NCBI RefSeq assembly: GCF_004014715.1
Contig: NZ_CP034834.1
Coordinates: 930,001 to 994,000, forward strand
Length of the DNA stretch: 64,000 nt
DNA from: Pseudoalteromonas sp. R3
GTDB lineage: Bacteria; Pseudomonadota; Gammaproteobacteria; Enterobacterales; Alteromonadaceae
Reading direction: 5' to 3'
In this document: piece after piece, positions 1-64,000 of the stretch
Position numbering within the stretch: position 1 is the stretch's first letter
Layout: each line of letters begins with the position of its first letter
Made by a program: the position numbers and the translations under genes
Notes under the pieces: generated by a model
What the model saw: the letters and a program-made list of their open reading frames with translations, nothing else
The model's database searches: none
What the model was told of the DNA's origin: nothing

Positions 1-3000
1 TTGCTGATAGCACAGCGCGACTTTATCGCCTGCGATGATGCCCCGCTGGTGCAACTGCTGTGCTATCTGCTCTGTTTGCTGCTGTAGTGAGTCATAATCC
101 AGGCTTTGCTTGTCGCAGCTTAAGGCGGTGCGCTCACCGTGAAGCTGCACCTGCTCACGAAAGTAACTATAAACATTCCTGGTCTTTGGCAGCGCCAATT
201 CAGTGTTATTGCGCTCGCACAGGATCTCGGTGCGCTTTTGCTCAGATACGCAGTTTAGTTTGCCTACGCGCTTGCTGCTGTCCTTCACCAGATCTTCGCA
301 CAGAGTGAGCCAGTTATCGATAAAGTCGTCGGCATAGACTGAGTCCATCGCTTTAAGTGCGTACTCAAAGCACAGCTCAACCCGGTCATTGCTGGCCAGT
401 ACATTCATAGTCAGCGGGAATTTTGCTTGCTGTGCATCCACGGCAAACGGTGCCATATCGAGTCCGGGCAACTGAATGTCAGGCTGAGCCTGCACCCAGG
501 AAAACAATACCTGCACCAGGTCGCGTTTAGCGCCGGTCGCTGCGCCTTCGCTGCTTTGCAGGATATGATGATAGGGCAGTTCGGCGTGCTCCAGTACACT
601 CAGACAGTGCTCTTTTACCTGCCCGGCCAGCGCTGTGAAGCTTTGCTGCGGGTCAACTTCGGCCAGCAGCGGCAAGGTATTAATGAAAAAACCAAGCGTA
701 TATTGTTGTGCTTCTTTGCGCTCCGACGCAGGCAGGCCAATGACAAACCGTGACTGGCGGCTGTAATGCCATAAAAGCACCTGAAAACTGGCCAGATACA
801 GCATGTTTTCAGACACCTGTAAGCGCACAGCCAGTTGTTTCATAGCCGTGCTCAGCGGGGTTGGAATTTCACGGCGCACTGTGCCAGCCTTATCGCCCGC
901 ATCTATCACTCCCGCGACGGGAAACGCCAGTGCCTGTGCTTCATTTAAGTAGTCGTGCCAGAAGGTTTGCTGTCTTGCACAGGCCGGACTTTGCAGCCAT
1001 GCGTGCTGCATTCTGGCATAGTCGCTGTAACGACCTGCCTGCGGCCAGTGGGTTGTTTGCAGATCAGATTGCTGCCACAGCTCGGTGAGTTCGCGTAAAA
1101 ATAAGGCGCCAGAGCTGGCATCTGCAACAATATGGTGAAACACCAGCGCCAGCACATGATCCTCGTTGCCCAACTCAATGAGCGCACAGCGTAATAGTGG
1201 TGGCTGAGACAGATCGAAGCAGGTCGTCAGTAATTGCGACTGATACACATCAGCAGCAGCTTTCAGTCTTTGGGTCTCATCATCGTACTCAGTTACGCAC
1301 AAATGCTCGACTTGCAGTTTTGGTGGAGTAACCAGATGGGTGGTTAGCTCACCTTCTTCTATGCGAAAAGCGGTATGCAAGATCTCATGACGAGCTGCAA
1401 CCTGGTTCAGACAGGCGGTGAGTTTCTCGCTGTCCAGTGTGCCCTGAATGCGTAATGCAATGGGAATATTATAGCGGGCGTGTGCGCCCTCGTGTTGCTC
1501 GACAAACCATAAGCGCTCGGCACTGAGTGACGGCCGGGCAAAGCGCTGAGCGTCAGTGGTGGGTGCGGACCAGCTGCTGGATTCCGGCTGGCCGGGTTGT
1601 GCCAGTAGCAGCGTGGTTTGCTGAGCTATGCTGGTGGCCTGATAAAAGTCTTTAATGCCGGCCACACTATTGAGTGCCTGACAAGCCTGACGATGCGCCT
1701 GGCTCAGTTGCAGCGAGTCAACTCCGAGTTCAAACAGATTGGTATCAAGTGCGACGGGGTGACCCAGCAGCGCCTGCCAGATTGCCTGTATGGTGTGCTC
1801 TTGCTCGCTTCCTGCTCTGTCGGCAATCTGTGGCTGAGACACCTCAGCCTGTACGGATTCGCTCAGGCGTTGCTTATCAATTTTGCCGCTGACATTGAGT
1901 GGTAATACTTCTCGCTCGCTCCAGCGGGTTGGCACCATGTAATAGGGGAGTCGCTTAGCCAGATAAGATTGCAGTGTTTGTGCGCTTATTTCACAATCGG
2001 GCTCGGCCACATAACAGGCATGCAGGTAAGTTTTCCCGGACTGTTGCAGCGCCAGAATACACGACTGCCTGACCTGAGGATGGAGCGTGAGATGCTGGGC
2101 GATTTCCTCGGGCTCAATGCGAAAACCGCGTACTTTAACCTGCTGATCAATACGACCGGCAATTTCCAGTTCACCGTTGGGCAGCAAGCGAGCTTTGTCA
2201 CCCGTTCTGTAGTAGCGCAGGGTGGGCTCATCCGGATGTTCAATAAAAGCGTTGGCTGTGGCTTCGGGCTGACCAATATACCCCAGTGCCAGGCCCGCTG
2301 CGCTGACACACAGCTCGCCCCAGCACATGTCGGGTACTTGTCTGCCCAAAGGCGTGAGGATCTGCACCTGCATCCCCGCGATGGGCTTACCAATATTATT
2401 GCTGTGTAACGCTTCGGGCTTTGCCAGCTGCGCCGAGGTGATGACTTTGGCCGACACGCATACGGTACATTCAGTCGGGCCGTAGGCATTCACAAATCTC
2501 AGATGCTGAGGCCACAGTTGGAGCAGTTTTTTCGGACAGGCTTCACCTGCACTGACCAAGGTTTTCAGTTGTGGAACCTGGCAGGGCTGTAACAGCTGGA
2601 TCAGGCTCGGCGGCAAAGTCACTGAAGTGATAGCCAGATCGTTGAGCAGTCCTAACAGCGTCTGATGAGAGAAGGTGTCGGCTTGTTTAGCCATGACCAG
2701 GGTCGCACCGGCGGCCAGCGTTACCACGATTTCCGAAATAGCGGCATCAAAGGACAAAGAAGCAAACTGTAACACCCTGTCGTCAGGGGAGACGTTGAAT
2801 AACGTTTGCTGGGCGCGGGCCAGCGGCATCAGTCCTGCATGGCTGACCAGTACGCCTTTGGGTTTACCTGAGGTGCCCGAAGTGAAGATCACATAGGCAG
2901 CAGCTGTGGCATCGAGTTCCTCTATTGATGTGGTCAGCGCCTGTTGCGGTGCGCTCAGTTGTGCGGGCAGCAAAGTGCGACAAGGTACATCTACACTGGT

Positions 3001-4644
3001 TTCCTGACTGAGTAGCAACAAGGTCAACCCAGGCTGATCCAGGCATGCCAGCAGTCGTTCTTTCGGCCAGGCGATGTCGCAATGTAAAGACACGGCCTCC
3101 AGGCGCCACAGGGCTAAAATCGTGACCAGGCTGTCGAGAGATTTATCGAGACAGACGGCAACCCGCATGCCCTTGCAGACACCTTGTTCGCTGAGCTGGG
3201 CGGCGCGCCGTTCCAGTGCCTGCATCAATTCAGTGTAGCTCAGTGCAGTGTGCTCATCTTCAACTGCGCATAACGTCCCTTGCTGCTGTGTCAGCTGGTG
3301 GAGGTGTTGCAAAATATGCGTGTGTGGCTGTTCGGGTAAAGAGACAAACCCCCTGTCAGATGTTAAAAGGTTCGCAATGGCTTGCGGCTGGGTTGGAGTC
3401 AGTGTTGTCAGGGCGCAGCTAAACAATTTGGCCAGATGGGCCAGCTCCTGCTGATCGAAATAATTCGCCCGGCCAATCAGTTTAGTGTGCAGTGCATCAT
3501 TCACTTCAAACAAAGTCAGTTCCAAATCAACCTGAGCGATGGCACTGTCTTGCGCGTCACTCAAACACAGCCCGTGACATTGCGCCTGGCCGTTTGCGAG
3601 GCTTAACGGGGTGGATTGTACGCCCGATAATAATCCCATCAGACCCGTGCGAAAGCCACGGATCTTGAGCTGTGGCAGGTAGTTACAGATCACATTATGT
3701 TTGTGCCCTTGCGGATCGGCCGCCGGTGAGCGCAATGCGGTCATGGTCTGTTGCTCAAGCTTTCCCAGCAACTCCTGAATACTGAGGCTGTCGATGGCGG
3801 TGATACTGACAGGTTGCAGGTCGACAAAATGGCCCAGATGATAGCGGTTTTTACGGCTGCGCCTGGCTACCGGAATACTGATAGTCAGATCTGTCTGACC
3901 GCTGTGGCGATATAAGGCCAGGAACCAGCATGCCAGTAATACGGAGAAGCGGCTTACCCCATATTCGCCGGCCAACTCAGCCAGTCGTGTGTACTCATCG
4001 TTGAGGGTGTCGAACTCACCTAATCCGCTGAACTTATTGTGTGTCTGTTGCAGTCCGGTATCGTTAAAGTCCAGGGCGTGATCAGGCTGGTACAGGGGCT
4101 CATCATCGGTGCTTTGTTCACTGACCGAGGTATAATCAAGCGGCTCTGAGGTCGCATCTTTGTGTTCCAACATGGATTCTAAAGACGCGAGGAAGTCATT
4201 CACCAATACCTGCAAAGACCATTGATCACAGATCACATGATGAAGCTTAAACAGCACCAGATATCCCGCTTCACAAGCCTTGATCCGACAGTCGTACAGT
4301 TTGCCCTCCAGGCTGATGGCGCTAGCTACTTGCGCCCGGCACCAGCCTCGCAGGTCTTCGCTTAACTCGGGATCGTAGGTGAATAGTTCACCAGGCTCAT
4401 GAGCGTCTGTGCAGGTAACCAGGTTGTCGCTGCCTGCTTGCCAGCGACAATTGAGAATCGGATGGCGCAATAACAGCTGGCGTCCGGCCTCCTGCAATTG
4501 TTGACTCGTCAGGCCCTTAACCAAAAAGCCCGTGTATACGTTATACACTGGGCTTAGCGGATGCAGCTGTTGATCTTGGAGTAAATGAACTTGTCTAGGT
4601 GAGAGCTCGATAACCAGGTTGGTTTGTTGATTACGCGTATTCAC
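1..4644 (-). CDS. Non-ribosomal peptide synthetase, N-terminal 1548 residues (C-A-T-C-A...), runs off the window
   Basis: Open from a GTG at 4644 to the window edge; an in-frame TAA sits just upstream and AGGA lies 8 bases before the GTG. Domain order: condensation domain (HHVICDQWS near residue 135), adenylation domain (A3 YVIFTSGTSGKPKG near 584, A5 NAYGPTE near 717, A10 NVSGK near 915), carrier domain (GVDSLQ, Ser977), a second condensation domain (HHIVADA near 1170), and the start of a second adenylation domain from about 1490. The N-terminal C domain with no preceding module suggests it accepts an acyl chain made by the upstream polyene enzymes. Aligned by eye to GrsA, the first A-domain code reads D-A-S-T-V-A-A-V-C-(K), which belongs to the Phe/Tyr group. 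There is no epimerase after module 1. It is last in the operon visible here; later modules, and any halogenase, would lie outside. Confidence 0.95.
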   Translation of the reverse strand, partial: MNTRNQQTNLVIELSPRQVHLLQDQQLHPLSPVYNVYTGFLVKGLTSQQLQEAGRQLLLRHPILNCRWQAGSDNLVTCTDAHEPGELFTYDPELSEDLRGWCRAQVASAISLEGKLYDCRIKACEAGYLVLFKLHHVICDQWSLQVLVNDFLASLESMLEHKDATSEPLDYTSVSEQSTDDEPLYQPDHALDFNDTGLQQTHNKFSGLGEFDTLNDEYTRLAELAGEYGVSRFSVLLACWFLALYRHSGQTDLTISIPVARRSRKNRYHLGHFVDLQPVSITAIDSLSIQELLGKLEQQTMTALRSPAADPQGHKHNVICNYLPQLKIRGFRTGLMGLLSGVQSTPLSLANGQAQCHGLCLSDAQDSAIAQVDLELTLFEVNDALHTKLIGRANYFDQQELAHLAKLFSCALTTLTPTQPQAIANLLTSDRGFVSLPEQPHTHILQHLHQLTQQQGTLCAVEDEHTALSYTELMQALERRAAQLSEQGVCKGMRVAVCLDKSLDSLVTILALWRLEAVSLHCDIAWPKERLLACLDQPGLTLLLLSQETSVDVPCRTLLPAQLSAPQQALTTSIEELDATAAAYVIFTSGTSGKPKGVLVSHAGLMPLARAQQTLFNVSPDDRVLQFASLSFDAAISEIVVTLAAGATLVMAKQADTFSHQTLLGLLNDLAITSVTLPPSLIQLLQPCQVPQLKTLVSAGEACPKKLLQLWPQHLRFVNAYGPTECTVCVSAKVITSAQLAKPEALHSNNIGKPIAGMQVQILTPLGRQVPDMCWGELCVSAAGLALGYIGQPEATANAFIEHPDEPTLRYYRTGDKARLLPNGELEIAGRIDQQVKVRGFRIEPEEIAQHLTLHPQVRQSCILALQQSGKTYLHACYVAEPDCEISAQTLQSYLAKRLPYYMVPTRWSEREVLPLNVSGKIDKQRLSESVQAEVSQPQIADRAGSEQEHTIQAIWQALLGHPVALDTNLFELGVDSLQLSQAHRQACQALNSVAGIKDFYQATSIAQQTTLLLAQPGQPESSSWSAPTTDAQRFARPSLSAERLWFVEQHEGAHARYNIPIALRIQGTLDSEKLTACLNQVAARHEILHTAFRIEEGELTTHLVTPPKLQVEHLCVTEYDDETQRLKAAADVYQSQLLTTCFDLSQPPLLRCALIELGNEDHVLALVFHHIVADASSGALFLRELTELWQQSDLQTTHWPQAGRYSDYARMQHAWLQSPACARQQTFWHDYLNEAQALAFPVAGVIDAGDKAGTVRREIPTPLSTAMKQLAVRLQVSENMLYLASFQVLLWHYSRQSRFVIGLPASERKEAQQYTLGFFINTLPLLAEVDPQQSFTALAGQVKEHCLSVLEHAELPYHHILQSSEGAATGAKRDLVQVLFSWVQAQPDIQLPGLDMAPFAVDAQQAKFPLTMNVLASNDRVELCFEYALKAMDSVYADDFIDNWLTLCEDLVKDSSKRVGKLNCVSEQKRTEILCERNNTELALPKTRNVYSYFREQVQLHGERTALSCDKQSLDYDSLQQQTEQIAQQLHQRGIIAGDKVALCYQQ

Positions 4645-4688
4645 TGGGACTTCCTGTTATTTTATTCGTTATTTTAAACACTGCAAAG

Positions 4689-4713
4689 GCGCGCCCGGGA
4701 CAACCCCGGGGCC
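4689..4713. other. GC-rich hairpin between SDR gene and NRPS gene
   Basis: In the 92-base gap before the NRPS start, GCCCGGG and CCCGGG face each other across a 5-base loop, with further GC pairing outside. No T-tract follows on the minus strand, so it is not a clear terminator. It could stabilise the mRNA end or reduce read-through into the NRPS. This is the only sizeable gap in the operon. Confidence 0.35.
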
Positions 4714-4736
4714 GGATAAAGCTTGGGTAACACTGC

Positions 4737-5510
4737 TCAGGCACGACAGCTGAAGCCGCCGTCTACATATAAGGTACTGCCTGTGCTCCAACGGTTTTGC
4801 TGTAATAAGTACAGCACAGCATCGCTGATATCCCCGGGTTGGCCAAAGCCGAGCGGGTGTTTGTTCTCGATTGCACTGATGGCCTCTGCGGCGACTTCGG
4901 CATAGCCGTTATTGAGCGGGGTTTTGATCATTCCGGCGGCGATACAATTGACCAGCACTTGATCTTTTGCCAGTTCCAGTGCGGCACTACGACATAGCGC
5001 AGCCATCGCAGCTTTACTTGCGGCGTAGCCAGACACGGCTGGCTCAGCCTGAGACTGGCTCACAGAAGACAGCAACACCACAGAGGTCGGCGCACCTGCT
5101 GCGCGTACTTTTTTACGAGTAAATGCTTTTAGCAACGCCAGGGCACCGCCGGTATTGATACGAAACATGCGCTCAAAGTCGGCGTAGCAGGTGGACCGCA
5201 ACGGCGTCATCTGATGCACGCCGGCGCATTGCACTGCACCCTGAAAAGGACCATGGGCTATGGCGTTGGCAATGATGTGCTCGGTCAGGCTATCTGGTTC
5301 GTTAAGATCGACCTGCGCGACCTGGTGTTCCCCGGGTAAGGTGCCGAGGATCTGTTCCAGTAGTGCCAGATTACGCCCCAATAACAGCAGGCTGTAGCCG
5401 TTGTTGCTCAACCGCTGACAAATATCCTGGCCCAGCTCTGAGCTGGCACCACAGACAACAACCCGGGGTGGGGTGACTGCCTGATTGTCGTTACCTTGCT
5501 TAAACTCCAT
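4737..5510 (-). CDS. Short-chain dehydrogenase/reductase (FabG-like ketoreductase)
   Basis: This 257-residue SDR has an NAD(P)-binding motif GASSELGQ near residue 21 and a catalytic Ser with Y-A-A-S-K (GYAASKAAM). Its C-terminal end, YVDGGF, is typical of 3-oxoacyl-ACP reductases. The ATG at 5510 overlaps the 3' end of the thioesterase gene by 11 bases, so the two are probably translationally coupled; a much longer upstream extension of the frame lies inside the thioesterase gene and is ignored. In this cluster it should reduce a beta-keto intermediate during polyene chain growth. The cluster also has a second canonical SDR and a degenerate one, so which of them does which step cannot be told from sequence. 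The family is certain, the substrate is inferred. Confidence 0.9.
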   Translation of the reverse strand: MEFKQGNDNQAVTPPRVVVCGASSELGQDICQRLSNNGYSLLLLGRNLALLEQILGTLPGEHQVAQVDLNEPDSLTEHIIANAIAHGPFQGAVQCAGVHQMTPLRSTCYADFERMFRINTGGALALLKAFTRKKVRAAGAPTSVVLLSSVSQSQAEPAVSGYAASKAAMAALCRSAALELAKDQVLVNCIAAGMIKTPLNNGYAEVAAEAISAIENKHPLGFGQPGDISDAVLYLLQQNRWSTGSTLYVDGGFSCRA

Positions 5511-6267
5511 GATTAACTCCTTGCAAAGTGTCTTGATTAAGGCGCTGGCCCGTTTGTGCAAAAACCGCGGAAATATCGTGGTTGATTTGCGTACATACCT
5601 CGGCGCTGTGTTCTTCAAGGTAAAAGTGCCGCCCCGCATATTGGTGGCTGCACAGGGGAAAGTGAGAAAAGTCCTGCCAGGGATGCAGCTCTGATGTGTT
5701 AACAATTTCATCGTCAGTGGCACTGAAGACACTGAGGGCACAAGTGAGCGGTCTGGGCTTGCACAGAGGTGCACATTCGGCGAGATAAAAGTCGTCGCGT
5801 ACCTGTGCCAGCAGACGTTGCCTGACTTCAGGGTGCGTGAGTCTCTTGGCTGGGAACTGTTGCAAACGCTGCAGCTGCTCGGCCAGTGGTTCATCCGCCA
5901 GTGTGTGGACCTGGGTTCTACTGGGCAGTGAGGGTGCCCGGCAAGCGGACACACCCAGCCACAGTGGCAAAGGCTGGCCCGACTTTTGAAGTGCCAGAGC
6001 CAGCTCAAAAGCGACTCTGGCTCCCAGACTGTGTCCGAAAAAAGCAAACGGAGTCTGGCATTGGCCTATCTCACTAAGCAACTGCGCTGTAAGTTCTGAC
6101 CAGTCACGACAGCCTGCCATTGCCAGTTTGTCGCCACGACCGGGCAAGTCAGGACAAATCACCTGCCAGTGCGTGGGCAGTAACTGCGACCAGGCACGAA
6201 AATAGCGCCCCGAACCACCGGCATGGTGAAAGCAAAACAAGGTGAACGGTTTCACAACATCGCTCAT
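5500..6267 (-). CDS. Type II thioesterase
   Basis: This 255-residue alpha/beta hydrolase matches type II thioesterases of NRPS/PKS clusters: an N-terminal FCFHHAGGSG oxyanion segment, the nucleophile in GHSLGA (Ser80), an aspartate in the SATDDEIV region, and a histidine in YAGRHFYL. Such enzymes remove stalled or wrong acyl groups from carrier-protein phosphopantetheine arms. The start overlaps the end of the preceding degenerate SDR by 4 bases (ATGA). Its place between the polyene enzymes and the NRPS fits proofreading for either. It is a standalone protein of the usual family length. Confidence 0.93.
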   Translation of the reverse strand: MSDVVKPFTLFCFHHAGGSGRYFRAWSQLLPTHWQVICPDLPGRGDKLAMAGCRDWSELTAQLLSEIGQCQTPFAFFGHSLGARVAFELALALQKSGQPLPLWLGVSACRAPSLPSRTQVHTLADEPLAEQLQRLQQFPAKRLTHPEVRQRLLAQVRDDFYLAECAPLCKPRPLTCALSVFSATDDEIVNTSELHPWQDFSHFPLCSHQYAGRHFYLEEHSAEVCTQINHDISAVFAQTGQRLNQDTLQGVNHGV

Positions 6268-6980
6268 AGCTTAATATCCATAGCCGGACGCAGCGCCAGA
6301 GTCTGGCCATTTTGCCAGCCCGGATCACTGGCCTGACGCCAGATCTCGGCCAGCACTTGCTCGCGCAGCATGACCGCAGGTTTAGCACCGTATACTGAAT
6401 TGCGCATGGCCCGCTTTAGTGCCTTGCGTTCGGTGTCATCACTGGCGCACAGCGGCAATGCCAGGCTATTTACCCGCACAGGGTAGCCACACCATTCTTT
6501 GGCCAGGCTTTTTTGTAATGCATCTATGCCATAGCAGGTGATGCTGTCGTGGCCGTGCAGGCAACCTTGTTCCTGAACATAAGCATAGGCGTCCGACAGT
6601 AACGGGTAACACAGACTGCCTTCAAATTCGCGCAATACACCACAACAATATTTGGCGGTGAGAAACGCCGCTTCGATGTGCGCCTGGCTGACCGTTGGAT
6701 CGGCCGCTGCAGCGCTATCTGCAACGCCGCCGATGGCATGCAGCACAACCAGACCGGTGTCAGTGTCTTTGCTTTGTGCGCTGAGTTGTTGAAACAGCAC
6801 CGCGTCTGGTTCATCGGCTTGTGCCAGCGCGTCTATTGGCAGGGTTGCTAAAGCCGGAAAGTGCGCGACTATCTCAGCTGTTGGCGCGAGCAATAGTGGT
6901 GACTCGCCCTGAGCTTGCAAATAGTCGAGCAGTGCCCGGTCCCAGTCGCTGTGAGCAAACGCGTAGATGACTCTGCTCAT
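6264..6980 (-). CDS. Degenerate SDR-like protein of the polyene cluster
   Basis: This 238-residue protein aligns with the SDR fold only in part. The C-terminal half keeps an SDR-like stretch (YGIDALQKSLAKEW then VRVNSLALP, like the SDR helix and the R-V-N-x-I-x-P strand). The N-terminus lacks the glycine-rich GxxxGxG dinucleotide loop, and no clear Ser-Tyr-Lys triad is seen. The ATG at 6980 overlaps the end of the FabG-like gene by 4 bases, and the next gene also overlaps by 4. It may be a non-catalytic partner of the reductase or an SDR with an altered role. A longer frame upstream lies inside the neighbour and is not used. Function unknown. Confidence 0.8.
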   Translation of the reverse strand: MSRVIYAFAHSDWDRALLDYLQAQGESPLLLAPTAEIVAHFPALATLPIDALAQADEPDAVLFQQLSAQSKDTDTGLVVLHAIGGVADSAAAADPTVSQAHIEAAFLTAKYCCGVLREFEGSLCYPLLSDAYAYVQEQGCLHGHDSITCYGIDALQKSLAKEWCGYPVRVNSLALPLCASDDTERKALKRAMRNSVYGAKPAVMLREQVLAEIWRQASDPGWQNGQTLALRPAMDIKL

Positions 6981-7705
6981 AGTAAAAACCCTCCGTCCAG
7001 TTTGATCACCTGACCGTTGCAGTATCCTGCTCGTGGGGTGGCAAGAAACAGCACCCAATTTGCCACTTCAGACACTTGCCCGACCCGGCCAAGCGATGTA
7101 TGTGCAAGCACGGGTCTGGCTTTGTTTTGTGGCATGACATCAGCCATTTCTGTGGCAATCAGTGCAGGCGCCAGTGCATTGCAATAAATGCCTGACTCAC
7201 CATAACGTCGCGCCAGCATGCGGGTCATGCCAATCACGGCCCCCTTGGAGGCCGCATAGTTGGCCTGGCCTTCTCGTCCTGATACACCGCTGAGCGATAC
7301 CAGATTGACGATCCGTCCCTGACCTGCGTGCTGCATATGAGGTAGCACGGCCTGGCACAGGGTAAAAGTGCCGATAAAATTCACCCGCATCACGGCGTTA
7401 AAGTCGTCCCGGCTCATGGTCTGTAACAGGTTGTCCCGGGTTATCCCGGCATTATTGACCAGCACATCAATACGCTGATGCTGGGCAATAATCCTGGCTA
7501 CTGTTTCCTCGACGAATTCAGGGTCGTCCACTGAGCCGCTGAACTGAGCGTAGTTTGGCTGCGCTAATTCCTCAGCCACATCTTTACTACGACACAGCCC
7601 GAAGACCTTGGCACCCTGTGCCAGAAAAGCCTGCGCCAGTCCCAGCCCTATTCCGCGGGACGTGCCGGTGATAAGGACCACCTTATCTTGTAATTGCAGA
7701 TCCAT
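6977..7705 (-). CDS. 3-oxoacyl-ACP reductase, FabG-like
   Basis: This 242-residue canonical SDR has TGTSRGIG near residue 14, NNAG in the middle, and a Ser / Y-A-A-S-K catalytic set (NYAASKGA). The end IKLDGGF is typical of FabG. It should reduce the beta-keto group after each condensation by the KS-CLF, giving the 3-hydroxyacyl-ACP that the FabZ-like enzyme dehydrates to a trans double bond. The ATG at 7705 comes one base after the FabZ-like stop (TGATATG). A frame extending to 7783 lies inside the FabZ-like gene and is not the start. Of the three SDR-like proteins in the operon this one is closest to classical FabG. Confidence 0.93.
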   Translation of the reverse strand: MDLQLQDKVVLITGTSRGIGLGLAQAFLAQGAKVFGLCRSKDVAEELAQPNYAQFSGSVDDPEFVEETVARIIAQHQRIDVLVNNAGITRDNLLQTMSRDDFNAVMRVNFIGTFTLCQAVLPHMQHAGQGRIVNLVSLSGVSGREGQANYAASKGAVIGMTRMLARRYGESGIYCNALAPALIATEMADVMPQNKARPVLAHTSLGRVGQVSEVANWVLFLATPRAGYCNGQVIKLDGGFLL

Positions 7706-7706
7706 A

Positions 7707-8156
7707 TCAGGCCTCCGCTGACGACACAGGCTGACTGAAATGGATAGATACCTTGGCCCGGGCGACTTCCTCCTCGCCGACATAAGCGATGGCCTGAAAG
7801 AGCGCCATGTCCTCCAGACGAGTTAATAACTGCGATTTAATCACCAGGATATCGCCAGGCACGACGGGGCGCAGAAACTTGGCTTTGTCGATACTCGACA
7901 ACACACCTGCGCTGTATTCGCTAAAACACAGGCCACTGATCTGTGCCATTGTCTCGATGATCAGCACCCCGGGAAAGATTGGCTGGTCGGGAAAGTGGCC
8001 CTGCAAGCTTGGTTCGTTGTGGCTAATAAACTTGTGCCCTTCGATGTATTCGCCCGCCTCAAGACGCACTATGCGGTCGGCAAATTTAAACGGTGCCCTG
8101 TGGGGCAAGCGTTCACTCAAAGTGTTTAGGTTGCCTGTCAGCTCAGTATTGCTCAT
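7707..8156 (-). CDS. 3-hydroxyacyl-ACP dehydratase, FabZ-like
   Basis: This 149-residue single hot-dog protein has LPHRAPF near residue 17, the catalytic histidine in GHFP (His54) and the catalytic glutamate in LIIETMAQ (Glu68), all hallmarks of FabZ. It should dehydrate 3-hydroxyacyl-ACP to 2-enoyl-ACP. No enoyl reductase is present in the cluster, so double bonds would be kept, as needed for a polyene. Its start overlaps the permease end by 4 bases. Length and motifs are complete. Confidence 0.94.
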   Translation of the reverse strand: MSNTELTGNLNTLSERLPHRAPFKFADRIVRLEAGEYIEGHKFISHNEPSLQGHFPDQPIFPGVLIIETMAQISGLCFSEYSAGVLSSIDKAKFLRPVVPGDILVIKSQLLTRLEDMALFQAIAYVGEEEVARAKVSIHFSQPVSSAEA

Positions 8157-9258
8157 CCGTTGTCTCCCCAGTCAAAGCTCAGATAAATAGCGATAAACAA
8201 CACCACTGAGGTGCCTGCCAGTATCGTTAGTTGTGGAGCAACTTGCTGTAATCCGGCGGCTTCGTTGGCTACCAGACGGAAGGCATCCAGAAAAGCGGTG
8301 GACGGTAGCCACTGCACAAAGGCTTCAAAAACGTCCGGGAAATAACTGGTTTGGAAATAAATGCCGGACAAGAACATCAGCGGAAAATACAGCATATTGG
8401 CGATACCGGTAGAAACTTCGACCCGGGTGCTGCGAGCGCCGATCAAGACGCCTAACAGGCACAGACAGGCAGATCCACAAAACAGCACGACGGCGATATT
8501 GGCCCAGTTGCCGGGCGGCTTAAAGTCGAACATAAAGTAGAAAATAGCCAGCAACAATAACAGCTGAAAGCTCAGTAAAAACAGCCGAGCCAGCACCACG
8601 CCCATAATGTAATCCGACTTTTTAAAGGGTGATAACTTGAGGCGTTTAAAAAAGCCCTGCTGGCGATCTGAGACCAGGCCATTGGAGATGGAGAACAGCG
8701 CCAGACCAAGGATCTGTAGCACGATTATCCGGGGATCAACCAGTCGACATAGCGATAGCCGACGATGCTGAGCTGCTGGCTACTCAGGGGGCTGCCCGAT
8801 AAGCCGCTTTTCAGCTGCATCAGGTAGTTGATTGCCTTATCGTTAAATTGATCAGAGTCCCCGGTGGTATAGATTTGCCCCTGATTTAAAATTAACAGGG
8901 AGTCATACTGGGCCAGTAAATTTTGCAGCGGACCGGAGGGGTGGATCTCTTGTTGCGCATCGGCCAAAGAGGCCAGAAGCTGTTCGGTTTGCTCCTGACT
9001 AAGCGTGATCAGGTTGACCTGCAGGTCGTCTCGCATCAACTCACGCCAGCGCTTATCTGGTGCCTCATTGTAGGTCACTGCAACATTGATTTCCTGCAAC
9101 TGGGCGCTGCCGGAAAAGGCTTTGACCATTAACAGTGCAATCAACACCGGCAATGCAAAGGTCCATAGCATGGCCGCCGGCTCACGAAAAAAGGGTCTGA
9201 CATTGAGGAGCATTAATTGCCAGAATGGGTAAAGCTTAGGGCTGATTGTGTGGCTCAT
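8153..9258 (-). pseudogene. ABC-2 type permease, split by a one-base frameshift
   Basis: Two abutting frames together make one ABC-2 permease. The first (9258-8725, 177 residues) holds the first membrane segment and the extracytoplasmic domain and stops after VDWLIPG. The second (8722-8153, GTG start possible, 189 residues) continues with LQILGLALF and five membrane segments. Reading the second frame backwards gives I-I-V-L-Q directly after the stop, which restores the family's usual DFLIPG-I-L core. So one base is missing near 8729, in the run CCCCGG. It could be a real mutation, a consensus error, -1 ribosomal slippage on CCCC, or a genuine two-gene split (the stop and the GTG are 2 bases apart). 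It partners with the ATPase at 9255 and probably exports the lipopeptide. Confidence 0.85.
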
Positions 9259-10019
9259 GCCATGCCTCCCGAAAGGTCAAATCCGGTTAATTTTAAAAAC
9301 ACGTCGTTCAGGGTCGCCTTGCGCGGCTCTTTGATGACCGGCTCGGCAAAAGTGCGATGGATAATGTCCTGGGGTGAACCCGACTCGATAATGGTGCCCT
9401 TGTCGATGATCGCCAGGGTATCGCATAAAAACTCCACTTCATCCATATAATGAGAAGTCAGTATCAGGGTGACACCATCGGCTTTAAGCTTGTTGAGGAT
9501 CTCCCAGAACTCCTGGCGGCTGGTGGGATCCAGTCCGGTGGTGGGCTCATCAAGAAAGATGATCTCGGGTTTGCCAACCACAGCCATGGCCAAAAAGACC
9601 CGCTGACGTTGTCCGCCACTGAGCTCGCACAGCCAGTTGTTGCGCTGTGGTGTAAGGTTAAACTGCTCCAGCACCTCGTCGATGGCCTGATAGTCCGGGT
9701 AAAAGCTGGCGAACAACCTGACGGCTTCCACTACCTTCAGGCGCGCATACATCTCATTTTCCTGCAGCACACCGGCAATGCGACGGCGGAGTTTTTTCTC
9801 GTTGCCCTGCCATGGCATGCCAAACAGCTCTATGCTACCGGCGGAGGGCTTTTTCAGGCCCTGTAACATTTCCAGTGTGGTGGACTTGCCCGCCCCGTTA
9901 GGCCCGATAAAGCCAAAACACTGGCCGCGTTCAACCTCAAAGGATACGCCCGCAACAGCCGTTTTTTGTGTTCTGTCATAGACCTTTTTCAGATCTTTGA
10001 CGGCAATAACCTGTTCCAT
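9255..10019 (-). CDS. ABC transporter ATP-binding protein
   Basis: This 254-residue nucleotide-binding subunit has Walker A GPNGAGKS, signature LSGGQRQR, Walker B IIFLDEP and an H-loop TSHYMDE, in the order of a DrrA/CcmA-type exporter ATPase. The start lies 2 bases after the ketosynthase stop, with AAGGAG inside the end of that gene. Its last codons overlap the permease start by 4 bases (ATGA). In a cluster of this kind it most likely energises export of the finished lipopeptide or gives self-protection. The substrate is inferred from context only. Confidence 0.94.
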   Translation of the reverse strand: MEQVIAVKDLKKVYDRTQKTAVAGVSFEVERGQCFGFIGPNGAGKSTTLEMLQGLKKPSAGSIELFGMPWQGNEKKLRRRIAGVLQENEMYARLKVVEAVRLFASFYPDYQAIDEVLEQFNLTPQRNNWLCELSGGQRQRVFLAMAVVGKPEIIFLDEPTTGLDPTSRQEFWEILNKLKADGVTLILTSHYMDEVEFLCDTLAIIDKGTIIESGSPQDIIHRTFAEPVIKEPRKATLNDVFLKLTGFDLSGGMA

Positions 10020-10021
10020 CC

Positions 10022-12247
10022 TTAACTCCTTGGTGCCGATGCGACACTATGTAACACACAGCCATGCATTATCTGCTCGGCATTAACAGACACCACCAGC
10101 ACACGGCACAATGGTGCTTCGCTTTTCTGACTGGACATTTCATCAAGCCCCTGAATAAGCGCTTTTAAACCTTGACTTGCAATGCACAAATGATTGTCGA
10201 CCAACGGGGTGATACTTTGTGCTTGCGGGCATAATTCACTGAGCAGTTGCCGGACATGCTGTAACTCATGTTGGCGAGTTGCTGCAACGACCACATGGTC
10301 TACTTCTTCTAAGCTGACCATTTCGGGCAATCGCTTCCCTTGTGCTGCGCAAAGGGTAAAACACGCCACCACTTCGGCCAGTGGATGGGTATTTGCCGCG
10401 AGCCCGGATTCATTGACCATGACCAGTGCCGCGGCATTCGCTTGTTGGGTATTCGCTGCATCCACCGCCTGGGCTTGCCAGATCTGTTTACTGCTGTTGC
10501 TGCTGTCTTCGCCGGCCACCACCAGTGCCCGTTCAACTCTGTCGGCACGCAGGTCGTAAAAGGCCTGCCATAAGGCTTGCAAACCCTCGTTACCACAGTC
10601 GCTGAAGTTTGCTGCTGTACCACGGATCGTGTGGGCAATTGCCAGACTCCCCAAAGAGGCATTCAGTACGGTATCGGTAAACAGAGTGCTCTTGATATTG
10701 TTAGCCCCCAGCTTTGCCAGATCATCGTAGTTGCGCTCTTGTACTTCACTGCAACCCAATGCCGTGGCGAAATAGCCACCACAGCGAGTCGGGTCGTTTG
10801 TGTCACGCTCTAACCCACTGGCCGCCAGCGCAAACTCGGTAGCGCCAATGGCATATTGGGACAAGCAGCTCATTCGGCGTCGGTACAGGGCAGGGAAATG
10901 CGCCTTGAGACTAAAGCCGGCCTCGTCAAGCTCGGTACTCGTGGCTGTTTTGTCAGCCGTTGTGCGGATCTGGCTATCGATTCGGGTATGTGCCGCAATA
11001 AAAACGCGCTGGTGGGGTGCTGGTTTCTTTGGCGCGAGTGCAACCTCTCCACTGGCCAGCACTAAGCTGGTGTTATGACCTCCAAACGCCGAGTTGGTAC
11101 TGGCAAACCAGTCAACTTGTTGTTCTGCCAGGCGCTCTCGGATCAGAGCATATCCCTGACAATCTTCACGCACGTCGTTGACACCCAGAGTCGCTGGCAG
11201 ACAACCATGACGTTGTGCAGCCAGTACAGAGATTAGCTCCAGTGCACCAGCAGCGCCCAGAGCGTGGCCGAAATAGGATTTGGAACTCGACACCTGCGCT
11301 GTCATTGGCTGCTCACCATTGAGGGCTCTGCGGATCCCCTGTAACTCGGCGCCGTCATTGGCCGGTGTCCCGGTACCGTGGCTATTCACATAGTCTATCT
11401 GCGTGCCTGATATGCCCGCATCTGTCAGCGCCATACTGAGTGACCGCGATACGCCCCGGCCTTCTGGTTCTGGTGCTGTGGCATGATAGGCATCCAGACT
11501 GGAGCCGCTGCCGCGTAGCTGCGCAAGTATGTTTGCTGCGCGCTGCTGTGCAGCTTCTGCCGTTTCCATCACCACAAAACCTGCGCCTTCTCCCAGGCTC
11601 AATCCGGTATCTACACCATAGGGCGAACAGACGCCAGCAGAGACTGAGCGCAGCGAATGAAAACCGGCATACACCAGTCTGGCCAGCGAGTCGCTGCCTC
11701 CGGCGAGCACTATGTCGGCCTTGTTATCGCGTAATAATTCGCGGCCAAAGCTGATAGCGCTGCTACTGGCGGTACACGCCGAGGTAAAACAAAACAGTGG
11801 ACCGTTAAGGTTGAAATGACTGTGTACATTGGCGGCCTGACGATAAGCCGGGTATTGTTTGATTTTTTCGTTGTCTTGCTGCGCCATCCCTTCAAGCAAA
11901 ATGTCGGTACCGGAATTGGCATTCCCAAAACACAGCGCAACACGTTTATCGGCCAGCTTTTCAAGGCTTAACCCAGCATCTGCCAACGCTTGTTCCACTG
12001 CCGAAATGGCAAACAGCGTAGCAAAGTCGAACTGGTCAGCGAGTGCTTTACGGTTGCTTCTAAACTCGTTGAGTAAGGCGGCATGATGGCTTTCTAGTTG
12101 CATCTGAGCAAAATCTGCTTGCGCTTTGACGCCTGAATGTCCAGCAGCCATGCTGGCAAACAAGGTTTGGTTGTTGCCAATGGCAGATTCCAGGCCGTAG
12201 CCGGTGATCACCGCCATGACGTTGTCATTATGGTTATTGCTTTGCAT
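10022..12247 (-). CDS. Ketosynthase fused to a chain-length-factor-like domain
   Basis: This 741-residue protein has two thiolase-fold halves. The first (about 10-400) is an intact KS: active Cys158 in TSACTAS, His290 in NSHGTGTP and His328 in SYFGHALGAAG. The second (about 415-735) is a degenerate KS. Its expected Cys region reads FSDCGNEGLQAL, where the aligned cysteine position appears to be Gly with a Cys one place earlier, and the two histidine motifs are absent. This is the KS plus CLF arrangement of aryl-polyene-type iterative type II PKS, here as a single polypeptide. It would extend an aromatic starter with malonyl units. The start overlaps the ligase gene by 14 bases. No malonyl transferase is encoded nearby; presumably the fatty acid synthase enzyme is shared. 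Confidence 0.9.
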   Translation of the reverse strand: MQSNNHNDNVMAVITGYGLESAIGNNQTLFASMAAGHSGVKAQADFAQMQLESHHAALLNEFRSNRKALADQFDFATLFAISAVEQALADAGLSLEKLADKRVALCFGNANSGTDILLEGMAQQDNEKIKQYPAYRQAANVHSHFNLNGPLFCFTSACTASSSAISFGRELLRDNKADIVLAGGSDSLARLVYAGFHSLRSVSAGVCSPYGVDTGLSLGEGAGFVVMETAEAAQQRAANILAQLRGSGSSLDAYHATAPEPEGRGVSRSLSMALTDAGISGTQIDYVNSHGTGTPANDGAELQGIRRALNGEQPMTAQVSSSKSYFGHALGAAGALELISVLAAQRHGCLPATLGVNDVREDCQGYALIRERLAEQQVDWFASTNSAFGGHNTSLVLASGEVALAPKKPAPHQRVFIAAHTRIDSQIRTTADKTATSTELDEAGFSLKAHFPALYRRRMSCLSQYAIGATEFALAASGLERDTNDPTRCGGYFATALGCSEVQERNYDDLAKLGANNIKSTLFTDTVLNASLGSLAIAHTIRGTAANFSDCGNEGLQALWQAFYDLRADRVERALVVAGEDSSNSSKQIWQAQAVDAANTQQANAAALVMVNESGLAANTHPLAEVVACFTLCAAQGKRLPEMVSLEEVDHVVVAATRQHELQHVRQLLSELCPQAQSITPLVDNHLCIASQGLKALIQGLDEMSSQKSEAPLCRVLVVSVNAEQIMHGCVLHSVASAPRS

Positions 12248-13763
12248 GAGTTACTTCCAATAGTGAGCTAAGGGTCGTTTTTCCCATTTGATTGAGCGGA
12301 AAAGACGGTAGCAGGGCGATATTGGGTACAGGGTAGTCGCGAAAGGCGTCCCTGAGTGCCTGCTCGCACGGGGGCTGCTGGCTTTGGGTTTCGACAAAAG
12401 CCAGTAACTGTCCACCGCGTTTGTCATTGTCGTCTTCGACAAAAAACAGTTTTAATGGCGCCGTGCCAAAAAACACCTGCAAACGTTGTTTTGCCTCTTC
12501 CAGTGACAAACGTTTTCCTTTGTATTTAAAGACTTTGTCTTTGCGTCCCAAGTGACGTATGCGACCATCGCCGAGCAAGGCTATCCTATCCATCATGACG
12601 AACTCTGAGTGGTCGCTCAGCAGATAGGGTGAGCGCAATATGGCCGTTCCCTCGTCATCCAGTCGCAGTTGGACTTCGGAAAATAAAGTGAAGGTAGCGA
12701 TACTATCCTGGGCGATTGCCCGAAACCCGATCCCACCCGTTTCGGTACTACCAAGGACTTCAATACCACTCAATTGAGGGATTGTTTTCTGTAGCGTGGC
12801 AAATTCAGCTTCGCGCCTTGCACCGAAAGGTGCGCCAGAGCTGACCACCGCACTGCCCGAAGTGAGGTCTTCATGGGCCAGTAAATCCCAGACACTGGGG
12901 ACCAGGACATTCAACATGCTGAGCTCGCCACAGGGCGAGGCATCGATATATTGGGCGTCCTGATAGAAAACCGGCTTGTTTAATCGTATCGGTATCAACC
13001 AGGTCCAGATAAACCCATACATGTGCTGGGGACTGATCAGGGCATTGATGAGCGCATAGCCAGAAAGATCCAGGCTCTGACAAATCCCTTCAGCTTCGGA
13101 CCACATGCTGTGCAGTGATTTGAAAAACAAACTCGGCTTCCCGGTACTGCCTGAGGTGAGAAAACCCACTCTGGCGTTACCTAGCCGGTGCATCAGACTG
13201 GCATCTAATCCTGTGCAGTGTGGGGTGGCCGGTTCATCGCTATCGGTCCCGGCACACAATTGCTGCCAGCTCAGTCCGTCGTTACCACCAAGCACCGGTG
13301 TGCGGCCACTTAGTAGCAAACTGAAGACCGTTAGCATCTGCGCAATGGCATTTTGCTGTGCTACCTGCACTTCCTCTGTTTTACTCTGACGAGCTAACTC
13401 TGGGCTGAAACTGAGCACCCGATTGAGCAGGTCAACCAGCCCGGCTTCGTCATAATGGCAGCCATCGCTTGCCATAAAACGGTGTAAGTGCCGCTGCGTC
13501 GTCTGTGTTTGTCCCAGTTGTGAGATGATCAGAGTAGCCAGATCGGCAACGCAATTACGTAACGTATGGCGCTGCGGATAAAGCTTGATGCAGTAGTGGC
13601 GCTCGCAATCCGCGATAAGCTGCAACATATCAATAGAGTCTAGAAACAAAGGTGCACCAAGCAGATCGGCCTGATTATCCAGCTCTGCCAGCTCGCTTAC
13701 TTCTATTTCCAATGAGTGCTGCATCAGCACGCGGATCTGCGCGACAACTTGCTGATGTCTCAT
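12234..13763 (-). CDS. Acyl carrier domain fused to an AMP-forming acyl ligase
   Basis: This 509-residue protein starts with a carrier-like domain (residues 1-75, FLDSIDMLQL, putative phosphopantetheine Ser43). An adenylating enzyme follows: A3-like TSGSTGKPS near 208, STETGG near 345, and the hinge motif GRKDKVFKYKGKRLS near 415. It should activate the aromatic acid made by the ammonia-lyase (probably 4-coumarate) and load it on its own carrier or on the free ACP, giving the polyene starter. It lies 2 bases after the hot-dog gene and overlaps the KS gene by 14 bases. Ligases of this type in aryl-polyene clusters are usually separate from the carrier; the fusion is visible here, but whether Ser43 is modified is not known. 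Confidence 0.87.
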   Translation of the reverse strand: MRHQQVVAQIRVLMQHSLEIEVSELAELDNQADLLGAPLFLDSIDMLQLIADCERHYCIKLYPQRHTLRNCVADLATLIISQLGQTQTTQRHLHRFMASDGCHYDEAGLVDLLNRVLSFSPELARQSKTEEVQVAQQNAIAQMLTVFSLLLSGRTPVLGGNDGLSWQQLCAGTDSDEPATPHCTGLDASLMHRLGNARVGFLTSGSTGKPSLFFKSLHSMWSEAEGICQSLDLSGYALINALISPQHMYGFIWTWLIPIRLNKPVFYQDAQYIDASPCGELSMLNVLVPSVWDLLAHEDLTSGSAVVSSGAPFGARREAEFATLQKTIPQLSGIEVLGSTETGGIGFRAIAQDSIATFTLFSEVQLRLDDEGTAILRSPYLLSDHSEFVMMDRIALLGDGRIRHLGRKDKVFKYKGKRLSLEEAKQRLQVFFGTAPLKLFFVEDDNDKRGGQLLAFVETQSQQPPCEQALRDAFRDYPVPNIALLPSFPLNQMGKTTLSSLLEVTHAKQ

Positions 13764-13765
13764 AC

Positions 13766-14257
13766 CTAGGGCTCCTGTGCAGTTTCTGTGTTATCTAAGC
13801 TGCGTAAACGCTCGGCAAGCCGTTTTTTGCTTGCCGCTTTGGGCGGTAAAACCATGGCCTTACCATCACTGACCAATTCACCTCGCTGATTGTGCCAGCT
13901 GAGTGCTAATTCAACCTGGCGGGTGTCTGCGAATTTGGCACTGACTTCGGCTTTGGCAAAAATGGTGTCGCCGATATAAATAGGCGCGTGAAATCCTATC
14001 TCCATCGACAGCACCATAGAGCCAACCCCGGGCAGCTTCATGCCAATAACCGGTGCTATCATGGCGGGCGCCAATCCGGCATGTGCTATGCGTCCTTGCA
14101 AGCCGAAGGAGTGTGCAAACACCTCATCAACATGCACCGGATTGAAATCTCCCGTGATGCCCGCGAAGCTATACACATCCGTTTCGGCAATGGTCTTGCT
14201 GTGCCCGGCCTGCTCACCTATGGTCAGCTCTCTGAAGGTTTTACCTAGCGTGTACAC
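13766..14257 (-). CDS. MaoC-like hot-dog dehydratase/hydratase
   Basis: This 163-residue MaoC-family protein has the diagnostic segment GDFNPVHVDEVFA near residue 45, with Asp and His as in (R)-specific enoyl hydratases, followed by GRIAHAGL. I chose GTG 14257 because GAGG sits 8 bases upstream and it begins just after the ACP stop; an ATG at 14308 would overlap the ACP by 41 bases. It may act with the FabZ-like protein in dehydration, or set or move a double bond. The pairing of two hot-dog dehydratases in one polyene cluster is notable but not unique. The exact reaction is unknown. Confidence 0.85.
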   Translation of the reverse strand: MYTLGKTFRELTIGEQAGHSKTIAETDVYSFAGITGDFNPVHVDEVFAHSFGLQGRIAHAGLAPAMIAPVIGMKLPGVGSMVLSMEIGFHAPIYIGDTIFAKAEVSAKFADTRQVELALSWHNQRGELVSDGKAMVLPPKAASKKRLAERLRSLDNTETAQEP

Positions 14258-14267
14258 AATGACGACC

Positions 14268-14540
14268 TCAGGCTCTGGCTTCTTCGCTGACAAATTGTGC
14301 CAGGGCATTGATTGATGCCATTTTTTCCTTGATCACTTCATTGCCGTAGTTACTAAACTTCATGCCATACTTTTTCTCGATTGAGACCACAAGCTCAAGC
14401 ACTTCAATACTGTCCAGTTCCAGGCCGTCGCTTACCAGTCCCTGTTCGTCGTCCAGTTCGTCGATGGAATCCACCACCTCCAGGTTATCTACGATGATGT
14501 CCTGTTTGATAAAAGTTCTGATCTGGTCGAAATCAGCCAT
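14268..14540 (-). CDS. Acyl carrier protein
   Basis: This 90-residue acidic protein has the phosphopantetheine attachment motif LELDSIEVLEL (Ser44), as in fatty-acid/aryl-polyene ACPs. The ATG at 14540 is preceded by AAGGAG and gives the normal ACP length; a frame running to 14615 would overlap the ammonia-lyase gene. It lies 19 bases after the ammonia-lyase and before the MaoC-like gene. It is expected to carry the growing aryl-polyene chain for the KS-CLF, reductase and dehydratases and present it to the NRPS. Confidence 0.93.
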   Translation of the reverse strand: MADFDQIRTFIKQDIIVDNLEVVDSIDELDDEQGLVSDGLELDSIEVLELVVSIEKKYGMKFSNYGNEVIKEKMASINALAQFVSEEARA

Positions 14541-14559
14541 GTGAAAACTCCTTATTTTA

Positions 14560-16194
14560 TTAGTTATGTAATTGATATTCCGGGAACAGCTTCTTAACCA
14601 TATTGTCGATGTCACGGTCCATCGGGCGGTCCTGGATCACTGGGGTGAAGTAGTCGCGTAGTTGCTCAAAGAAACGCATGGATTCAGTATTGAGCTTGTC
14701 AGCACTACCGTCTTTATCGAGTACGTAAAAGGCCTGGCGGATTGCCATGGCGTGAATGGCTATCACAGGTTTCACCAAAGAGAGAATGTGTTTTAAGTCG
14801 CGGGCCGCAATAGTACCCATGCTGACGATATCCTGGTTAAGTGCTTCGGTGGTGCGTGAGAATACGCTCATCGGTGACGCATTCTTCAGCGCTTCAGCGG
14901 TCAGTGCCGAGGCGGTGATTTGTACAGCCTTAAAGCCATGGTTGATCCAGGATTCATCCCCTAAGTCGTCAATGGCGACCAGGTTGTTTGGGATCCCGCC
15001 GTTTAGTCTGTCATCAACTAAAATGCCCAACTCGCGCTCCAAAAGGGCGGCGAGGTTAGCCAGCTGTGGTTTTAGAGCGTCGCAGACAGCAGCAACATGC
15101 CCACCATAAAAGTGTCCGGCGTTGAGGATCAGATCTTTTTGGTTGTCGAACAACGGGTTGTCATTTACAGAGTTAATCTCAGTGGTGATCACCCGTTTGG
15201 CCCAGTCAAGCGTATCCAGCAGTGGCCCTATGACCTGAGGAGAGCAACGAATGGAGTAGCTGTCCTGTAATCTGAATTGCTCTTTTTTTCCTGCCCCAAA
15301 TTCATCGTCACTGCGCAGGCGGCGCCCCAGACGTTGCTCCGGGTTTGATAAGCGTTCGTAGATCATCGCAGCGCATTTGATCTGGCCCGGATGTGGCTTG
15401 AGGTTATGGACCTGAGGGTGAAAAGGCGAAGCACGACCGTCAATCAGCTCAACAAACAGCGCAACTTGTTTACAGCTTAGTTCGATAGCGCGTTCTATTT
15501 CCAAAAATGACATGACGGCAATACCACACATCACCGATGTACCATTCATGATGGCTAACCCTTCTTTGGGCTTAAGGCGATATGGGGTGATATCTAACTC
15601 AGCAAATACCTCACTGGTAGGGCGGATCTCTCCACGATAATAGACGTGACGCTTACCGGCCAGTGCAGCACCTATGTATGACAATGGCGTTAAATCGCCA
15701 CTTGCACCAACCGACCCCATAGCCGGGATTGCTGGGAAAATTCGGTGATTTAACAAACATTCCATTTGTTTCAGCAGCTCCCAACTTACGCCAGAAAAGC
15801 CTTTGGCATTACAGTTGAGGCGGATCAGTAAGGTCGCTGCACAGATTTGTTCAGGCAGGTAATCCCCGACACCACATCCATGGTAGGCGATTAAGTTTTC
15901 TTGTAGACTGGCGGCAAGTTCGGGCGATATACGGTTGCTGGCAGAGTTGCCAAATCCAGTAGTAACACCATATATATCTTCACGATTTTCTATTTTATCA
16001 TCAAGATATTCGCGATTTTCTCTAATGATCTTTTCTAATGCGGTATTCAAAGATATATCCACATTAGGATTAGTTACAAAAGAACCTACGTCATCGATAA
16101 GTAATTCATAATCCCCTCCAATTTCAAGAGTTAGATGGTCTGAATTTCTGCTCGTTGATTTTGATACCAAGTCTTTGTCAAATATGTTTTCCAT
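14560..16194 (-). CDS. MIO-type aromatic amino acid ammonia-lyase, probably tyrosine ammonia-lyase
   Basis: This 544-residue member of the histidine/phenylalanine/tyrosine ammonia-lyase family has the A-S-G triad (164-166, GSVGASGDLTPL) that cyclises to the MIO cofactor, catalytic Tyr75 in YGVTTGFG, and QDSYSIRCSPQV downstream. The substrate-selectivity pair aligns as Tyr104-His105 (NLIAYHGCG), neither the HL of classical TAL nor the SH of HAL. As first gene of an aryl-polyene operon it most likely turns L-tyrosine into 4-coumarate for the starter unit; an aminomutase activity giving a beta-amino acid cannot be excluded. The first about 75 codons are AT-richer than the rest. It has no adjacent hut genes, which argues against histidine catabolism. 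Confidence 0.93.
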   Translation of the reverse strand: MENIFDKDLVSKSTSRNSDHLTLEIGGDYELLIDDVGSFVTNPNVDISLNTALEKIIRENREYLDDKIENREDIYGVTTGFGNSASNRISPELAASLQENLIAYHGCGVGDYLPEQICAATLLIRLNCNAKGFSGVSWELLKQMECLLNHRIFPAIPAMGSVGASGDLTPLSYIGAALAGKRHVYYRGEIRPTSEVFAELDITPYRLKPKEGLAIMNGTSVMCGIAVMSFLEIERAIELSCKQVALFVELIDGRASPFHPQVHNLKPHPGQIKCAAMIYERLSNPEQRLGRRLRSDDEFGAGKKEQFRLQDSYSIRCSPQVIGPLLDTLDWAKRVITTEINSVNDNPLFDNQKDLILNAGHFYGGHVAAVCDALKPQLANLAALLERELGILVDDRLNGGIPNNLVAIDDLGDESWINHGFKAVQITASALTAEALKNASPMSVFSRTTEALNQDIVSMGTIAARDLKHILSLVKPVIAIHAMAIRQAFYVLDKDGSADKLNTESMRFFEQLRDYFTPVIQDRPMDRDIDNMVKKLFPEYQLHN

Positions 16195-16386
16195 AGTTTA
16201 TACGCCAATATAATTATTAAGATTACCCATGATGCCTGCTTTATCTGATAAATCCGTTTTCAGGTTTTATGCACGCCGAAATAAACTCTCCTTATTAAAA
16301 AGAGAGGTTGTTTAACTAAAGGGGTGTTTTAAGACGCTTCCTTTTCTTTTACCAATTACTCAAAATACGATAATTCAAAGTTTTAT
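16195..16386 (-). promoter_or_regulatory. Upstream region of the aryl-polyene/NRPS operon
   Basis: About 190 AT-rich bases separate the ammonia-lyase start from the terminator of the upstream gene. Since all genes from 16194 to 1 are co-directional and mostly overlapping, the main promoter of the operon is expected here. I could not fix a convincing -35/-10 pair by eye. Confidence 0.4.
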
Positions 16387-16413
16387 TTAAAAGCGCCCAC
16401 TCATGTGGACGCT
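16387..16413 (-). terminator. Terminator after the GIN-domain gene
   Basis: On the minus strand AGCGTCCAC and GTGGGCGCT pair (one G-T wobble) across an ATGA loop and are followed by TTTT. It lies 12 bases past the stop of the GIN-domain gene and insulates the biosynthetic operon from it. Confidence 0.65.
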
Positions 16414-16424
16414 AAAAAAGCGAC

Positions 16425-17084
16425 TTATTGACAAAGGTCAGTGCGGATTGAGCTTGCAAAGCTCTGACTGACATTGTATTGAGTCGTTGCGCCAAGGTGC
16501 AGGCTAGTGCCGAAAGACATGTAACCAGATACCTGATTGGCGTGACATAGTTCGGCGTGGCTGCCGAATTCCAGGCTGAGATCGACACTGTCAACGACAA
16601 AGTTGCCGTCTCTGGCTGTGAAGTTACCACCCTGAAGCAAAGCCAGGTTCAAACGCTCAGTTTGACCTGCGAGGCTAATGTCGGTGCCAACCGTACCTGT
16701 AACTGAAACTTGAGACGAATTCACTGCGCAGGATGCAACATCCAGCTTTACGCCAACATAGTTTTCAAAGTTTGAGATAGGTTGATTGGTGTAGATGGCA
16801 AGTGATAAGCGGTTGTCTTTGTTCCACCATTCACGCTCGCTATAAGCTTCGTTGCTGACTCTGAGTTCACCGTTTTGAGATGTCAGTTCAAGCACATCAA
16901 GTACATGACTTTGTGCTGTCGCTACTACCTTTGGCTCGTTACCACAGTAAACGGTTGCTTCGATGCCTTTTTTCAGGTTGAGTTGATCGAACGCCGCTAC
17001 ATTGAATGATTCTTCAGCAGAATGTGCTAAAGAAGCACCCAGTACGCCTGTCGCTAATATCAGGCCATTTATTGCCGTTTTCAT
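16425..17084 (-). CDS. Secreted GIN-domain (DUF2807) protein
   Basis: This 219-residue protein has a signal peptide ending at about residue 22 (LAHSA). The DUF2807/GIN pattern follows: FDQLNLKKGIEATVYCG, a strand-rich body, and repeated beta-solenoid-like segments with D/G turns. The family is called a putative autotransporter adhesin head domain and forms a right-handed beta-helix; its biochemical role is not known. Paired cysteines (CGNE, ASCAV, ELCHA, DLCQ) suggest disulphides in the periplasm or outside. It is a single gene with its own terminator, and a palindrome TTGCATGCAA lies 140 bases upstream. Confidence 0.85.
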   Translation of the reverse strand: MKTAINGLILATGVLGASLAHSAEESFNVAAFDQLNLKKGIEATVYCGNEPKVVATAQSHVLDVLELTSQNGELRVSNEAYSEREWWNKDNRLSLAIYTNQPISNFENYVGVKLDVASCAVNSSQVSVTGTVGTDISLAGQTERLNLALLQGGNFTARDGNFVVDSVDLSLEFGSHAELCHANQVSGYMSFGTSLHLGATTQYNVSQSFASSIRTDLCQ

Positions 17085-17223
17085 TTAAAACTCCGTCTAT
17101 GAGTAATAAAAAATTAAATCCGTTTATTTGACTTAAACAATAAATTATTACTATCTGAACAACAGATACAGCGTAATATACAACATACAGCAAAACCAAA
17201 TAAATATATAAATATCCAATTTA

Positions 17224-17233
17224 TTGCATGCAA
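17224..17233. promoter_or_regulatory. TTGCATGCAA palindrome upstream of the GIN-domain gene
   Basis: A perfect 10-base palindrome 140 bases upstream of the GIN-gene start. The same core lies inside the 18-base palindrome in front of the TonB receptor at 31778. Possible operator; the regulator is unknown. Confidence 0.35.
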
Positions 17234-17750
17234 AAAACAACACAACATTCCAAGGAATTAAATAACGCGTTGTGTCGGCGAACATATTACCCATAAAAAA
17301 TACAGGGTCAAGCCATTGCTTAACAAAGCTTTAACTGGTTTGAAGCAAGGAATTAGCGAATGATAACGATAAAAAATTAAAAAACAATTACAAAAACGGT
17401 ATTTTGATTAGCCCGCAACACTGGATTAAAATCCAATATTGGTTAAACGGCAATAATACCATTTCCAGTAGAGTAAAAGCTTTATTTTTAGTTGGGAGGT
17501 TATACTGAGTTGAACTTGTGTGCTATTTAGCGACAAATGTCGGGTAGTTGTGTAAAAAACGTCCCTAAAATGAATTGTTCCAAATGACACTGTTCAGTAG
17601 CGCACAAGTGCTGAAATTTCCTTGCGGTTGCCAGACCCATTTCTATCGCTGCACTATGCACAATAAAAAAACGAAGCAAAAAAAGAGAAAAAAATTTCGC
17701 AGGCGTGTGAATTAAGTTACTCAGCCAGCATAAAAAGGTCGTGATAAAGA

Positions 17751-17777
17751 ACGCTCCCCCCGGTTGGGGGGGAGCGT
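17751..17777. other. Strong inverted repeat
   Basis: ACGCTCCCCCC and GGGGGGAGCGT form an 11-bp stem around a 4-5 base loop. No clear T-tract follows on either strand, and no gene ends close by, so a terminator role is uncertain. Confidence 0.5.
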
Positions 17778-17845
17778 CATTGGTATGGCCAGGAACAGAT
17801 TGGTGACTTAGATTCAAAATACCTCAAACTGTAATTTATTGTTTA

Positions 17846-18094
17846 CTAAAAATGGCAATGTATCGATACTGAAATTGTCGAGAAACCCCGAAAAAACGCA
17901 AACATGGCGGGTAACACAGCAGTTTCCTCGTAGGGAACATATACAGTGAAGTGGTTAGAAAATGGGTAAATAACTGATTTTGGTAAATCCAATTGGTAAC
18001 GTTGACTTTCATGTTCATCAGCCTCGCTCTTTTTTGGCCAGCAGGCATTGACGTAAACCACATTATGCGCCAGCAGTGTTCGTTTAAATTGCAT
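17846..18094 (-). CDS. Doubtful 82-residue hypothetical protein
   Basis: An ATG at 18094 opens an 82-codon frame with fairly coding-like codon choice, but there is no clear ribosome-binding site and no recognised motif. It stands alone in a long non-coding stretch. It may be an orphan gene, part of a decayed gene, or chance. Confidence 0.2.
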   Translation of the reverse strand: MQFKRTLLAHNVVYVNACWPKKSEADEHESQRYQLDLPKSVIYPFSNHFTVYVPYEETAVLPAMFAFFRGFSTISVSIHCHF

Positions 18095-18432
18095 TAGTTT
18101 TCACTGATCGCTTGCTGAAACATCCAATAGCTCTGGAATCATTCGGGGAAAGTTGAGCATCTAAACAACAGCTTTGAGGGGGTTTAGGTTGTCAGCCAGA
18201 GGCAAATCTCGATAGCGGTGTACTGTGGTCTGCATTAGGCTGGAAGCATGACGGGTACAGTCTATTCTCCAACACCCTGATTGAGGTATGTCGATATCGG
18301 GTTTACCTAATTCTTTTTACCAAGCTTGGGGGCAGCCAAGAGGGATTGAAGTTTGCCGGGCGAGTGCGGTTGGTAACGGCTTAGTGCTAATAAAACCAAC
18401 CGACTGCACCAGAGCAAGCTATAGAAATAGTA

Positions 18433-18945
18433 TTACAGGCCGCTTATTTTATTAAGATGAGTTGCCAGTGTAAGATGCACCTCACTGCCTGGTGTCTGAA
18501 CTTTGATCAGGGCGTCTTCAAAATCGCCTTTACTAAAGGTGTCATAAATATTATTCGACAGAGCGTAGGGCTCACTGGGCATACCTAAAAAAGGAAATAC
18601 CATTCGATCCAGTCCACCGTCTTTATCTTCGTCATGCACGACATTGATTGCGTAACGGCCCGAGGGGATCCCCTCAAAGGTGACGGTTGTTCTCGGCATA
18701 TTGGGTGTAACCACCTGGCTGCGGAAGTATCTGCTGTCTTTGTCGTTGATGTTATCGTCGGAATGAAAGCTCTCGCTGTTATCGTGTAAGGTCACGATCA
18801 GCTGCCCTTGTTCGCTGGTGACATTGTCTATTACAACGGTCAAGCTGGCGGGCGTGGCATCGGCTGAATTAATACTCTGCGGGCTGGTCGACTGGCATCC
18901 GGACAACACCAAAGTGAATGCGGCGGCTAAATAAAGTGGTTTCAT
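18433..18945 (-). CDS. DUF2141 lipoprotein
   Basis: This 170-residue protein has a lipobox (LVLSGC, cysteine near residue 17), so it is probably an envelope lipoprotein. The body matches DUF2141: a beta-sandwich-like start (GQLIVTLHDNSESF), then GIPSGRYAINVVHDEDKDGGLD and the conserved MPSEPYALSNN. The ATG at 18945 is chosen because it starts directly at the lipoprotein signal peptide; a further upstream frame start would put 21 extra residues in front. Function of the family is unknown. It is a single gene facing the same way as the protease upstream. Confidence 0.85.
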   Translation of the reverse strand: MKPLYLAAAFTLVLSGCQSTSPQSINSADATPASLTVVIDNVTSEQGQLIVTLHDNSESFHSDDNINDKDSRYFRSQVVTPNMPRTTVTFEGIPSGRYAINVVHDEDKDGGLDRMVFPFLGMPSEPYALSNNIYDTFSKGDFEDALIKVQTPGSEVHLTLATHLNKISGL

Positions 18946-19131
18946 AGCAAATCCTGGCTGTAATTTTTCACGAATAGTACCTAAATATGTTTTCAAAAAT
19001 ATTAACACTGGTTAACACTAATTGCAGTTGTTATTTTTCTAGGAACGGCGACTCTTTTGCTGAGGTCCATGTTTGTACTCGTTGCCCGGACCTGGTGGAG
19101 TTTCTTTTATATGTCGTAAGGTTGGTTTGAT

Positions 19132-19160
19132 ACAACAGCAGGCGCAAACCCTGCTGTTGT
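19132..19160 (-). terminator. Hairpin after the metzincin protease
   Basis: ACAACAGCAGG and CCTGCTGTTGT form a perfect 11-bp stem with a 7-base loop, 12 bases past the protease stop on the minus strand. The T-run is weak, but position and stem strength favour a terminator. Confidence 0.6.
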
Positions 19161-19171
19161 ATGTTGCAGCG

Positions 19172-20635
19172 TTATCTGAGGTCTATCTGAACTTCTATCC
19201 AGGCATCCGGCGTACCGGGTGTACCGCCTTTTTGGGTGGGTGTAATGGTAAATCCGCCCCAATGATCGGTATAGCTTTTGCCAATGACCAGCTCTGAGTC
19301 AGTCTGGTCATCACCCCACCAGCCAGGTGTTTTCGAACCCGGGGTCATATCCAGCAAATAGGAGGTGGTTTTCCAAAAACGTTCATCGCTTTCATTTTCA
19401 AAATAGCCTTGCAGGTTAATAAGTACACCGTTTTGCGTATTCGTGTAGCGATCGTGAGAGGTACGATATTCCAGCCAGTATGTATATTTACCGTCACCAG
19501 ACTTTAATCTAAGGCCAATGTAGCCGCGGTTATTCGCACCTTGGTCAAAGGCGTAAATTCGATAGGTACCTGAGGCGTTGATGACGGGTACTTCACTGTC
19601 GTTTAGCCAGCCAAAATAATGTTTATACAAGAGGTTATAGGCCTGTAAAGAGTGTGCGCCCATGCCCATCATGCTGTACACATTGCCATAATTCAGGCTT
19701 TCTGTGTCGTAATCACCGACACCAATCACTTTGCCCGGACCTGCTTCAACGGCTTTTGCGTGACGTAGCCCCAGTGCATGCCCCAGCTCATGAGCCACTA
19801 CCCCAGTTGTGTGGTGGTATAGAGAAATGCTTGGTGGCGCGGCGCTGGAGTTAAAGTTTCCGACCTGAGGGGCAACCATCATTACAACTTGCGCATTGCC
19901 TGGTGCGTCCGGATCAATTCCCAGGGCCCGGATCTTACTTTTCCACATGGCAGTCCAGCCATGAAAGTCGTTATCGTACGTGCTTTTTGGTTGGTTAATA
20001 TTTATGACAGGAGTGCTGGTGTCATAGGTGACATTGAAACGTCCATAGGACTGCTGATCGTAGTAAGTAGTCACCCCCTGCATATCGCTTTCCATGGTAG
20101 GCCACTCCAATGGAGTGTCGCTAAACTGAAAGCGATACACCTGAATATTGACATGATCATACGGATATCCGTCGTTACCGCCTGGTGGCTCCGTTGGAGG
20201 CTCAGTGGTATCAGCAGTGCGACAGGATGTGGCACCTAAGTCGACCACAATAGAGCTGCCGCTGTGGTTGCCATCCAGTGTAATGTAGCCCCAATAAGAT
20301 GCAGGGCGACTTAATACGATACACTGAGCATTACCGGGTTCTGTGGAGCTGGGATCGCTACCGTCCAGTCTTGGCCAGCCGCCGCTTCTGGCGTACAAGT
20401 TCAAATCACCTGTGCCATAACCTGTGCTGATTGCCACGCTATCATAACGATTGATATTTGCCACGCTCAGGTAACTGCGTGAGCCTGCTGGCACACAGAC
20501 CGTCTCTCCATCTTGCAAGGTTCTGCCTGTAAAAGGGGCCGATGAGGCGCATTTGTCTTCAAGCTGAGCCGCGAGGACCGGACCATTAAGTAAGGCAAGC
20601 AGTGGTATGCACCAACTGTGCTTAATCAGATTCAT
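19172..20635 (-). CDS. Secreted metzincin metalloprotease with N-terminal pre-peptidase-type domain
   Basis: This 487-residue protein has a signal peptide (cleavage after VLA, near 22). A roughly 120-residue N-terminal domain with DLNLYARSG and CIVLSRPASYWGYI resembles bacterial pre-peptidase C-terminal (PPC) domains, here before the catalytic part. A Pro/Thr-rich linker follows near 145-155. The catalytic domain has the zinc motif HELGHALGLRH near residue 280 and a Met-turn-like YSMMGMG, as in gametolysin-like (M11) or related metzincins. It should act outside the cell on proteins. It is a single gene with its own terminator, and the start has normal spacing. The exact peptidase family is by motif only. 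Confidence 0.87.
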   Translation of the reverse strand: MNLIKHSWCIPLLALLNGPVLAAQLEDKCASSAPFTGRTLQDGETVCVPAGSRSYLSVANINRYDSVAISTGYGTGDLNLYARSGGWPRLDGSDPSSTEPGNAQCIVLSRPASYWGYITLDGNHSGSSIVVDLGATSCRTADTTEPPTEPPGGNDGYPYDHVNIQVYRFQFSDTPLEWPTMESDMQGVTTYYDQQSYGRFNVTYDTSTPVININQPKSTYDNDFHGWTAMWKSKIRALGIDPDAPGNAQVVMMVAPQVGNFNSSAAPPSISLYHHTTGVVAHELGHALGLRHAKAVEAGPGKVIGVGDYDTESLNYGNVYSMMGMGAHSLQAYNLLYKHYFGWLNDSEVPVINASGTYRIYAFDQGANNRGYIGLRLKSGDGKYTYWLEYRTSHDRYTNTQNGVLINLQGYFENESDERFWKTTSYLLDMTPGSKTPGWWGDDQTDSELVIGKSYTDHWGGFTITPTQKGGTPGTPDAWIEVQIDLR

Positions 20636-20904
20636 AGTTGTTTCCTTTACATATGTTGTATTAACGCTCGTGCGAGCTAGGGTGTCTTTGCTCGTCTACG
20701 GTGGGATGCAATTCATACTTATCTTATATAAAACAGATGGATAAATGCTTTGAATGCAACATCCTGTGGTATTCGAGTCGAGTGCGTCTGTATTAAAAAT
20801 AACCAGAAGAAACTTTAATTTAATATATTTTATACAATATTCAAGTGTCATTGGTGATTTATTGACCCAGGTAGATTCTGTGAGAAATAAATTTAAAAAA
20901 GTGC
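20636..20904. other. Intergenic region between divergent genes
   Basis: AT-rich stretch upstream of both the minus-strand protease and the plus-strand MerR-type promoter. No coding frame of note; a promoter for the protease is expected near 20640-20720 but is not clear. Confidence 0.4.
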
Positions 20905-20935
20905 TTTACCATAACCTAACTTGAGGTTTTATCTT
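20905..20935 (+). promoter_or_regulatory. MerR-family-type promoter with 19-bp spacer and dyad operator
   Basis: TTTACC (-35) and TATCTT (-10) are separated by 19 bases. Inside the spacer lies a dyad AACCT-N6-AGGTT (20913-20928), the classical layout of promoters activated by MerR-family regulators, which need the long spacer to be twisted. It would start transcription about 20942, ahead of the small ORF and the VOC gene. No merR-like gene is in the window, so the regulator would act from elsewhere. Confidence 0.6.
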
Positions 20936-20964
20936 GGCTGCACATCATTAGAAGGAGCCAGGTT

Positions 20965-21045
20965 ATGCCAATGTCCACATATACCACCACGTCGTTTACG
21001 GCGAAGCTATTACGTATTTTCAATGCCACCATGAGTCAGAAATAA
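20965..21045 (+). CDS. Small ORF, 26 residues, leader of the VOC gene
   Basis: ATG at 20965 is preceded by AAGGAG at proper spacing and encodes a short Ser/Thr-rich, weakly basic peptide ending SQK before TAA. The VOC gene starts 11 bases later, with GGAG overlapping the end region. It lies just downstream of the MerR-type promoter. It could be a small protein or a coupling leader; no similarity is recognised. Confidence 0.45.
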   Translation: MPMSTYTTTSFTAKLLRIFNATMSQK

Positions 21046-21056
21046 GGAGACGTTTT

Positions 21057-21473
21057 ATGTATCTTGAACATGTAAATTTAGTTGTCGATGACATCGAACA
21101 GGCTCTGCACTTTTATCAGGCTGCATTCCCCCATTGGCGTGTGCGCAGTGAGGGGCAAGGAAGCTGGCATGGTAAGCCCAGAAACTGGCTGCACTTTGGC
21201 GACGATTACCATTACATTGCTTTTAGTGACCACGGTGAGGGCGTCAATCGAGAATTATCGGGTCATTCAGTGGGGCTGGCGCATTTTGCTTATGTGGTGC
21301 AATCAATTGACACGGTTATTACTCGACTGAACCAGGCTGGGTACCCCGTTGATAAAGACGGTGCTCAGCATCCCCATCGAAAGAATGTTTATTTTATCGA
21401 CCCTGCCGGGTTTGAGGTGGAGTTTGTTGAATATCTGAGTGATTTGCCCGCTGAACGAAATAGCGATGCATAG
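21057..21473 (+). CDS. VOC (glyoxalase/bleomycin-resistance) family protein
   Basis: This 138-residue protein begins MYLEHVNLVVDDIEQALHFY, the classic start of a VOC beta-alpha-beta-beta-beta module, and a second module begins GLAHFAYVV. Metal-type positions His5 and a C-terminal Glu (EVEFVEY) are visible. Members act as lyases, dioxygenases or binding proteins for small molecules; the substrate here is unknown. GGAG lies 8 bases before the ATG. It shares the MerR-type promoter with the small ORF, so it may respond to a metal, an oxidant or a drug. Confidence 0.88.
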   Translation: MYLEHVNLVVDDIEQALHFYQAAFPHWRVRSEGQGSWHGKPRNWLHFGDDYHYIAFSDHGEGVNRELSGHSVGLAHFAYVVQSIDTVITRLNQAGYPVDKDGAQHPHRKNVYFIDPAGFEVEFVEYLSDLPAERNSDA

Positions 21474-21554
21474 AAGGGGAAATCGGTACGAGACTTCACA
21501 AAAAGTTTACTTTATTATTTGTTCCCAGAGAGGGCTTTTTCAGAGGCTGCCGGG

Positions 21555-22911
21555 ATGGCGACAGTCAACATTATTGCTAAACCAGATTGGGTTATAAATC
21601 ATCAGCATCAGCAGTTGTACAGCGGTCAGCGGGTCGTCTCACTGGACGATAAACAGTATGCACTGCTGATGTTACTGATGAACAATGCCAATATGGATGT
21701 GACTAAAGAACAGATCTTTACCACTTTATGGCCGGGCAGAGTGGTCAGTGAAGATGCTATCTATGTCACCGTCACTGGCCTGCGCAAACTATTGGGCGAT
21801 AACGTTAAACAGCCCAGCTATATTAAAACCATTACGGGTGTTGGTTATCGCTGGGTCGGCCCACAAATAGGCGCAGATAAGCCCATTTTTTCAGGTTCTC
21901 TGTTGCTGTGTAGCGCAATCTTATTGCTGGGGACCGCTTTGCTTGGCAGTCAGTTTAGCGTGCTCTCTGATCCCGTTCCTATGTCACCTGAGCAATCTGA
22001 AAACTTTCAAAAGGCCCGCTACTTATTGAATCATCAGCCAGATGCGATTGGGCAGAGTATTGCTTTATTGCAGCAATTAACGCTTGTCCGCTCAGATTTG
22101 GCTGGCTGATGCGTATTTACGTCAGCTGCAGGAAGACCCGAGCAGCAGTGCACATCATCGCAACCGAGCCCACACACTGCTAAAGTCCGTTTTGGCCAAA
22201 GCACCGGAGCACCTAAACGCCAATCTGTTGATGGCGCAACTAACCCTGTTGATTGACTTTGAGCCGCAGGCTGCTCGGCGCTATTTTAAGGCAGCCTTGG
22301 GGCATGCTGAGGGACATCACTGGTACGGTCAGTTTTTACTGGCGACGGGGGATTTTCAGGGCGCACTTGACCATATTGAACAATACAGATTATTGGATCC
22401 GAATGGTTACTCCAGCGAGAGTGTCGCCTGGGTATATACTATGAGTCAGCGCCATGAAGCAGCGCTTGATGCTTTGCTTAAGTTACAGCCGTACAGCGAC
22501 ACCAGCCGTTTTTATCATACCTGTTTGCGCACGGTTTATGAGCAGCTGGGCGAAGTCAATAAAGCATTTACCCAGATGCTGTGGGTGATGCAGGATGCGG
22601 GTTACAGCCCATCACTGATGGCGCAGGTTGAGTCTGCATTTGCCCGCGATGGCTTATCCGGTGTTTATCGTTGGCTGTTACATGAAGATCCATTACGCGC
22701 AGATATTGGCCATTATACACCCCCTATGTCGCTGGCGCGTTATGCGGTTATGGCGGGTGAACATGACTTGGCCGTTGCGTATCTTGAGCAGGCGTTAGAC
22801 CGGCGTCAGCAGGCTGTGTTGTGGTCGGCGGTGGACCCGGTTTTTACCCCTTTGTACCAGTATCCGTCTTATCAACATTTTGTTCGAAGGTTGGATATTA
22901 TTACCCGGTAA
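21555..22911 (+). pseudogene. CadC-like winged-helix regulator with TPR sensor part, frameshifted
   Basis: The first frame (ATG 21555 to stop 22109) has an OmpR/CadC-type winged helix (KQYALLMLL, EDAIYVTVTGLRKLLGD, TGVGYRW), then one membrane segment and the first helices of a repeat region. The second frame (from about 22084 to 22911) continues with TPR-like repeats (AQIWLADAYL, NANLLMAQLTL, GHHWYGQFLLATGDF). Together they would give a membrane-anchored regulator of about 450 residues, the usual size. The two frames overlap by 26 bases and are offset by one base, so a single indel near 22085-22105 explains the split. A TTG start further upstream at 21519 is possible. If the frameshift is real, the sensor part is lost; otherwise it is a consensus error. 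Confidence 0.8.
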
Positions 22912-22915
22912 AACT

Positions 22916-22941
22916 AAAAAGGCGCCTTTTTGCGCCTTTTT
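22916..22941. terminator. Bidirectional intrinsic terminator
   Basis: AAAAAGGCGC and GCGCCTTTTT form a 10-bp stem with a CTTTTT loop and T-runs on both strands. It lies between the convergent regulator and propeller genes and can serve both. Confidence 0.9.
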
Positions 22942-22958
22942 ACATAGTCTGAACCGAG

Positions 22959-25756
22959 TTAACGCACCCGTCTGAAACGATTGCGCTTTGGCAACAGCAG
23001 CGTCATTGCCATCAGTAGCCAGGCCATGCTACCGCCTGACCCACCATCGTTTTTGGCGGTGTTACTGGTGTTGGTTGTGCTCTTTGTGTTGCCCGTGTTT
23101 GAACTTGTATTACCATTGGTTGTCGTCTCTGTATCTCCACCGTTACTACTATCCTGTGCGCCAAGGTCAGGTTCTTTTTCAGAGTCAGAATTAGAGTTGC
23201 CTGTTTGTTTTGAAACGTCAAATTTCAGCACATGGGTGGCTACGGCGCCATGCACATTGACTGCACTGAAAGGAAGTTGATATAAGCCGGGTTCATAGAA
23301 AGTTATTGTGATTGTTGAGCCTGACAAGGTCATGTCTCCTTCAGCGTGATTGACCGTCACAGCCAATGCATCTTCAACCAGTGTTTTCAGGTCTACCGTG
23401 TAAGATTCATTCTGAGTCATCTCAATAAGCAGGCTGTCTTTGGGTTCGGGACCTGGCATAAAGGTATTATGCACTGAAAAGGTTGCAGTTCGCTGATGAC
23501 CATCGAGCACATTAACCGTGATATTGGTGTCATACGTTACTGTGCCGTCAAAGCGCATCAGGCCTTGTGCCGACAGGGTGAGACCGGCTGGTAAATTTTC
23601 TGCTGAAAATGTTAGCTTGCCATGTAAAGAGGCGTTAAACAGCTCGTTGAGGTCAAACTCCGCTTTAACCCCTTGCAAGGTGGTGATGTCCAGTGTGTCG
23701 GCAATGGGTTGCAGGATTTTACTGACAAAGACACTGCCCTGGCCATAAAAATGCAGTAGTTGACCCTTTGGTGTATAACTGCCCTTGTAACCGTTGTAGT
23801 CACCCAATTCAATCAGGGAGTCATCAACTGATGAGTCAAACACAAAGATCTTGTCGTCACCCTGGTCAGTTAAAAGCACCATCTGTGTTCCACTGAGCGC
23901 GTGCGGCGGCGCAAGCAATGTGCCCGGCAAACTGGCTTCTTCAATGAGGGTGTTGTTTTCGATTCTGAATATTTTGGTCGCCCGGATGTACTGGTAACCG
24001 CGCTGAGTTTCAACAATCAGGCGATCATTGAGCATATAAGTCGACAAGTTTCTGTCGAAGATATCTCCGGAGTCGAGTGGACCAAAAGGAATGGCCGTGT
24101 CGTATGTGAGCTCATCGCCTGTGTAGTTATAGCGCACCAGTTGCTTGTTGTCTCTGTCGAACAAATTCAACTGGTTATTTTGGTATAAAAAGTCGACGTC
24201 GGTATAGCCGTAATAATCAAACTCAATATCAATGTTTTGAGTGAATTTATGGGCAAACCCTGTCTGGGTTTTAGTAAAGACAGACAGGGAATTGCCGTCA
24301 GTCAGCATGAATTCTGTCTCGTTCAATGCAATGGCTTTGTACCAATTACCAAGAGGGGTGCTGTCAGTTAAAGTGAGTATGCCACTGAGTGTGGCTAGGG
24401 TGTCTTCTTCACCGCTCACACTGTAGCGAGTAAACTGGTCGCCATGTAATGCCACCACTTCTTTCCCCACGGCTAGCCATGCCTTGCACCTGTATCCGCA
24501 TTCGGGGATGCTTGCTTGTTCGAGCGCTCTGTCAGATACAAAGGTTTGGCCTTGCTCAGGCGTTAAATGGCTGTGGGTGAGTAAGGTGCCATTGTAACTT
24601 AGGCTGCTGTGTTCCCCCAAAGGAAGATTCATTTGGCTGTTACCCGGTGATTTGATGCGCCCCTGCTCTAGCGGCCGGGTTATCCTTTTAATATCATTAA
24701 TATTTGTAATATCAACGACATTAAGACCCCTGTTAGGCATAAGTAACTTGCTACCGTCCGCGCTGATATCACTGATATTGTAGACCGATGGATTACATTC
24801 CAATTCTGTAGCGGTATAGGTATTGGTGTCGTTTAAGCTTAGTGTATGTAAGCAGCCCAGAGTCTGAGCGATTAAACGATCCGCTGTCTGGTGTAAATTA
24901 TGCACAGTGATGTCAAGCCCAAACAAAGACTCATGGGGCAGTGTAGTGACTGCTGTGACGCTGTTGTTTGTGTCCAGCTCTAACGTGATGGTTTCTTTCC
25001 AGTAATGTACCAATAAACGGTGATTGATGGTGTCCAATTTGGTTACAATACGGTTATGGCTGAAAAACTCAAAACCCTGTTCCAGCTTAAGTTCAAACCC
25101 CTGGCCACTTTCCTGATACAGGTAGAGTGTTTCTGGAGAGACTGCGACCATCAGCCCCTGTTCTGGGTAGCTGTGAAATTCAAGCTCATGAGACGGGGTT
25201 GTGTTATTGAACGTTAAACGGCTGTGCTGTGAAAAGCGATTGTTAGCTTGATCCCAGGCAAATACTTTGCGGACAAAGGTGCCATCTTCTCTCTGGCCGT
25301 ACAAAATATAATGACCATCCTGAAAGGCTTCGTCGACAAATCTCATTTCCTCAGGCGGCTTGTTAAAGCCAATCTCAGATAATAACTCTAACGAAAAGTC
25401 GGCATTGATCTGCCAGATTTTTGCAATTTCATTGGCTTTGTCAATCGAGAGCAGCTTTTTACCATCGTCAGATAGCTCGTACTCCACAATAATGTTTGTC
25501 GGTTCAACAAAATGCGACTTAGGATACTGGCGTTTAAAAGTGATGCCCTGGCTATCAACATGATAGAGGGTGTTGCCTTCTCTGCCTTCCCTAAATAGGG
25601 TGTTCCCTGCAATTTTAGATACCCGCCCGAGGCCTCATAATTTATATATTCATGCTCAGCAACTTTGTAGACGCTGAGCTGGCTGACATCTACTTGTGCT
25701 TGGGCCTGCTTCATTACACCCATTATAAAAAGCATGCCAATAATCAGATACTGCAT
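22959..25756 (-). pseudogene. Secreted beta-propeller-like protein with GlyGly-CTERM tail, frameshifted near its N-terminus
   Basis: The start (ATG 25756) gives a signal peptide (QAQA, near residue 20) and runs to about residue 44. The frame then shifts, and the rest (stop-free from about 25627 down to 22959, at least 842 residues) follows. After a one-base correction at GGGCGGG near 25627 the sequence reads EASGRVSKIAGNTLF without a break. The body has WD/PQQ-like propeller segments (YELSDDGKKLLSID, DISADGSKLLMPN) and an Ig/cadherin-like part (DGTVTYDTNITVNVLDG). An Asn/Thr/Ser linker follows, then GGSGGSMAWLLMAMTLLLPKR, which matches the glycine-rich, hydrophobic, basic GlyGly-CTERM sorting tail processed by rhombosortase. 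Probably a surface protein of unknown role. The frameshift could be a real mutation or an error. Confidence 0.8.
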
Positions 25757-25835
25757 TCAAATTCTCCATGAAAAATCCGGCGACATTCTACAGGATGACG
25801 AAAAAGCACTCAACAAAATAGGTACAGGGTGTACT

Positions 25836-25862
25836 GTCCGCGGACTGTCCGGTGTCCGTCCG
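25836..25862. promoter_or_regulatory. GTCCG repeat cluster between divergent genes
   Basis: GTCCG occurs four times in 27 bases (25836, 25847, 25854, 25858), including the palindrome GTCCGCGGAC. It lies between the minus-strand propeller gene and the plus-strand S41 peptidase, where a shared operator would be expected. Regulator unknown. Confidence 0.4.
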
Positions 25863-25978
25863 GTTGGATTAGGTTTGTTTTTATCTTATTGATTGTTATC
25901 GGTTTATTTTTGGCATGCAAACTGCTCTGTATATGAGAGTGACCGCAAAACAATAATCATAGCGCAAAGGATACAGAT

Positions 25979-27418
25979 ATGAACTTCAATACTTCTTACT
26001 TCTCGAGTCAGGCATTTAAACCCAACAGCAAAACATCAACCGGCTGGCTTAAGCGCTTGCTTGGAACATCACTGGCAGGTGCCCTAATGGTGCTTTGTGG
26101 AACACAAGCTGCAAAGGCTGATGAAACACTCGGGCATTTCTCTGCAGTGCACAGTGCAGAAGCAATTCAGGCCGACATCAATCAGTGGGTTCACTGGGTT
26201 CATACCACGCACCCGGATCTGACACACAGTATCAAGGATATTGACGGATTCTATGGACGAATTGATACATTGCGTGACAGGCTGAATAAACCGATGACTA
26301 GTGAGCAGGTATGGCGTGAGTTTGCCATCCTCAACAGCATTATGGCGGACGGGCACCTGAGTATTGATGATGGTTCTAATGCTCAGTGGCGAAAGTGGGT
26401 AGAGCAGGGCGCTAAATTATTTCCTTTTGAGGTTGCCTTGAGCGATCAGGGACTCAAAGTGGTGAGTGAGTTGGGTGGCGCACCGTCTGTACATGACGGT
26501 AAATATATTACTGAGATCAATAGCGTACCTGTAACTGAGGTGGTTGCGACTTTGCTGCAGCGCACAGAGGGCGACAATGTTGCTTTTCGAAGCGCATTAC
26601 TGACTCGCCGCTTTGCCATGACTTATCGTTTGATGTACGGCGCAACAAATGCTTTTACGCTAAAGTTCCATACTGATGAAGTCGGTGAATCTGTGCGTGT
26701 TTCAGCGCTTAACAAGGCACCAGTCAGCATTAAACAACGCACCTTCGACGATAATTTTAATCTTAAGTTGCTCGACAATCAGCAGGCTCTGCTGACCATC
26801 AAGCAGTTTGGCTGGAATGAACCAGATGCATATTTTCAGTTTATGGCTGAAACATTCGAACGACTGAATAAAGCACAGATCAAACATCTGATGATTGATA
26901 TCTCTGACAATACCGGCGGAGATGATGTTTACTGGAAGCAGGGCATTTTAAAGTATATTGCTACTGCGCCTTATCGTCATGGCTCGACTTACCAGGTTCG
27001 GATATTGGAAAAATACCGCGATCCGGGTGAGGTAGTCGGCTCAGTATTATCAGGAGAGCTGACTAAAATGACTGAGCCTGAAACGGATCTCAGCTTGCTG
27101 TTTAAAGGTAAGGTCAGTGTATTGACCGGCCCCCTGACTTATTCATCTTCAGTGTTGTTTGCCAATACCATTCAGGATTATGGTTTTGCGACACTAGTGG
27201 GCACACCAACAGGTGGCCGTAGCTCGCAAAGTGGGGGGATCCAGTTTCTGACGCTCAAACACACAGGGATCCGTGCCGTTACACCTCGTTTTATTCTTGA
27301 CCGCCCATCTGGTAAGCGGCAAATGACACCGGTACAGCCAGACATTGCAGTCAGTCAGCAAGGCGTGAACAAAGCAGAATTTATTGCCAAAGCACTGAGT
27401 GCAACTTACTCACTGTAA
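25979..27418 (+). CDS. S41-family (C-terminal processing type) peptidase-like protein
   Basis: This 479-residue exported protein has an N-terminal hydrophobic segment after a long basic stretch (signal cleavage after AAKA near 46). An alpha-helical N-terminal domain follows, then the S41 core: IDISDNTGGDD, and VLTGPLTYSSSVLFANTIQDYG with the catalytic Ser in the Y-S-S-S region, and LVGTPTGGRSSQ. This fits tail-specific or tricorn-like peptidases that act in the periplasm or outside. No PDZ domain is obvious between the two parts. The operator-like GTCCG cluster and a divergent neighbour lie upstream, and an intrinsic terminator follows at 27453. Confidence 0.87.
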   Translation: MNFNTSYFSSQAFKPNSKTSTGWLKRLLGTSLAGALMVLCGTQAAKADETLGHFSAVHSAEAIQADINQWVHWVHTTHPDLTHSIKDIDGFYGRIDTLRDRLNKPMTSEQVWREFAILNSIMADGHLSIDDGSNAQWRKWVEQGAKLFPFEVALSDQGLKVVSELGGAPSVHDGKYITEINSVPVTEVVATLLQRTEGDNVAFRSALLTRRFAMTYRLMYGATNAFTLKFHTDEVGESVRVSALNKAPVSIKQRTFDDNFNLKLLDNQQALLTIKQFGWNEPDAYFQFMAETFERLNKAQIKHLMIDISDNTGGDDVYWKQGILKYIATAPYRHGSTYQVRILEKYRDPGEVVGSVLSGELTKMTEPETDLSLLFKGKVSVLTGPLTYSSSVLFANTIQDYGFATLVGTPTGGRSSQSGGIQFLTLKHTGIRAVTPRFILDRPSGKRQMTPVQPDIAVSQQGVNKAEFIAKALSATYSL

Positions 27419-27452
27419 AGCGGTTGATTATACTGAGATACTCCCAACCAGT

Positions 27453-27475
27453 GCGGCTTTGATAGCCGCATTTTT
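27453..27475 (+). terminator. Intrinsic terminator after the S41 peptidase
   Basis: GCGGCT and AGCCGC form a 6-bp stem with a TTGAT loop, followed by A and TTTTT. Confidence 0.85.
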
Positions 27476-27618
27476 GTACCTGAAAGTATTATTGTTTGAA
27501 CAACCTTGCGCGATGATATGATGAAGTCAGGTGTAAAAAAGACAAGGTTAAGCTTGACCTGAACTTAACTTGAGGAATTAGTCTGGTCACCACAAAAAGA
27601 ACGATAATAGGGAAAAGT

Positions 27619-28848
27619 ATGGATATAAGTAGTTTACCAACTCAGCTATCGCGATTCACGCCACTGGTCTGGGTAATGCTGTTCGGCAATTTCTTTGTAC
27701 GGGCCAGTTATTATATGGTGTGGCCGTTTCTGGCAGTGATGTTGTACGAAAGCTATGGATTGAGTGCCACTGAAGTTGGGTTGTTGCTGACTGGTTCAGC
27801 GACTTTGGCGGTTTTTTTAGGGTTTTACACGGGCAATCTGGCCGATCGCTTTGGCCGTACCAAGATGCTTTATATTGCTGTGGTTGTTGGGGTGATTTCC
27901 TTTGCGATGCTGGCGTTGGCCAATTCATTGTGGTTATTCTCTGTGGCGGTGTTTCTGGCTTGTCTGCCTCGCACCTTGTGGGAAGCACCCAGCAAAGCCT
28001 TGTTAACCGAAGAGCTGGCGAACCCTAAAGATCGGGAGCTGGCGCTACATTTACTTTATTTTCTGGTCAATGTAGGCGCAGCACTGGGGCCGCTTTATGG
28101 TCTATGGGCCGGACTCAATGGAGAGCAGTTTAGCTTTATTTATACCGCGATATCATATCTGGGCTTGTTGGTGGCACTGCTGTATTTCAGGCCCTCAAAG
28201 CAAGTATCCGCGACGACACCACAATCAGTTCCTAACTTTTCAAACTGGCTGAAAATACTCAATAAAGATCGGGCTTTTCTGGTAGTGCTGGTGGCAACAA
28301 CCTTAGTGTACTTTGTGTACGCGCAATGTGATACCAGCCTGGTGCAGTATCTTACCCGAGCAGCAGTCCCGGAACTTGCCTGGTTGATCTCTGCCGTGAT
28401 CATTACCAATTCCACTGTGATTATTGTCTGTCAGTTTCCGCTGCTGCACATCATGAGAAACTGGTGCCTGGAGCATCGCCTATATCTGGGGGGCGCCATC
28501 TTGGTGGTATCACAAATTATGATGGCCTTTAATGATGTCCACAATACCTGGGGATGGATAACGGCAATGATAGTGCTAAGCCTGAGCGAGGCGATTATGT
28601 TCAGCAATATCAATGTGTATATAGACAGATTGGCACCCGATAATCTTAAAGCCAGTTATTTCGGAGCAGCAGGTCTGTGCTCACTAGGCTACGCATTTGC
28701 GCCCATTTTAGGCGGCCTGGTACTGGATTTGTCGAGCGGTATGATGCTGTTTTTGCTGACCACACTGACATCGTTCGCGGCCCTGGCCTTTTATAAGATT
28801 GCCGAGGTTCAGCTGAAAGGCTCCCCTCGCACAATATCTGAAGTATGA
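27619..28848 (+). CDS. MFS transporter (DHA1-type)
   Basis: This 409-residue protein has about 12 predicted hydrophobic membrane segments and the MFS motif-A-like loop GNLADRFGRTKML between helices 2 and 3. The overall layout resembles DHA1 drug exporters such as MdtH/SmvA-type proteins. It is a single gene with AGGG-type ribosome-binding sequence 9 bases before the ATG, followed by a hairpin. Substrate unknown; efflux is likely by family. Confidence 0.88.
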   Translation: MDISSLPTQLSRFTPLVWVMLFGNFFVRASYYMVWPFLAVMLYESYGLSATEVGLLLTGSATLAVFLGFYTGNLADRFGRTKMLYIAVVVGVISFAMLALANSLWLFSVAVFLACLPRTLWEAPSKALLTEELANPKDRELALHLLYFLVNVGAALGPLYGLWAGLNGEQFSFIYTAISYLGLLVALLYFRPSKQVSATTPQSVPNFSNWLKILNKDRAFLVVLVATTLVYFVYAQCDTSLVQYLTRAAVPELAWLISAVIITNSTVIIVCQFPLLHIMRNWCLEHRLYLGGAILVVSQIMMAFNDVHNTWGWITAMIVLSLSEAIMFSNINVYIDRLAPDNLKASYFGAAGLCSLGYAFAPILGGLVLDLSSGMMLFLLTTLTSFAALAFYKIAEVQLKGSPRTISEV

Positions 28849-28855
28849 GGGGCTG

Positions 28856-28883
28856 AGCGGTTTACAGGTGTGGCCGCTTTTTT
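28856..28883 (+). terminator. Probable terminator after the MFS gene
   Basis: AGCGG pairs with CCGCT and is followed by six T; the loop is long (13 bases), so the stem is weak. Confidence 0.5.
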
Positions 28884-29055
28884 ACAAGCATGTATAGCAA
28901 TAACTTCATATTACTTTTTAAAACCACAATAGCAGATTTGAATAGCAACGCTGATTAAACACGCTAGCGCAAGTTGATTGTTTAAACTGAGTAAGCTGCG
29001 TATGATTTATATAAGCGTAATGCTATGTAATATAAAATAAAAAAAGGAATGAAAT

Positions 29056-30081
29056 ATGAAAGTACCAGGTAATAAGCTACTTGTCTCGGCGGCACTTGCA
29101 TCTGTGTTCACAGCCCAAGCGGGCATCGCAATTGGTGATAATGCGATACTCGAATTTGACCGAGTTTTAGATGGCCAGCTCATTGAGCTTGAAACAGACG
29201 ACTATGTTTTTTCGGGAAAGCCGAGCCATTTTATAGCTGAAAAATCATCGCATGTTGTGTCCGGCAACGTTTCGACTCAGGAAAAGCTGATTCACTGGAC
29301 AGCGACAGACAAGGTTACGAGTGAGATTCGCTATTTTACCGGGGCGTTAGTCAGTGACAGGCAATATGCCGGAGTGTGGTTTTCGAACACAGGAGAAAAA
29401 GGGGACTGGCAGCTTAAGTCGAGTACGCCGGGATTATATGCGTCCTGCAATGAAATCCTTAAAGCCGGAGTCAGTAATGGCGATGGTGTTTATGACATAC
29501 TTAGCAGTGGCGAAACGATTTCTGTTTATTGTGATATGACGACCGATGGGGGTGGCTGGACCTTACTTGGTGCCTATGCCAAAAACTCTCCGGGGGGCAA
29601 AGCGCATATTTCTGAATATTCTCCCGGACCGGACACAGAAGCGGTTGACCCACAGTCTACCTGGCTGTTTCAGGGGGATTTAAGCCCATTTTCTGATGTT
29701 AGAGAACAAGTTGCCTGTAACACTGTCGGGTGTGCTGAAGGTAAAAGTGCTTATGGCAGCAGTATGACAGCTTTGGAACTTGAAAATATTCGTTATTCAT
29801 GGGGTTACGAAGATCGAGGAAGCTATATGCCTACCTATAATGACGTGCCGGATTGCAGGCGCAGCTATGCCTCTGATGAGATAGTCGAAGGATGCATGGG
29901 GCTCGACAAACTCACCAGTGCAACCACGAAAACGGTTGTAGGCTGGCAAACTGATATTCATGGCACCATAGATTGTTGGGTGGCCCGTGGTAACTACGCT
30001 TCGAGCGCGCTCGGTTCGGCACGTTGTTTCCACCGTGGTGGACCTGATGGCAGCCGCTGGGCGTTGCTCTGGATGAGATAA
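29056..30081 (+). CDS. Secreted fibrinogen-like domain protein
   Basis: This 341-residue protein has a signal peptide (about residue 23). The first half is unrecognised and rich in beta-type sequence. In the second half NGDGVYDILSSGETISVYCDMTTDGGGWTLLG (near 138-170; cysteines in C-x-I and VYCDMTTDGGGWTL) is the start of a fibrinogen-related (FReD-like) domain, and the C-terminus keeps a disulphide-rich pattern. Such domains bind sugars or acetyl groups. GGAATG precedes the ATG at good spacing. A single gene; its role may be in adhesion or glycan recognition. The domain call is by motif. Confidence 0.82.
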   Translation: MKVPGNKLLVSAALASVFTAQAGIAIGDNAILEFDRVLDGQLIELETDDYVFSGKPSHFIAEKSSHVVSGNVSTQEKLIHWTATDKVTSEIRYFTGALVSDRQYAGVWFSNTGEKGDWQLKSSTPGLYASCNEILKAGVSNGDGVYDILSSGETISVYCDMTTDGGGWTLLGAYAKNSPGGKAHISEYSPGPDTEAVDPQSTWLFQGDLSPFSDVREQVACNTVGCAEGKSAYGSSMTALELENIRYSWGYEDRGSYMPTYNDVPDCRRSYASDEIVEGCMGLDKLTSATTKTVVGWQTDIHGTIDCWVARGNYASSALGSARCFHRGGPDGSRWALLWMR

Positions 30082-30103
30082 ACAGGCTAAACAGCACAAA
30101 TCA

Positions 30104-30138
30104 CCTCAGCAGGCATCAATCCGGCAGGCTTGCTGAGG
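30104..30138 (+). terminator. Inverted repeat after the fibrinogen-like gene
   Basis: CCTCAGCA and TGCTGAGG form an 8-bp stem with a long loop that contains an inner GC pair. No good T-run. Possible terminator. Confidence 0.4.
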
Positions 30139-30330
30139 ATTCAAAGTTACATATTACTCCAGTTGCTGGCGCTCATTGCTACTGCCAATCCATAAGCAAG
30201 TCGTCAATTTATAAAAATAAAAGTAATTTAATGAGTACTTTAAGGATCTTTAAGAAGGTTTCAGAGTGCTTTCAGGACTTTCGTACGTGTTGTGTTCCAG
30301 TGTGACTGCAAACCACATAAGGAGAACACC

Positions 30331-31500
30331 ATGAACTCAGTAAAAACACTTCAACAATTTGGACTGGCCAGTTTACTACTTGCCGGGCTCAGCCATGATG
30401 TCGCTCAGACTGCACTTGCTGTCAGTGGCGATTATCTGTTTAGTTATCAGGTGCAAGGAGAAAACTGGGGAGGTATTACGTTGCGCGACCATACCGCATA
30501 TTTTGGCAGTGATGATGGCAACCTTTATGCGCTGAATATTGACCGACCCAAACTCGCCTGGTCGTTCAAAACAGGTGGCCTGGTGCGTTCCAAGCCAACC
30601 ATAAAAAATCATCAGATCTTTGTAAGCAGCGACGATGGTTATCTTTATGCCCTCAATCGCTGGCAGGGGAAGCTATTATGGCGCACCAGCTTGAATGATG
30701 CTGATGTACAACGTATTTTACCAGCCAATCATGCTCCGTGGGAGTTTGACTATACCAAATCCAGCGCGCTGGTCCACGGCGACAAAGTCTTTATCGGTAG
30801 TGGTGACGGTAAGCTTTATGCACTCTCTCGTTTTTCCGGCGAGGTACTTTGGCACTTTAAAACCCAGGGGAAAATTCGCACTACGCCTGCACACTACAAT
30901 GGCTTAGTGTTTGTCAGCAGCTGGGATGGCTCGGTGTATGCCCTGAACGTACAAAGTGGTGAACTGGTTTGGCAGTATGAAACCAAAGGAGCACTGACTT
31001 CCAGCCCACTGGTGGTGGACGATGTGCTGGTGATTGGCTCCCGGGACACTCATCTGTATGGACTGGAGCCAAACAGTGGTGCATTGCTATGGCAGCAAGC
31101 GTACCCGGGTGGCTCATGGGTTGAGTCTTCAGCAACAGCCGCCGCAGACGGTGAGCACTTTTATATCGGCAGCTCGGATTCTAATTTACTCAATAAATTC
31201 CATGCCCGAAGTGGCAATCTGGTCTGGCAATTAGAAACAGGTGGTTGGAGCTGGGGGCAGCCGGTTGTGAGCAATGGCACTGTGTATATTGGAGCAACGG
31301 GCCATGATGAACCTGGTTGGTATGAGACCAAGCGCGGCTTCTTTGCTGTAGATGGTCAGACCGGTCAACAGCAATGGCAATATCAACCTAAAGCCATTGA
31401 CGGGTTTGTACACGGTGGCGTATATGGTGCACCGGCTGTCGGGTATGGCAAAGTGATTGTGCCGGACCTGGATGGTTATGTGCATGTTTTTGAAGAGTAA
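30331..31500 (+). CDS. Secreted PQQ-type beta-propeller protein
   Basis: This 389-residue protein, started at ATG 30331 (AAGGAG 8 bases upstream; an earlier start at 30292 only adds 13 unlikely residues), has a signal peptide. Repeated propeller blades follow: VYALNVQSGELVWQYETKG, LYGLEPNSGALLWQQ, LYALSRFSGEVLWHFKTQG, each with the tryptophan-docking pattern of PQQ_2/BamB-like repeats. No PQQ-dehydrogenase catalytic residues are evident, so it is probably a structural or binding protein. It lies downstream of the fibrinogen-like gene, with its own terminator. Periplasmic or outer surface location is inferred. Confidence 0.87.
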   Translation: MNSVKTLQQFGLASLLLAGLSHDVAQTALAVSGDYLFSYQVQGENWGGITLRDHTAYFGSDDGNLYALNIDRPKLAWSFKTGGLVRSKPTIKNHQIFVSSDDGYLYALNRWQGKLLWRTSLNDADVQRILPANHAPWEFDYTKSSALVHGDKVFIGSGDGKLYALSRFSGEVLWHFKTQGKIRTTPAHYNGLVFVSSWDGSVYALNVQSGELVWQYETKGALTSSPLVVDDVLVIGSRDTHLYGLEPNSGALLWQQAYPGGSWVESSATAAADGEHFYIGSSDSNLLNKFHARSGNLVWQLETGGWSWGQPVVSNGTVYIGATGHDEPGWYETKRGFFAVDGQTGQQQWQYQPKAIDGFVHGGVYGAPAVGYGKVIVPDLDGYVHVFEE

Positions 31501-31582
31501 CGGCGTCACTCTTCATTGTTGATAAAAACCGGATTGTTTTTGGATTAGGTAAATCTAAAAATAGCTGAACATTTCTCTGTCA

Positions 31583-31605
31583 GACAGCACTTATCTTGTG
31601 CTGTC
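31583..31605 (+). terminator. Terminator after the propeller gene
   Basis: GACAGCAC and GTGCTGTC form an 8-bp stem with a 7-base loop; a T-rich stretch with A interruptions follows. Confidence 0.55.
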
Positions 31606-31777
31606 ATATTTATTTACTACTAAAGTCTATTTTACTGGTTCTCTAAGTGCGTGGAATGGTGGATAAATCTTTCCTTTAATTTCAGCTTGATAACTGTATT
31701 CTCAAGTCTTGTACCTACTTTATTTAATTGTGCTTAGAACCATACTTTTGTCATATTTTTGCCGATTTGTCATTTAA

Positions 31778-31795
31778 TATATTGCATGCAATATA
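31778..31795. promoter_or_regulatory. 18-base perfect palindrome, candidate operator of the TonB receptor gene
   Basis: TATATTGCATGCAATATA, 100 bases upstream of the receptor start. The core TTGCATGCAA also lies upstream of the GIN-domain gene at 17224. The symmetry suggests a dimeric regulator; none can be assigned. Confidence 0.5.
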
Positions 31796-31894
31796 CATTG
31801 AGGGTAGCGTAAGTATGGTACTGGGGACAAATTATTGAACTAGATAGTTGCTTCACCGGGAAAAATAATAATTGATACACGTAGGAGTACAGTG

Positions 31895-34522
31895 ATGCGT
31901 CACAATGGGAATGCAAGTCGGGCTTTTGTCATGAATATGGTTGCTTTGGCAGTCGCGTCTGCCAGTGGGCATGCGTTTGCTGCAGCAAATGATGAAAGTG
32001 GGGCGAATGAGCCTGAGCGGATAGAGGTTACGGGTTCGCGGATCCAAAGAACAGATATGGAAACAGCGAGACCCGTCTCGGTTATTACCAAAGCAGATAT
32101 AACGGCAACTGGACTGAACGACATAGCCAGTGTGTTAGCTGAAAGTATTTTTAATTCAGCCGGTACTTCGATTGCTCATTCAAACAACTCGGCGGGCAAC
32201 TTTGCTTCGTCTAACCTGAGAGGACTGGGCTCCAACCGGACTCTGACGCTGGTAAATGGCCGTCGTGTTGCGACGTCTGCTTCAAACTATGGCTCAAGCA
32301 CAAACGTTAATCTGATACCCATTGAAGTAGTAGAAAGAATAGAGATCTTGCGGGATGGCGCGTCATCAATATATGGCTCTGATGCAATGGGTGGGGTTAT
32401 CAACATTATTACCAAGAAAGACTATGAAGGTATGCAGCTTTCCGTGAATGCGTCACATGCAACTCGTGGTGGAGCAGGGCAGCAAGGTGGTGCACTGACC
32501 TATGGCACCAGCAATGATAAAAGCTCGATACTCGTTGTGCTGGAGCACCAGACAAATGATAGCCTGCGCGGCGGCGACCGCCCTCATTTAGATGCAGAGC
32601 ATAATGAAAAACGCTGGAGTTCTCGCTATTCTCCGTGGGGGTCATACAGCTATGAAAATGAAGATGGGGAGCGGATTTATAGCCCGGGCCCGGACTGCCC
32701 GGCAGAAAATATTCGAGACCGCGAAGAGAATATGGGCAAGCAATGTGGGTACGATGTCTTCGATGGAAAGTACTACTTGCCAAAGGTTGAAAAAACATCA
32801 ATCTTCACCAATTTTACCTATGAAATTAATGATGATGTTGAGTTTTATAACTCCATTTTGCACACACGCGATAAGAACTTCACATCGGCTACTCCTATGT
32901 GGGCCAGTGGTACGCTTGCAGCAGATCACGTAAATAACCCGACAGCCGGCACTGCCGACGCACGTGATATTACTTATTATCACTACATGGAAGGCGCATT
33001 ACCCAGGGAGTTTACATTTAGAACAGAGTTACTGGATATCAACACCGGTATTAACTGGGACACTGATGAAGGTCGTTTGTCAGTTAACCTGGCACATAGT
33101 AAAGATAGCTTTGTGCAGGAGTCAAACTACTACTATTTCGTAGATAAGTTTGATGAAGCGGTTGAAGAGGGCCTCTATAACCCCCTTGCGTATGGTGGTG
33201 GTGATAAAGCGACAGAAGAGGTGCTGGATAGTTTCCGTCATAGCCAACACAGACTGGGTAAAAGTACGACCAAGGCCGTAACGATTGACTGGTCAAGTAC
33301 GCTCCCATTTGAGCTCGATGGTGGGGCAATTGGCTATGCTATCGGGGCCGAATACCGTTCACTCGAATTGTTTGATGAGCAAGATGCACAGTCAAACTCA
33401 GGAAACGTCAAAGGCGCCTATGGTGGCGATGTTGTGGGTAGCCGCAATTATCGGGCGGCTTATTTAGAGGTTGAAGCGCCGATACTTGATACATTGACCG
33501 TCTCTGCTGCAACTCGCTATGACTCATATAGCTTGCCTGATCAGGGGCAGTTATCGAGTAGCCTGTCTGTCAGATATGAAGTGACAGAAGATTTGGTTGT
33601 TCGAGGCTCTTTCAGTCAGGGTTTTCGTGTGGCAGATCTGAATGAAGCCATTGGGGAGGAAAGTATTGGCTACTATGGGTTATGGGATCCTAAGTATTGC
33701 AACCCAGTTCCAAAAGCGCAACGCGCTACATCAGACTTATGTGACAATCAAAGCGTGCCAGTCCGCTCGTTTTCAAACCCTGATCTGGAGCCAGAAGAAT
33801 CAGAGCAGGTGTCTTTTGGTTTTGCCTATAATCTAACAGAAGATTTTGATATGACGTTAGATTATTGGAATATTGAGATCACCAATGAGATCAAAGACAT
33901 TAGCGGGCGCACGGTACTTGATGAAGAATACTTAGGTAACTTGGGCAATTACAGTGGCCTGTATGTAAAGCGTGACACATCATTGCCTCGTGAAGATGAA
34001 GTGGTTGAGATTGGCTCTACCGTGACCAACTATCTTGGTCTGGATACATCGGGTATAGATGCCTCATTTGCTGCCAGAGTTGATCTTGAAGACATGGGGG
34101 ATTTGAAATTCAACTTAGAACTGAGCAAAGTACTTAAGTATGAATTCCAGAAGACCAATTCGGATCCTGTTTATGAGCATGTTGGTTTTATTAACAGGCC
34201 TGAGTATCGGGCTAGTTTCAAAACCAATTATCGCTATGGTGATTTCGAAGGTTTCGCAACCGTTCGATACATAGGTTCGTTCGATGGTGAATCACCAGAA
34301 GATATTGAAATTGGCAAAGAATGGCAGGACTTCCCCTCTATGACCACCGTCAATCTGGGCGCAGGGTATAACTTTGATGAGTATGGCCTAGTGAAGCTGA
34401 TTGTAACCAATGCATTTGATAAATTGCCGCCGGTCAATGATGAATACACTCGAGGGTACACTACGCGTGTTCATAACATCATAGGTCGTACCATTCAGCT
34501 CAAGTATACCTATTCATTTTAA
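31895..34522 (+). CDS. TonB-dependent outer-membrane receptor
   Basis: This 875-residue receptor starts at ATG 31895 (GGAG 7 bases upstream; the GTG one codon earlier is also possible). Signal peptide ends near AFAA, then a TonB-box-like EPERIEVTGSRI. A plug domain follows (RGLGSNRTLTLVNGRR, VERIEILRDGASSIYGSDA, GGVINIIT), and the long barrel ends in the aromatic sequence LKYTYSF. The plug belongs to the type common in Alteromonadales for peptide or oligosaccharide uptake. The next gene is an S9 peptidase, so uptake of peptides is the likely role; the ligand cannot be told from sequence. Confidence 0.95.
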   Translation: MRHNGNASRAFVMNMVALAVASASGHAFAAANDESGANEPERIEVTGSRIQRTDMETARPVSVITKADITATGLNDIASVLAESIFNSAGTSIAHSNNSAGNFASSNLRGLGSNRTLTLVNGRRVATSASNYGSSTNVNLIPIEVVERIEILRDGASSIYGSDAMGGVINIITKKDYEGMQLSVNASHATRGGAGQQGGALTYGTSNDKSSILVVLEHQTNDSLRGGDRPHLDAEHNEKRWSSRYSPWGSYSYENEDGERIYSPGPDCPAENIRDREENMGKQCGYDVFDGKYYLPKVEKTSIFTNFTYEINDDVEFYNSILHTRDKNFTSATPMWASGTLAADHVNNPTAGTADARDITYYHYMEGALPREFTFRTELLDINTGINWDTDEGRLSVNLAHSKDSFVQESNYYYFVDKFDEAVEEGLYNPLAYGGGDKATEEVLDSFRHSQHRLGKSTTKAVTIDWSSTLPFELDGGAIGYAIGAEYRSLELFDEQDAQSNSGNVKGAYGGDVVGSRNYRAAYLEVEAPILDTLTVSAATRYDSYSLPDQGQLSSSLSVRYEVTEDLVVRGSFSQGFRVADLNEAIGEESIGYYGLWDPKYCNPVPKAQRATSDLCDNQSVPVRSFSNPDLEPEESEQVSFGFAYNLTEDFDMTLDYWNIEITNEIKDISGRTVLDEEYLGNLGNYSGLYVKRDTSLPREDEVVEIGSTVTNYLGLDTSGIDASFAARVDLEDMGDLKFNLELSKVLKYEFQKTNSDPVYEHVGFINRPEYRASFKTNYRYGDFEGFATVRYIGSFDGESPEDIEIGKEWQDFPSMTTVNLGAGYNFDEYGLVKLIVTNAFDKLPPVNDEYTRGYTTRVHNIIGRTIQLKYTYSF

Positions 34523-34533
34523 ATGAAACCGTG

Positions 34534-34561
34534 ACGGGCATGTGCATCCGTATATGCCCGT
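34534..34561 (+). terminator. Inverted repeat after the TonB receptor gene
   Basis: ACGGGCAT and ATGCCCGT form an 8-bp stem with a 12-base loop, 11 bases past the receptor stop. No T-run; perhaps mRNA end protection. Confidence 0.45.
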
Positions 34562-34622
34562 GTATGGCAATTGATAATTTCACTTGAACAGCCCCGCTGG
34601 GCTGAAACCCAGTATTTCTCCC

Positions 34623-34658
34623 GCCTACCCGAATCACTTTAGTACGGTGGGCTTTTTT
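34623..34658 (+). terminator. Terminator-like hairpin just before the S9 peptidase start
   Basis: GCCTACC and GGTGGGC pair (one wobble) and are followed by six T. It ends only 18 bases before the S9 start codon, with the ribosome-binding sequence directly behind. If it works as a terminator, read-through from the receptor gene would need to be controlled here, as in an attenuator. Confidence 0.55.
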
Positions 34659-34676
34659 GGTTTAGGAGACCGTCTT

Positions 34677-36941
34677 ATGTTACAGCGCACACTGGCACTA
34701 TTAGTCAGCTTAAGCCTGATACTGACAGCCTGTCAGAGCCTTCCCGTCGGGAAATCAAAGGCAGAGCAACAAAGAGATAGTCAGAAGCTCTATTTACGGG
34801 CTGAACAATTTTTGCCGCAAAATCTCACCCCTTTAGTCAAAAACGATAAATTGACCGCAAACTGGCTGGATGAGGGGAATCGTTTTTGGTTTGTTCAGCA
34901 GCACGGCCATGATCACCGCTTTGTGCTGGTTGACCCGAGTAAGAACACACAGTTTGCGGCGTTTGACCATCAGAAAATTGCAGATGTGTTGCGCACAGAG
35001 GGGCTGACAGAGGTGTCAGCAGCGCGATTACCGTTCAAGCAAATTACGCTCAGCGGGTCTCAGTTGGCGTTTAATATTGAACAGACGCAATGGTCCTGCA
35101 CTCTGCCTGCTTATACCTGTGATCATCAGGTACTTGCACAGGCCGAAGAACCAGAACAAGGTGTCTCTGCGAATGGACTTTGGCAGGTGATCGTTGAAAA
35201 CCACAATCTGATATTAGTCAATCGGCAGTCAAAAGAGCGGACTGTACTTACCCGGGATGGCACTGAGGAGAACCCCTATGCTGCGACTCATCCGAATCCG
35301 GCTCGTAGCTTTAAGGCGGGCACAGACTATCAGCGTGAAGGTGTTTCACTGGCGTGGTCCAAAGACAGTCGCTATCTAATCACCTATCAGCTGGATCGTA
35401 GTGGCACAGACTTATATACCCTGGTTCAGTCTGATCATGAGGCGAGCCTGAGGCCGAAAGCGGTGCATTATTATTACCCATCGGCAGGGCAGGAGACATT
35501 GCCACAAGCCAGCCTGGTGCTGGTGGATATTGCGAAAAAGCGAGCGACAAAGCTGGATACGCCGCCGGTGATGCAGACCTATTATGGTAGTGCGCTGTGG
35601 GGCTGGTGGCAGGAAAACGGTCGCTATGTTTACCATGATCGTCGACGAGGGAATCGTCAGTATTTTATGCGGGAAATTGACCCACAAACAGCTCAGGTGC
35701 GCACTTTGGTTGAGGAGCGTGATGATAAATATGTCGATCCCTGGGTACAGACTTATCGGGCGCTGCCTGAGCTGGACGCTTTTATCTGGAGCTCTCAGCG
35801 TAACGGCTTTCAGCATTTGTATTTATATCAGGCCAGTAGTGGTAAATTGCTCAACCCCATTACACAGGGAAAGATGACGGTTCGGGTGATCCGTGGGGTG
35901 GACATCAAACGCAGGCAGATCTATTTTGAAGCGTCAGGGCGAGAACCAAACAGAGACCCTTATTTTCGGCATTTATACCGAGTTAATCTCGACGGCAGTG
36001 GACTGACTTTGCTCACTCCTGAAGCAGCAGAGCATGATACGCGCTTATCTCCTGACTTTAATTTTGTCATTGATACCTATTCAACTGCGACCCAGGCACC
36101 AGTCACTGTGTTACGCGATAGTCACACGGGCGACATTTTGCAAGAGATTCAGCGTGCTGATATCAGTGCGCTGATGGCAACTGGCTGGCGTCCACCAAAA
36201 CCTTTCGAAGCACTTGCAGCAGATGGTAAGACGACTGTTTATGGTTTGATGTATTTACCTTCAGACTTCGATCCCGGCAAACGCTATCCCGTAATTGACG
36301 ACATATATACCGGACCACATAACTTTTTTACACCTAAATCTTTTAACACTTACTCGCGTCAGGCGAATGCACTGGCTGAACTGGGTTTTGTGGTGATAAA
36401 AATGGATGGACGAGGCACCAACAAGCGGGGCCGGACATTCCATGAATATTCATTTAAAAACCTCGGCGGTGGTGCTGATGATCATGTTGCTGCTATCCGT
36501 CAGCTTGCAAAGCGATATACCTTCATAGATATAGATCGGGTTGGGATCTTTGGCTTTAGCGCTGGTGGCTATGATACAGCTCATGCTTTGTTTAAATATC
36601 CAGACTTCTTCAAGGTTGGAGTCGCGGCTTCGGGCAACCATGATTTTCGAGTTGACAAGGCGGGCTGGAACGAAATCTGGATGGGGTACCCGGTAACACC
36701 TGAGTGGGACAAACAGTCTAATCTGCATTGGGCTAAACACCTCAAAGGCAAATTATTGCTGGCACACGGCGAGCTGGATACCAATGTTCATCCTGCCGCA
36801 ACCATGCAACTGGTGTCTGCATTGATCAAGGCAGACAAGCACTTTGACTTGATGATCTATCCCAATATGGGCCATGTGCTCGACGAACATCCTCATTTCG
36901 TGCGGCTCAGGTGGGATTATTTTCTGCGTCATCTGAAGTAA
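34677..36941 (+). CDS. S9-family (prolyl oligopeptidase/DPP IV-type) peptidase, lipoprotein
   Basis: This 754-residue protein starts at ATG 34677 (AGGAG 8 bases upstream) with a lipoprotein signal peptide (LILTAC, cysteine near 18). The N-terminal part resembles the DPP IV beta-propeller (WSKDSRYLITYQLDRSG near 225, WSSQRNGFQHLYLY near 365). The C-terminal alpha/beta hydrolase has the nucleophile in GFSAGGYDTA (usually GWSYGGY), the Asp in HGELDTNVHP and the His in NMGHVLDEH. It should cleave peptides after proline or alanine at the cell envelope. It follows the TonB receptor, as expected for peptide use. An upstream frame extension to 34584 passes through the terminator hairpin and is not used. 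Confidence 0.94.
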   Translation: MLQRTLALLVSLSLILTACQSLPVGKSKAEQQRDSQKLYLRAEQFLPQNLTPLVKNDKLTANWLDEGNRFWFVQQHGHDHRFVLVDPSKNTQFAAFDHQKIADVLRTEGLTEVSAARLPFKQITLSGSQLAFNIEQTQWSCTLPAYTCDHQVLAQAEEPEQGVSANGLWQVIVENHNLILVNRQSKERTVLTRDGTEENPYAATHPNPARSFKAGTDYQREGVSLAWSKDSRYLITYQLDRSGTDLYTLVQSDHEASLRPKAVHYYYPSAGQETLPQASLVLVDIAKKRATKLDTPPVMQTYYGSALWGWWQENGRYVYHDRRRGNRQYFMREIDPQTAQVRTLVEERDDKYVDPWVQTYRALPELDAFIWSSQRNGFQHLYLYQASSGKLLNPITQGKMTVRVIRGVDIKRRQIYFEASGREPNRDPYFRHLYRVNLDGSGLTLLTPEAAEHDTRLSPDFNFVIDTYSTATQAPVTVLRDSHTGDILQEIQRADISALMATGWRPPKPFEALAADGKTTVYGLMYLPSDFDPGKRYPVIDDIYTGPHNFFTPKSFNTYSRQANALAELGFVVIKMDGRGTNKRGRTFHEYSFKNLGGGADDHVAAIRQLAKRYTFIDIDRVGIFGFSAGGYDTAHALFKYPDFFKVGVAASGNHDFRVDKAGWNEIWMGYPVTPEWDKQSNLHWAKHLKGKLLLAHGELDTNVHPAATMQLVSALIKADKHFDLMIYPNMGHVLDEHPHFVRLRWDYFLRHLK

Positions 36942-37007
36942 CTGAGATCAGGTTGCAGCCGGGTCGCGCTCAATACTTGTTTCTCTGCGTGCCCGGTGAA
37001 TCAAATT

Positions 37008-37052
37008 GTTGATTAAATCAACGCTGGACCTATTTGGGGTTTTCTTTATAAT
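37008..37052 (+). promoter_or_regulatory. Promoter with adjacent inverted repeat, small membrane-protein gene
   Basis: TGGACC and TATAAT (37047-37052) are separated by 16 bases. Just upstream GTTGATT-A-AATCAAC (37008-37022) is an inverted repeat with perfect 7-base arms. This could be the operator of the next gene. Confidence 0.45.
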
Positions 37053-37092
37053 CGATTTAATTGTAGAAAATAGAATTCGCAGAGGATGCAAT

Positions 37093-37497
37093 ATGAGTGT
37101 GAGTGTTTTCAGGACAATAGTACTAATGAGTTGGTTGACCTTGGTTATTACCCTCCTTCATGCAGTTTTTAGTCCACCAGATTTACCTCCATTGCTAGCC
37201 GAATATGAGGCGCATACTCAGCAAACAGCATTGACGGCACTGGACTGGGTTATCGGTATTCTATCCATTGCGGGATTAGCTGCTAGTGTGTCTTTACTTA
37301 CCTTTTCTAACATTGGACGTTGGGTTTACGCTGTGAGTATGCCCGCAGTCTACTTACTCGGGTTCTTTGGTTCAGACTTTTTTGTGTCCTCCAGTGCTCA
37401 GGATGCACTATTTGCGGTTGAAGGCATGCTGACAGGCATTATCCTGAGTCTATGTTTTTTCTCTGATGTAAGCCAAAATTTTACCCGCAGTGCTTAA
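37093..37497 (+). CDS. Small inner-membrane protein, unknown function
   Basis: This 134-residue protein has about four hydrophobic segments (VLMSWLTLVITLLHAVF, LDWVIGILSIAGLAASVSLL, WVYAVSMPAVYLLGF, and a C-terminal GMLTGIILSLCFF). The ATG at 37093 has AGAGGA 9 bases upstream and begins a clean membrane protein; an earlier start would add 29 residues. No motif recognised. The next gene follows after 47 bases, in the same direction. Confidence 0.72.
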   Translation: MSVSVFRTIVLMSWLTLVITLLHAVFSPPDLPPLLAEYEAHTQQTALTALDWVIGILSIAGLAASVSLLTFSNIGRWVYAVSMPAVYLLGFFGSDFFVSSSAQDALFAVEGMLTGIILSLCFFSDVSQNFTRSA

Positions 37498-37544
37498 ATT
37501 ATGTTAATAAGTAAACAGGTGAGGTGAGTACACAAGGCAGTAAT

Positions 37545-37916
37545 ATGGATATTTTAATTGCACATGAAATAGCGTTACACCAGTATGAAACAAGGCAAAA
37601 CCGCACCGCCATAGAGCGCTTGCTACATGTCGATTTTTCTGAGGTGGGTATGTCGGGCACCTGCTACAACTTTGATTCTATTGTTGCCATGATGGGCAAC
37701 GAAACGCCGTCAAAATTGAGCGTACATTCGCAAAATTATCACTGCAATGAATTGGCTCCGGGCGTCCATTTATTACGTTACCAATCTGCGCTGGTCGATA
37801 AAGAGGGTAAGGCGTCTGATTTTGCGCAGCGTTGTTCGGTCTGGGTGTTAGAGGGTGATAAATGGCAGCTGAAATACCATCAGGGCACAGCCTGTGCGCC
37901 CTTTGAGTTGGTTTAG
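37545..37916 (+). CDS. SnoaL/DUF4440-like protein
   Basis: This 123-residue protein starts at ATG 37545; an earlier GTG at 37524 would add 7 residues. The pattern of an N-terminal helix (HEIALHQYETRQNRTAIERLLHVDFSEVG) and later strands (HLLRYQSALVDKEGK, SVWVLEGDKWQLKYHQGTA) matches the NTF2-like DUF4440 family. Such proteins have varied small-ligand roles; the function here is unknown. It lies just before the defence island. Confidence 0.75.
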   Translation: MDILIAHEIALHQYETRQNRTAIERLLHVDFSEVGMSGTCYNFDSIVAMMGNETPSKLSVHSQNYHCNELAPGVHLLRYQSALVDKEGKASDFAQRCSVWVLEGDKWQLKYHQGTACAPFELV

Positions 37917-38141
37917 CTGAATACATGTAGCTAAATAAGTCTTAACTTGAACTGTCAGGTTTGACTAATAAAGCTTAATCAAATGTGACAGTCTTGTAAG
38001 TGCTAAACGCGGACATTCAGTTATCACTCGTTTATGCCCCAAAGTGGTTAGTACAGATGAAAGACCGAGTGGCGGAGAGATGTATTTGCGATACATGAAC
38101 TAATAAAGGGGACAAAACGCAAGATCAGGCTCCATTAATTG

Positions 38142-39983
38142 CTAGTTTACTTTGGGCCGTACTTGAGGAAGAGCAGGAACACTCCATGCTTCAGCAAAGT
38201 TAGCATCGGTTGAAGCTGGCCCTGGTACGGCTTCATCAATCGTCAGTCGAACTGGGATGTTAAATGCTGAACCAAAGCCAACAGCATCGCCTCTAGGTAA
38301 ACCTGAAATTTCACTCAATACATTTTCGTTTCCATTCTCCATAGCATGCCTTAATGCATTGAGATCTCGCTCGTTGGTTAACCTCAATGAAACCCTGTTA
38401 GAGCACATGGCTAAAACGGTTGAGGACAATTCTGATGGTCTCTGTGTGCTAACAAGTAAGGAACAACCGAATTTACGACCTTCTTTGGCTAGCCTTTCAT
38501 AGGCTTTTAGTTGGTTTGCATCCTCAGCATAAGGGTCTCTTAAGTATTGATGAGCCTCTTCCAACAACAACAGGGTTGGATAACTATTGTTTTGTCCTCG
38601 TTTGAAAAGCACTTCAGCGTACATTTCTAACAATGCACCTAAAACCAGTGGAGATAGGTCATCAGCTAGGCTCTTCAAGTTGATTATGTGTACGTTCCAG
38701 TCTTGTGGGCTTCCCTTAGGTTTACCAAATATATAGTCAACTTCCTCTTCAAGCGGCTTTTGCCAAGGTTCTGCCCAGTTAATTAATTGACCGCCTGAAG
38801 TATCTAATACCTCTATAAAGCGGGAGTCTTCTGACAACTGTTGAATAATTTTGATGAGCGGCAGAACATTTCCATAATTAAAAGCATTTCTCTCCGTCTT
38901 TCCCGCATTTCGGCTAGCGGCAACGCAGCCAAACTCTGCGACTAAGTTAGCTAATCCTCGGAAAGGTGGCCAATGTAGTTGCTGTCGCACATTCAGCTTT
39001 TGTAGGACACTAAGCCAAGAACCTAAAAAATCTTGGTTCAGGGGGTTACAGTCATCTACAAGGGAGAAGCTGTTTGTCATACCTGTAGCTGAATCATGCT
39101 GTTCTACAAGCATTTCAAATTGATTCAACGGGTTTGTTTTTATATAAGGCAACGAGCGTAGTGCATTTCTTAATGCTGGCAGCTGTGTTTTATCACTAGG
39201 TCGAAGCAGTTTGATTAAGCCAGCCCAACCTAGAGCTTGATAAGGTATACGATGATAGTTAACGTGCTCCTTGGAAAACAATCCATCAGACTCGACATTT
39301 TTGCCTATTCCTAAGACAGTTTGTTTCACATTTATTAAACCTTCAAACGCTTGAGCATACTCTCCGTTGACATCGAAGATTACTATTCTCGCACTAGGGA
39401 AGTTTTCTGCAATTTGTCTCGTTAGCAGCGCGTTAAAATTTGACTTGCCATAACCAGTACCTCCTAACACAGCTAAGTGCCTACTTAAAAGCCTGTTAAT
39501 ACCTGCTCTAATTTCTACGGTATGAGTTCTTGAGTCACTACCAAGCCTTAATGAGAATTTTTGTTCTTCTTCTGGTATTCCAAAAACGATTTTCAATAGT
39601 TCTTTGTCTAATGGAACCGCTTTAGCCCCTAATGGAGGGAGCATCCAATTCTCTGAAATAAAATGTAACTTATCTTTGGTCGATTTAATGTGGCCAATAG
39701 CATGACAAACTAATTGTCTTAGTGGTATATCTGATACATTCATCGTACCAAACTTTGTAGCGTGAGCTTTTTCAGGCTCAACAAAAGACATATCTGTAAC
39801 ACGTGCTATAACTAGATGCCTGCCAGCCTCAAACCCTATGAGATCTCCTGGTTGAGAAACTGAGTTTACACCTCCCCTATGTGAGGCAAGCTGTCCTTTG
39901 TGGCTATCCAAAAGGTTTACGCGAACTCTAGTTCCTTCAAGAGATACTACGTAGCCAATTTGGGATATATCACTATAAATCAT
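38142..39983 (-). CDS. HerA-like AAA+ ATPase of a SIR2-HerA defence system
   Basis: This 613-residue protein has an N-terminal HAS-barrel-like part (about 1-120), Walker A GGTGYGKS at 174-181, Walker B LLLLEEAHQYL near 475, and the arginine-rich STQRPSELSS region, as in HerA/FtsK-type translocases. It lies 2 bases after a SIR2-domain gene, so the two are co-transcribed. The pair matches known SIR2-HerA anti-phage systems, in which the HerA ring assembles with SIR2 and the complex depletes NAD+ and may cut nucleic acid on infection. Codon composition is AT-richer than the chromosomal genes around it. Confidence 0.92.
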   Translation of the reverse strand: MIYSDISQIGYVVSLEGTRVRVNLLDSHKGQLASHRGGVNSVSQPGDLIGFEAGRHLVIARVTDMSFVEPEKAHATKFGTMNVSDIPLRQLVCHAIGHIKSTKDKLHFISENWMLPPLGAKAVPLDKELLKIVFGIPEEEQKFSLRLGSDSRTHTVEIRAGINRLLSRHLAVLGGTGYGKSNFNALLTRQIAENFPSARIVIFDVNGEYAQAFEGLINVKQTVLGIGKNVESDGLFSKEHVNYHRIPYQALGWAGLIKLLRPSDKTQLPALRNALRSLPYIKTNPLNQFEMLVEQHDSATGMTNSFSLVDDCNPLNQDFLGSWLSVLQKLNVRQQLHWPPFRGLANLVAEFGCVAASRNAGKTERNAFNYGNVLPLIKIIQQLSEDSRFIEVLDTSGGQLINWAEPWQKPLEEEVDYIFGKPKGSPQDWNVHIINLKSLADDLSPLVLGALLEMYAEVLFKRGQNNSYPTLLLLEEAHQYLRDPYAEDANQLKAYERLAKEGRKFGCSLLVSTQRPSELSSTVLAMCSNRVSLRLTNERDLNALRHAMENGNENVLSEISGLPRGDAVGFGSAFNIPVRLTIDEAVPGPASTDANFAEAWSVPALPQVRPKVN

Positions 39984-39985
39984 AA

Positions 39986-41227
39986 CTAATTCCCCGCATT
40001 GCCTGAGCTGATATCTCTAAGGGCTTCTGCAATTACAGTCGCGGCATCGTTTTTTGGAAATAAAACAGGTTTTGGAACTAGATCAACAAAATTGTCAAAG
40101 TATGCATCAACGCCGCCAATGATAGTGACTTGGTTCAACTGCATTTTCCTGATTTTATCAACACATTGCTGAGCTTGGCTTAAACCGTTTTCAAGCTGAC
40201 AGTCAGCGCAAAGTTCGGCCAACTCTGGATAACAAATGACTATATGGAGAGAGGGGTTAAGTAGCGCACCAAGTATAATTCTATTAATGTGATAGTCCCC
40301 AAAACCATAGCCATTCACGAATAAGACAGTTTGAGGTTTAGTTAAAAACTCACTAAATCGACGAAACATTTCACCATACACAAAACCGATCGTATGATGG
40401 TATTTGTTGGCTCCTGGGTAAATCAGACGCTGGCTATTACTGAAACTACTAGTTTCTGTTAGCGGACGAATAAAATTTTGGTAAGCCTTCGATGAAGTGC
40501 ACTCTATTACTTCGCCAGCTTCATCTTGATACCAAGTTAACGAACCATGCAGCTTGTATAAGTACATGTTGTAATGCCCAAAACGAGCTTCACCTACAGC
40601 ATTTATATTACGGAAACCCAAATCGAAGGATTGGGGTTGGAAAGTTCTAGAATGTATACCTGAAAACCCATTTACTAAGTTAATCCCCGATTCTTCTGCT
40701 GACCACTCAATGGCTAAGTCGTAATTGGTTGTAAAGACAGATGGGGCTGATTGACCTGGCTGCCTGTTCGAAAGAAGTTTTTCTAACAAGTTTCTGTGCT
40801 TTTCGAATTTTTCACGTTTTCCAATATGAAGATTCTGAAAATCAGCGCCAACTAACAGAGCTGCTTTCGTTACTGAGCTATACAAACCAACCAAAATACT
40901 TTGGAGCGATGAAGAATCGCTTTGCCAGGTATCAAGTACATTTTTGTTTTTTAGTACTTCATCGATCAGAAGCTCAACATTGACTGAATCATTATCAATG
41001 TCTTCTTGGCTAATTAGTTTGTAAGTATCTCGCAGCAACGGTATCGCTTCTTCATTGGTTGCCTTAAAGTCCAACCAGATTTCTTTCATAACCATGCCGC
41101 CAGCGCTTTTGGATGACCCAGCTCCAAGTAATACACCTACATTTTCAAGTTGGCATAACGAGGACAAGTGGCTTTCTAAATCTCTACGATCTATTTCACT
41201 GCCACCCTGAAAAAACAATTCAGTCAT
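39986..41227 (-). CDS. SIR2-domain protein of a SIR2-HerA defence system
   Basis: This 413-residue protein has the NAD-binding motif LLGAGSSKSAGG (35-39 core) and the SIR2 FTTNYDLAIEW near 163. A catalytic-type histidine lies in YKLHGSLTW near 226. The C-terminal part has TVLFVNGYGFGDYHINRI, as in SIR2-like NADase effectors. In the SIR2-HerA family the SIR2 part hydrolyses NAD+ to stop phage growth. The HerA gene follows directly. The ATG at 41227 is the only sensible start. The pair is divergent from the AbiE genes. Confidence 0.9.
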   Translation of the reverse strand: MTELFFQGGSEIDRRDLESHLSSLCQLENVGVLLGAGSSKSAGGMVMKEIWLDFKATNEEAIPLLRDTYKLISQEDIDNDSVNVELLIDEVLKNKNVLDTWQSDSSSLQSILVGLYSSVTKAALLVGADFQNLHIGKREKFEKHRNLLEKLLSNRQPGQSAPSVFTTNYDLAIEWSAEESGINLVNGFSGIHSRTFQPQSFDLGFRNINAVGEARFGHYNMYLYKLHGSLTWYQDEAGEVIECTSSKAYQNFIRPLTETSSFSNSQRLIYPGANKYHHTIGFVYGEMFRRFSEFLTKPQTVLFVNGYGFGDYHINRIILGALLNPSLHIVICYPELAELCADCQLENGLSQAQQCVDKIRKMQLNQVTIIGGVDAYFDNFVDLVPKPVLFPKNDAATVIAEALRDISSGNAGN

Positions 41228-41305
41228 ATACTAGCATCCAAAAATCAAATTTGATGTGAATTGTAGCATATTTGGTCAGTAAGCTAATTTGAAGTCATAT
41301 TCAGA

Positions 41306-41377
41306 TTAACACTCACCTGAATAAAGTTCTGGACTAGCGGTACTGAGCATAGCATTGAGTTCATTTACTTTTGCCAT
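41306..41377 (-). pseudogene. Truncated 23-residue gene start, resembles an ACT-domain (DUF2241-like) protein
   Basis: ATG at 41377 leads to MAKVNELNAMLSTASPEL then YSGEC and a stop. This looks like the N-terminus of ACT_3/DUF2241-type proteins (usual pattern L..LL....P.L..GEYVF), cut just before the expected YVF. No continuation is seen on either side. It suggests that the island was placed in or next to such a gene. The match is by memory of the family pattern and short, so it is tentative. Confidence 0.3.
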
Positions 41378-41556
41378 ACCCGTAGTAATTCATAAGTTAC
41401 TAAATTAGAAAAATAACTAAACTCAGGTTTGTCCATAGGCTTGCTGATGGGGCATGAAACATCAAAATGCCCCTTTTCTACATAGCGCCTCTACATACTC
41501 ACACCCGTTATATGGATTTCCCTAATAAATTTTTTATATTTTCTATTTGTGATAGC

Positions 41557-41574
41557 CACTCTCCCAAGAGAGTG
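41557..41574. other. Perfect hairpin (first of a pair)
   Basis: CACTCTC and GAGAGTG with a CCAA loop. Nine bases later a second perfect hairpin follows. Neither has a T-run. Confidence 0.45.
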
Positions 41575-41582
41575 ACATGGAC

Positions 41583-41603
41583 TTGTCGCGTACAGTGCGA
41601 CAA
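41583..41603. other. Perfect hairpin (second of a pair)
   Basis: TTGTCGC and GCGACAA with a GTACAGT loop. With the hairpin at 41557 it could be a structured RNA element, a protein-binding site or part of a mobile end; the role is unknown. Confidence 0.45.
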
Positions 41604-41662
41604 ATTCCCTGGATAGGTGCGCTGAGAATTGCTGACATTAGTGATGTGTAACTACCAGTTAT

Positions 41663-41689
41663 ATAAGGAATATGTTAAAATGACCTTAT
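41663..41689. promoter_or_regulatory. Candidate AbiEi operator
   Basis: ATAAGG and CCTTAT are inverted arms with a 15-base spacer, 25 bases before the AbiEi start. AbiEi antitoxins are known to repress their own promoter by binding inverted repeats. The sequence inside the arms is AT-rich and may contain the -10 box. Confidence 0.45.
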
Positions 41690-41713
41690 GTTAATCTGTC
41701 AGTAGAGTTTCCT

Positions 41714-42316
41714 ATGTCTACTCAAGCTAAAATTGAAAACCGAATCAAGCACATACAAAAAGGGCTCCCTTTTTCAATAGACAGCTTTTATGAAGTAGGG
41801 AGTAAGGCTTCAGTGCAACAGTCATTTAGCCGCTTAGCAAAGAAAGGTGCTATAGCTCGCGTTGGAAGAGGAATCTATTGCAGACCAAAGCCATTAAAAA
41901 GCATCCCTTCCATCAAGACAGTGGCGAGTGCTGAAGATGTTGCGCACCTTTGGGCCCGTCAGAATCGCTACAAACTCCTAGCTCAAGGGCAAGAAGAAGC
42001 ATATAAGCTCGGGCTTCAGACACAAGCTCCGATTATTAAGTTATTCTGGACTAATGGTCCAAGCCGAGAGTTTATAGTAGGTAAACAACGAGTAAAGGTG
42101 GTACACGTCAATAGCGAATTACTATCATGGGGAAACGCACCCGAAGGAAGGTTACTTCGTGCTTTGTCAGTGTTCAAAAATTATGAGCTACCAGCTGAAA
42201 AGTTAAGAATTGCTTTCTCAAGATTAAAAATTAGTAACTTAGAAGGTAAGCAACTACTTTGCAAACTAACTAATCGCTTTCACAACAATAACGTGTTGCC
42301 AAGTTTGAATTTATAG
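41714..42316 (+). CDS. AbiEi-like antitoxin (DUF6088 type)
   Basis: This 200-residue protein has an N-terminal winged-helix (residues 15-60: SKASVQQSFSRLAKKGAIARVGRGIYC), the DNA-binding part of AbiEi antitoxins. The C-terminal domain (RYKLLAQGQEEAYKLGLQTQAP, IIKLFWTNGPSREF) is that of DUF6088 proteins. It should bind and repress its own promoter and antagonise the AbiEii toxin of the next gene, 6 bases away. Such pairs act as type IV toxin-antitoxins and as abortive infection systems. The start is the only ATG, with GTAGAG 8 bases upstream. Confidence 0.88.
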   Translation: MSTQAKIENRIKHIQKGLPFSIDSFYEVGSKASVQQSFSRLAKKGAIARVGRGIYCRPKPLKSIPSIKTVASAEDVAHLWARQNRYKLLAQGQEEAYKLGLQTQAPIIKLFWTNGPSREFIVGKQRVKVVHVNSELLSWGNAPEGRLLRALSVFKNYELPAEKLRIAFSRLKISNLEGKQLLCKLTNRFHNNNVLPSLNL

Positions 42317-42322
42317 GAATGA

Positions 42323-43399
42323 ATGGATATGGATATATTTGATTTCTATCGTGACAAGACAAAACGAAGCGATTTAAAGGATATTTTCAAAGATGCATCG
42401 CAAAAGCATCCTGATGGTCTTGGTGAAGTATTCATCGAGAAAGATATTTGGGTCACTGAGTTACTTAGGTTACTGTTCGATGAAGGGTTGTTGGAAGGGA
42501 AAGCTGTTGCGTTTAAAGGAGGCACAGCTTTATCCAAACGCTGGAAAGCTATCGAACGTTTCTCTGAAGACATCGACCTTTCTATTCATTGGCATGACAT
42601 GCTAAATGGTGATAAGCCTGAAGCGGAAGCTTGGGCTGAAACAACGATGTCTAATAGTCAGAACAAAAAGTTTCGCGAAGCTCAAACTAAACGGCTAGAA
42701 GAGTGGACACTTGGTTTTTTTGAAAGATTAAAAGCTAGACTTGATGCGTATGGCATTGAAGGGTTACAGGCAAATTATCTTAACAGTGAGAAAGTAGAAG
42801 TTTATTATCCAATTGTTGCTGAACAAACAGGTAGTCACTATCACTTGGGGCCTGTTTTGCTGGAGTTTGGCGCTCGTAATCGAGGTAAGCCGACAGAACC
42901 AAGCCAGCTAACGACATACCTATCTGAAATCGAAGAATACGAAGAAGCTTTATCCTTGCCTGTTGCGGAGGATGTTTTGGTGTTTGACCCGAGTTACATA
43001 ATTTGGGAGAAACTGACAGCATTACACCAATTTTGTACATCAGAGAAATCTCCAAAAGCAGCTCGCTTAGCAAGACATTGGTATGATGTCGATTGTATGA
43101 TGTGCAAAGAGATTGTTGATCCGCTAGGTAACCATCAGGCTATAAATGATGTGGTGGAGATGAAATCCGCAAGATGGAGTGTAAAAGGAGTTGATTTTAG
43201 TCTCGCTTCAACAGGGAAACTATGCTTAATACCAGATGAACCTTTAAGAACAGAAATTGCTCAAGACTTTGTTGAAATGGTAGAAGGTGGTATGTATTTT
43301 GGCAAGCCAGATGATTTTTCTACCATACTAGATCGCCTAAGTAGTACTGAGAAAATGATAAACGAGTCGCTATTCCTTCTAAGTAATACCAAAACTTAA
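42323..43399 (+). CDS. AbiEii-like nucleotidyltransferase toxin
   Basis: This 358-residue protein has the DUF1814 core: VAFKGGTALSKRW near 69-80 followed by RFSEDIDLSIHW, giving the GG and D-x-D type metal-binding motif of nucleotidyltransferases. Family members transfer nucleotides to tRNA or other targets and halt growth when the antitoxin is lost. It starts 6 bases after AbiEi; a second ATG two codons on is possible. The gene is AT-rich like the SIR2-HerA genes. The C-terminal part is the usual helical domain of the family. Confidence 0.92.
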   Translation: MDMDIFDFYRDKTKRSDLKDIFKDASQKHPDGLGEVFIEKDIWVTELLRLLFDEGLLEGKAVAFKGGTALSKRWKAIERFSEDIDLSIHWHDMLNGDKPEAEAWAETTMSNSQNKKFREAQTKRLEEWTLGFFERLKARLDAYGIEGLQANYLNSEKVEVYYPIVAEQTGSHYHLGPVLLEFGARNRGKPTEPSQLTTYLSEIEEYEEALSLPVAEDVLVFDPSYIIWEKLTALHQFCTSEKSPKAARLARHWYDVDCMMCKEIVDPLGNHQAINDVVEMKSARWSVKGVDFSLASTGKLCLIPDEPLRTEIAQDFVEMVEGGMYFGKPDDFSTILDRLSSTEKMINESLFLLSNTKT

Positions 43400-43676
43400 A
43401 TAAATTTGTGGCACTTTCTTTAGCAAATGAGCTACTAAATTGATTTAGTGCAATGGATGGGTGAGTTTGGACACTAAATTAAAGGTTTTCCTATACTAAA
43501 AGTAATCCGTTAAATGCTAATTTAGCAAAATCTATAACTCATTTCTGTCCAAAAAAAGTCAGAGCGGTCGTCCGTTGTTCGCCCATTACTGCCTGTAAGG
43601 TGAAGTCTAAACTCCCTTATCTAGGCTGTAAGATCAGGTATGGGCTATTGCAGTTTAGCTGAACCCTCCAAAAGAG
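43400..43676. other. Intergenic region at the right end of the defence island
   Basis: AT-rich, no gene. ACTAAAT-TG-ATTTAGT (43434-43449) is an inverted repeat, and the related sequences CACTAAATT and TGCTAATTTAGCA occur nearby. These may be operator-like or chance in AT-rich DNA. Confidence 0.4.
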
Positions 43677-43702
43677 CGCTGTCTGCTAAATCACAGACAG
43701 CG
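43677..43702 (-). terminator. Terminator after the GH5 cellulase
   Basis: CGCTGTCTG and CAGACAGCG form a 9-bp stem with an 8-base loop. On the minus strand it is followed by CTCTTTT. It lies 8 bases past the cellulase stop. Confidence 0.75.
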
Positions 43703-43710
43703 TCATATTG

Positions 43711-44895
43711 CTATCTTCCTTCTTCTATCCAGCCCTTGACCCAGGTGCCTGCCTCTTTAAGCTGGCTGTCGACAAAATTCTGAGTGTTACATGTTCCCTT
43801 TTTCCATACTGCGCCACTGCGAAAATCATCGGAATAGTTCCAGTTGGTCCAGCTGATCTTTTTGCGCTTCATCAGGTCTATGTACTTTTGTGAGCTGACG
43901 GGGTCGTTCGGGCCGTCACCATCGTAGTTTTGAGTGCCCCATTCACTGACAAAAACCGGCAACACATCGGATGCCTGATCTAACACGGAGCGGTGATAGT
44001 CTTTATGTGATGCCGCGTAAAAGTGGAAAGTGTACATGATGTTGTCGAATGGCACTGGATCATTAATTACATCCTGTACGCTCCCTCCAGTTGAAGCGCC
44101 AAAGGTTGACCAACCATGCGTCCCTATCAGGATCAGTGCATCGGGCTGAATGGCGCGGATCACCGGGATTATTTGCTCACTGTAATGGCGAACCTCAGGC
44201 CAGCTGACGTCATTGGGCTCATTGGCGATATCGTAAATCACATTATTCCGGTTTTTGTTGGCACTGACGATGTCGGTGAAGAACTGCTTGGCCAGCGCCA
44301 GGTTATAGTTAGGGTCGCCCGGGTTGAGTTGATGCCAGTCAACCAGTACATATAAGCCGCGCTGGCTGGCCATATCAATCAGGGTATTCATTTGCTGAGT
44401 GAATCCAACCGGGTCAGTTTCATAGCCGCCTTCTTGTACGTACAAGCTGAGGCGCACGATATCTGCCTGCCAGTCTTGTGCCAGTACATCCAGTGAGGCA
44501 TCGGTCAGGCACTTATTAAGCCCATACCATTGCAGACCATGACTGCTCATGCCACGCAGCTGGATCTTTTCTTGCTGTTCACTACACAGTCCGGTCCCAC
44601 AGACGCTCAGCTTGCCATATCGTTCAACGGGCGTAACGCGATTACCCGTATCACAGCGGCCGAGATATTGCCAGGCAGAGCTGGTGCCCGGCTCTGAGCG
44701 GGTCCACCAGTTTGCACGATAGAGCTTGTTCTGATGCTGCATTTTGTCGTTGGTATTGGCATGGCTGGGGTTGCCTTGCCAGTCTGTTTGCGTCCAGTCT
44801 GGGTAGGTGTTAACGCCCTGACAGCTTGCTGCATGTGCCTGGCTGAATGCCAAGCCCGCTGTGAGTGAAACTGCGATCAAATGTCGATAATTCAT
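43711..44895 (-). CDS. Secreted GH5 endoglucanase with N-terminal CBM5/12 chitin-binding module
   Basis: This 394-residue protein has a signal peptide (SQAHA, near 22). A CBM5/12-like domain with aromatic residues (YPDWTQTDW, ANWWTRSEPGTSSAWQYLG) spans about 28-80. The GH5 catalytic domain follows, with RGMSSHGLQWYG near 115, the acid/base glutamate in DIANEPND near 224 and the nucleophile in VSEWGTQ near 316. It should cleave beta-1,4-glucan outside the cell. In known Pseudoalteromonas cellulases the carbohydrate-binding module lies at the C-terminus, so the N-terminal place here is of interest. Single gene with its own terminator. Confidence 0.93.
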   Translation of the reverse strand: MNYRHLIAVSLTAGLAFSQAHAASCQGVNTYPDWTQTDWQGNPSHANTNDKMQHQNKLYRANWWTRSEPGTSSAWQYLGRCDTGNRVTPVERYGKLSVCGTGLCSEQQEKIQLRGMSSHGLQWYGLNKCLTDASLDVLAQDWQADIVRLSLYVQEGGYETDPVGFTQQMNTLIDMASQRGLYVLVDWHQLNPGDPNYNLALAKQFFTDIVSANKNRNNVIYDIANEPNDVSWPEVRHYSEQIIPVIRAIQPDALILIGTHGWSTFGASTGGSVQDVINDPVPFDNIMYTFHFYAASHKDYHRSVLDQASDVLPVFVSEWGTQNYDGDGPNDPVSSQKYIDLMKRKKISWTNWNYSDDFRSGAVWKKGTCNTQNFVDSQLKEAGTWVKGWIEEGR

Positions 44896-45229
44896 AATAG
44901 TGCTCCTTTACATGTTGTGGGCCTGTTGGGATTTTCCATGCAGTCTAAAATTGCTGCAGGTATTAAATCGTCAACGGACCTTATCCAACATAACCGAGAT
45001 TGACAGCACTGAGATTAGACTTTGGTCTAGGTTTGATCGTTAAGTATTGCAATTAGATAGATGTGTGTTAATTGGCCACCCTATACTCAGCGCTATCGGC
45101 AATCTGAGCATTGGTCCCGTGGCAGAATCAGCAAGGCGATGTTTTGACATTAATTGATGGACCTCTATAGGGTATGGCTATAATCTTATATCCTCCTCGC
45201 TGAAAAAATTAAATCAAAAAGGGAATGTC
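44896..45229. other. Intergenic region between divergent GH5 and GST genes
   Basis: No gene. A sigma70-like promoter for the GST operon lies at 45144-45171. The GH5 promoter should lie near 44900-44990 but is not distinct. Confidence 0.4.
45144..45171 (+). promoter_or_regulatory. Sigma70-like promoter for the GST gene
   Basis: TTGACA and TATAGG are separated by 16 bases. An additional TATAAT occurs at 45179 without a good -35. Confidence 0.4.
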
Positions 45230-45871
45230 GTGAAGTTATATGGTCGTACTACCTCATTTAATGTTCAAAAAGTGCTCTGGCTTCTTGATGAGTTAGAGTT
45301 GGAATATACACATTTTGAGCTTGGCGGTCGCTTCGGCGGCTTGGATGAACCTGCTTTTACTCAGCACAATCCGATGAAAAAAGTGCCGGTACTCATTGAT
45401 AAAGACAAGGTTGTCTGGGAGTCGCATACCATATTGCGCTATCTGGCAGCCAGTTATGGAGCAGAGACCTGGTATCCAGCGTGTCCGTATCAACGCTCCC
45501 TGTACGAGCGCTGGATGGACTGGTCGCAATGTGTATTGCAACCCGCTTTTATGGCGACCTTCTGGGGGTACTACAGAAAGCCTCCAGAAAGGCGCGATAT
45601 GATTGCCGTGGAGCAGGCACTGAATACTTGTCGCGAATGTTTGAATATTCTTGAATCGCAGCTGACAGACAGCAACTATTTGACAGGTGACACGCTGAAC
45701 CTGGCTGATGTCACCGCAGGCGCTGTGCTTTACAGACTGACGTCACAAGGGCTCCACATTGAGCTGCCTCAGCGAGTGAGTAGGTGGTATAAAGTCCTTC
45801 AACAGCGCGCCGGTTATCAGAAGTGGGTCATGAGTGATTTTACTGAGTTAAAGGCCCGAGAAGACTATTAA
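45230..45871 (+). CDS. Glutathione S-transferase
   Basis: This 213-residue protein has a GST_N thioredoxin-like domain (KLYGRTTSFNVQKVLWLLDELELEY, then KKVPVLIDKDKVVWESHTILRYLA, with cis-Pro before VLI and the E-S glutathione-binding motif) and a helical GST_C part (about 90-205). The start is GTG 45230 with AAAGGG 7 bases upstream. It should conjugate or bind glutathione. The DUF2809 gene follows after 10 bases, so the two may be one operon. Confidence 0.92.
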   Translation: MKLYGRTTSFNVQKVLWLLDELELEYTHFELGGRFGGLDEPAFTQHNPMKKVPVLIDKDKVVWESHTILRYLAASYGAETWYPACPYQRSLYERWMDWSQCVLQPAFMATFWGYYRKPPERRDMIAVEQALNTCRECLNILESQLTDSNYLTGDTLNLADVTAGAVLYRLTSQGLHIELPQRVSRWYKVLQQRAGYQKWVMSDFTELKAREDY

Positions 45872-45881
45872 AGACAATGGG

Positions 45882-46328
45882 GTGGTGCGGATGTACAGAT
45901 ATCGAGTGGAGCAGGCAGTGAACCGGGTCATTATTAAGCGCAATATTGCGCTATATATCAGCCTTTTCTTGATGACGATTCTTCTGGGGCTTCTTTCTCG
46001 TGCTTCATTTGTTGAGTTGCCCAGCCTGCTTGCACTTTATGCAGGAGATGTATTGTGGGCCATGATGGTGTTCTGGTTATTCTGCTGTGTTCAGCCCGCG
46101 GCGCGCACCCGAGTCATTGTCTGCCTGGCTTTAGCATTTTCTTTTTCCATTGAATTCTCGCAGCTATATCAGGCGCAATGGCTCAATGATATCCGCCATA
46201 CCCGATTTGGTGCTCTGGTGCTGGGTTTCGGCTTTAAACTCAGTGATCTGGTGTGTTACTCGGTGGGCATTTTTAGTGCTGCGGGCTTGGATTGGTGGTG
46301 CTTTCGCAGGCAAGTACCAGCGACCTGA
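45882..46328 (+). CDS. DUF2809 membrane protein
   Basis: This 148-residue protein has four hydrophobic segments and the DUF2809 pattern GLLSRASF then YAGDVLWAMMVFW, with FSIEFSQLYQAQWLNDIRHT later. The start is GTG 45882 or ATG 45891; the latter loses only three residues. Function unknown. It is co-directional with the GST gene and followed by a terminator at 46380. Confidence 0.8.
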   Translation: MVRMYRYRVEQAVNRVIIKRNIALYISLFLMTILLGLLSRASFVELPSLLALYAGDVLWAMMVFWLFCCVQPAARTRVIVCLALAFSFSIEFSQLYQAQWLNDIRHTRFGALVLGFGFKLSDLVCYSVGIFSAAGLDWWCFRRQVPAT

Positions 46329-46379
46329 AACTAAGCCGCTTTTCCTGCTTAAGGTTTGCTAATTAACGGACTGATACTG

Positions 46380-46397
46380 CCCGAGCGCTCGGGTTTT
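46380..46397 (+). terminator. Terminator after the DUF2809 gene
   Basis: CCCGAGCGCTCGGG is a perfect 14-base palindrome (5-bp stem plus 4-base loop) followed by TTTT, 51 bases past the stop. Confidence 0.75.
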
Positions 46398-46601
46398 CTG
46401 TACCGTTACGGTGACTGATAGTCACAAATGGTAATCTGCTTATGCTGATGAAAGTAAAGGCAGATTAAAAGTTGCCACATTGTGCTTATATCGGCATGAA
46501 TTTTGGATTTTCCTCTTTCTCATTTAATCATTTCTTCACTTTTTCTGATATAGTTTTGCGCTTACGATAGAGCCAAGACCGATTCAAAAAGGCAAATTTA
46601 A

Positions 46602-47720
46602 ATGAATGAAGCTCAATATGACTACCTGATTGTTGGTGCAGGCCTGTTTGGTGCTGTATTTGCAAGAGAAGCAACTGATCAGGGTAAGAAAGTTCTGGTG
46701 ATTGATAAGCGTGATCACACTGGCGGAAACATCTACTGCGAACAGGTAGAAGGGATCAATGTACATAAGTATGGTGCGCATATCTTTCATACCAGTAACC
46801 AGCAGGTATGGGATTATGTTAATCGTTTTGTGTCGTTTAATCATTACGTCAACTCGCCTGTCGCAAGACACGAAGATAAGCTCTATAACCTGCCTTTTAA
46901 TATGAACACGTTTTACCAGTTGTGGGGTGTAACCACGCCACAGCAGGCAAAAGAAAAAATTGCTCAGGAGCGTGCGCCTTATGCCGGTTTGTCGCCTAAA
47001 AACCTGGAAGAGCAGGCGTTGTTTTTAGGCGGTCGTGACCTCTATGAAAAACTGATCAAAGGCTATACAGAAAAGCAATGGGGCCGCCCGGCAACGGAGA
47101 TACCTGCTTTTATTATTAAGCGACTTCCTTTTAGGTTCACATTCGACAACAACTATTTCAACGACCGCTATCAGGGGATCCCGATTGGGGGCTACAATGC
47201 TCTGACTGATGCGCTGCTAGATGGGGTCGAAGTTAAAACGGGTGTTAATTACTTTGAAGATGCCGAGAAATATAACCAAATGGCAGATAAAGTGCTGTAC
47301 ACAGGTAAAATTGATGAGTTCTTTGCGTGTCAGTTTGGCAAACTAGAATATCGTAGTTTGCATTTCGAAACAGAAGTACTGGACGAAGAAAACTACCAGG
47401 GCAATGCAGTAGTCAACTACACTGAGCGCGACGTGCCTTACACGCGTATTCTGGAGCACAAGCACTTTGAATTTGGTGCTCAGGAAAAAACCGTTGTTAC
47501 CAAAGAATATCCGCATGAGTTCAGCAAAGACAATGAACCTTACTACCCAATCAACGACGAAACCAATAATGCCCTGTTAGCTCGTTATCAGGAACTGGCA
47601 AAGACTGCGCCTTATGCAGACAAGTTTATTTTCGGTGGTCGTCTTGCTGATTACAAATATTATGATATGGATGACACCATTGAGGCGGCATTAGCCTTAA
47701 CCAGTAAGGAATTGGCATAA
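46602..47720 (+). CDS. glf: UDP-galactopyranose mutase
   Basis: This 372-residue flavoprotein has the FAD-binding N-terminus (LIVGAGLFGAVFAREA), the GGN motif DHTGGNIYCE, HKYGAHIFHTSN, and the UDP-Gal segments YTEKQWGRPATEIP and KRLPFRF. The C-terminal half has YPINDETN and GGRLADYKYYDMD. It interconverts UDP-galactopyranose and UDP-galactofuranose, the donor for galactofuranose in O-antigen, capsule or other glycans. The next gene is a putative galactofuranosyltransferase. Length is as usual for bacterial Glf. Confidence 0.97.
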   Translation: MNEAQYDYLIVGAGLFGAVFAREATDQGKKVLVIDKRDHTGGNIYCEQVEGINVHKYGAHIFHTSNQQVWDYVNRFVSFNHYVNSPVARHEDKLYNLPFNMNTFYQLWGVTTPQQAKEKIAQERAPYAGLSPKNLEEQALFLGGRDLYEKLIKGYTEKQWGRPATEIPAFIIKRLPFRFTFDNNYFNDRYQGIPIGGYNALTDALLDGVEVKTGVNYFEDAEKYNQMADKVLYTGKIDEFFACQFGKLEYRSLHFETEVLDEENYQGNAVVNYTERDVPYTRILEHKHFEFGAQEKTVVTKEYPHEFSKDNEPYYPINDETNNALLARYQELAKTAPYADKFIFGGRLADYKYYDMDDTIEAALALTSKELA

Positions 47721-47724
47721 CATC

Positions 47725-48747
47725 ATGAGTCGCAAAGTTTATATCGCAAGAAACTATCGTTCTAAGTTTGATGCCGCAGGTAAAGCCAAGATGGATTGCG
47801 AAACCATCCTGGAGAACAATGGTTGGCAAAACATTGGTTTCAAACAAACCTGGATTGCAAATTCGGTGCTGGGTACCTTGATCAGTGCGCTGGGTGTCAG
47901 CTGGGCCTTGTTAAGGCTGAAATCGGGTAGTACCGTGTGCCTTCAGTATCCGTTTAACAAGTTCTATGGCTATTGTTTGTGGGGCGCTAAGCTTAAAAAC
48001 AGCAAAGTGCTAACGCTGGTACACGATGTGCGCAGCCTCAAAGGTAAGTATGGTCACTCTGAAAAAGAGATCAATATGCTCAATAAATCGGATCAGCTGA
48101 TTGTGCATAACGACAAGATGCGTGCCTGGTTTGAAGAGCAGAATATTCAGGGCGAGATCACCAATATCGAAGCATTTGATTATCTGCATACGGATAATCC
48201 GAATGCTCAGCGCACACCTACTGACTATGACAAAATCCGCGTAGTTTTTGCCGGTAATATGGGGCCGTTTGTCTATGAACTGGATGCCCTGGAGCGTGGT
48301 AACTTTAAGTTCGATCTGTACGGTGTTGGTTATGATGAGAAGAAAGTTAAAAACATCAACAATACCATGCTGGACTACAAGGGATGTTTCCCATCAGATA
48401 AAGTGATCGATCATATTGATGGAGACTTTGGTCTGGTTTGGTATGGCAACACACTGGATACCTGTGACGGTGTGACGGGTCAGTACCTTAAGTACAATAA
48501 CCCGCATAAACTGTCGCTGTATTTGCTGTGTGAAATGCCGATCATCATCTGGGATAAAGCGGCTATGGCCGATTTTGTGGAAGAGCAAGGGATAGGCTTC
48601 AAAGTGAGTTCACTGCGTGACATTAAAACCCGTCTTGCAGAGCTGACGCCGGAGCAAATTGACCAGATGAAGCAAAATGTGCAGAGAGTTAAAGCGGATG
48701 TACAGTCCGGGCAATATCTAACGCGTGCCCTGGAAAGGCTGTCCTAA
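47725..48747 (+). CDS. Galactofuranosyltransferase-like glycosyltransferase
   Basis: This 340-residue GT-B type protein lies 4 bases after glf. Segments such as GSTVCLQYPFNKFYGYCLW, KVLTLVHDVRSLKG, RVVFAGNMGPFVYELD and FGLVWYGNTLDTCDGVTGQYLKYNNPHKLSLYLLCEMPIII match the WbbI-like beta-1,6-galactofuranosyltransferases. It should use the UDP-galactofuranose made by Glf to modify a surface polysaccharide. No other polysaccharide genes are next to the pair, so the acceptor is unknown. A strong terminator follows. Confidence 0.88.
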   Translation: MSRKVYIARNYRSKFDAAGKAKMDCETILENNGWQNIGFKQTWIANSVLGTLISALGVSWALLRLKSGSTVCLQYPFNKFYGYCLWGAKLKNSKVLTLVHDVRSLKGKYGHSEKEINMLNKSDQLIVHNDKMRAWFEEQNIQGEITNIEAFDYLHTDNPNAQRTPTDYDKIRVVFAGNMGPFVYELDALERGNFKFDLYGVGYDEKKVKNINNTMLDYKGCFPSDKVIDHIDGDFGLVWYGNTLDTCDGVTGQYLKYNNPHKLSLYLLCEMPIIIWDKAAMADFVEEQGIGFKVSSLRDIKTRLAELTPEQIDQMKQNVQRVKADVQSGQYLTRALERLS

Positions 48748-48768
48748 GCAGGGCTTGCTCATATGAAT

Positions 48769-48800
48769 AATGGCCAGAGCATTTTATGCTGCTGGCCATT
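48769..48800. terminator. Strong bidirectional hairpin
   Basis: TGGCCAG-AGCAT and ATGCT-G-CTGGCCA form a stem of about 12 bp with one bulge, plus flanking AA/TT pairs and a TTT loop. It lies between the convergent glycosyltransferase and metalloprotease genes, and TTTC follows on the plus side. Confidence 0.8.
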
Positions 48801-48807
48801 TCTTTGA

Positions 48808-51381
48808 TTAACGGCGGCGCCTTCTGCCGAATAATAACAGGGCACTTAGTATCGCCCAGGGGCCGAATGAGCCTGAATCGTCATCGTCTTTGTCACCCCC
48901 GCCGTTGTCCGGATTGGGGTTGTCTTTTACTGTCACCGTAACGGTCGCAAAATCGCTGCCACCTTGTCCATCCTCAATATCGTATCGGAAGGTCTCGGCG
49001 CCTGAAAAACCGACAGCCGGGGTATATACCAAGGCATTGCCACTGATAGTCACCTGACCTTTACCCCGATAGTCGACTTTGCTGATCTTCAGCGCATCGC
49101 CATCCACATCCTGGTCGTTGTCCAGTACTGCCAGCGAATTATTCTTAGAATCAAAGTCAAGGGTATAGGTATCGTTTTGCGCTTCAGGTGCATCGTTGAC
49201 AGGTGTTACCGTGACCTTGAGTGCAAATGACGCGCTGACTAACGAACCACTGGAGACTGTTACTGGCACATTCAGTTCGCCATGAAAATTGCTCGCTGGC
49301 GTAATGGTTGTACCCGTTACCAGATAGTTTTGCCCGCCGGATAAAGTGAGGGTATCTAATGTCATAGCCCGGGCTAATATCAGGTCGTCGGGTTTTATTT
49401 GTATGCTGCTGTCTTCTGTGAGGCTCAGGGGCTTCTGTCCTGTGATCACAGGTGCAACATCGCCAGATGAGTCGGCATTGACGCTAAAGTTGCCCGTATT
49501 GACCGCAAAAAAGATATTGTCGTGGCATTTTACCTGAATTCGCGCCTGCTCAGTGCTGATGTTGCTAAGCTTTACCTCAGACTGGCCAGAGTTGGGAATA
49601 CGTGTGGCCAGTTCAATGTCAAATGTCTTACCGCCGTCTTTGGAAAGCAATATATCGACATTTTCACAGGAAACGGGCACACGCTCAGTACCTGCTGTGT
49701 GCCACTTTACCAGTTGCGTATTACCGCGCCACTGACTTGAGCTGTCAGGTAAGGTGACGGCAAAGCCTTGTTCATTGCCAACTACAGAAACTTGCATTGC
49801 GTCATCACCGACACCTCCCTGACCATCTCTGACAACCAGGCGAAAGTCGAGTTTGCGGGTTGTGGTTGCATAGGCTTCGCCAAAGCTCGGCTGGCCAGAC
49901 AGTATGTCTGCCATTTTTGGCAATGTGCGTTGTGGTGCGCTGTGCGGATTAAAGGCTCTGAACAGAGGACGTTTACCATCATCAACACTGTCGTCTGCTT
50001 TACTGGCTGACGCTCCGCCCAGGTTAAACTGTTGCCAGCTGTAGCTGAGTGTGTCCTGTGTGTTGCTTGTTGCGCTGCCGGTGAGGGTAAAGGATGTGCG
50101 GGCCGGAATGGTGTAGTCGGCACCCGCGTTCACTTCGGGGCGTGAATTGCCGCGCTCCGTATGCACACCACAGCTTTTACCTGATGAGATCCTGGCGTAA
50201 CGATTCATCTGATCCAGAGAGTGAATATGGAAATAGGGGTCTGAATTGGGCTGGAGATCTTGTTCGTCGCAAATGCCGGTATAGCCCATAATGGTAGAGC
50301 CACTACCAGGTTCATAGGCACTGTTTTCAGCCCGATTACCACCGCATGCACCGGCTTCGCCATTGAAGGTATGATCTGCGCCCAACTGGTGACCTATCTC
50401 ATGGGCAACATAATCTATATGAAAGGCATCGTTGGTCGGCGCTTCGCTACCTGTTATTCCCTCGGCCTTCAGTTCAGTACAGACCACTTCGAACCCAGCA
50501 AGACCGCCACCGCCCGTGCCTACCAGGTGGCCTATGTCATAGTTGTCTGCACCAATTCGGGTATTAATTTGTTCACTGATCTTATCAATATCCTCATCCG
50601 TGTTAGCAAATGGATCTGTATCGGGGTCGAGAAAAAGCAACTTGTCATTGTCTGCAACCAGCTCAAACTTAATGGCCAGGTCGCGTTCATAAACATCATT
50701 GATACGGTTGAGCATAGTGACCACGGCAGCCAGCGTTTTTTCTTTGCTGCCGCCATGAAAGCGAGCGTATTCGCCAGTTGTAGCAACGGCTATGCGGTAA
50801 GTGATCTGTGTGTTTGGTATGGCTTGTGGTGTGTTGTTCAGGGCGGCTTGTTCGAGCAGATTGCGCTGATGCAAGTCACTCTTGTGTTTTCTGGGTGCGT
50901 GCTGTTTGAACGTTTTTTTGTTCAGAGCCTGACTGTTGTCATGATAGCTGCGGTAATGGTGTTCGCCCGATTGGGGTTGAGGGTCCAGATACACCTGCTG
51001 CCCCTTATGGTTAAAGACACCATAGAAGCCGTGTGGTCCGAAATCGAAACGACCAGAATGGGCCGGATTACCTTTCTCATGTCCACGGAAAGTTTTAATC
51101 CCCGGATACTTACCAGCCAGTTCCGGTGCCATAACCTGACTTGGTCTTATAATAAACTCAACCAGTTCACCGTTGGGTAAAGGGAGCATCAGCTCAATCG
51201 TCTGTGCTTGAGTGAGCTTTTCAAGCTGCGATGAAAGTGCATGATGATCCAACTGATAGTGACGCTGGGCGCTTTGTGTCTTTGTCCGCTGCTGATCCAG
51301 AGTGTGCCACATAGCGGGTGAGGCCAATACCGAAGTACACATAAATTGTGACAAGGCCAGTGCAATAAGGTGTTTTTTCAT
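48808..51381 (-). CDS. Secreted reprolysin-like metalloprotease with Ig/cadherin-like domains and GlyGly-CTERM-like tail
   Basis: This 857-residue protein has a signal peptide, then a propeptide-like N-terminal region (to about 180). A catalytic M12-type domain follows, with HEIGHQLGADHTF near residue 326 (zinc motif H-E-x-x-H-x-x-G-x-x-H) and a Met-turn-like TIMGYTGIC. Beta-sandwich domains come next, including DAPEAQNDTYTLDFDSKNN and VLDNDQDVDGDALKI, the bacterial Ig/cadherin-like pattern. The end GPWAILSALLLFGRRRRR, after an Asp/Gly-rich linker, resembles a GlyGly-CTERM sorting tail. It should be a surface or secreted protease. A strong hairpin terminates it. Confidence 0.92.
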   Translation of the reverse strand: MKKHLIALALSQFMCTSVLASPAMWHTLDQQRTKTQSAQRHYQLDHHALSSQLEKLTQAQTIELMLPLPNGELVEFIIRPSQVMAPELAGKYPGIKTFRGHEKGNPAHSGRFDFGPHGFYGVFNHKGQQVYLDPQPQSGEHHYRSYHDNSQALNKKTFKQHAPRKHKSDLHQRNLLEQAALNNTPQAIPNTQITYRIAVATTGEYARFHGGSKEKTLAAVVTMLNRINDVYERDLAIKFELVADNDKLLFLDPDTDPFANTDEDIDKISEQINTRIGADNYDIGHLVGTGGGGLAGFEVVCTELKAEGITGSEAPTNDAFHIDYVAHEIGHQLGADHTFNGEAGACGGNRAENSAYEPGSGSTIMGYTGICDEQDLQPNSDPYFHIHSLDQMNRYARISSGKSCGVHTERGNSRPEVNAGADYTIPARTSFTLTGSATSNTQDTLSYSWQQFNLGGASASKADDSVDDGKRPLFRAFNPHSAPQRTLPKMADILSGQPSFGEAYATTTRKLDFRLVVRDGQGGVGDDAMQVSVVGNEQGFAVTLPDSSSQWRGNTQLVKWHTAGTERVPVSCENVDILLSKDGGKTFDIELATRIPNSGQSEVKLSNISTEQARIQVKCHDNIFFAVNTGNFSVNADSSGDVAPVITGQKPLSLTEDSSIQIKPDDLILARAMTLDTLTLSGGQNYLVTGTTITPASNFHGELNVPVTVSSGSLVSASFALKVTVTPVNDAPEAQNDTYTLDFDSKNNSLAVLDNDQDVDGDALKISKVDYRGKGQVTISGNALVYTPAVGFSGAETFRYDIEDGQGGSDFATVTVTVKDNPNPDNGGGDKDDDDSGSFGPWAILSALLLFGRRRRR

Positions 51382-51735
51382 AATTGTATCCCATTGATAT
51401 GCTTCAATAGAACTGTAACTTGTTGCATGGAGTTGCTGGGTATCAGATTGTCTGGCTTTTGTAACAGTGCCGATACATAGTGAACTGCGCTACCCGTTTT
51501 CTTGCTGGTTAATCTGAAAGGGTGCATCAGAGTAGAAACTGCTTGGCGCAGGTACTGGGGTTTTTTAACGTTTGGCGCGGCAGGGATATTAACTAAACGA
51601 ATTTGATGGAAAAATACAGGACTGAGAGCGAAGGCTGCTTTTCGTGTTGAAAAGCAGCCCGTTAAGTCATTGGAGCGAATAGTGATACTGAGTTATCAGC
51701 TAAGTTAACTTACTCCAAATTAATATCGGTTGAGT
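51382..51735. other. Intergenic region with a hairpin
   Basis: No gene. GGCTGCTTTTC and GAAAAGCAGCC (51633-51659) form a perfect 11-bp stem with a GTGTT loop, 77 bases past the stop of the next minus-strand gene upstream and probably its terminator, although there is no long T-run. The rest is the upstream region of the metalloprotease. Confidence 0.5.
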
Positions 51736-52131
51736 TTAGTAAACAGTTACATAGTTCACGTTGACTGCGCCTTCGTGGAACAGCTGGTTGAACTGGTGGT
51801 AGTCTACGTCAATCTTGACCATGGCATAGTCTGTTTCCAGTGAGTAATCTCCGCCTACTGAACGAGAGTAAGTGCATTCAGTTTGTGCGTAGAAGTAAAC
51901 GGGCGAAGCGGGTTGTACAAAGTAGTTGATCACATGCTGATTACACCCTTGCAGACGGTATCCTGATTCCAGTAGTTGAGCTTTAATCTCCTGATACTGA
52001 CGGCCATATTCAATCACTTCGTCAACACTGGCATATCCCGCTCTGACAGGTGTGTGCTCCGCTGGTGCGACTGCGGCAATTGCTGTTGTGCTTGCAAGTG
52101 ATAGTAATGTAACAAGTAACGCGTTTTTCAT
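51736..52131 (-). CDS. Small secreted protein, unknown function
   Basis: This 131-residue protein has a clear signal peptide (AIA, near residue 19). The mature part has two cysteines (QGCNQH and TECTYS) and repeated aromatic residues near the end. ATG 52131 begins right at the signal peptide; an earlier start at 52164 would add 11 residues. No family recognised. A single gene in an AT-rich area. Confidence 0.65.
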   Translation of the reverse strand: MKNALLVTLLSLASTTAIAAVAPAEHTPVRAGYASVDEVIEYGRQYQEIKAQLLESGYRLQGCNQHVINYFVQPASPVYFYAQTECTYSRSVGGDYSLETDYAMVKIDVDYHQFNQLFHEGAVNVNYVTVY

Positions 52132-52671
52132 GGTTAAATTTCCTTTTTGATAGATATAAATCAACCCGTTTCCTGTGCGTCATTCGCTCATACGCACAAT
52201 GAAACAGCCTGATACAAGTCACTATAGTCAGGCAGGCATCTGTTTTTATCTTGCCCTACCACAGCTGTAGAAAATCAATGGGGGGTGCCCCTGTGTCTTT
52301 CTTAGGACCAATGTTGGTACATTATCATGAAACTTATGTTTCGATAAATAGACGAATTAAAGAAAGTTTTATTTATATAATTTTATTTTAGTGCAAAAAT
52401 CATTCAATTTAACCTTGATTATTGACTTTAATAGTTTGTATGTGTGTACTTACTTATGGTGTAGGTTCGCTTAATGAATATTTTCATATTTAAACTTGGT
52501 TTGCCTTATGCAAATAACTTCAATACCCAATGTTTGTATTACATTTTATTTATAAAATTTTGCCTAAGCGCGTTGCTTAACTAAGCTTAAGATCTGTATA
52601 ACCGCAAAATTAAACGTCTACTTATATGCTTATTTCTAAACCTTTGGGTTTGCTCGTTTGAGCACGTTATA
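52132..52671. other. 540-base intergenic region
   Basis: AT-rich region upstream of both the minus-strand small secreted protein and the plus-strand binding protein. A small GGGG/CCCC hairpin lies near 52285. No gene or RNA that I can support. Confidence 0.4.
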
Positions 52672-53433
52672 ATGCGTGAAAAACCCCTAAAGCTTGTGCG
52701 CTGCGTGTTAGTGGTGCTGGTCTTATTGTCGGCAAGTGTCCAGGCTGAGCGTTTCTCCGTTCTGGTCTATCATGGTGCAAACCCACCTTATAATTATCTC
52801 GAAAAGGGAGAGCAGGCAGGGATCTTTAAAGATATTTTTGATCGAATCGGCGAATTAACCGGCCATGAGTTTGAGTTCGTTCTGCTATCCGTTGCCCGGG
52901 GACATAAATCATTTGAATCTGGTGAAATTGATATTGAACCAGGAGTGAACCCTAGCTGGCGGCAAAGCTCCAGAGTGCCTGGTATTTACAGTATTGATTA
53001 TGCCTTCTCCCGCGAGGTTGTATTAGGCCGTAAAGAGGCGAGCCTTACACAACAACCCAAGTCATTTTATGGCAAGGTTATGGGGCGCGTGCGAGGCTAT
53101 CGCTATGGATCATTTGAGCGGCATTTTGGCCCCGGAAAAATTGCGGTATATGACAATATCTCGGAAAGAGAATTGTTAGTTCAGTTGGCACATACCCGCC
53201 TTGATTATATCATGATCGGCGATGTTACTGCCGCTTACTACATCGCAAACTACCCTGCTTATGGTGGGTTTAAGGAAGTCTATGAAATAAGCAAACTACC
53301 TGTGTCTATGCGTATTCAACCAAAAAGGGCAGAACTAAAAAGAGAAATTGATCAGGCATTAAGGCACATGCTTGAACAAGGTGATATAACTCAGATTTAC
53401 CACAAATACGGTATTACTATGCCTCCTCTTTGA
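52672..53433 (+). CDS. Periplasmic substrate-binding-like protein (SBP_bac_3 type)
   Basis: This up to 253-residue protein has a signal peptide (VLVVLVLLSASVQA). A type II periplasmic-binding fold follows (NPPYNYLEKGEQAGIFKDIFDRI, then FESGEIDIEPGVNPSW), as in amino-acid-binding domains, but with no transporter genes next to it. In Alteromonadales such stand-alone proteins are often sensory or unassigned. The ATG at 52672 overlaps a TATAAT, so the true start may be the GTG at 52696, which directly begins the signal peptide. Ligand unknown. Confidence 0.78.
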   Translation: MREKPLKLVRCVLVVLVLLSASVQAERFSVLVYHGANPPYNYLEKGEQAGIFKDIFDRIGELTGHEFEFVLLSVARGHKSFESGEIDIEPGVNPSWRQSSRVPGIYSIDYAFSREVVLGRKEASLTQQPKSFYGKVMGRVRGYRYGSFERHFGPGKIAVYDNISERELLVQLAHTRLDYIMIGDVTAAYYIANYPAYGGFKEVYEISKLPVSMRIQPKRAELKREIDQALRHMLEQGDITQIYHKYGITMPPL

Positions 53434-53768
53434 CTCACGTCTGCCCGCCAAAGATTGCAGCTCCTGGTTTGCTTAGCTATTTCTGAGAGGTTTTTCTTTC
53501 AGTTAAGGGCGGTTTAAGTGCTTGTAAATTAAAACGTTCCAAAACTTTTAACTGTCATTTCGAAGAAATTATTGTGCAATCTATTCTACGTAACACTGTA
53601 AAATTCTTGTTACATTTAAGTGTTTAAAATACAAACTAATGATCCTTCAGTAACTAAATTTTCCACTGGTCGTGCCAGTTGTTTTTTTCATCATGATTAT
53701 TGATTTTTATGTGTATCTCAGATTATTTCTAGATTGCTTTTTGAGCAATAACCTTACAAGGATACAAC
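53434..53768. other. Intergenic region before the trypsin-like protease
   Basis: AT-rich, no gene recognised. The protease promoter must lie here; no clear box seen. Confidence 0.4.
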
Positions 53769-55400
53769 ATGAAAATTACAATTTTGGCCGCAGCAGTCAT
53801 GTCACTGTCAGCGGGCTATGTCTCTGCAAATACGCAACAATCGGGCTTAACTGATATTACTCCATCTGTCGTTGGAGGAATTGAAACCCCAGCTTATTCA
53901 AGACCATACCAGGTTGCTTTGTTGATGAATGGGCGTCAGGGATGTGGTGGTACGTTGTTGAGCGAAAACTGGGTGCTTACTGCTGCACATTGTTTAGATA
54001 ATGCTTCTACGGCTAGCCTGACGGTACGTGTTGGTGCCCATTCAATCAGTCGTGGAGATGGTGACACCCTGAGAGTATCTCAGATTATCATGCATGAGAA
54101 TTGGCGCGGTGCGAACGGGATCCGCTCGGGCTATGATATTGCTGTATTACGCTTGGCTACTCCGGCGGCAAGCAAGTATACCCCAGCTAAACTCCCTACT
54201 CAGTCCATTGCCGATCAGTATGCCGGCATTGGTGATTATCCAACGGTTTCTGGTTGGGGGCTGACCTCAAACCGTGGCCGTCCGAGTGATGTGCTTCGCG
54301 AAGCGCAGCTGCCAGTGATTTCTAATGCCAGCTGCAGTAGCCAGCTGAACTTTAATATCCCGGGCTCAGTTATTTGTGGCGGAGGTGAAGGCGGTCGTTC
54401 AGCGTGTAACGGCGACAGCGGTGGTCCTTATGCTGTGCGTGTCGGGAATGATTTCTACAGTATCGGTACTGTCAGCTGGGGTATTGCTTGCTCAGGTGCG
54501 ACTGCGTTCACCAGAACGACCAGTTATCTCAACTGGATCGAGCAAAAAACTGGCCTTACACCGGATAACCCGACAGATGCCAAACCGGTTGCTGATTTCA
54601 GCTCATCGGTATCAGGTATGACGGTGAGCTTTGCCAACCGCGCAACCGATGACAACGGGATCACAGCGTATGACTGGAACTTCGGTGATGGTAACCGTTC
54701 CAACGCTGCTAACCCAAGCCATACTTACGCGGCAGATGGCGATTACAATGTTACTTTAACTGTGACAGATACTGCACAGCAGACAGCCAGCGTATCGAAA
54801 GTCGTCTCTGTTGGTGAGCCACCGGTATGCGATGTTGAAGCATGGGACCGTTCAGTGTCATACGCGTTAGGCGATAAGGTATCTTATCAGGGCAGCATCT
54901 ACGAGGCTATCTGGTGGTCTGCGGGTGCACAGCCCGATTTGTATCCTAATGTCTGGAAGAAGTTAGATAACTGCAACGGGACGGGCGATCCTGCTCCTGT
55001 GGCTGGCTTTACTGTAGCTCAGTCAGGCCTGACAGTCATCCTGACGAATACCAGTACTGACAACGGCCAGATAGTGTCTAGCCAGTGGCAATTTGGGGAT
55101 GGTCAGAGTGCGACTCAACCTTCTGTGACTCATACTTATGGCGCAGCAGGACGCTACACCATTCGTCTGACTGTAACCGATGATCAGGGCCAAAGCAGTA
55201 CTTTGGCTAAAGAAGTGGTTGTTGGTGGGGACGATAATTGTCAGGGCCTGCCTGCCTGGGATGCGAGCAAGGTATACAACACTGGCGACCGAGTCGCTAA
55301 AAACGGCGTAGTGTACGAGGCGCAATGGTGGGTGCAGGGTGAAGATCCGGCTCAGTCAGGTCCTTGGGGTCCATGGAAATCTGTAGGCAGCTGTAACTAG
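53769..55400 (+). CDS. Trypsin-like serine protease with PKD and CBM5/12 modules
   Basis: This 543-residue secreted protein has a signal peptide (about residue 20). An S1 domain starts at VVGGIETPAY, with catalytic His74 in TAAHC, Asp in YDIAVLRL near 126, and Ser in CNGDSGGP near 218. Two repeats of a PKD domain (YDWNFGDGN near 305, SQWQFGDGQ near 440) alternate with two CBM5/12-like chitin-binding modules (AWDRSVSYALGDKV and AWDASKVYNTGDRV, each ending in W..WK). It would degrade protein while bound to chitin. The ATG has AAGGA 6 bases upstream. Single gene. Confidence 0.95.
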   Translation: MKITILAAAVMSLSAGYVSANTQQSGLTDITPSVVGGIETPAYSRPYQVALLMNGRQGCGGTLLSENWVLTAAHCLDNASTASLTVRVGAHSISRGDGDTLRVSQIIMHENWRGANGIRSGYDIAVLRLATPAASKYTPAKLPTQSIADQYAGIGDYPTVSGWGLTSNRGRPSDVLREAQLPVISNASCSSQLNFNIPGSVICGGGEGGRSACNGDSGGPYAVRVGNDFYSIGTVSWGIACSGATAFTRTTSYLNWIEQKTGLTPDNPTDAKPVADFSSSVSGMTVSFANRATDDNGITAYDWNFGDGNRSNAANPSHTYAADGDYNVTLTVTDTAQQTASVSKVVSVGEPPVCDVEAWDRSVSYALGDKVSYQGSIYEAIWWSAGAQPDLYPNVWKKLDNCNGTGDPAPVAGFTVAQSGLTVILTNTSTDNGQIVSSQWQFGDGQSATQPSVTHTYGAAGRYTIRLTVTDDQGQSSTLAKEVVVGGDDNCQGLPAWDASKVYNTGDRVAKNGVVYEAQWWVQGEDPAQSGPWGPWKSVGSCN

Positions 55401-55458
55401 TCGCTTTTTTACTCAGTCCTAGGTAATCTATCAAAAATGAGACGTAAATTAGAAGACC

Positions 55459-56673
55459 ATGGGACTGAGTAACCAGGCACACAGTGAACTACGCAGATTA
55501 GGTGAGCGCGTCAAAAAAGTGCTCACCGCTATCATGCGGGCATTACCCCCACAAGCACAGACCATTGGCGGTTTTGCTCGCCACATAGGGTGTCACCGTT
55601 CAACCAGTCAGCGTTTATTTAATGCCAACAAAGCCAAGTCTGGTGAGCAAGTACTTTACCATTTACCCGGGCTCCAGGCTTTGAATGCGCTGGGCAGTCA
55701 GCTACAAGGGCACATTCCTGATAATTTGGTAGTTCAGTGGTGTCAGGTCAGTCAGCGTTTTGCTGCTACCATGCCTCAGTACGCCAGAAGTCATGCCGAA
55801 CTAAAACGCTTACTGGCAGGTGATCAAGAGAACAAAGCGAACACACCGGGTGGCAATGTGTCAGGTCAGGATAAGCGTGCCCAACTCTACTATGCAGCCA
55901 AATCGTTGCTGGGTATGAGCATGGATGAAATCTTTTGCGCTTATGTATTAACCCGTGGACGAGGTCGGGAAGGGTTTTTACAAGAAGTGGCTATGATCAG
56001 CAAATCGCAAGTGATGCGAGAAACCGGCGCAGCGCCTTTTGTGCAGTTTTACACCCATCCTCACAGCGATGATTTCATCGCGCCGCTGGACATTAATGTG
56101 CATAGCCGGGTCGACGCCAAGCGATTTAGTATTGGTATAGCGCAAGAGTTATCGACACCTGGTTTACTGAACGCTTTTGCCAGCTACTCTCCTGGAAACA
56201 GCGGGTTGGTGTTTGATCCTATCCCAGGCCATGAACACTTTGATGCAACATTCATTTTCAATAATCCGGATGAACTGGTTGACCCTTTGAGTCATGCCAG
56301 CAAATGCAGCTCCACCAGTATTTCAATTAAAAACCCGGCCAAAAAATTGCGGTTACTGGTATTGATCGAAAAACAGTTAGATCGCCACAGCTGTGTCAAT
56401 GTCGGCTGTTATCACGGTAATCAGAAAGTAGAGGAAGGTAAGCTCAGTGTCGAAGATATGTGGACTGAGCGATTACCAGAATTTCCGGAGCTGCGTTTAA
56501 TTGATTTAGCTGCGGGTGCTCAGGCCTTGCATGGCGATGCTACGCAACAGCAAAAGCTTGATTACTTGTTCCGTTACGCAGCGCTGGACCCCACTAACTA
56601 TAGCTGTTATTTGATGGAAGTTGATTACCCTATTTGGTCGACCACGTATCGCATTTACTTCGAGCACCAGTGA
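55459..56673 (+). CDS. Unidentified protein with N-terminal HTH-like region
   Basis: This 404-residue protein starts at ATG 55459. Residues 20-60 (ALPPQAQTIGGFARHIGCHRSTSQRLFNA) look like a helix-turn-helix, with FARHIG and HRSTSQRLFN as the two helices. The rest (about 120-400) has strand-rich segments with cysteine pairs (SHASKCSSTS, RHSCVNVGCYHG, NYSCYLMEVD), but I recognise no family. A metal-binding or effector-binding domain is possible. The gene is followed by a secreted TPR protein. It may be a regulator; function not assigned. Confidence 0.65.
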   Translation: MGLSNQAHSELRRLGERVKKVLTAIMRALPPQAQTIGGFARHIGCHRSTSQRLFNANKAKSGEQVLYHLPGLQALNALGSQLQGHIPDNLVVQWCQVSQRFAATMPQYARSHAELKRLLAGDQENKANTPGGNVSGQDKRAQLYYAAKSLLGMSMDEIFCAYVLTRGRGREGFLQEVAMISKSQVMRETGAAPFVQFYTHPHSDDFIAPLDINVHSRVDAKRFSIGIAQELSTPGLLNAFASYSPGNSGLVFDPIPGHEHFDATFIFNNPDELVDPLSHASKCSSTSISIKNPAKKLRLLVLIEKQLDRHSCVNVGCYHGNQKVEEGKLSVEDMWTERLPEFPELRLIDLAAGAQALHGDATQQQKLDYLFRYAALDPTNYSCYLMEVDYPIWSTTYRIYFEHQ

Positions 56674-56738
56674 GTGACTTTGAACAATGTTGCCGCGCAA
56701 TCTATAGTTTCAGGAGGTAGGTAATCGCGGATCTGACG

Positions 56739-57761
56739 ATGTTGAAAGCAATTATAGGGCTGTGGATGATGCTGGTACCGCTGACTATATGGGCTGCGAC
56801 ACCGTCACAGATCATAGACAAACTGCAAGAAGCAGAAGACTACCTGACTGTTGACCCAGCCACGACTCTTTCATTACTCGAGCAGATTGACCAGGCAGAA
56901 GACCTGCCCACTTCTTTGTTTTTACGCTGGCATCTGATCCGTTTACGAGCAGCCGTACCGACCCATCAAATGGAGTTGATGGAGTATTCGCTGGAGGCCA
57001 TTTTTACGCATCATAGCCACCCCTACTTTATCGAAAAATTGCCCACGGCCATGAGTGCACTGGGGATCTGGTTACGCCGTCATGACTATCTGAATGATGC
57101 CAGGCTTAGTCTGGAGTGTGCCTACCAACATGCGCAGTCAGATCAGCAGAGGCTGATCCTGACAAACAGCCTGGCGCTGGTGTCGCGTCAATTGGGTGAT
57201 TATGAACACGCCCGTCGTCTGTATGGAAGGGCAAACAGTATTGCCGATAAAGCGGGTATTACCTCTAAAAATGGCATCATCGCCAATAATTTGGGGATTA
57301 TTGCGCTGGAACTCGGCAATGTGGCTGAGGCAGAGCGCCAGTTTCGCAAAGCACTGGCCAGTTATCAAGAGATAGATAAGCGCTCCGGGCAGATCTCAGC
57401 GGGGGTCAATTTACTGTTCGCCTTTATTATTCAGGAACAACTGTTGAACTATCAGCGCTTGTACGGACCTACATCCAGGCTAACCGAATCTTTCCCTAAT
57501 GAGACCAAGCAAGCAATGCTACTGTGGGTCAATGCTCGCTTTATGCAGCTGGAAGGTTACCCCGTTAGTCAGCAGACTAAAGCCGGTCTCAAGCTGGCAT
57601 ATATGCAGCTTCAGGATGATAATGTTCGAAGGCTGGTCTTTCAGCATCTGGCAAAACCGCTGGGCGTTGATGTTCAGCTACCCAAACCTGTGATAGTCAG
57701 ACAATTCGAACGCAGTTGGTACAAAGCAGTCAAAACCTGTGACTGGCCAAAAGCCAGTTAG
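56739..57761 (+). CDS. Secreted TPR-repeat protein
   Basis: This 340-residue protein has a signal peptide (TIWAA near 21) and tetratricopeptide-like helices (LEQIDQAEDLPTSLF, YQHAQSDQQRLILTNSLALVSRQLGDYEHARRLYGRAN, NNLGIIALELGNVAEAERQFRKAL). It may bind partner proteins in the periplasm; no enzyme domain is seen. AGGAGG lies about 20 bases before the ATG at 56739. Its end overlaps the end of a gene remnant on the opposite strand by 4 bases. Confidence 0.8.
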   Translation: MLKAIIGLWMMLVPLTIWAATPSQIIDKLQEAEDYLTVDPATTLSLLEQIDQAEDLPTSLFLRWHLIRLRAAVPTHQMELMEYSLEAIFTHHSHPYFIEKLPTAMSALGIWLRRHDYLNDARLSLECAYQHAQSDQQRLILTNSLALVSRQLGDYEHARRLYGRANSIADKAGITSKNGIIANNLGIIALELGNVAEAERQFRKALASYQEIDKRSGQISAGVNLLFAFIIQEQLLNYQRLYGPTSRLTESFPNETKQAMLLWVNARFMQLEGYPVSQQTKAGLKLAYMQLQDDNVRRLVFQHLAKPLGVDVQLPKPVIVRQFERSWYKAVKTCDWPKAS

Positions 57762-57841
57762 TATTCTGTGGCGTATTTGTAGCCCACGCCATACACCGAC
57801 TCAATGAGACTTTTATTAGGCGCGTATTTTGTCAAAATGTG
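57758..57841 (-). pseudogene. C-terminal remnant of a winged-helix response-regulator type protein
   Basis: The minus strand encodes KYAPNKSLIESVYGVGYKY and then ATEY before a stop. This is the typical end of an OmpR/CadC-type winged helix (LIETVYGVGYKY). It has no start and lies just past and partly over the 3' end of the LysR gene in another frame. It is probably a leftover of a deleted gene. The match is short but specific. Confidence 0.45.
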
Positions 57842-58721
57842 CCGATAACAGGTCGATAAAATGTCGCACCTTGGGAGAGAGGTGGCGGCGACTTGGATAA
57901 ACCACATAGACGTTGACGTCTGGCTGCGGGAAGTCAGGGAACAGGGGCACCAGTTGCTGTTGCGCCAGTAAGGTGTCGACATAAAAGGCGGGCAGGCGTG
58001 CAATACCGATCCCGTCGCGTGCCATCGCGGTTTGCATATGACCATTGTTACACAAGATCCGTTGTCGAACCTCAACATGAAAAATACCGCCCTGCTTATC
58101 TTTAAACTCCCAGCGGTCCGGCGTTTTGAGATTGCTATAGCAAATACTATGATGCTTTTGCAGCTCCTTTGGATGATGTGGTTGCCCGAAACGATCGAGG
58201 TATTGCGGGCTGGCAACAATGTATGTTTTGCAATGATAAACCCGTTTGCAGATCAGACTGGATTCTTCCAGTTGCGGGGTTGCCCGTACAGCCAAGTCGT
58301 AGCCGTCAGCAATGACGTCAACGGCTTTGTCTTCCAGATCCCACTCCAGTGAAACATTCGGGTAGCGGTTCAGATACTCAGCTAATACCGGTTGTAAATA
58401 ATCGGCGCTAAAAGCCACCGGACAGGTGATCTTAAGGGTGCCCCTTGGAATATCGTCGGTCACATTCAGGCGTTGTTGTGCTGCCTGAGCATCCTGGATC
58501 AGTTGGGCACAGTTTTGGTAATACGATTCTCCTTCTGGCGTCAGTGCCAGAGTTCGTGTGGTTCTGTTCAACAATCTAACACCCAGACGTTCTTCCAGCT
58601 TGGCAATCACTTTGCTGACATGTGACGGAGAGTGCCCCAGCTTCTGGGCTGTAGCAATAAAGCTTTTGTTTTCGACGACCTCGGCAAAGATCTCAATGCC
58701 CTCAAAAAGATTGTTATTCAT
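57816..58721 (-). CDS. LysR-family transcriptional regulator
   Basis: This 301-residue protein has the LysR winged helix at residues 5-64 (FIATAQKLGHSPSHVSKVIAKLEERLGVRLLNRTTRTLALTPEGESYY) and a periplasmic-binding-like effector domain (residues 90-295). It is divergent from the FMN reductase gene at 58865, which is the usual target for such a regulator. The 143-base gap holds AT-rich sequence with an ATTA-N10-TAAT type site. Complete, of usual length. Confidence 0.95.
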   Translation of the reverse strand: MNNNLFEGIEIFAEVVENKSFIATAQKLGHSPSHVSKVIAKLEERLGVRLLNRTTRTLALTPEGESYYQNCAQLIQDAQAAQQRLNVTDDIPRGTLKITCPVAFSADYLQPVLAEYLNRYPNVSLEWDLEDKAVDVIADGYDLAVRATPQLEESSLICKRVYHCKTYIVASPQYLDRFGQPHHPKELQKHHSICYSNLKTPDRWEFKDKQGGIFHVEVRQRILCNNGHMQTAMARDGIGIARLPAFYVDTLLAQQQLVPLFPDFPQPDVNVYVVYPSRRHLSPKVRHFIDLLSAHFDKIRA

Positions 58722-58864
58722 TTGGAAATAGTTACTTTACTTTTACCATATTAATTATTATTAAAACCTAATATACACTGGTTGTCATCAGCTTGAGGTG
58801 AATACAAATTAAGTCATCACCCTAAGTAAACACCATTTTTGATTTATTTTGAGAGGGTAATACC

Positions 58865-59389
58865 ATGAAAGTTTTAGTATTTGCAGCCAGTAACAGCCGT
58901 CAGTCAATTAACCAGCAATTAGCCAGCTATGCGGCTTCATTGATCCCCAATGCTGAGGTAGAAGTACTTGACCTGAATGAGTATGAAATGCCGATTTACA
59001 GCATTGAGCGTGAAACTGAGGGCGGCATTCCAGACGAAGCGCAGCGTTTTTACGCAAAGATTGGAGCCGCGGATGCGATTATTGTGTCATTTGCTGAACA
59101 CAATGGCAGCTATTCAGCCGCCTATAAGAACCTGTTTGACTGGACTTCTCGCATCGATATGAAGGTATATCAGAATACACCTATGCTCATGATGGCAACA
59201 TCACCGGGCCCTGGTGGTGCTCAAAGTGTGCTGGGAGCCGCGGTGGCTTCTGCGCCTTATTTCGCTGCGGATGTTAAAGCGAGCCTGTCAGTGCCAAGTT
59301 TCTTCGATAACTTTGACCTCGAAGCGGGTGAGCTGACTAACCCTGATATCAAACAAGCGCTGGAAGCGGCACTTAAATTGCTCCACTAA
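58865..59389 (+). CDS. NADPH-dependent FMN reductase-like flavoprotein
   Basis: This 174-residue flavodoxin-fold protein has the N-terminal phosphate-binding loop (FAASNSRQSINQQLA), the segment AIIVSFAEHNGSYSAAYKNLFDW and the downstream SPGPGGAQSVLG. It resembles azoreductase/ArsH-type NAD(P)H:FMN reductases. It is divergent from LysR and followed by a terminator, so it is probably under LysR control. It could reduce quinones or FMN for protection against oxidants. GAGAGGG precedes the ATG at good spacing. Confidence 0.92.
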   Translation: MKVLVFAASNSRQSINQQLASYAASLIPNAEVEVLDLNEYEMPIYSIERETEGGIPDEAQRFYAKIGAADAIIVSFAEHNGSYSAAYKNLFDWTSRIDMKVYQNTPMLMMATSPGPGGAQSVLGAAVASAPYFAADVKASLSVPSFFDNFDLEAGELTNPDIKQALEAALKLLH

Positions 59390-59419
59390 ACGGTGCAAAG
59401 TAACAAGGTAAATTTTCAG

Positions 59420-59449
59420 CAGGCACGTGTATCAACGTACATGTGCCTG
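59420..59449 (+). terminator. Terminator after the FMN reductase gene
   Basis: CAGGCAC-G-TGTA and TACA-T-GTGCCTG form a 12-bp stem with one mismatch and a 6-base loop; TTCGATTTTTA follows. Confidence 0.75.
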
Positions 59450-59545
59450 TTCGATTTTTACCCTAACGGATTCATTACTATAAAAAAGTGACTTTTGGGG
59501 GTTTTCAAAGGTAGAAAAATCTTCTAGTATCTTTGTCGTCGATTT

Positions 59546-59621
<76 letters not shown>

Positions 59622-59738
59622 AATCTCTTTTCTGCTATCCTTTTCTCATTCGTTCTTGTTTACTCCTGGACTCTCTGCTTTAGAATTTATCCTCAATACG
59701 TGAAACTTTCCGTGTGATATTCAATTGATGGGTGAATA

Positions 59739-60053
59739 ATGAACAACTTACTCTCTAACCTTCCCGCTGATCTCAGCGAAGAAGTATTTCAGACGTTACT
59801 GTCCCATGACCAGCTCAGGATTGAGCGCATTGTCTCTCAAGGGCATACTTCGCCACCGCAAGGCTGGTACGATCAGGATGAACATGAATGGGTGTTGGTT
59901 TTACAAGGGACAGGTGAACTGACGTTTGAGGATGGTCGGGTGACACGTCTGTCAGCCGGAGACTATTTGAATATTCCCGCACATTGTAAGCATAAAGTCA
60001 GCTGGACCGATCCCCAGCAGGAAACGGTCTGGTTAGCCATTTTTTACCGCTAA
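59739..60053 (+). CDS. Small cupin-domain protein
   Basis: This 104-residue protein has the cupin motifs HEWVLVLQGTGELTFEDG and then LSAGDYLNIPAHCKHKVSW, giving His/Glu-type metal ligands (HEW; AHCKHKV). It is a single cupin barrel. Such proteins bind a small ligand or a metal. Its end overlaps the end of the convergent histidine kinase by 21 bases. AATA precedes the ATG without a strong ribosome-binding sequence. Function unknown. Confidence 0.87.
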   Translation: MNNLLSNLPADLSEEVFQTLLSHDQLRIERIVSQGHTSPPQGWYDQDEHEWVLVLQGTGELTFEDGRVTRLSAGDYLNIPAHCKHKVSWTDPQQETVWLAIFYR

Positions 60054-62426
60054 CCATTTGTCCAGCACAGATTTGAGTTGCTCCAGCGCAATGGGTTTAC
60101 TGATGTAATCGTCCATCCCCGCAGCGAAACAAGCTTCGATGTCTTTGATAAGGACATTGGCAGTCAACGCGATAATCGTCAGCTGCATGTGCTGAGGCAT
60201 ACCACGAATGGCCTTGGTAGCTTCTATGCCATCCATATTGGGCATGTGCATGTCCATCAGAACCAAATCATAGTGTTCTTTCTCGAGCTGTTGTAAAGCC
60301 TGTTCTCCATCAGTGACTATGGTGACACTCAAACCCAGTTTCTCTAAAATGGCCTTAGTCACAACCTGGTTTACTGCATTGTCCTCCGCCAGCAGAATAT
60401 GGCCATGTAGCTCTCCAAATGTAACCTGATCGCTGTCCTCAGAATAGATCAGGCAGCAGGGCGCCACAGGCCAGTTAAAGTCAAACTCGCTGCCTTCTCC
60501 TTGTACTGACTGGCAATTAAGATGACCCCCACATAATTCAATGATCTGCTGACAGATACACAGGCCCAGGCCGGAGCCGCCATAGCGCCGGGTGGTACTT
60601 TCATCTTCCTGATAGAAAGGATTAAAGATGTGGGGAAGTTTTTCCTCGGCAATCCCAATGCCACTGTCAGAGACGGCAAACCTGAGCATTACTTGCTCCA
60701 TATCACCGATATTCTGAATTTCTAGCCGAATAAAGCCTTCATGGGTAAACTTAATGGCGTTGTTCAGCAGGTTAAGCAGTACTTGTTGTAGCCGATGTTT
60801 GTCACTGACGACCTCTTTTGGCACGGTGTCACCAATAACCAGTTGAAAACGCAGCCGCTTTTCTATGACTTTTTCGCTAAACAATTGTTCCAGGTGATGC
60901 AAAACAGCGTACAAATCAAAAGGCTCAAAATACAGTGATACTTCACCCTGATCGAGTTTAGAAATATCGAGAATATCATTGAGCAGGGTAAGCAGATTTT
61001 GTCCTGATTCGTTGGCAACCCGGATAAGGGTTTGTTGCTCTTCACTGAAGTTGTTCTGTTGATTGAGCAGCTGCAGGGTGCCCAGAATACCATTCATGGG
61101 TGTACGTATCTCGTGGCTCATATTGGCCAGGAAACGACTTTTTGCGCTGGCGGCTTCTTCTGCTGCAAGCTTGGCCAGCTCCAGTGCCTGGGTGCGCTCT
61201 TCGACTCTATGTTCCAGCTCTGACTCTCGCTGATACACTTTGTCGCGCATCTGTGCGAATGCACGGCTGAGTTTAGCCATTTCATCTTTGCCACGGGTCG
61301 ACAGTGACACGCTAAAATTACCCTGTGTTAAAGCTTGTGCGGCCTTGGTCAGCTTAGCGATAGGCTGATAAATACCGTATGAAAAGCGCCACACGACCAG
61401 CAACGAAATGACCACTGCAAACCCAAGAATAATCAGCAATTGCTGACGCAATGCATATACAGGTGCAAAGACAACATGCTCGGGTAAGGTCAGCGCAATG
61501 CTGTAACCTGCGGATTTTACCGGTGCATAAAAAATATAAGACCTGGGTTCAGTGGCGGTTTTGTCCAACTGAGCATAGCCATTAAAACCCGCAATCATTT
61601 TCAGGCCAATTTCTTGTAGTTGTGGGTTGGCTTCTTCGGTGACCTTTAAACGAATAGCAATCTTTTCGCCAATGTCATTCACGACAAACTTGCCCTGCTC
61701 ACGTTTTAGCTGAATTATTTTGTCTGGCAGCCAGTGATACATATAAATGCCTTCCTTAGACACCAGCATAAAACGTGCATTGTCATAAAACTGATGGACA
61801 ACCTGCTGTGATACCTCCTGAACCAGGCGATCTATTTCTCGCCAGGGAATGCTGCCACCAAGCAGGCCCGCTACTTTGCCGTCGTTTGCGAGTATCGTTG
61901 CGGCGACCACTATCTGCTTGACTCCCGTGGTGTAAGAGATCATGGGTTCAGAAACATAGATTTCAGCGCTTTGATTAACGTTACGGCCAATGGTTTCCTG
62001 CCAGTAATCGCGGCGGGTAATGGTTCTCTTGCGGGCTTGCGGCGAAGTGTCATCAAATGTTCTGAGCATATTCTGAAAAGGGTTGCCGCCCTCGGTATTG
62101 TGAAAGCTCCCGTCGGGGCGCCCGAGAATGAACTTTTCATAGGTTTGCTGGTGGAATGTTTTTTCGCCTGCCAAAATGGGGGCTATCTGAGTGAAGTCCA
62201 TGGTTTTAAAGGTGGGCTGGCGCGCCAGCGCAGCAACCTCGCTCTTGCGTTTAGCAAAGTAGCGGTCGAAAATCGCGGCTGCGTTGTAGACTTTTGCCTG
62301 GGCTGCGGAAATGCTCAGACGCTTTGCCTGCTCGGTACTGTGTAACATAGCCAACGAAAAAATCACCAGCATGGGAGCCAGTGCGGTTAAACCCAGTATG
62401 ACTGTCAGGCGCGTTTTTAATTGCAT
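60033..62426 (-). CDS. Hybrid sensor histidine kinase/response regulator
   Basis: This 797-residue protein has a membrane segment at about 8-28, a Cache-like extracytoplasmic sensor (about 35-325), a second membrane segment (about 328-347), a HAMP linker (about 350-402), a HisKA domain with phosphoacceptor His438 (MSHEIRTPMNG), a HATPase domain (LLNNAIKF, DSGIGI, GGSGLGLCI), and a C-terminal receiver domain with Asp725 (LVLMDMHMPNMDG). It senses an outside signal and phosphorylates its own receiver, with transfer to an unlinked partner. No HPt protein is nearby. Start at 62426. Confidence 0.95.
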   Translation of the reverse strand: MQLKTRLTVILGLTALAPMLVIFSLAMLHSTEQAKRLSISAAQAKVYNAAAIFDRYFAKRKSEVAALARQPTFKTMDFTQIAPILAGEKTFHQQTYEKFILGRPDGSFHNTEGGNPFQNMLRTFDDTSPQARKRTITRRDYWQETIGRNVNQSAEIYVSEPMISYTTGVKQIVVAATILANDGKVAGLLGGSIPWREIDRLVQEVSQQVVHQFYDNARFMLVSKEGIYMYHWLPDKIIQLKREQGKFVVNDIGEKIAIRLKVTEEANPQLQEIGLKMIAGFNGYAQLDKTATEPRSYIFYAPVKSAGYSIALTLPEHVVFAPVYALRQQLLIILGFAVVISLLVVWRFSYGIYQPIAKLTKAAQALTQGNFSVSLSTRGKDEMAKLSRAFAQMRDKVYQRESELEHRVEERTQALELAKLAAEEAASAKSRFLANMSHEIRTPMNGILGTLQLLNQQNNFSEEQQTLIRVANESGQNLLTLLNDILDISKLDQGEVSLYFEPFDLYAVLHHLEQLFSEKVIEKRLRFQLVIGDTVPKEVVSDKHRLQQVLLNLLNNAIKFTHEGFIRLEIQNIGDMEQVMLRFAVSDSGIGIAEEKLPHIFNPFYQEDESTTRRYGGSGLGLCICQQIIELCGGHLNCQSVQGEGSEFDFNWPVAPCCLIYSEDSDQVTFGELHGHILLAEDNAVNQVVTKAILEKLGLSVTIVTDGEQALQQLEKEHYDLVLMDMHMPNMDGIEATKAIRGMPQHMQLTIIALTANVLIKDIEACFAAGMDDYISKPIALEQLKSVLDKWLAVKNG

Positions 62427-62664
62427 AGGGTTGATTAAAAAGCTTCTTATCTCACAAGTTTAGACAAAATTTGGCATTGCACCTCCCGTTGTCAGAATTT
62501 TATTGTTGTGCCTGCTCGGTCCTGCTGGACTTTTTATAGGTGCATACAAGCCTGCGTTAGCTGCGACTGAGATCACGGTTTCTTTATTCCATATCAAGTC
62601 AGGTATCGTTAATAAGTGCTACCTTAGCAAGGTGTTTAGTTACTAAGAGTGGTACTAAAGCGTG

Positions 62665-63597
62665 ATGTTGAGGTCTTTGATTTGGGTACTTGCTATTGGC
62701 TCGGCCTGTGTGGTCGCTGAGCCGATATTACCTTTGCAAAGTGTCGCCACCGATGCGCGCAAAGTTGCACTGGGCAGACAGTTGTTTTTTGATACTCGAC
62801 TGTCACGCACCAACGATGTTAGCTGTGCTTCTTGTCATCAGCTATCGAGTCATGGGGCCGACAATGCAGCCCGTTCTAAGGGGGCATACGAGCGGCTTGG
62901 AGAGATTCGTGCGCCTACAGTATACAACTCGGTGTTCAATATTCGTCAGGCCTGGGACGGCAAAGCCATTGATTTAAAAGCGCAGGTCACGCTGCCAGTA
63001 GAAAATCCCAAAGAGTTTGCAACCACCTGGCCTGAGCTAATCGCGACACTCAATCAGGATCAAGCGTTCAAAACAGCGTTTACTCATGTATATCGAGCAG
63101 GGCTGTCGAGCGATTCAATCAGTGACGCCATCGCCCATTACGAGCGCAGCCTCATCACTCTAAATGCCCCGTTTGATTTATGGTTGCAAGGTAAAGCCAC
63201 TTTGTCTGAACAAGCACAAGAGGGATATCGTTTGTTCAAATATTATGGCTGTATCAATTGTCATCAGGGGAAAAATGTCGGTGGCAACATGTTCGCGAAA
63301 ATGGGCACTTTTGGTGATTACTTTGGCGATCGTGGGACGGCCATTGAGCCCGCTGATTATGGTCGATATAACGTCACGGGTCGCGAAGAGGACAAGTTTA
63401 CCTTTAAAGTGCCGGGTCTAAGAATGGCCGCCAGACAAACGTATTTTTTCCATGATGGCAGTGAGCAAAGCCTGACCGGGGCGATTAACACTATGGCACG
63501 TTATCAGCTCGGGCGCTCGCTCAGCGAAGCCGAGTTGGCAGCAATTGCCGCTTTTCTGGAAAGTTTAGTCGGACATCACCAGGAAATGGATCAATGA
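62665..63597 (+). CDS. Di-haem cytochrome c peroxidase (MauG/CCP family)
   Basis: This 310-residue periplasmic protein has a signal peptide (SACVVA near 18) and two haem-binding motifs C-x-x-C-H, CASCH near residue 55 and CINCH near 196, as in di-haem peroxidases. Segments FFDTRLSRTNDVSCASC and APTVYNSVFN and a Met/His region near the end (FFHDGSEQSL) fit. It should reduce hydrogen peroxide with electrons from cytochrome c. The ATG at 62665 is chosen; the GTG one codon earlier is equal. Its stop overlaps the start of the next gene by 4 bases. Confidence 0.93.
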   Translation: MLRSLIWVLAIGSACVVAEPILPLQSVATDARKVALGRQLFFDTRLSRTNDVSCASCHQLSSHGADNAARSKGAYERLGEIRAPTVYNSVFNIRQAWDGKAIDLKAQVTLPVENPKEFATTWPELIATLNQDQAFKTAFTHVYRAGLSSDSISDAIAHYERSLITLNAPFDLWLQGKATLSEQAQEGYRLFKYYGCINCHQGKNVGGNMFAKMGTFGDYFGDRGTAIEPADYGRYNVTGREEDKFTFKVPGLRMAARQTYFFHDGSEQSLTGAINTMARYQLGRSLSEAELAAIAAFLESLVGHHQEMDQ

Positions 63598-64000
63598 AGC
63601 ACAAAGTAAAAATCAACCTCCCCGTTATTGGTCAATGCTTGCTGATGTGCGTGCTTACGGCCTTGATGGTGTATTTTTTCCGCGCCCACATTACCACAGG
63701 TGAGCGACAACACGAGCAGGTAACACATTTGTTCGATGCCAAGTCTATTGATGCCAAACTGGACAAGTTTGCCCTGGCACTGAGTGTAGGCAGTTTGCGT
63801 CATTTTGATGAGTTGCAGCAACTGGACAAAGCTTTGCGTCATTTGACCGACAGACAGCAAAGCGGCCAGGTTGGCGCCGAGTATCAGGCGTATCTGAAGT
63901 TACTGAGCCATAAAATGGCGCTGATGGAGCAGTTAAAAACACAAGCGGTGGGTATGCGAAATGGTTTGACCTACCTGCCTCTGGTTTTGGATGAAATGAT
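63594..64000 (+). CDS. N-terminal fragment of a membrane protein, probably a sensor (cut by the window)
   Basis: ATG 63594 overlaps the peroxidase stop (ATGA). The frame stays open to the edge, 135 codons. After a short basic N-terminus one membrane segment follows (VIGQCLLMCVLTALMVYFF), then a helical extracytoplasmic region (QQLDKALRHLTDRQQSGQV). This layout is that of membrane-bound sensor proteins such as histidine kinases or cyclic-di-GMP enzymes; the rest is outside the window. Coupling to the peroxidase gene suggests one operon. Confidence 0.7.
   Translation, partial: MKHKVKINLPVIGQCLLMCVLTALMVYFFRAHITTGERQHEQVTHLFDAKSIDAKLDKFALALSVGSLRHFDELQQLDKALRHLTDRQQSGQVGAEYQAYLKLLSHKMALMEQLKTQAVGMRNGLTYLPLVLDEM

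Follow-up and report, generated by a model that had tools for sequence, protein, structure and literature searches.

Can the operon at the left end of the window (the whole stretch of 64,000 nucleotides that was analysed) be counted among the alterochromide clusters, and how would a peptide leave a synthetase that has no thioesterase (TE) domain? The preliminary description had called the locus an alterochromide-type cluster in which an aryl-polyene type II PKS is joined to an NRPS. That designation stood for the core genes and the starter condensation (C) domain, but the modules, the A-domain codes, the terminal TE and the halogenase all differ. We consider it likely that the locus is an alterochromide-type aryl-polyene/NRPS cluster with a peptide line of its own, working by the mechanism proposed below. 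A yellow pigment-tailed peptide, a new alterochromide relative whose identity and colour are predicted from the genes, is probably its product. No published account of this P. rubra-group cluster was found in the accessible text of the open literature searched.

Organisation and integrity of the operon

A single minus-strand operon fills positions 1-16194 of the window and runs on for 10,671 bases to the left, to G000:C1:919330 (Table 1). Genes, order, domains, residues and conservation are read directly from the DNA. The order is ammonia-lyase, ACP, MaoC, ACP-ligase, KS-CLF, ABC exporter, FabZ, ketoreductase, SDR-like protein, thioesterase, second SDR (SDR2) and NRPS. With the starts chosen here, neighbouring genes overlap or are separated by 2-19 bases, the exception being the 92 bases before the NRPS, and the tight packing described earlier is thus borne out. 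The enzymes named at that time were all located on the minus strand by Pfam and NCBIfam, the ligase being the weakest call. In the leftward extension, where the remaining NRPS modules and any halogenase were to be sought, the modules were read, but no altN-type flavin halogenase (PF04820) was found in or beside the operon; the closest PF04820 match elsewhere on the contig lies at a distance of about 680 kb, and in P. peptidolytica and P. aurantia this gene is present after the NRPS.

Table 1. Features of the operon within the window, in operon order
Feature	Position	Strand	Evidence
Tyrosine/aromatic amino acid ammonia-lyase, AltA-like, 544 aa (putative)	14560..16194	-	PF00221 2e-147
Acyl carrier protein, AltB-like	14268..14540	-	PF00550 on longer frame; LDSIEV carrier motif
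MaoC-like dehydratase/hydratase	13766..14308	-	PF01575 1.5e-16
N-terminal carrier domain fused to acyl/coumaroyl-ACP ligase, AltC-like (putative)	12234..13763	-	NCBIfam 4-coumarate-CoA ligase 1e-21, below cut-off
KS-CLF fusion, AltD-like, 741 aa	10022..12247	-	KS residues ~1-402, CLF ~403-741
ABC transporter ATPase, AltE-like (DrrA type)	9255..10019	-	PF00005; TIGR01188 drrA 1.4e-66, below cut-off
ABC-2 permease N-terminal half, AltF-like	8725..9258	-	Frame breaks at 3' end; no Pfam match alone
ABC-2 permease C-terminal half, AltF-like, other frame	8153..8722	-	PF01061 2.6e-20
FabZ-type dehydratase, AltG-like	7707..8156	-	PF07977 2.3e-20; NCBIfam FabZ PRK00006.1 3e-37, over cut-off
FabG-type ketoreductase, AltH-like	6977..7783 (start maybe 7705)	-	PF13561 1.5e-55; NCBIfam 3-oxoacyl-ACP reductase 1.3e-68, below cut-off
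Degenerate SDR-like protein, AltI-like	6264..6980	-	No Pfam match; SDR-like by reading of the sequence
Stand-alone (type II) thioesterase, AltJ-like	5500..6267	-	PF00975 5.8e-39; GHSLG motif
Second SDR (SDR2), YAASK motif	4737..5510	-	Pfam PF13561 best
NRPS, first 1548 of 5104 aa (starter C, A1, T1, C2, start of A2)	1..4644, on to G000:C1:919330	-	

Identity to relatives outside the P. rubra group is 64-66% for the ABC ATPase and 63-65% for the C-terminal half of the permease. The permease is split into two frames in the window, and is one open frame in all 14 relatives' loci (from 13 genomes: the 12 named loci, L115 and the partial L010, which shares its genome with L017; two further partial loci were skipped). 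A break that is seen in none of these relatives could be a sign of a silent or decaying operon in this strain, which we regard as improbable: the frames of the other genes are open over the expected length, dN/dS of the NRPS is about 0.1, and the assembly has other split NRPS frames (L004 1003-2829 and 2802-4526), so that the permease break fits base-level assembly errors.

The GC content of the cluster is 52.6-54.1% versus 45.8-46.7% in the flanks. A recent gain is not claimed from this, as a GC content above that of the flank was also measured in seven of eight relatives' loci, the Moritella locus being the exception. Both XMcav2-N and S2676 match the cluster's upstream flank. Downstream, the flank match extends over 3.6 kb in XMcav2-N, and in S2676 only over about 60 bases by the NRPS and in scattered pieces.

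Synthesis of the aryl-polyene chain

In the pathway proposed here, for which substrate, chain length, peptide identity, release route, colour and activity are predicted, the lyase would deaminate tyrosine to coumaric acid, which the ligase would load onto the ACP. The KS-CLF fusion, with the ketoreductase and the FabZ and MaoC dehydratases, would extend the chain to a 4-hydroxyphenyl-polyenoyl-ACP, and the starter C domain (HHxxCDQW) would move the acyl chain to the first of four NRPS modules. The 5104-aa NRPS would add four residues and epimerise the third and fourth to D; the AltJ-like thioesterase would then free the acyl-tetrapeptide, and the ABC transporter would export the product.

The lyase is 70-72% identical to the lyases of the alt, P. 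luteoviolacea and Moritella loci. Its nearest solved chains (2o78 and 2o6y) are titled 'putative histidine ammonia-lyase', and tyrosine as the substrate, giving a coumaric acid starter, is suggested by analogy with AltA. Outside the P. rubra group, identity to relatives is 51-61% for the ACP, 33-38% for the ligase and 25-28% between the AltI-like protein and the protein in the same place. The ligase had no Pfam match at 1e-3; its N-terminus matches NCBIfam carrier-protein models.

A MaoC-like gene is present in the P. rubra-group, P. luteoviolacea-group and Moritella loci, seven of the 12 named, and in none of the five alt-type loci (E 1e-5, within 22 kb); SDR2 is present in the same seven and was not found in the five alt-type loci. 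The best Pfam model for the ketoreductase and SDR2 alike is PF13561, described as enoyl-ACP reductase, and some double-bond reduction is therefore possible. In NCBIfam, the ketoreductase stands nearest to FabG-type 3-oxoacyl-ACP reductases and SDR2 to general SDRs, with all rows shown below the cut-off; YxxxK, a motif that bears on the class of such proteins, is read in both. The earlier claim that an enoyl reductase is absent is likely on the NCBIfam assignments, but not proved given the Pfam one. To judge from these assignments, the double bonds of the polyene are most likely kept, without enoyl reduction.

The KS-CLF fusion noticed previously proved to be real. With hhalign, residues 403-741 align to the KS half at a probability of 99.8 and an E-value, counted for a single comparison, of 7e-30 (20 column-shuffled controls gave probabilities of 0.8 or less and an unrelated profile 0.2), and the catalytic Cys/His/His of the KS are replaced in this CLF half by G552/A655/L687. 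In an alignment of 42 rows (the query and 41 chosen among 120 listed homologs), C158, H290 and H328 are kept in every row, and the CLF-half position opposite the active-site Cys is Cys in none (G in 31, H in 11). Among the matches listed for the predicted model (mean pLDDT 90.4, pTM 0.94), which were filled by KS structures, the solved structures align over residues 1-405. Identity of the fusion to its counterparts in the P. flavipulchra, S2755, P. peptidolytica, HM-SA03 and P. aurantia loci is 39-41%. In the tree of 19 rows, the 13 from gammaproteobacteria group in a single starred clade, with long branches flagged and the order of its four groups unsettled; the outgroup comprised six non-gammaproteobacterial loci, in which no lyase was found at 1e-5. 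As judged by sequence, KS and CLF are naturally fused in the AltD-type enzyme, and a published statement is thereby corrected, one paper describing the alterochromide cluster, in its accessible text, as lacking a KS-CLF.

The synthetase and the release of its product

The NRPS is one protein of 5104 aa with four modules (C-A-T, C-A-T, C-A-T-E and C-A-T-E), and its A-domain codes are DASTVAAVCK, which we take to be Tyr/Phe-like, DAFFLGGFYK, DVWSIAMVHK and DANHKGLVDK. As a control, the same extraction gave Thr, Val, Asn, Asn and DAFFNGAVYK in P. peptidolytica and P. aurantia; these codes match the alterochromide peptide, given as TVNN(L/I) in the accessible text of PMC5577590. The starter C motif HHxxCDQW was present in 8/8 NRPSs examined. 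The NRPS is the last gene of the operon, and its first C domain is specifically related to its counterparts in the alt, P. luteoviolacea and Moritella NRPSs, scoring 170-195 bits against them (next best, 51 bits). This domain is the clearest conserved one across the family among the domains compared, which suggests that one aryl-polyene engine is paired with different peptide lines. A search with the last third of the NRPS scored 1208 candidates; among the best 120 of 1030 listed, one was a near relative (97%) and the other 119 were at most 35% identical, that is, generic NRPSs.

Within the last 350 aa, no TE was found by Pfam, only a condensation-family (E) domain; a TE was found in all three relatives tested, including P. 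peptidolytica, where it is the AltM-type C-terminal TE. The TE-less layout is shared by four of four P. rubra-group genomes, with dN/dS of 0.10-0.11 across the NRPS and 0.086-0.105 for the T4-E4 part (own Nei-Gojobori script). Because the NRPS has no TE domain, release must occur in trans. A stand-alone AltJ-like TE is present in seven of the 12 named loci and was not found in the P. luteoviolacea-group and Moritella loci (E 1e-5), which carry an in-line TE instead; the P. rubra-group line is the reverse. Most likely, the acyl-tetrapeptide would be released in trans by the AltJ-like thioesterase, and release from a TE-less synthetase becomes testable here.

A terminal E domain usually marks an NRPS subunit that hands its chain on. 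The genome, with 63 C-domain matches, holds many other NRPSs, as well as at least two further frames of stand-alone TE-family type that are similar in size, so that another enzyme or module could finish the chain. The tetrapeptide with its D residues might thus be handed to a second NRPS subunit elsewhere, which would add residues and end with a TE, and a frame of about 1318 aa with C and TE matches lies at C1:1223045-1226908; we think this unlikely, as the operon has no further NRPS gene, the next gene is convergent and lipoprotein-like, and the frame is about as long as EntF-like siderophore enzymes are. That next gene (477 aa) was also considered as a release factor itself and rejected, being without a Pfam family and read as a lipoprotein. 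Still less probable is release by a PBP-type TE like SurE, which according to the accessible text of PMC11012974 acts in trans on peptides whose synthetase has E domains in the last modules: 16 beta-lactamase-family matches were found in the genome, but the operon and its surroundings hold none; on this contig the closest is a below-cut-off fragment about 232 kb off, and the closest over the cut-off is about 641 kb off. Release by the AltJ-like thioesterase is itself an argument from absence. In the alt clusters this TE occurs together with an in-line one, so its usual role may be editing.

Comparison with known systems

The 12 gammaproteobacterial loci examined were the best 12 of 80 fetched, and nine core genes stand in alt order in all of them; this order is also found in genomes whose NRPS codes read Thr-Val-Asn-Asn-Leu. 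With altA-altN of P. piscicida JCM 20779 the operon has in common the lyase, ACP, ligase, KS-CLF, ABC pair, dehydratase, SDR, AltI-like protein, thioesterase and starter C domain, and the altA-altJ genes are present in the order of the gene table (Table 2) in PMC7333567, as far as that source was accessible; the alterochromide-type logic proposed in the preliminary description is upheld to this extent. MaoC and SDR2 are extra here, and one four-module NRPS takes the place of AltK/L/M, with neither an in-line TE nor the altN halogenase. Since bromoalterochromides are listed for P. rubra in the accessible text of PMC4962019 and PMC7551054, the shared core order might be taken to mark the alterochromide cluster proper, producing TVNN-Leu/Ile, maybe brominated. 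This was rejected as very improbable, the operon having four modules with other codes rather than five coding Thr-Val-Asn-Asn-Leu/Ile, and no TE or halogenase. The rubrenoic acids, which we take to be aromatic acids of P. rubra, were considered as possible shunt products. They were dropped, PMC10054270 giving in its accessible text only a bronchodilator activity for them.

The P. luteoviolacea-type loci (HI1, MMG020, NCIMB 1944 and B95) and that of Moritella sp. JT01 have the same core, MaoC and SDR2 in the same places, and the starter C domain. In HI1, NCIMB 1944 and Moritella the NRPS is divided between two proteins, with four modules in all and an in-line TE (by Pfam for HI1 and Moritella, by motif for NCIMB 1944). 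The A-domain codes of the P. luteoviolacea and Moritella versions differ from those of the P. rubra-group line, and the HI1 codes are presumably Cys-like/Thr/Asn/Ile-like. The related starter C domain is thus present across the lines of the alterochromide-type aryl-polyene/NRPS family as defined here. Tentatively, and with slightly less than even confidence, we propose that in marine gammaproteobacteria one aryl-polyene engine and one starter C domain are joined to at least four peptide lines, all of which, alterochromide included, would use the natural KS-CLF fusion, and that the P. rubra-group line, which has no TE and ends in an epimerase, would have its product released as a D-ended acyl-tetrapeptide by the stand-alone AltJ-type TE. 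A new coloured lipopeptide is predicted from culturable marine bacteria. The lines would form a natural series, with the same acyl engine throughout and a peptide line that changes from member to member, which can help us to learn the swap points of NRPS lines, one of them perhaps directly behind the starter C domain.

To our knowledge, aryl polyene (APE) clusters carry no NRPS; they have an aryl starter and a type II KS-CLF in common with this operon. Their KS and CLF are separate proteins, with a second KS (ApeR), according to the accessible text of PMC8358021, whereas here one fused KS-CLF is present and no other KS was found by Pfam among the operon genes scanned. In the ishigamide system, Iga11-Iga12 are two KS-CLF proteins, in contrast to the one fused protein of this operon.

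Operon make-up and genome setting

The aryl-polyene/NRPS cluster of Pseudoalteromonas sp. R3 is real, complete and under selection. Its genome (5.82 Mb in two contigs; the window covers positions 930001-994000 of contig C1, which measures 1.33 Mb) probably belongs to the P. rubra group, since the closest named KS-CLF (the fused AltD-like protein) is that of Pseudoalteromonas rubra, with 95% identity. The genes from lyase to NRPS form a single minus-strand operon, as the preliminary description had claimed, and Pfam matches were obtained for lyase, carrier, MaoC, ketoacyl synthase, ABC ATPase, FabA/Z domain, SDRs, thioesterase (TE) and NRPS domains, together with the C-terminal half of the ABC-2 permease. 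The 509-aa ligase gave no match in the Pfam search at 1e-3; its NCBIfam match, to the 4-coumarate-CoA ligase model, has an E-value of 1e-21 and lies under that model's cut-off. The same description held that enoyl reductase is absent and double bonds are kept; the best Pfam match of both SDRs is a model described as enoyl-ACP reductase, so that full retention is likely rather than certain. Intergenic spacings lie between -77 and +19 bases, except for the 92 bases ahead of the NRPS; the -77 spacing would become about +1 if the ketoreductase has the alternative start listed in the table. In the 92-base gap, a G+C-rich stretch resembles an inverted repeat by eye, and a run of just three Ts comes after it.

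The ABC permease frame is broken in this assembly and is one open frame in all 14 relatives' loci examined (13 genomes). Several more NRPS genes in this genome are apparently split into adjoining frames, which may point to base-level assembly errors. A separate NRPS region about 19 kb leftward has a TubC-type docking domain at the start of one protein. In a low-GC stretch (about 0.40-0.42 at window 38-43 kb), PADLOC recognized a SIR2-HerA pair of the anti-phage defence type (1.4e-263 and 2.4e-184); an AbiEi/AbiEii type IV toxin-antitoxin pair adjoins it, so that the stretch looks like a small defence island.

Coordinates of features in the window (w) and the genome (G000, contigs C1 and C2)
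Feature	Coordinates	Strand
Lyase start of operon	w 16194	-
Permease frame break	w 8722-8727	-
Ketoreductase start (possible alternative)	w 7705	-
Gap before NRPS start	w 4645-4736	-
NRPS end	C1:919330	-
HerA-like ATPase and adjoining SIR2 gene	w 38142-39983, 39986-41227	-
AbiEi/AbiEii	w 41714-42316, 42323-43399	+
Second NRPS region (L004, L003)	G000:C1:876001-900501	+
Split NRPS frames	G000:C2:4167501-4168816	
Split NRPS frames	G000:C1:858206-859500	
Split NRPS frames	L004:1003-4526	

Relatives and distribution

A scan of GTDB species genomes for KS-CLF relatives detected at least 495 encoding stretches, of which 80 loci were kept; the best 12 of these 80 were the gammaproteobacterial ones. 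The expected collinearity with alterochromide-type (alt) clusters was borne out, with lyase, ACP, ligase, KS-CLF, ABC ATPase, permease, FabZ, ketoreductase and AltI-like genes in identical order in all 12. MaoC and the second SDR (SDR2) were present in seven loci (two P. rubra-group, four P. luteoviolacea-group and Moritella) and went unmatched in all five alt-type loci. Seven loci likewise have the stand-alone TE (two P. rubra-group, five alt-type); among the 12, it had no match in P. luteoviolacea-group loci or Moritella.

At 1e-60, KS-CLF was found in 20 of 108 same-genus genomes (4 at 94-100% identity, 6 at 47-50% and 10 at 40-43%) and in 4 of 395 drawn family genomes, all Pseudoalteromonas and including the window's own; the window genome had one match at this threshold, with 10 of 14 candidates scored in the same-genus search. 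In the KS-CLF tree the 13 gammaproteobacterial rows all fall together; within this clade the P. rubra, P. luteoviolacea and alt groups each have support, the branching order among them and Moritella being unresolved and long branches flagged.

Architecture and codes of the NRPS

Leftward extension, as had been proposed, completed the NRPS at 5104 aa and four modules, read by motifs as C-A-T, C-A-T, C-A-T-E, C-A-T-E (condensation, adenylation, carrier and epimerase domains), with HHxxxD, E(S/G)HGR and N(F/Y)LG kept in both E domains. In its last 350 aa, Pfam detected no TE, only a condensation-family (E) domain, whereas TE was present in the same part of the NRPSs of P. luteoviolacea HI1, P. 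peptidolytica and Moritella. The TE-less end is retained in all four P. rubra-group genomes examined; it does not result from assembly truncation. Against S2676, XMcav2-N and G446 (other P. rubra-group genomes), dN/dS was 0.104, 0.105 and 0.111 for the whole NRPS and 0.100, 0.105 and 0.086 for T4-E4.

NRPSs were read to their ends in nine genomes, and a single alignment supplied the A-domain codes. Those of P. peptidolytica and P. aurantia were DFWNIGMVHK, DAFWIG(G/A)TFK, DLTKMGEVGK, DLTKMGEVGK and DAFFNGAVYK. This readout served as positive control and agrees with the known alterochromide peptide, given as TVNN(L/I) in PMC5577590. The window codes are DASTVAAVCK, DAFFLGGFYK, DVWSIAMVHK and DANHKGLVDK. 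The third has seven letters in common with the Thr code, and the first is presumably Tyr. The P. luteoviolacea HI1 codes are DLYNMSLIWK, DFWNIGMVHK, DLTKMGEVGK and DGFFLGVVFK. Loci of the P. luteoviolacea group (L020, L021, L022, L026) and Moritella sp. JT01 (L019) combine the shared aryl-polyene engine with different peptide codes, the first being Cys-like in HI1 and Thr in Moritella.

The window's first C and four A domains were compared with the alt, P. luteoviolacea and Moritella NRPSs. The first C domains matched at 170-195 bits (next match in those NRPSs, 51) and all carry HHxxCDQW. A3 groups with the Thr domains of the family (338-344 bits, as against 291 for the next match), A2 gave a weak lead only (303 bits in Moritella, the next match scoring 269), and A1 and A4 had no clear partner. 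Judged from sequence, this pattern would fit a constant acyl engine and starter C domain coupled to differing modules.

Relation to the alterochromide cluster

This cluster and the alterochromide cluster are sisters whose peptide lines differ. P. rubra-group loci share with alt loci the nine-gene core order and the stand-alone TE, but have MaoC and SDR2 in addition; compared with P. peptidolytica, the window NRPS lacks a C-terminal TE and has other A-domain codes. MaoC and SDR2 are in common with P. luteoviolacea and Moritella, which however have an in-line TE and no stand-alone TE match. TEs are in-line plus stand-alone in alt, in-line only in P. luteoviolacea and Moritella, and stand-alone only in the P. 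rubra group. Such a three-way pattern would be expected if the stand-alone TE freed the product of the P. rubra-group line; the release logic probably differs from that of the alterochromide cluster.

AltA's role in the alt system was shown by knock-out and coumaric acid feeding (PMC5577590), the tails of bromoalterochromides are 15 or 17 carbons long (PMC7551054), and P. rubra is named as a bromoalterochromide source (PMC4962019, PMC7551054). A 417-aa flavin halogenase immediately follows the NRPS in P. peptidolytica; the gene after the window NRPS lies in convergent orientation and by its sequence would encode a lipoprotein, and bromoalterochromide is not explained by anything in the window operon.
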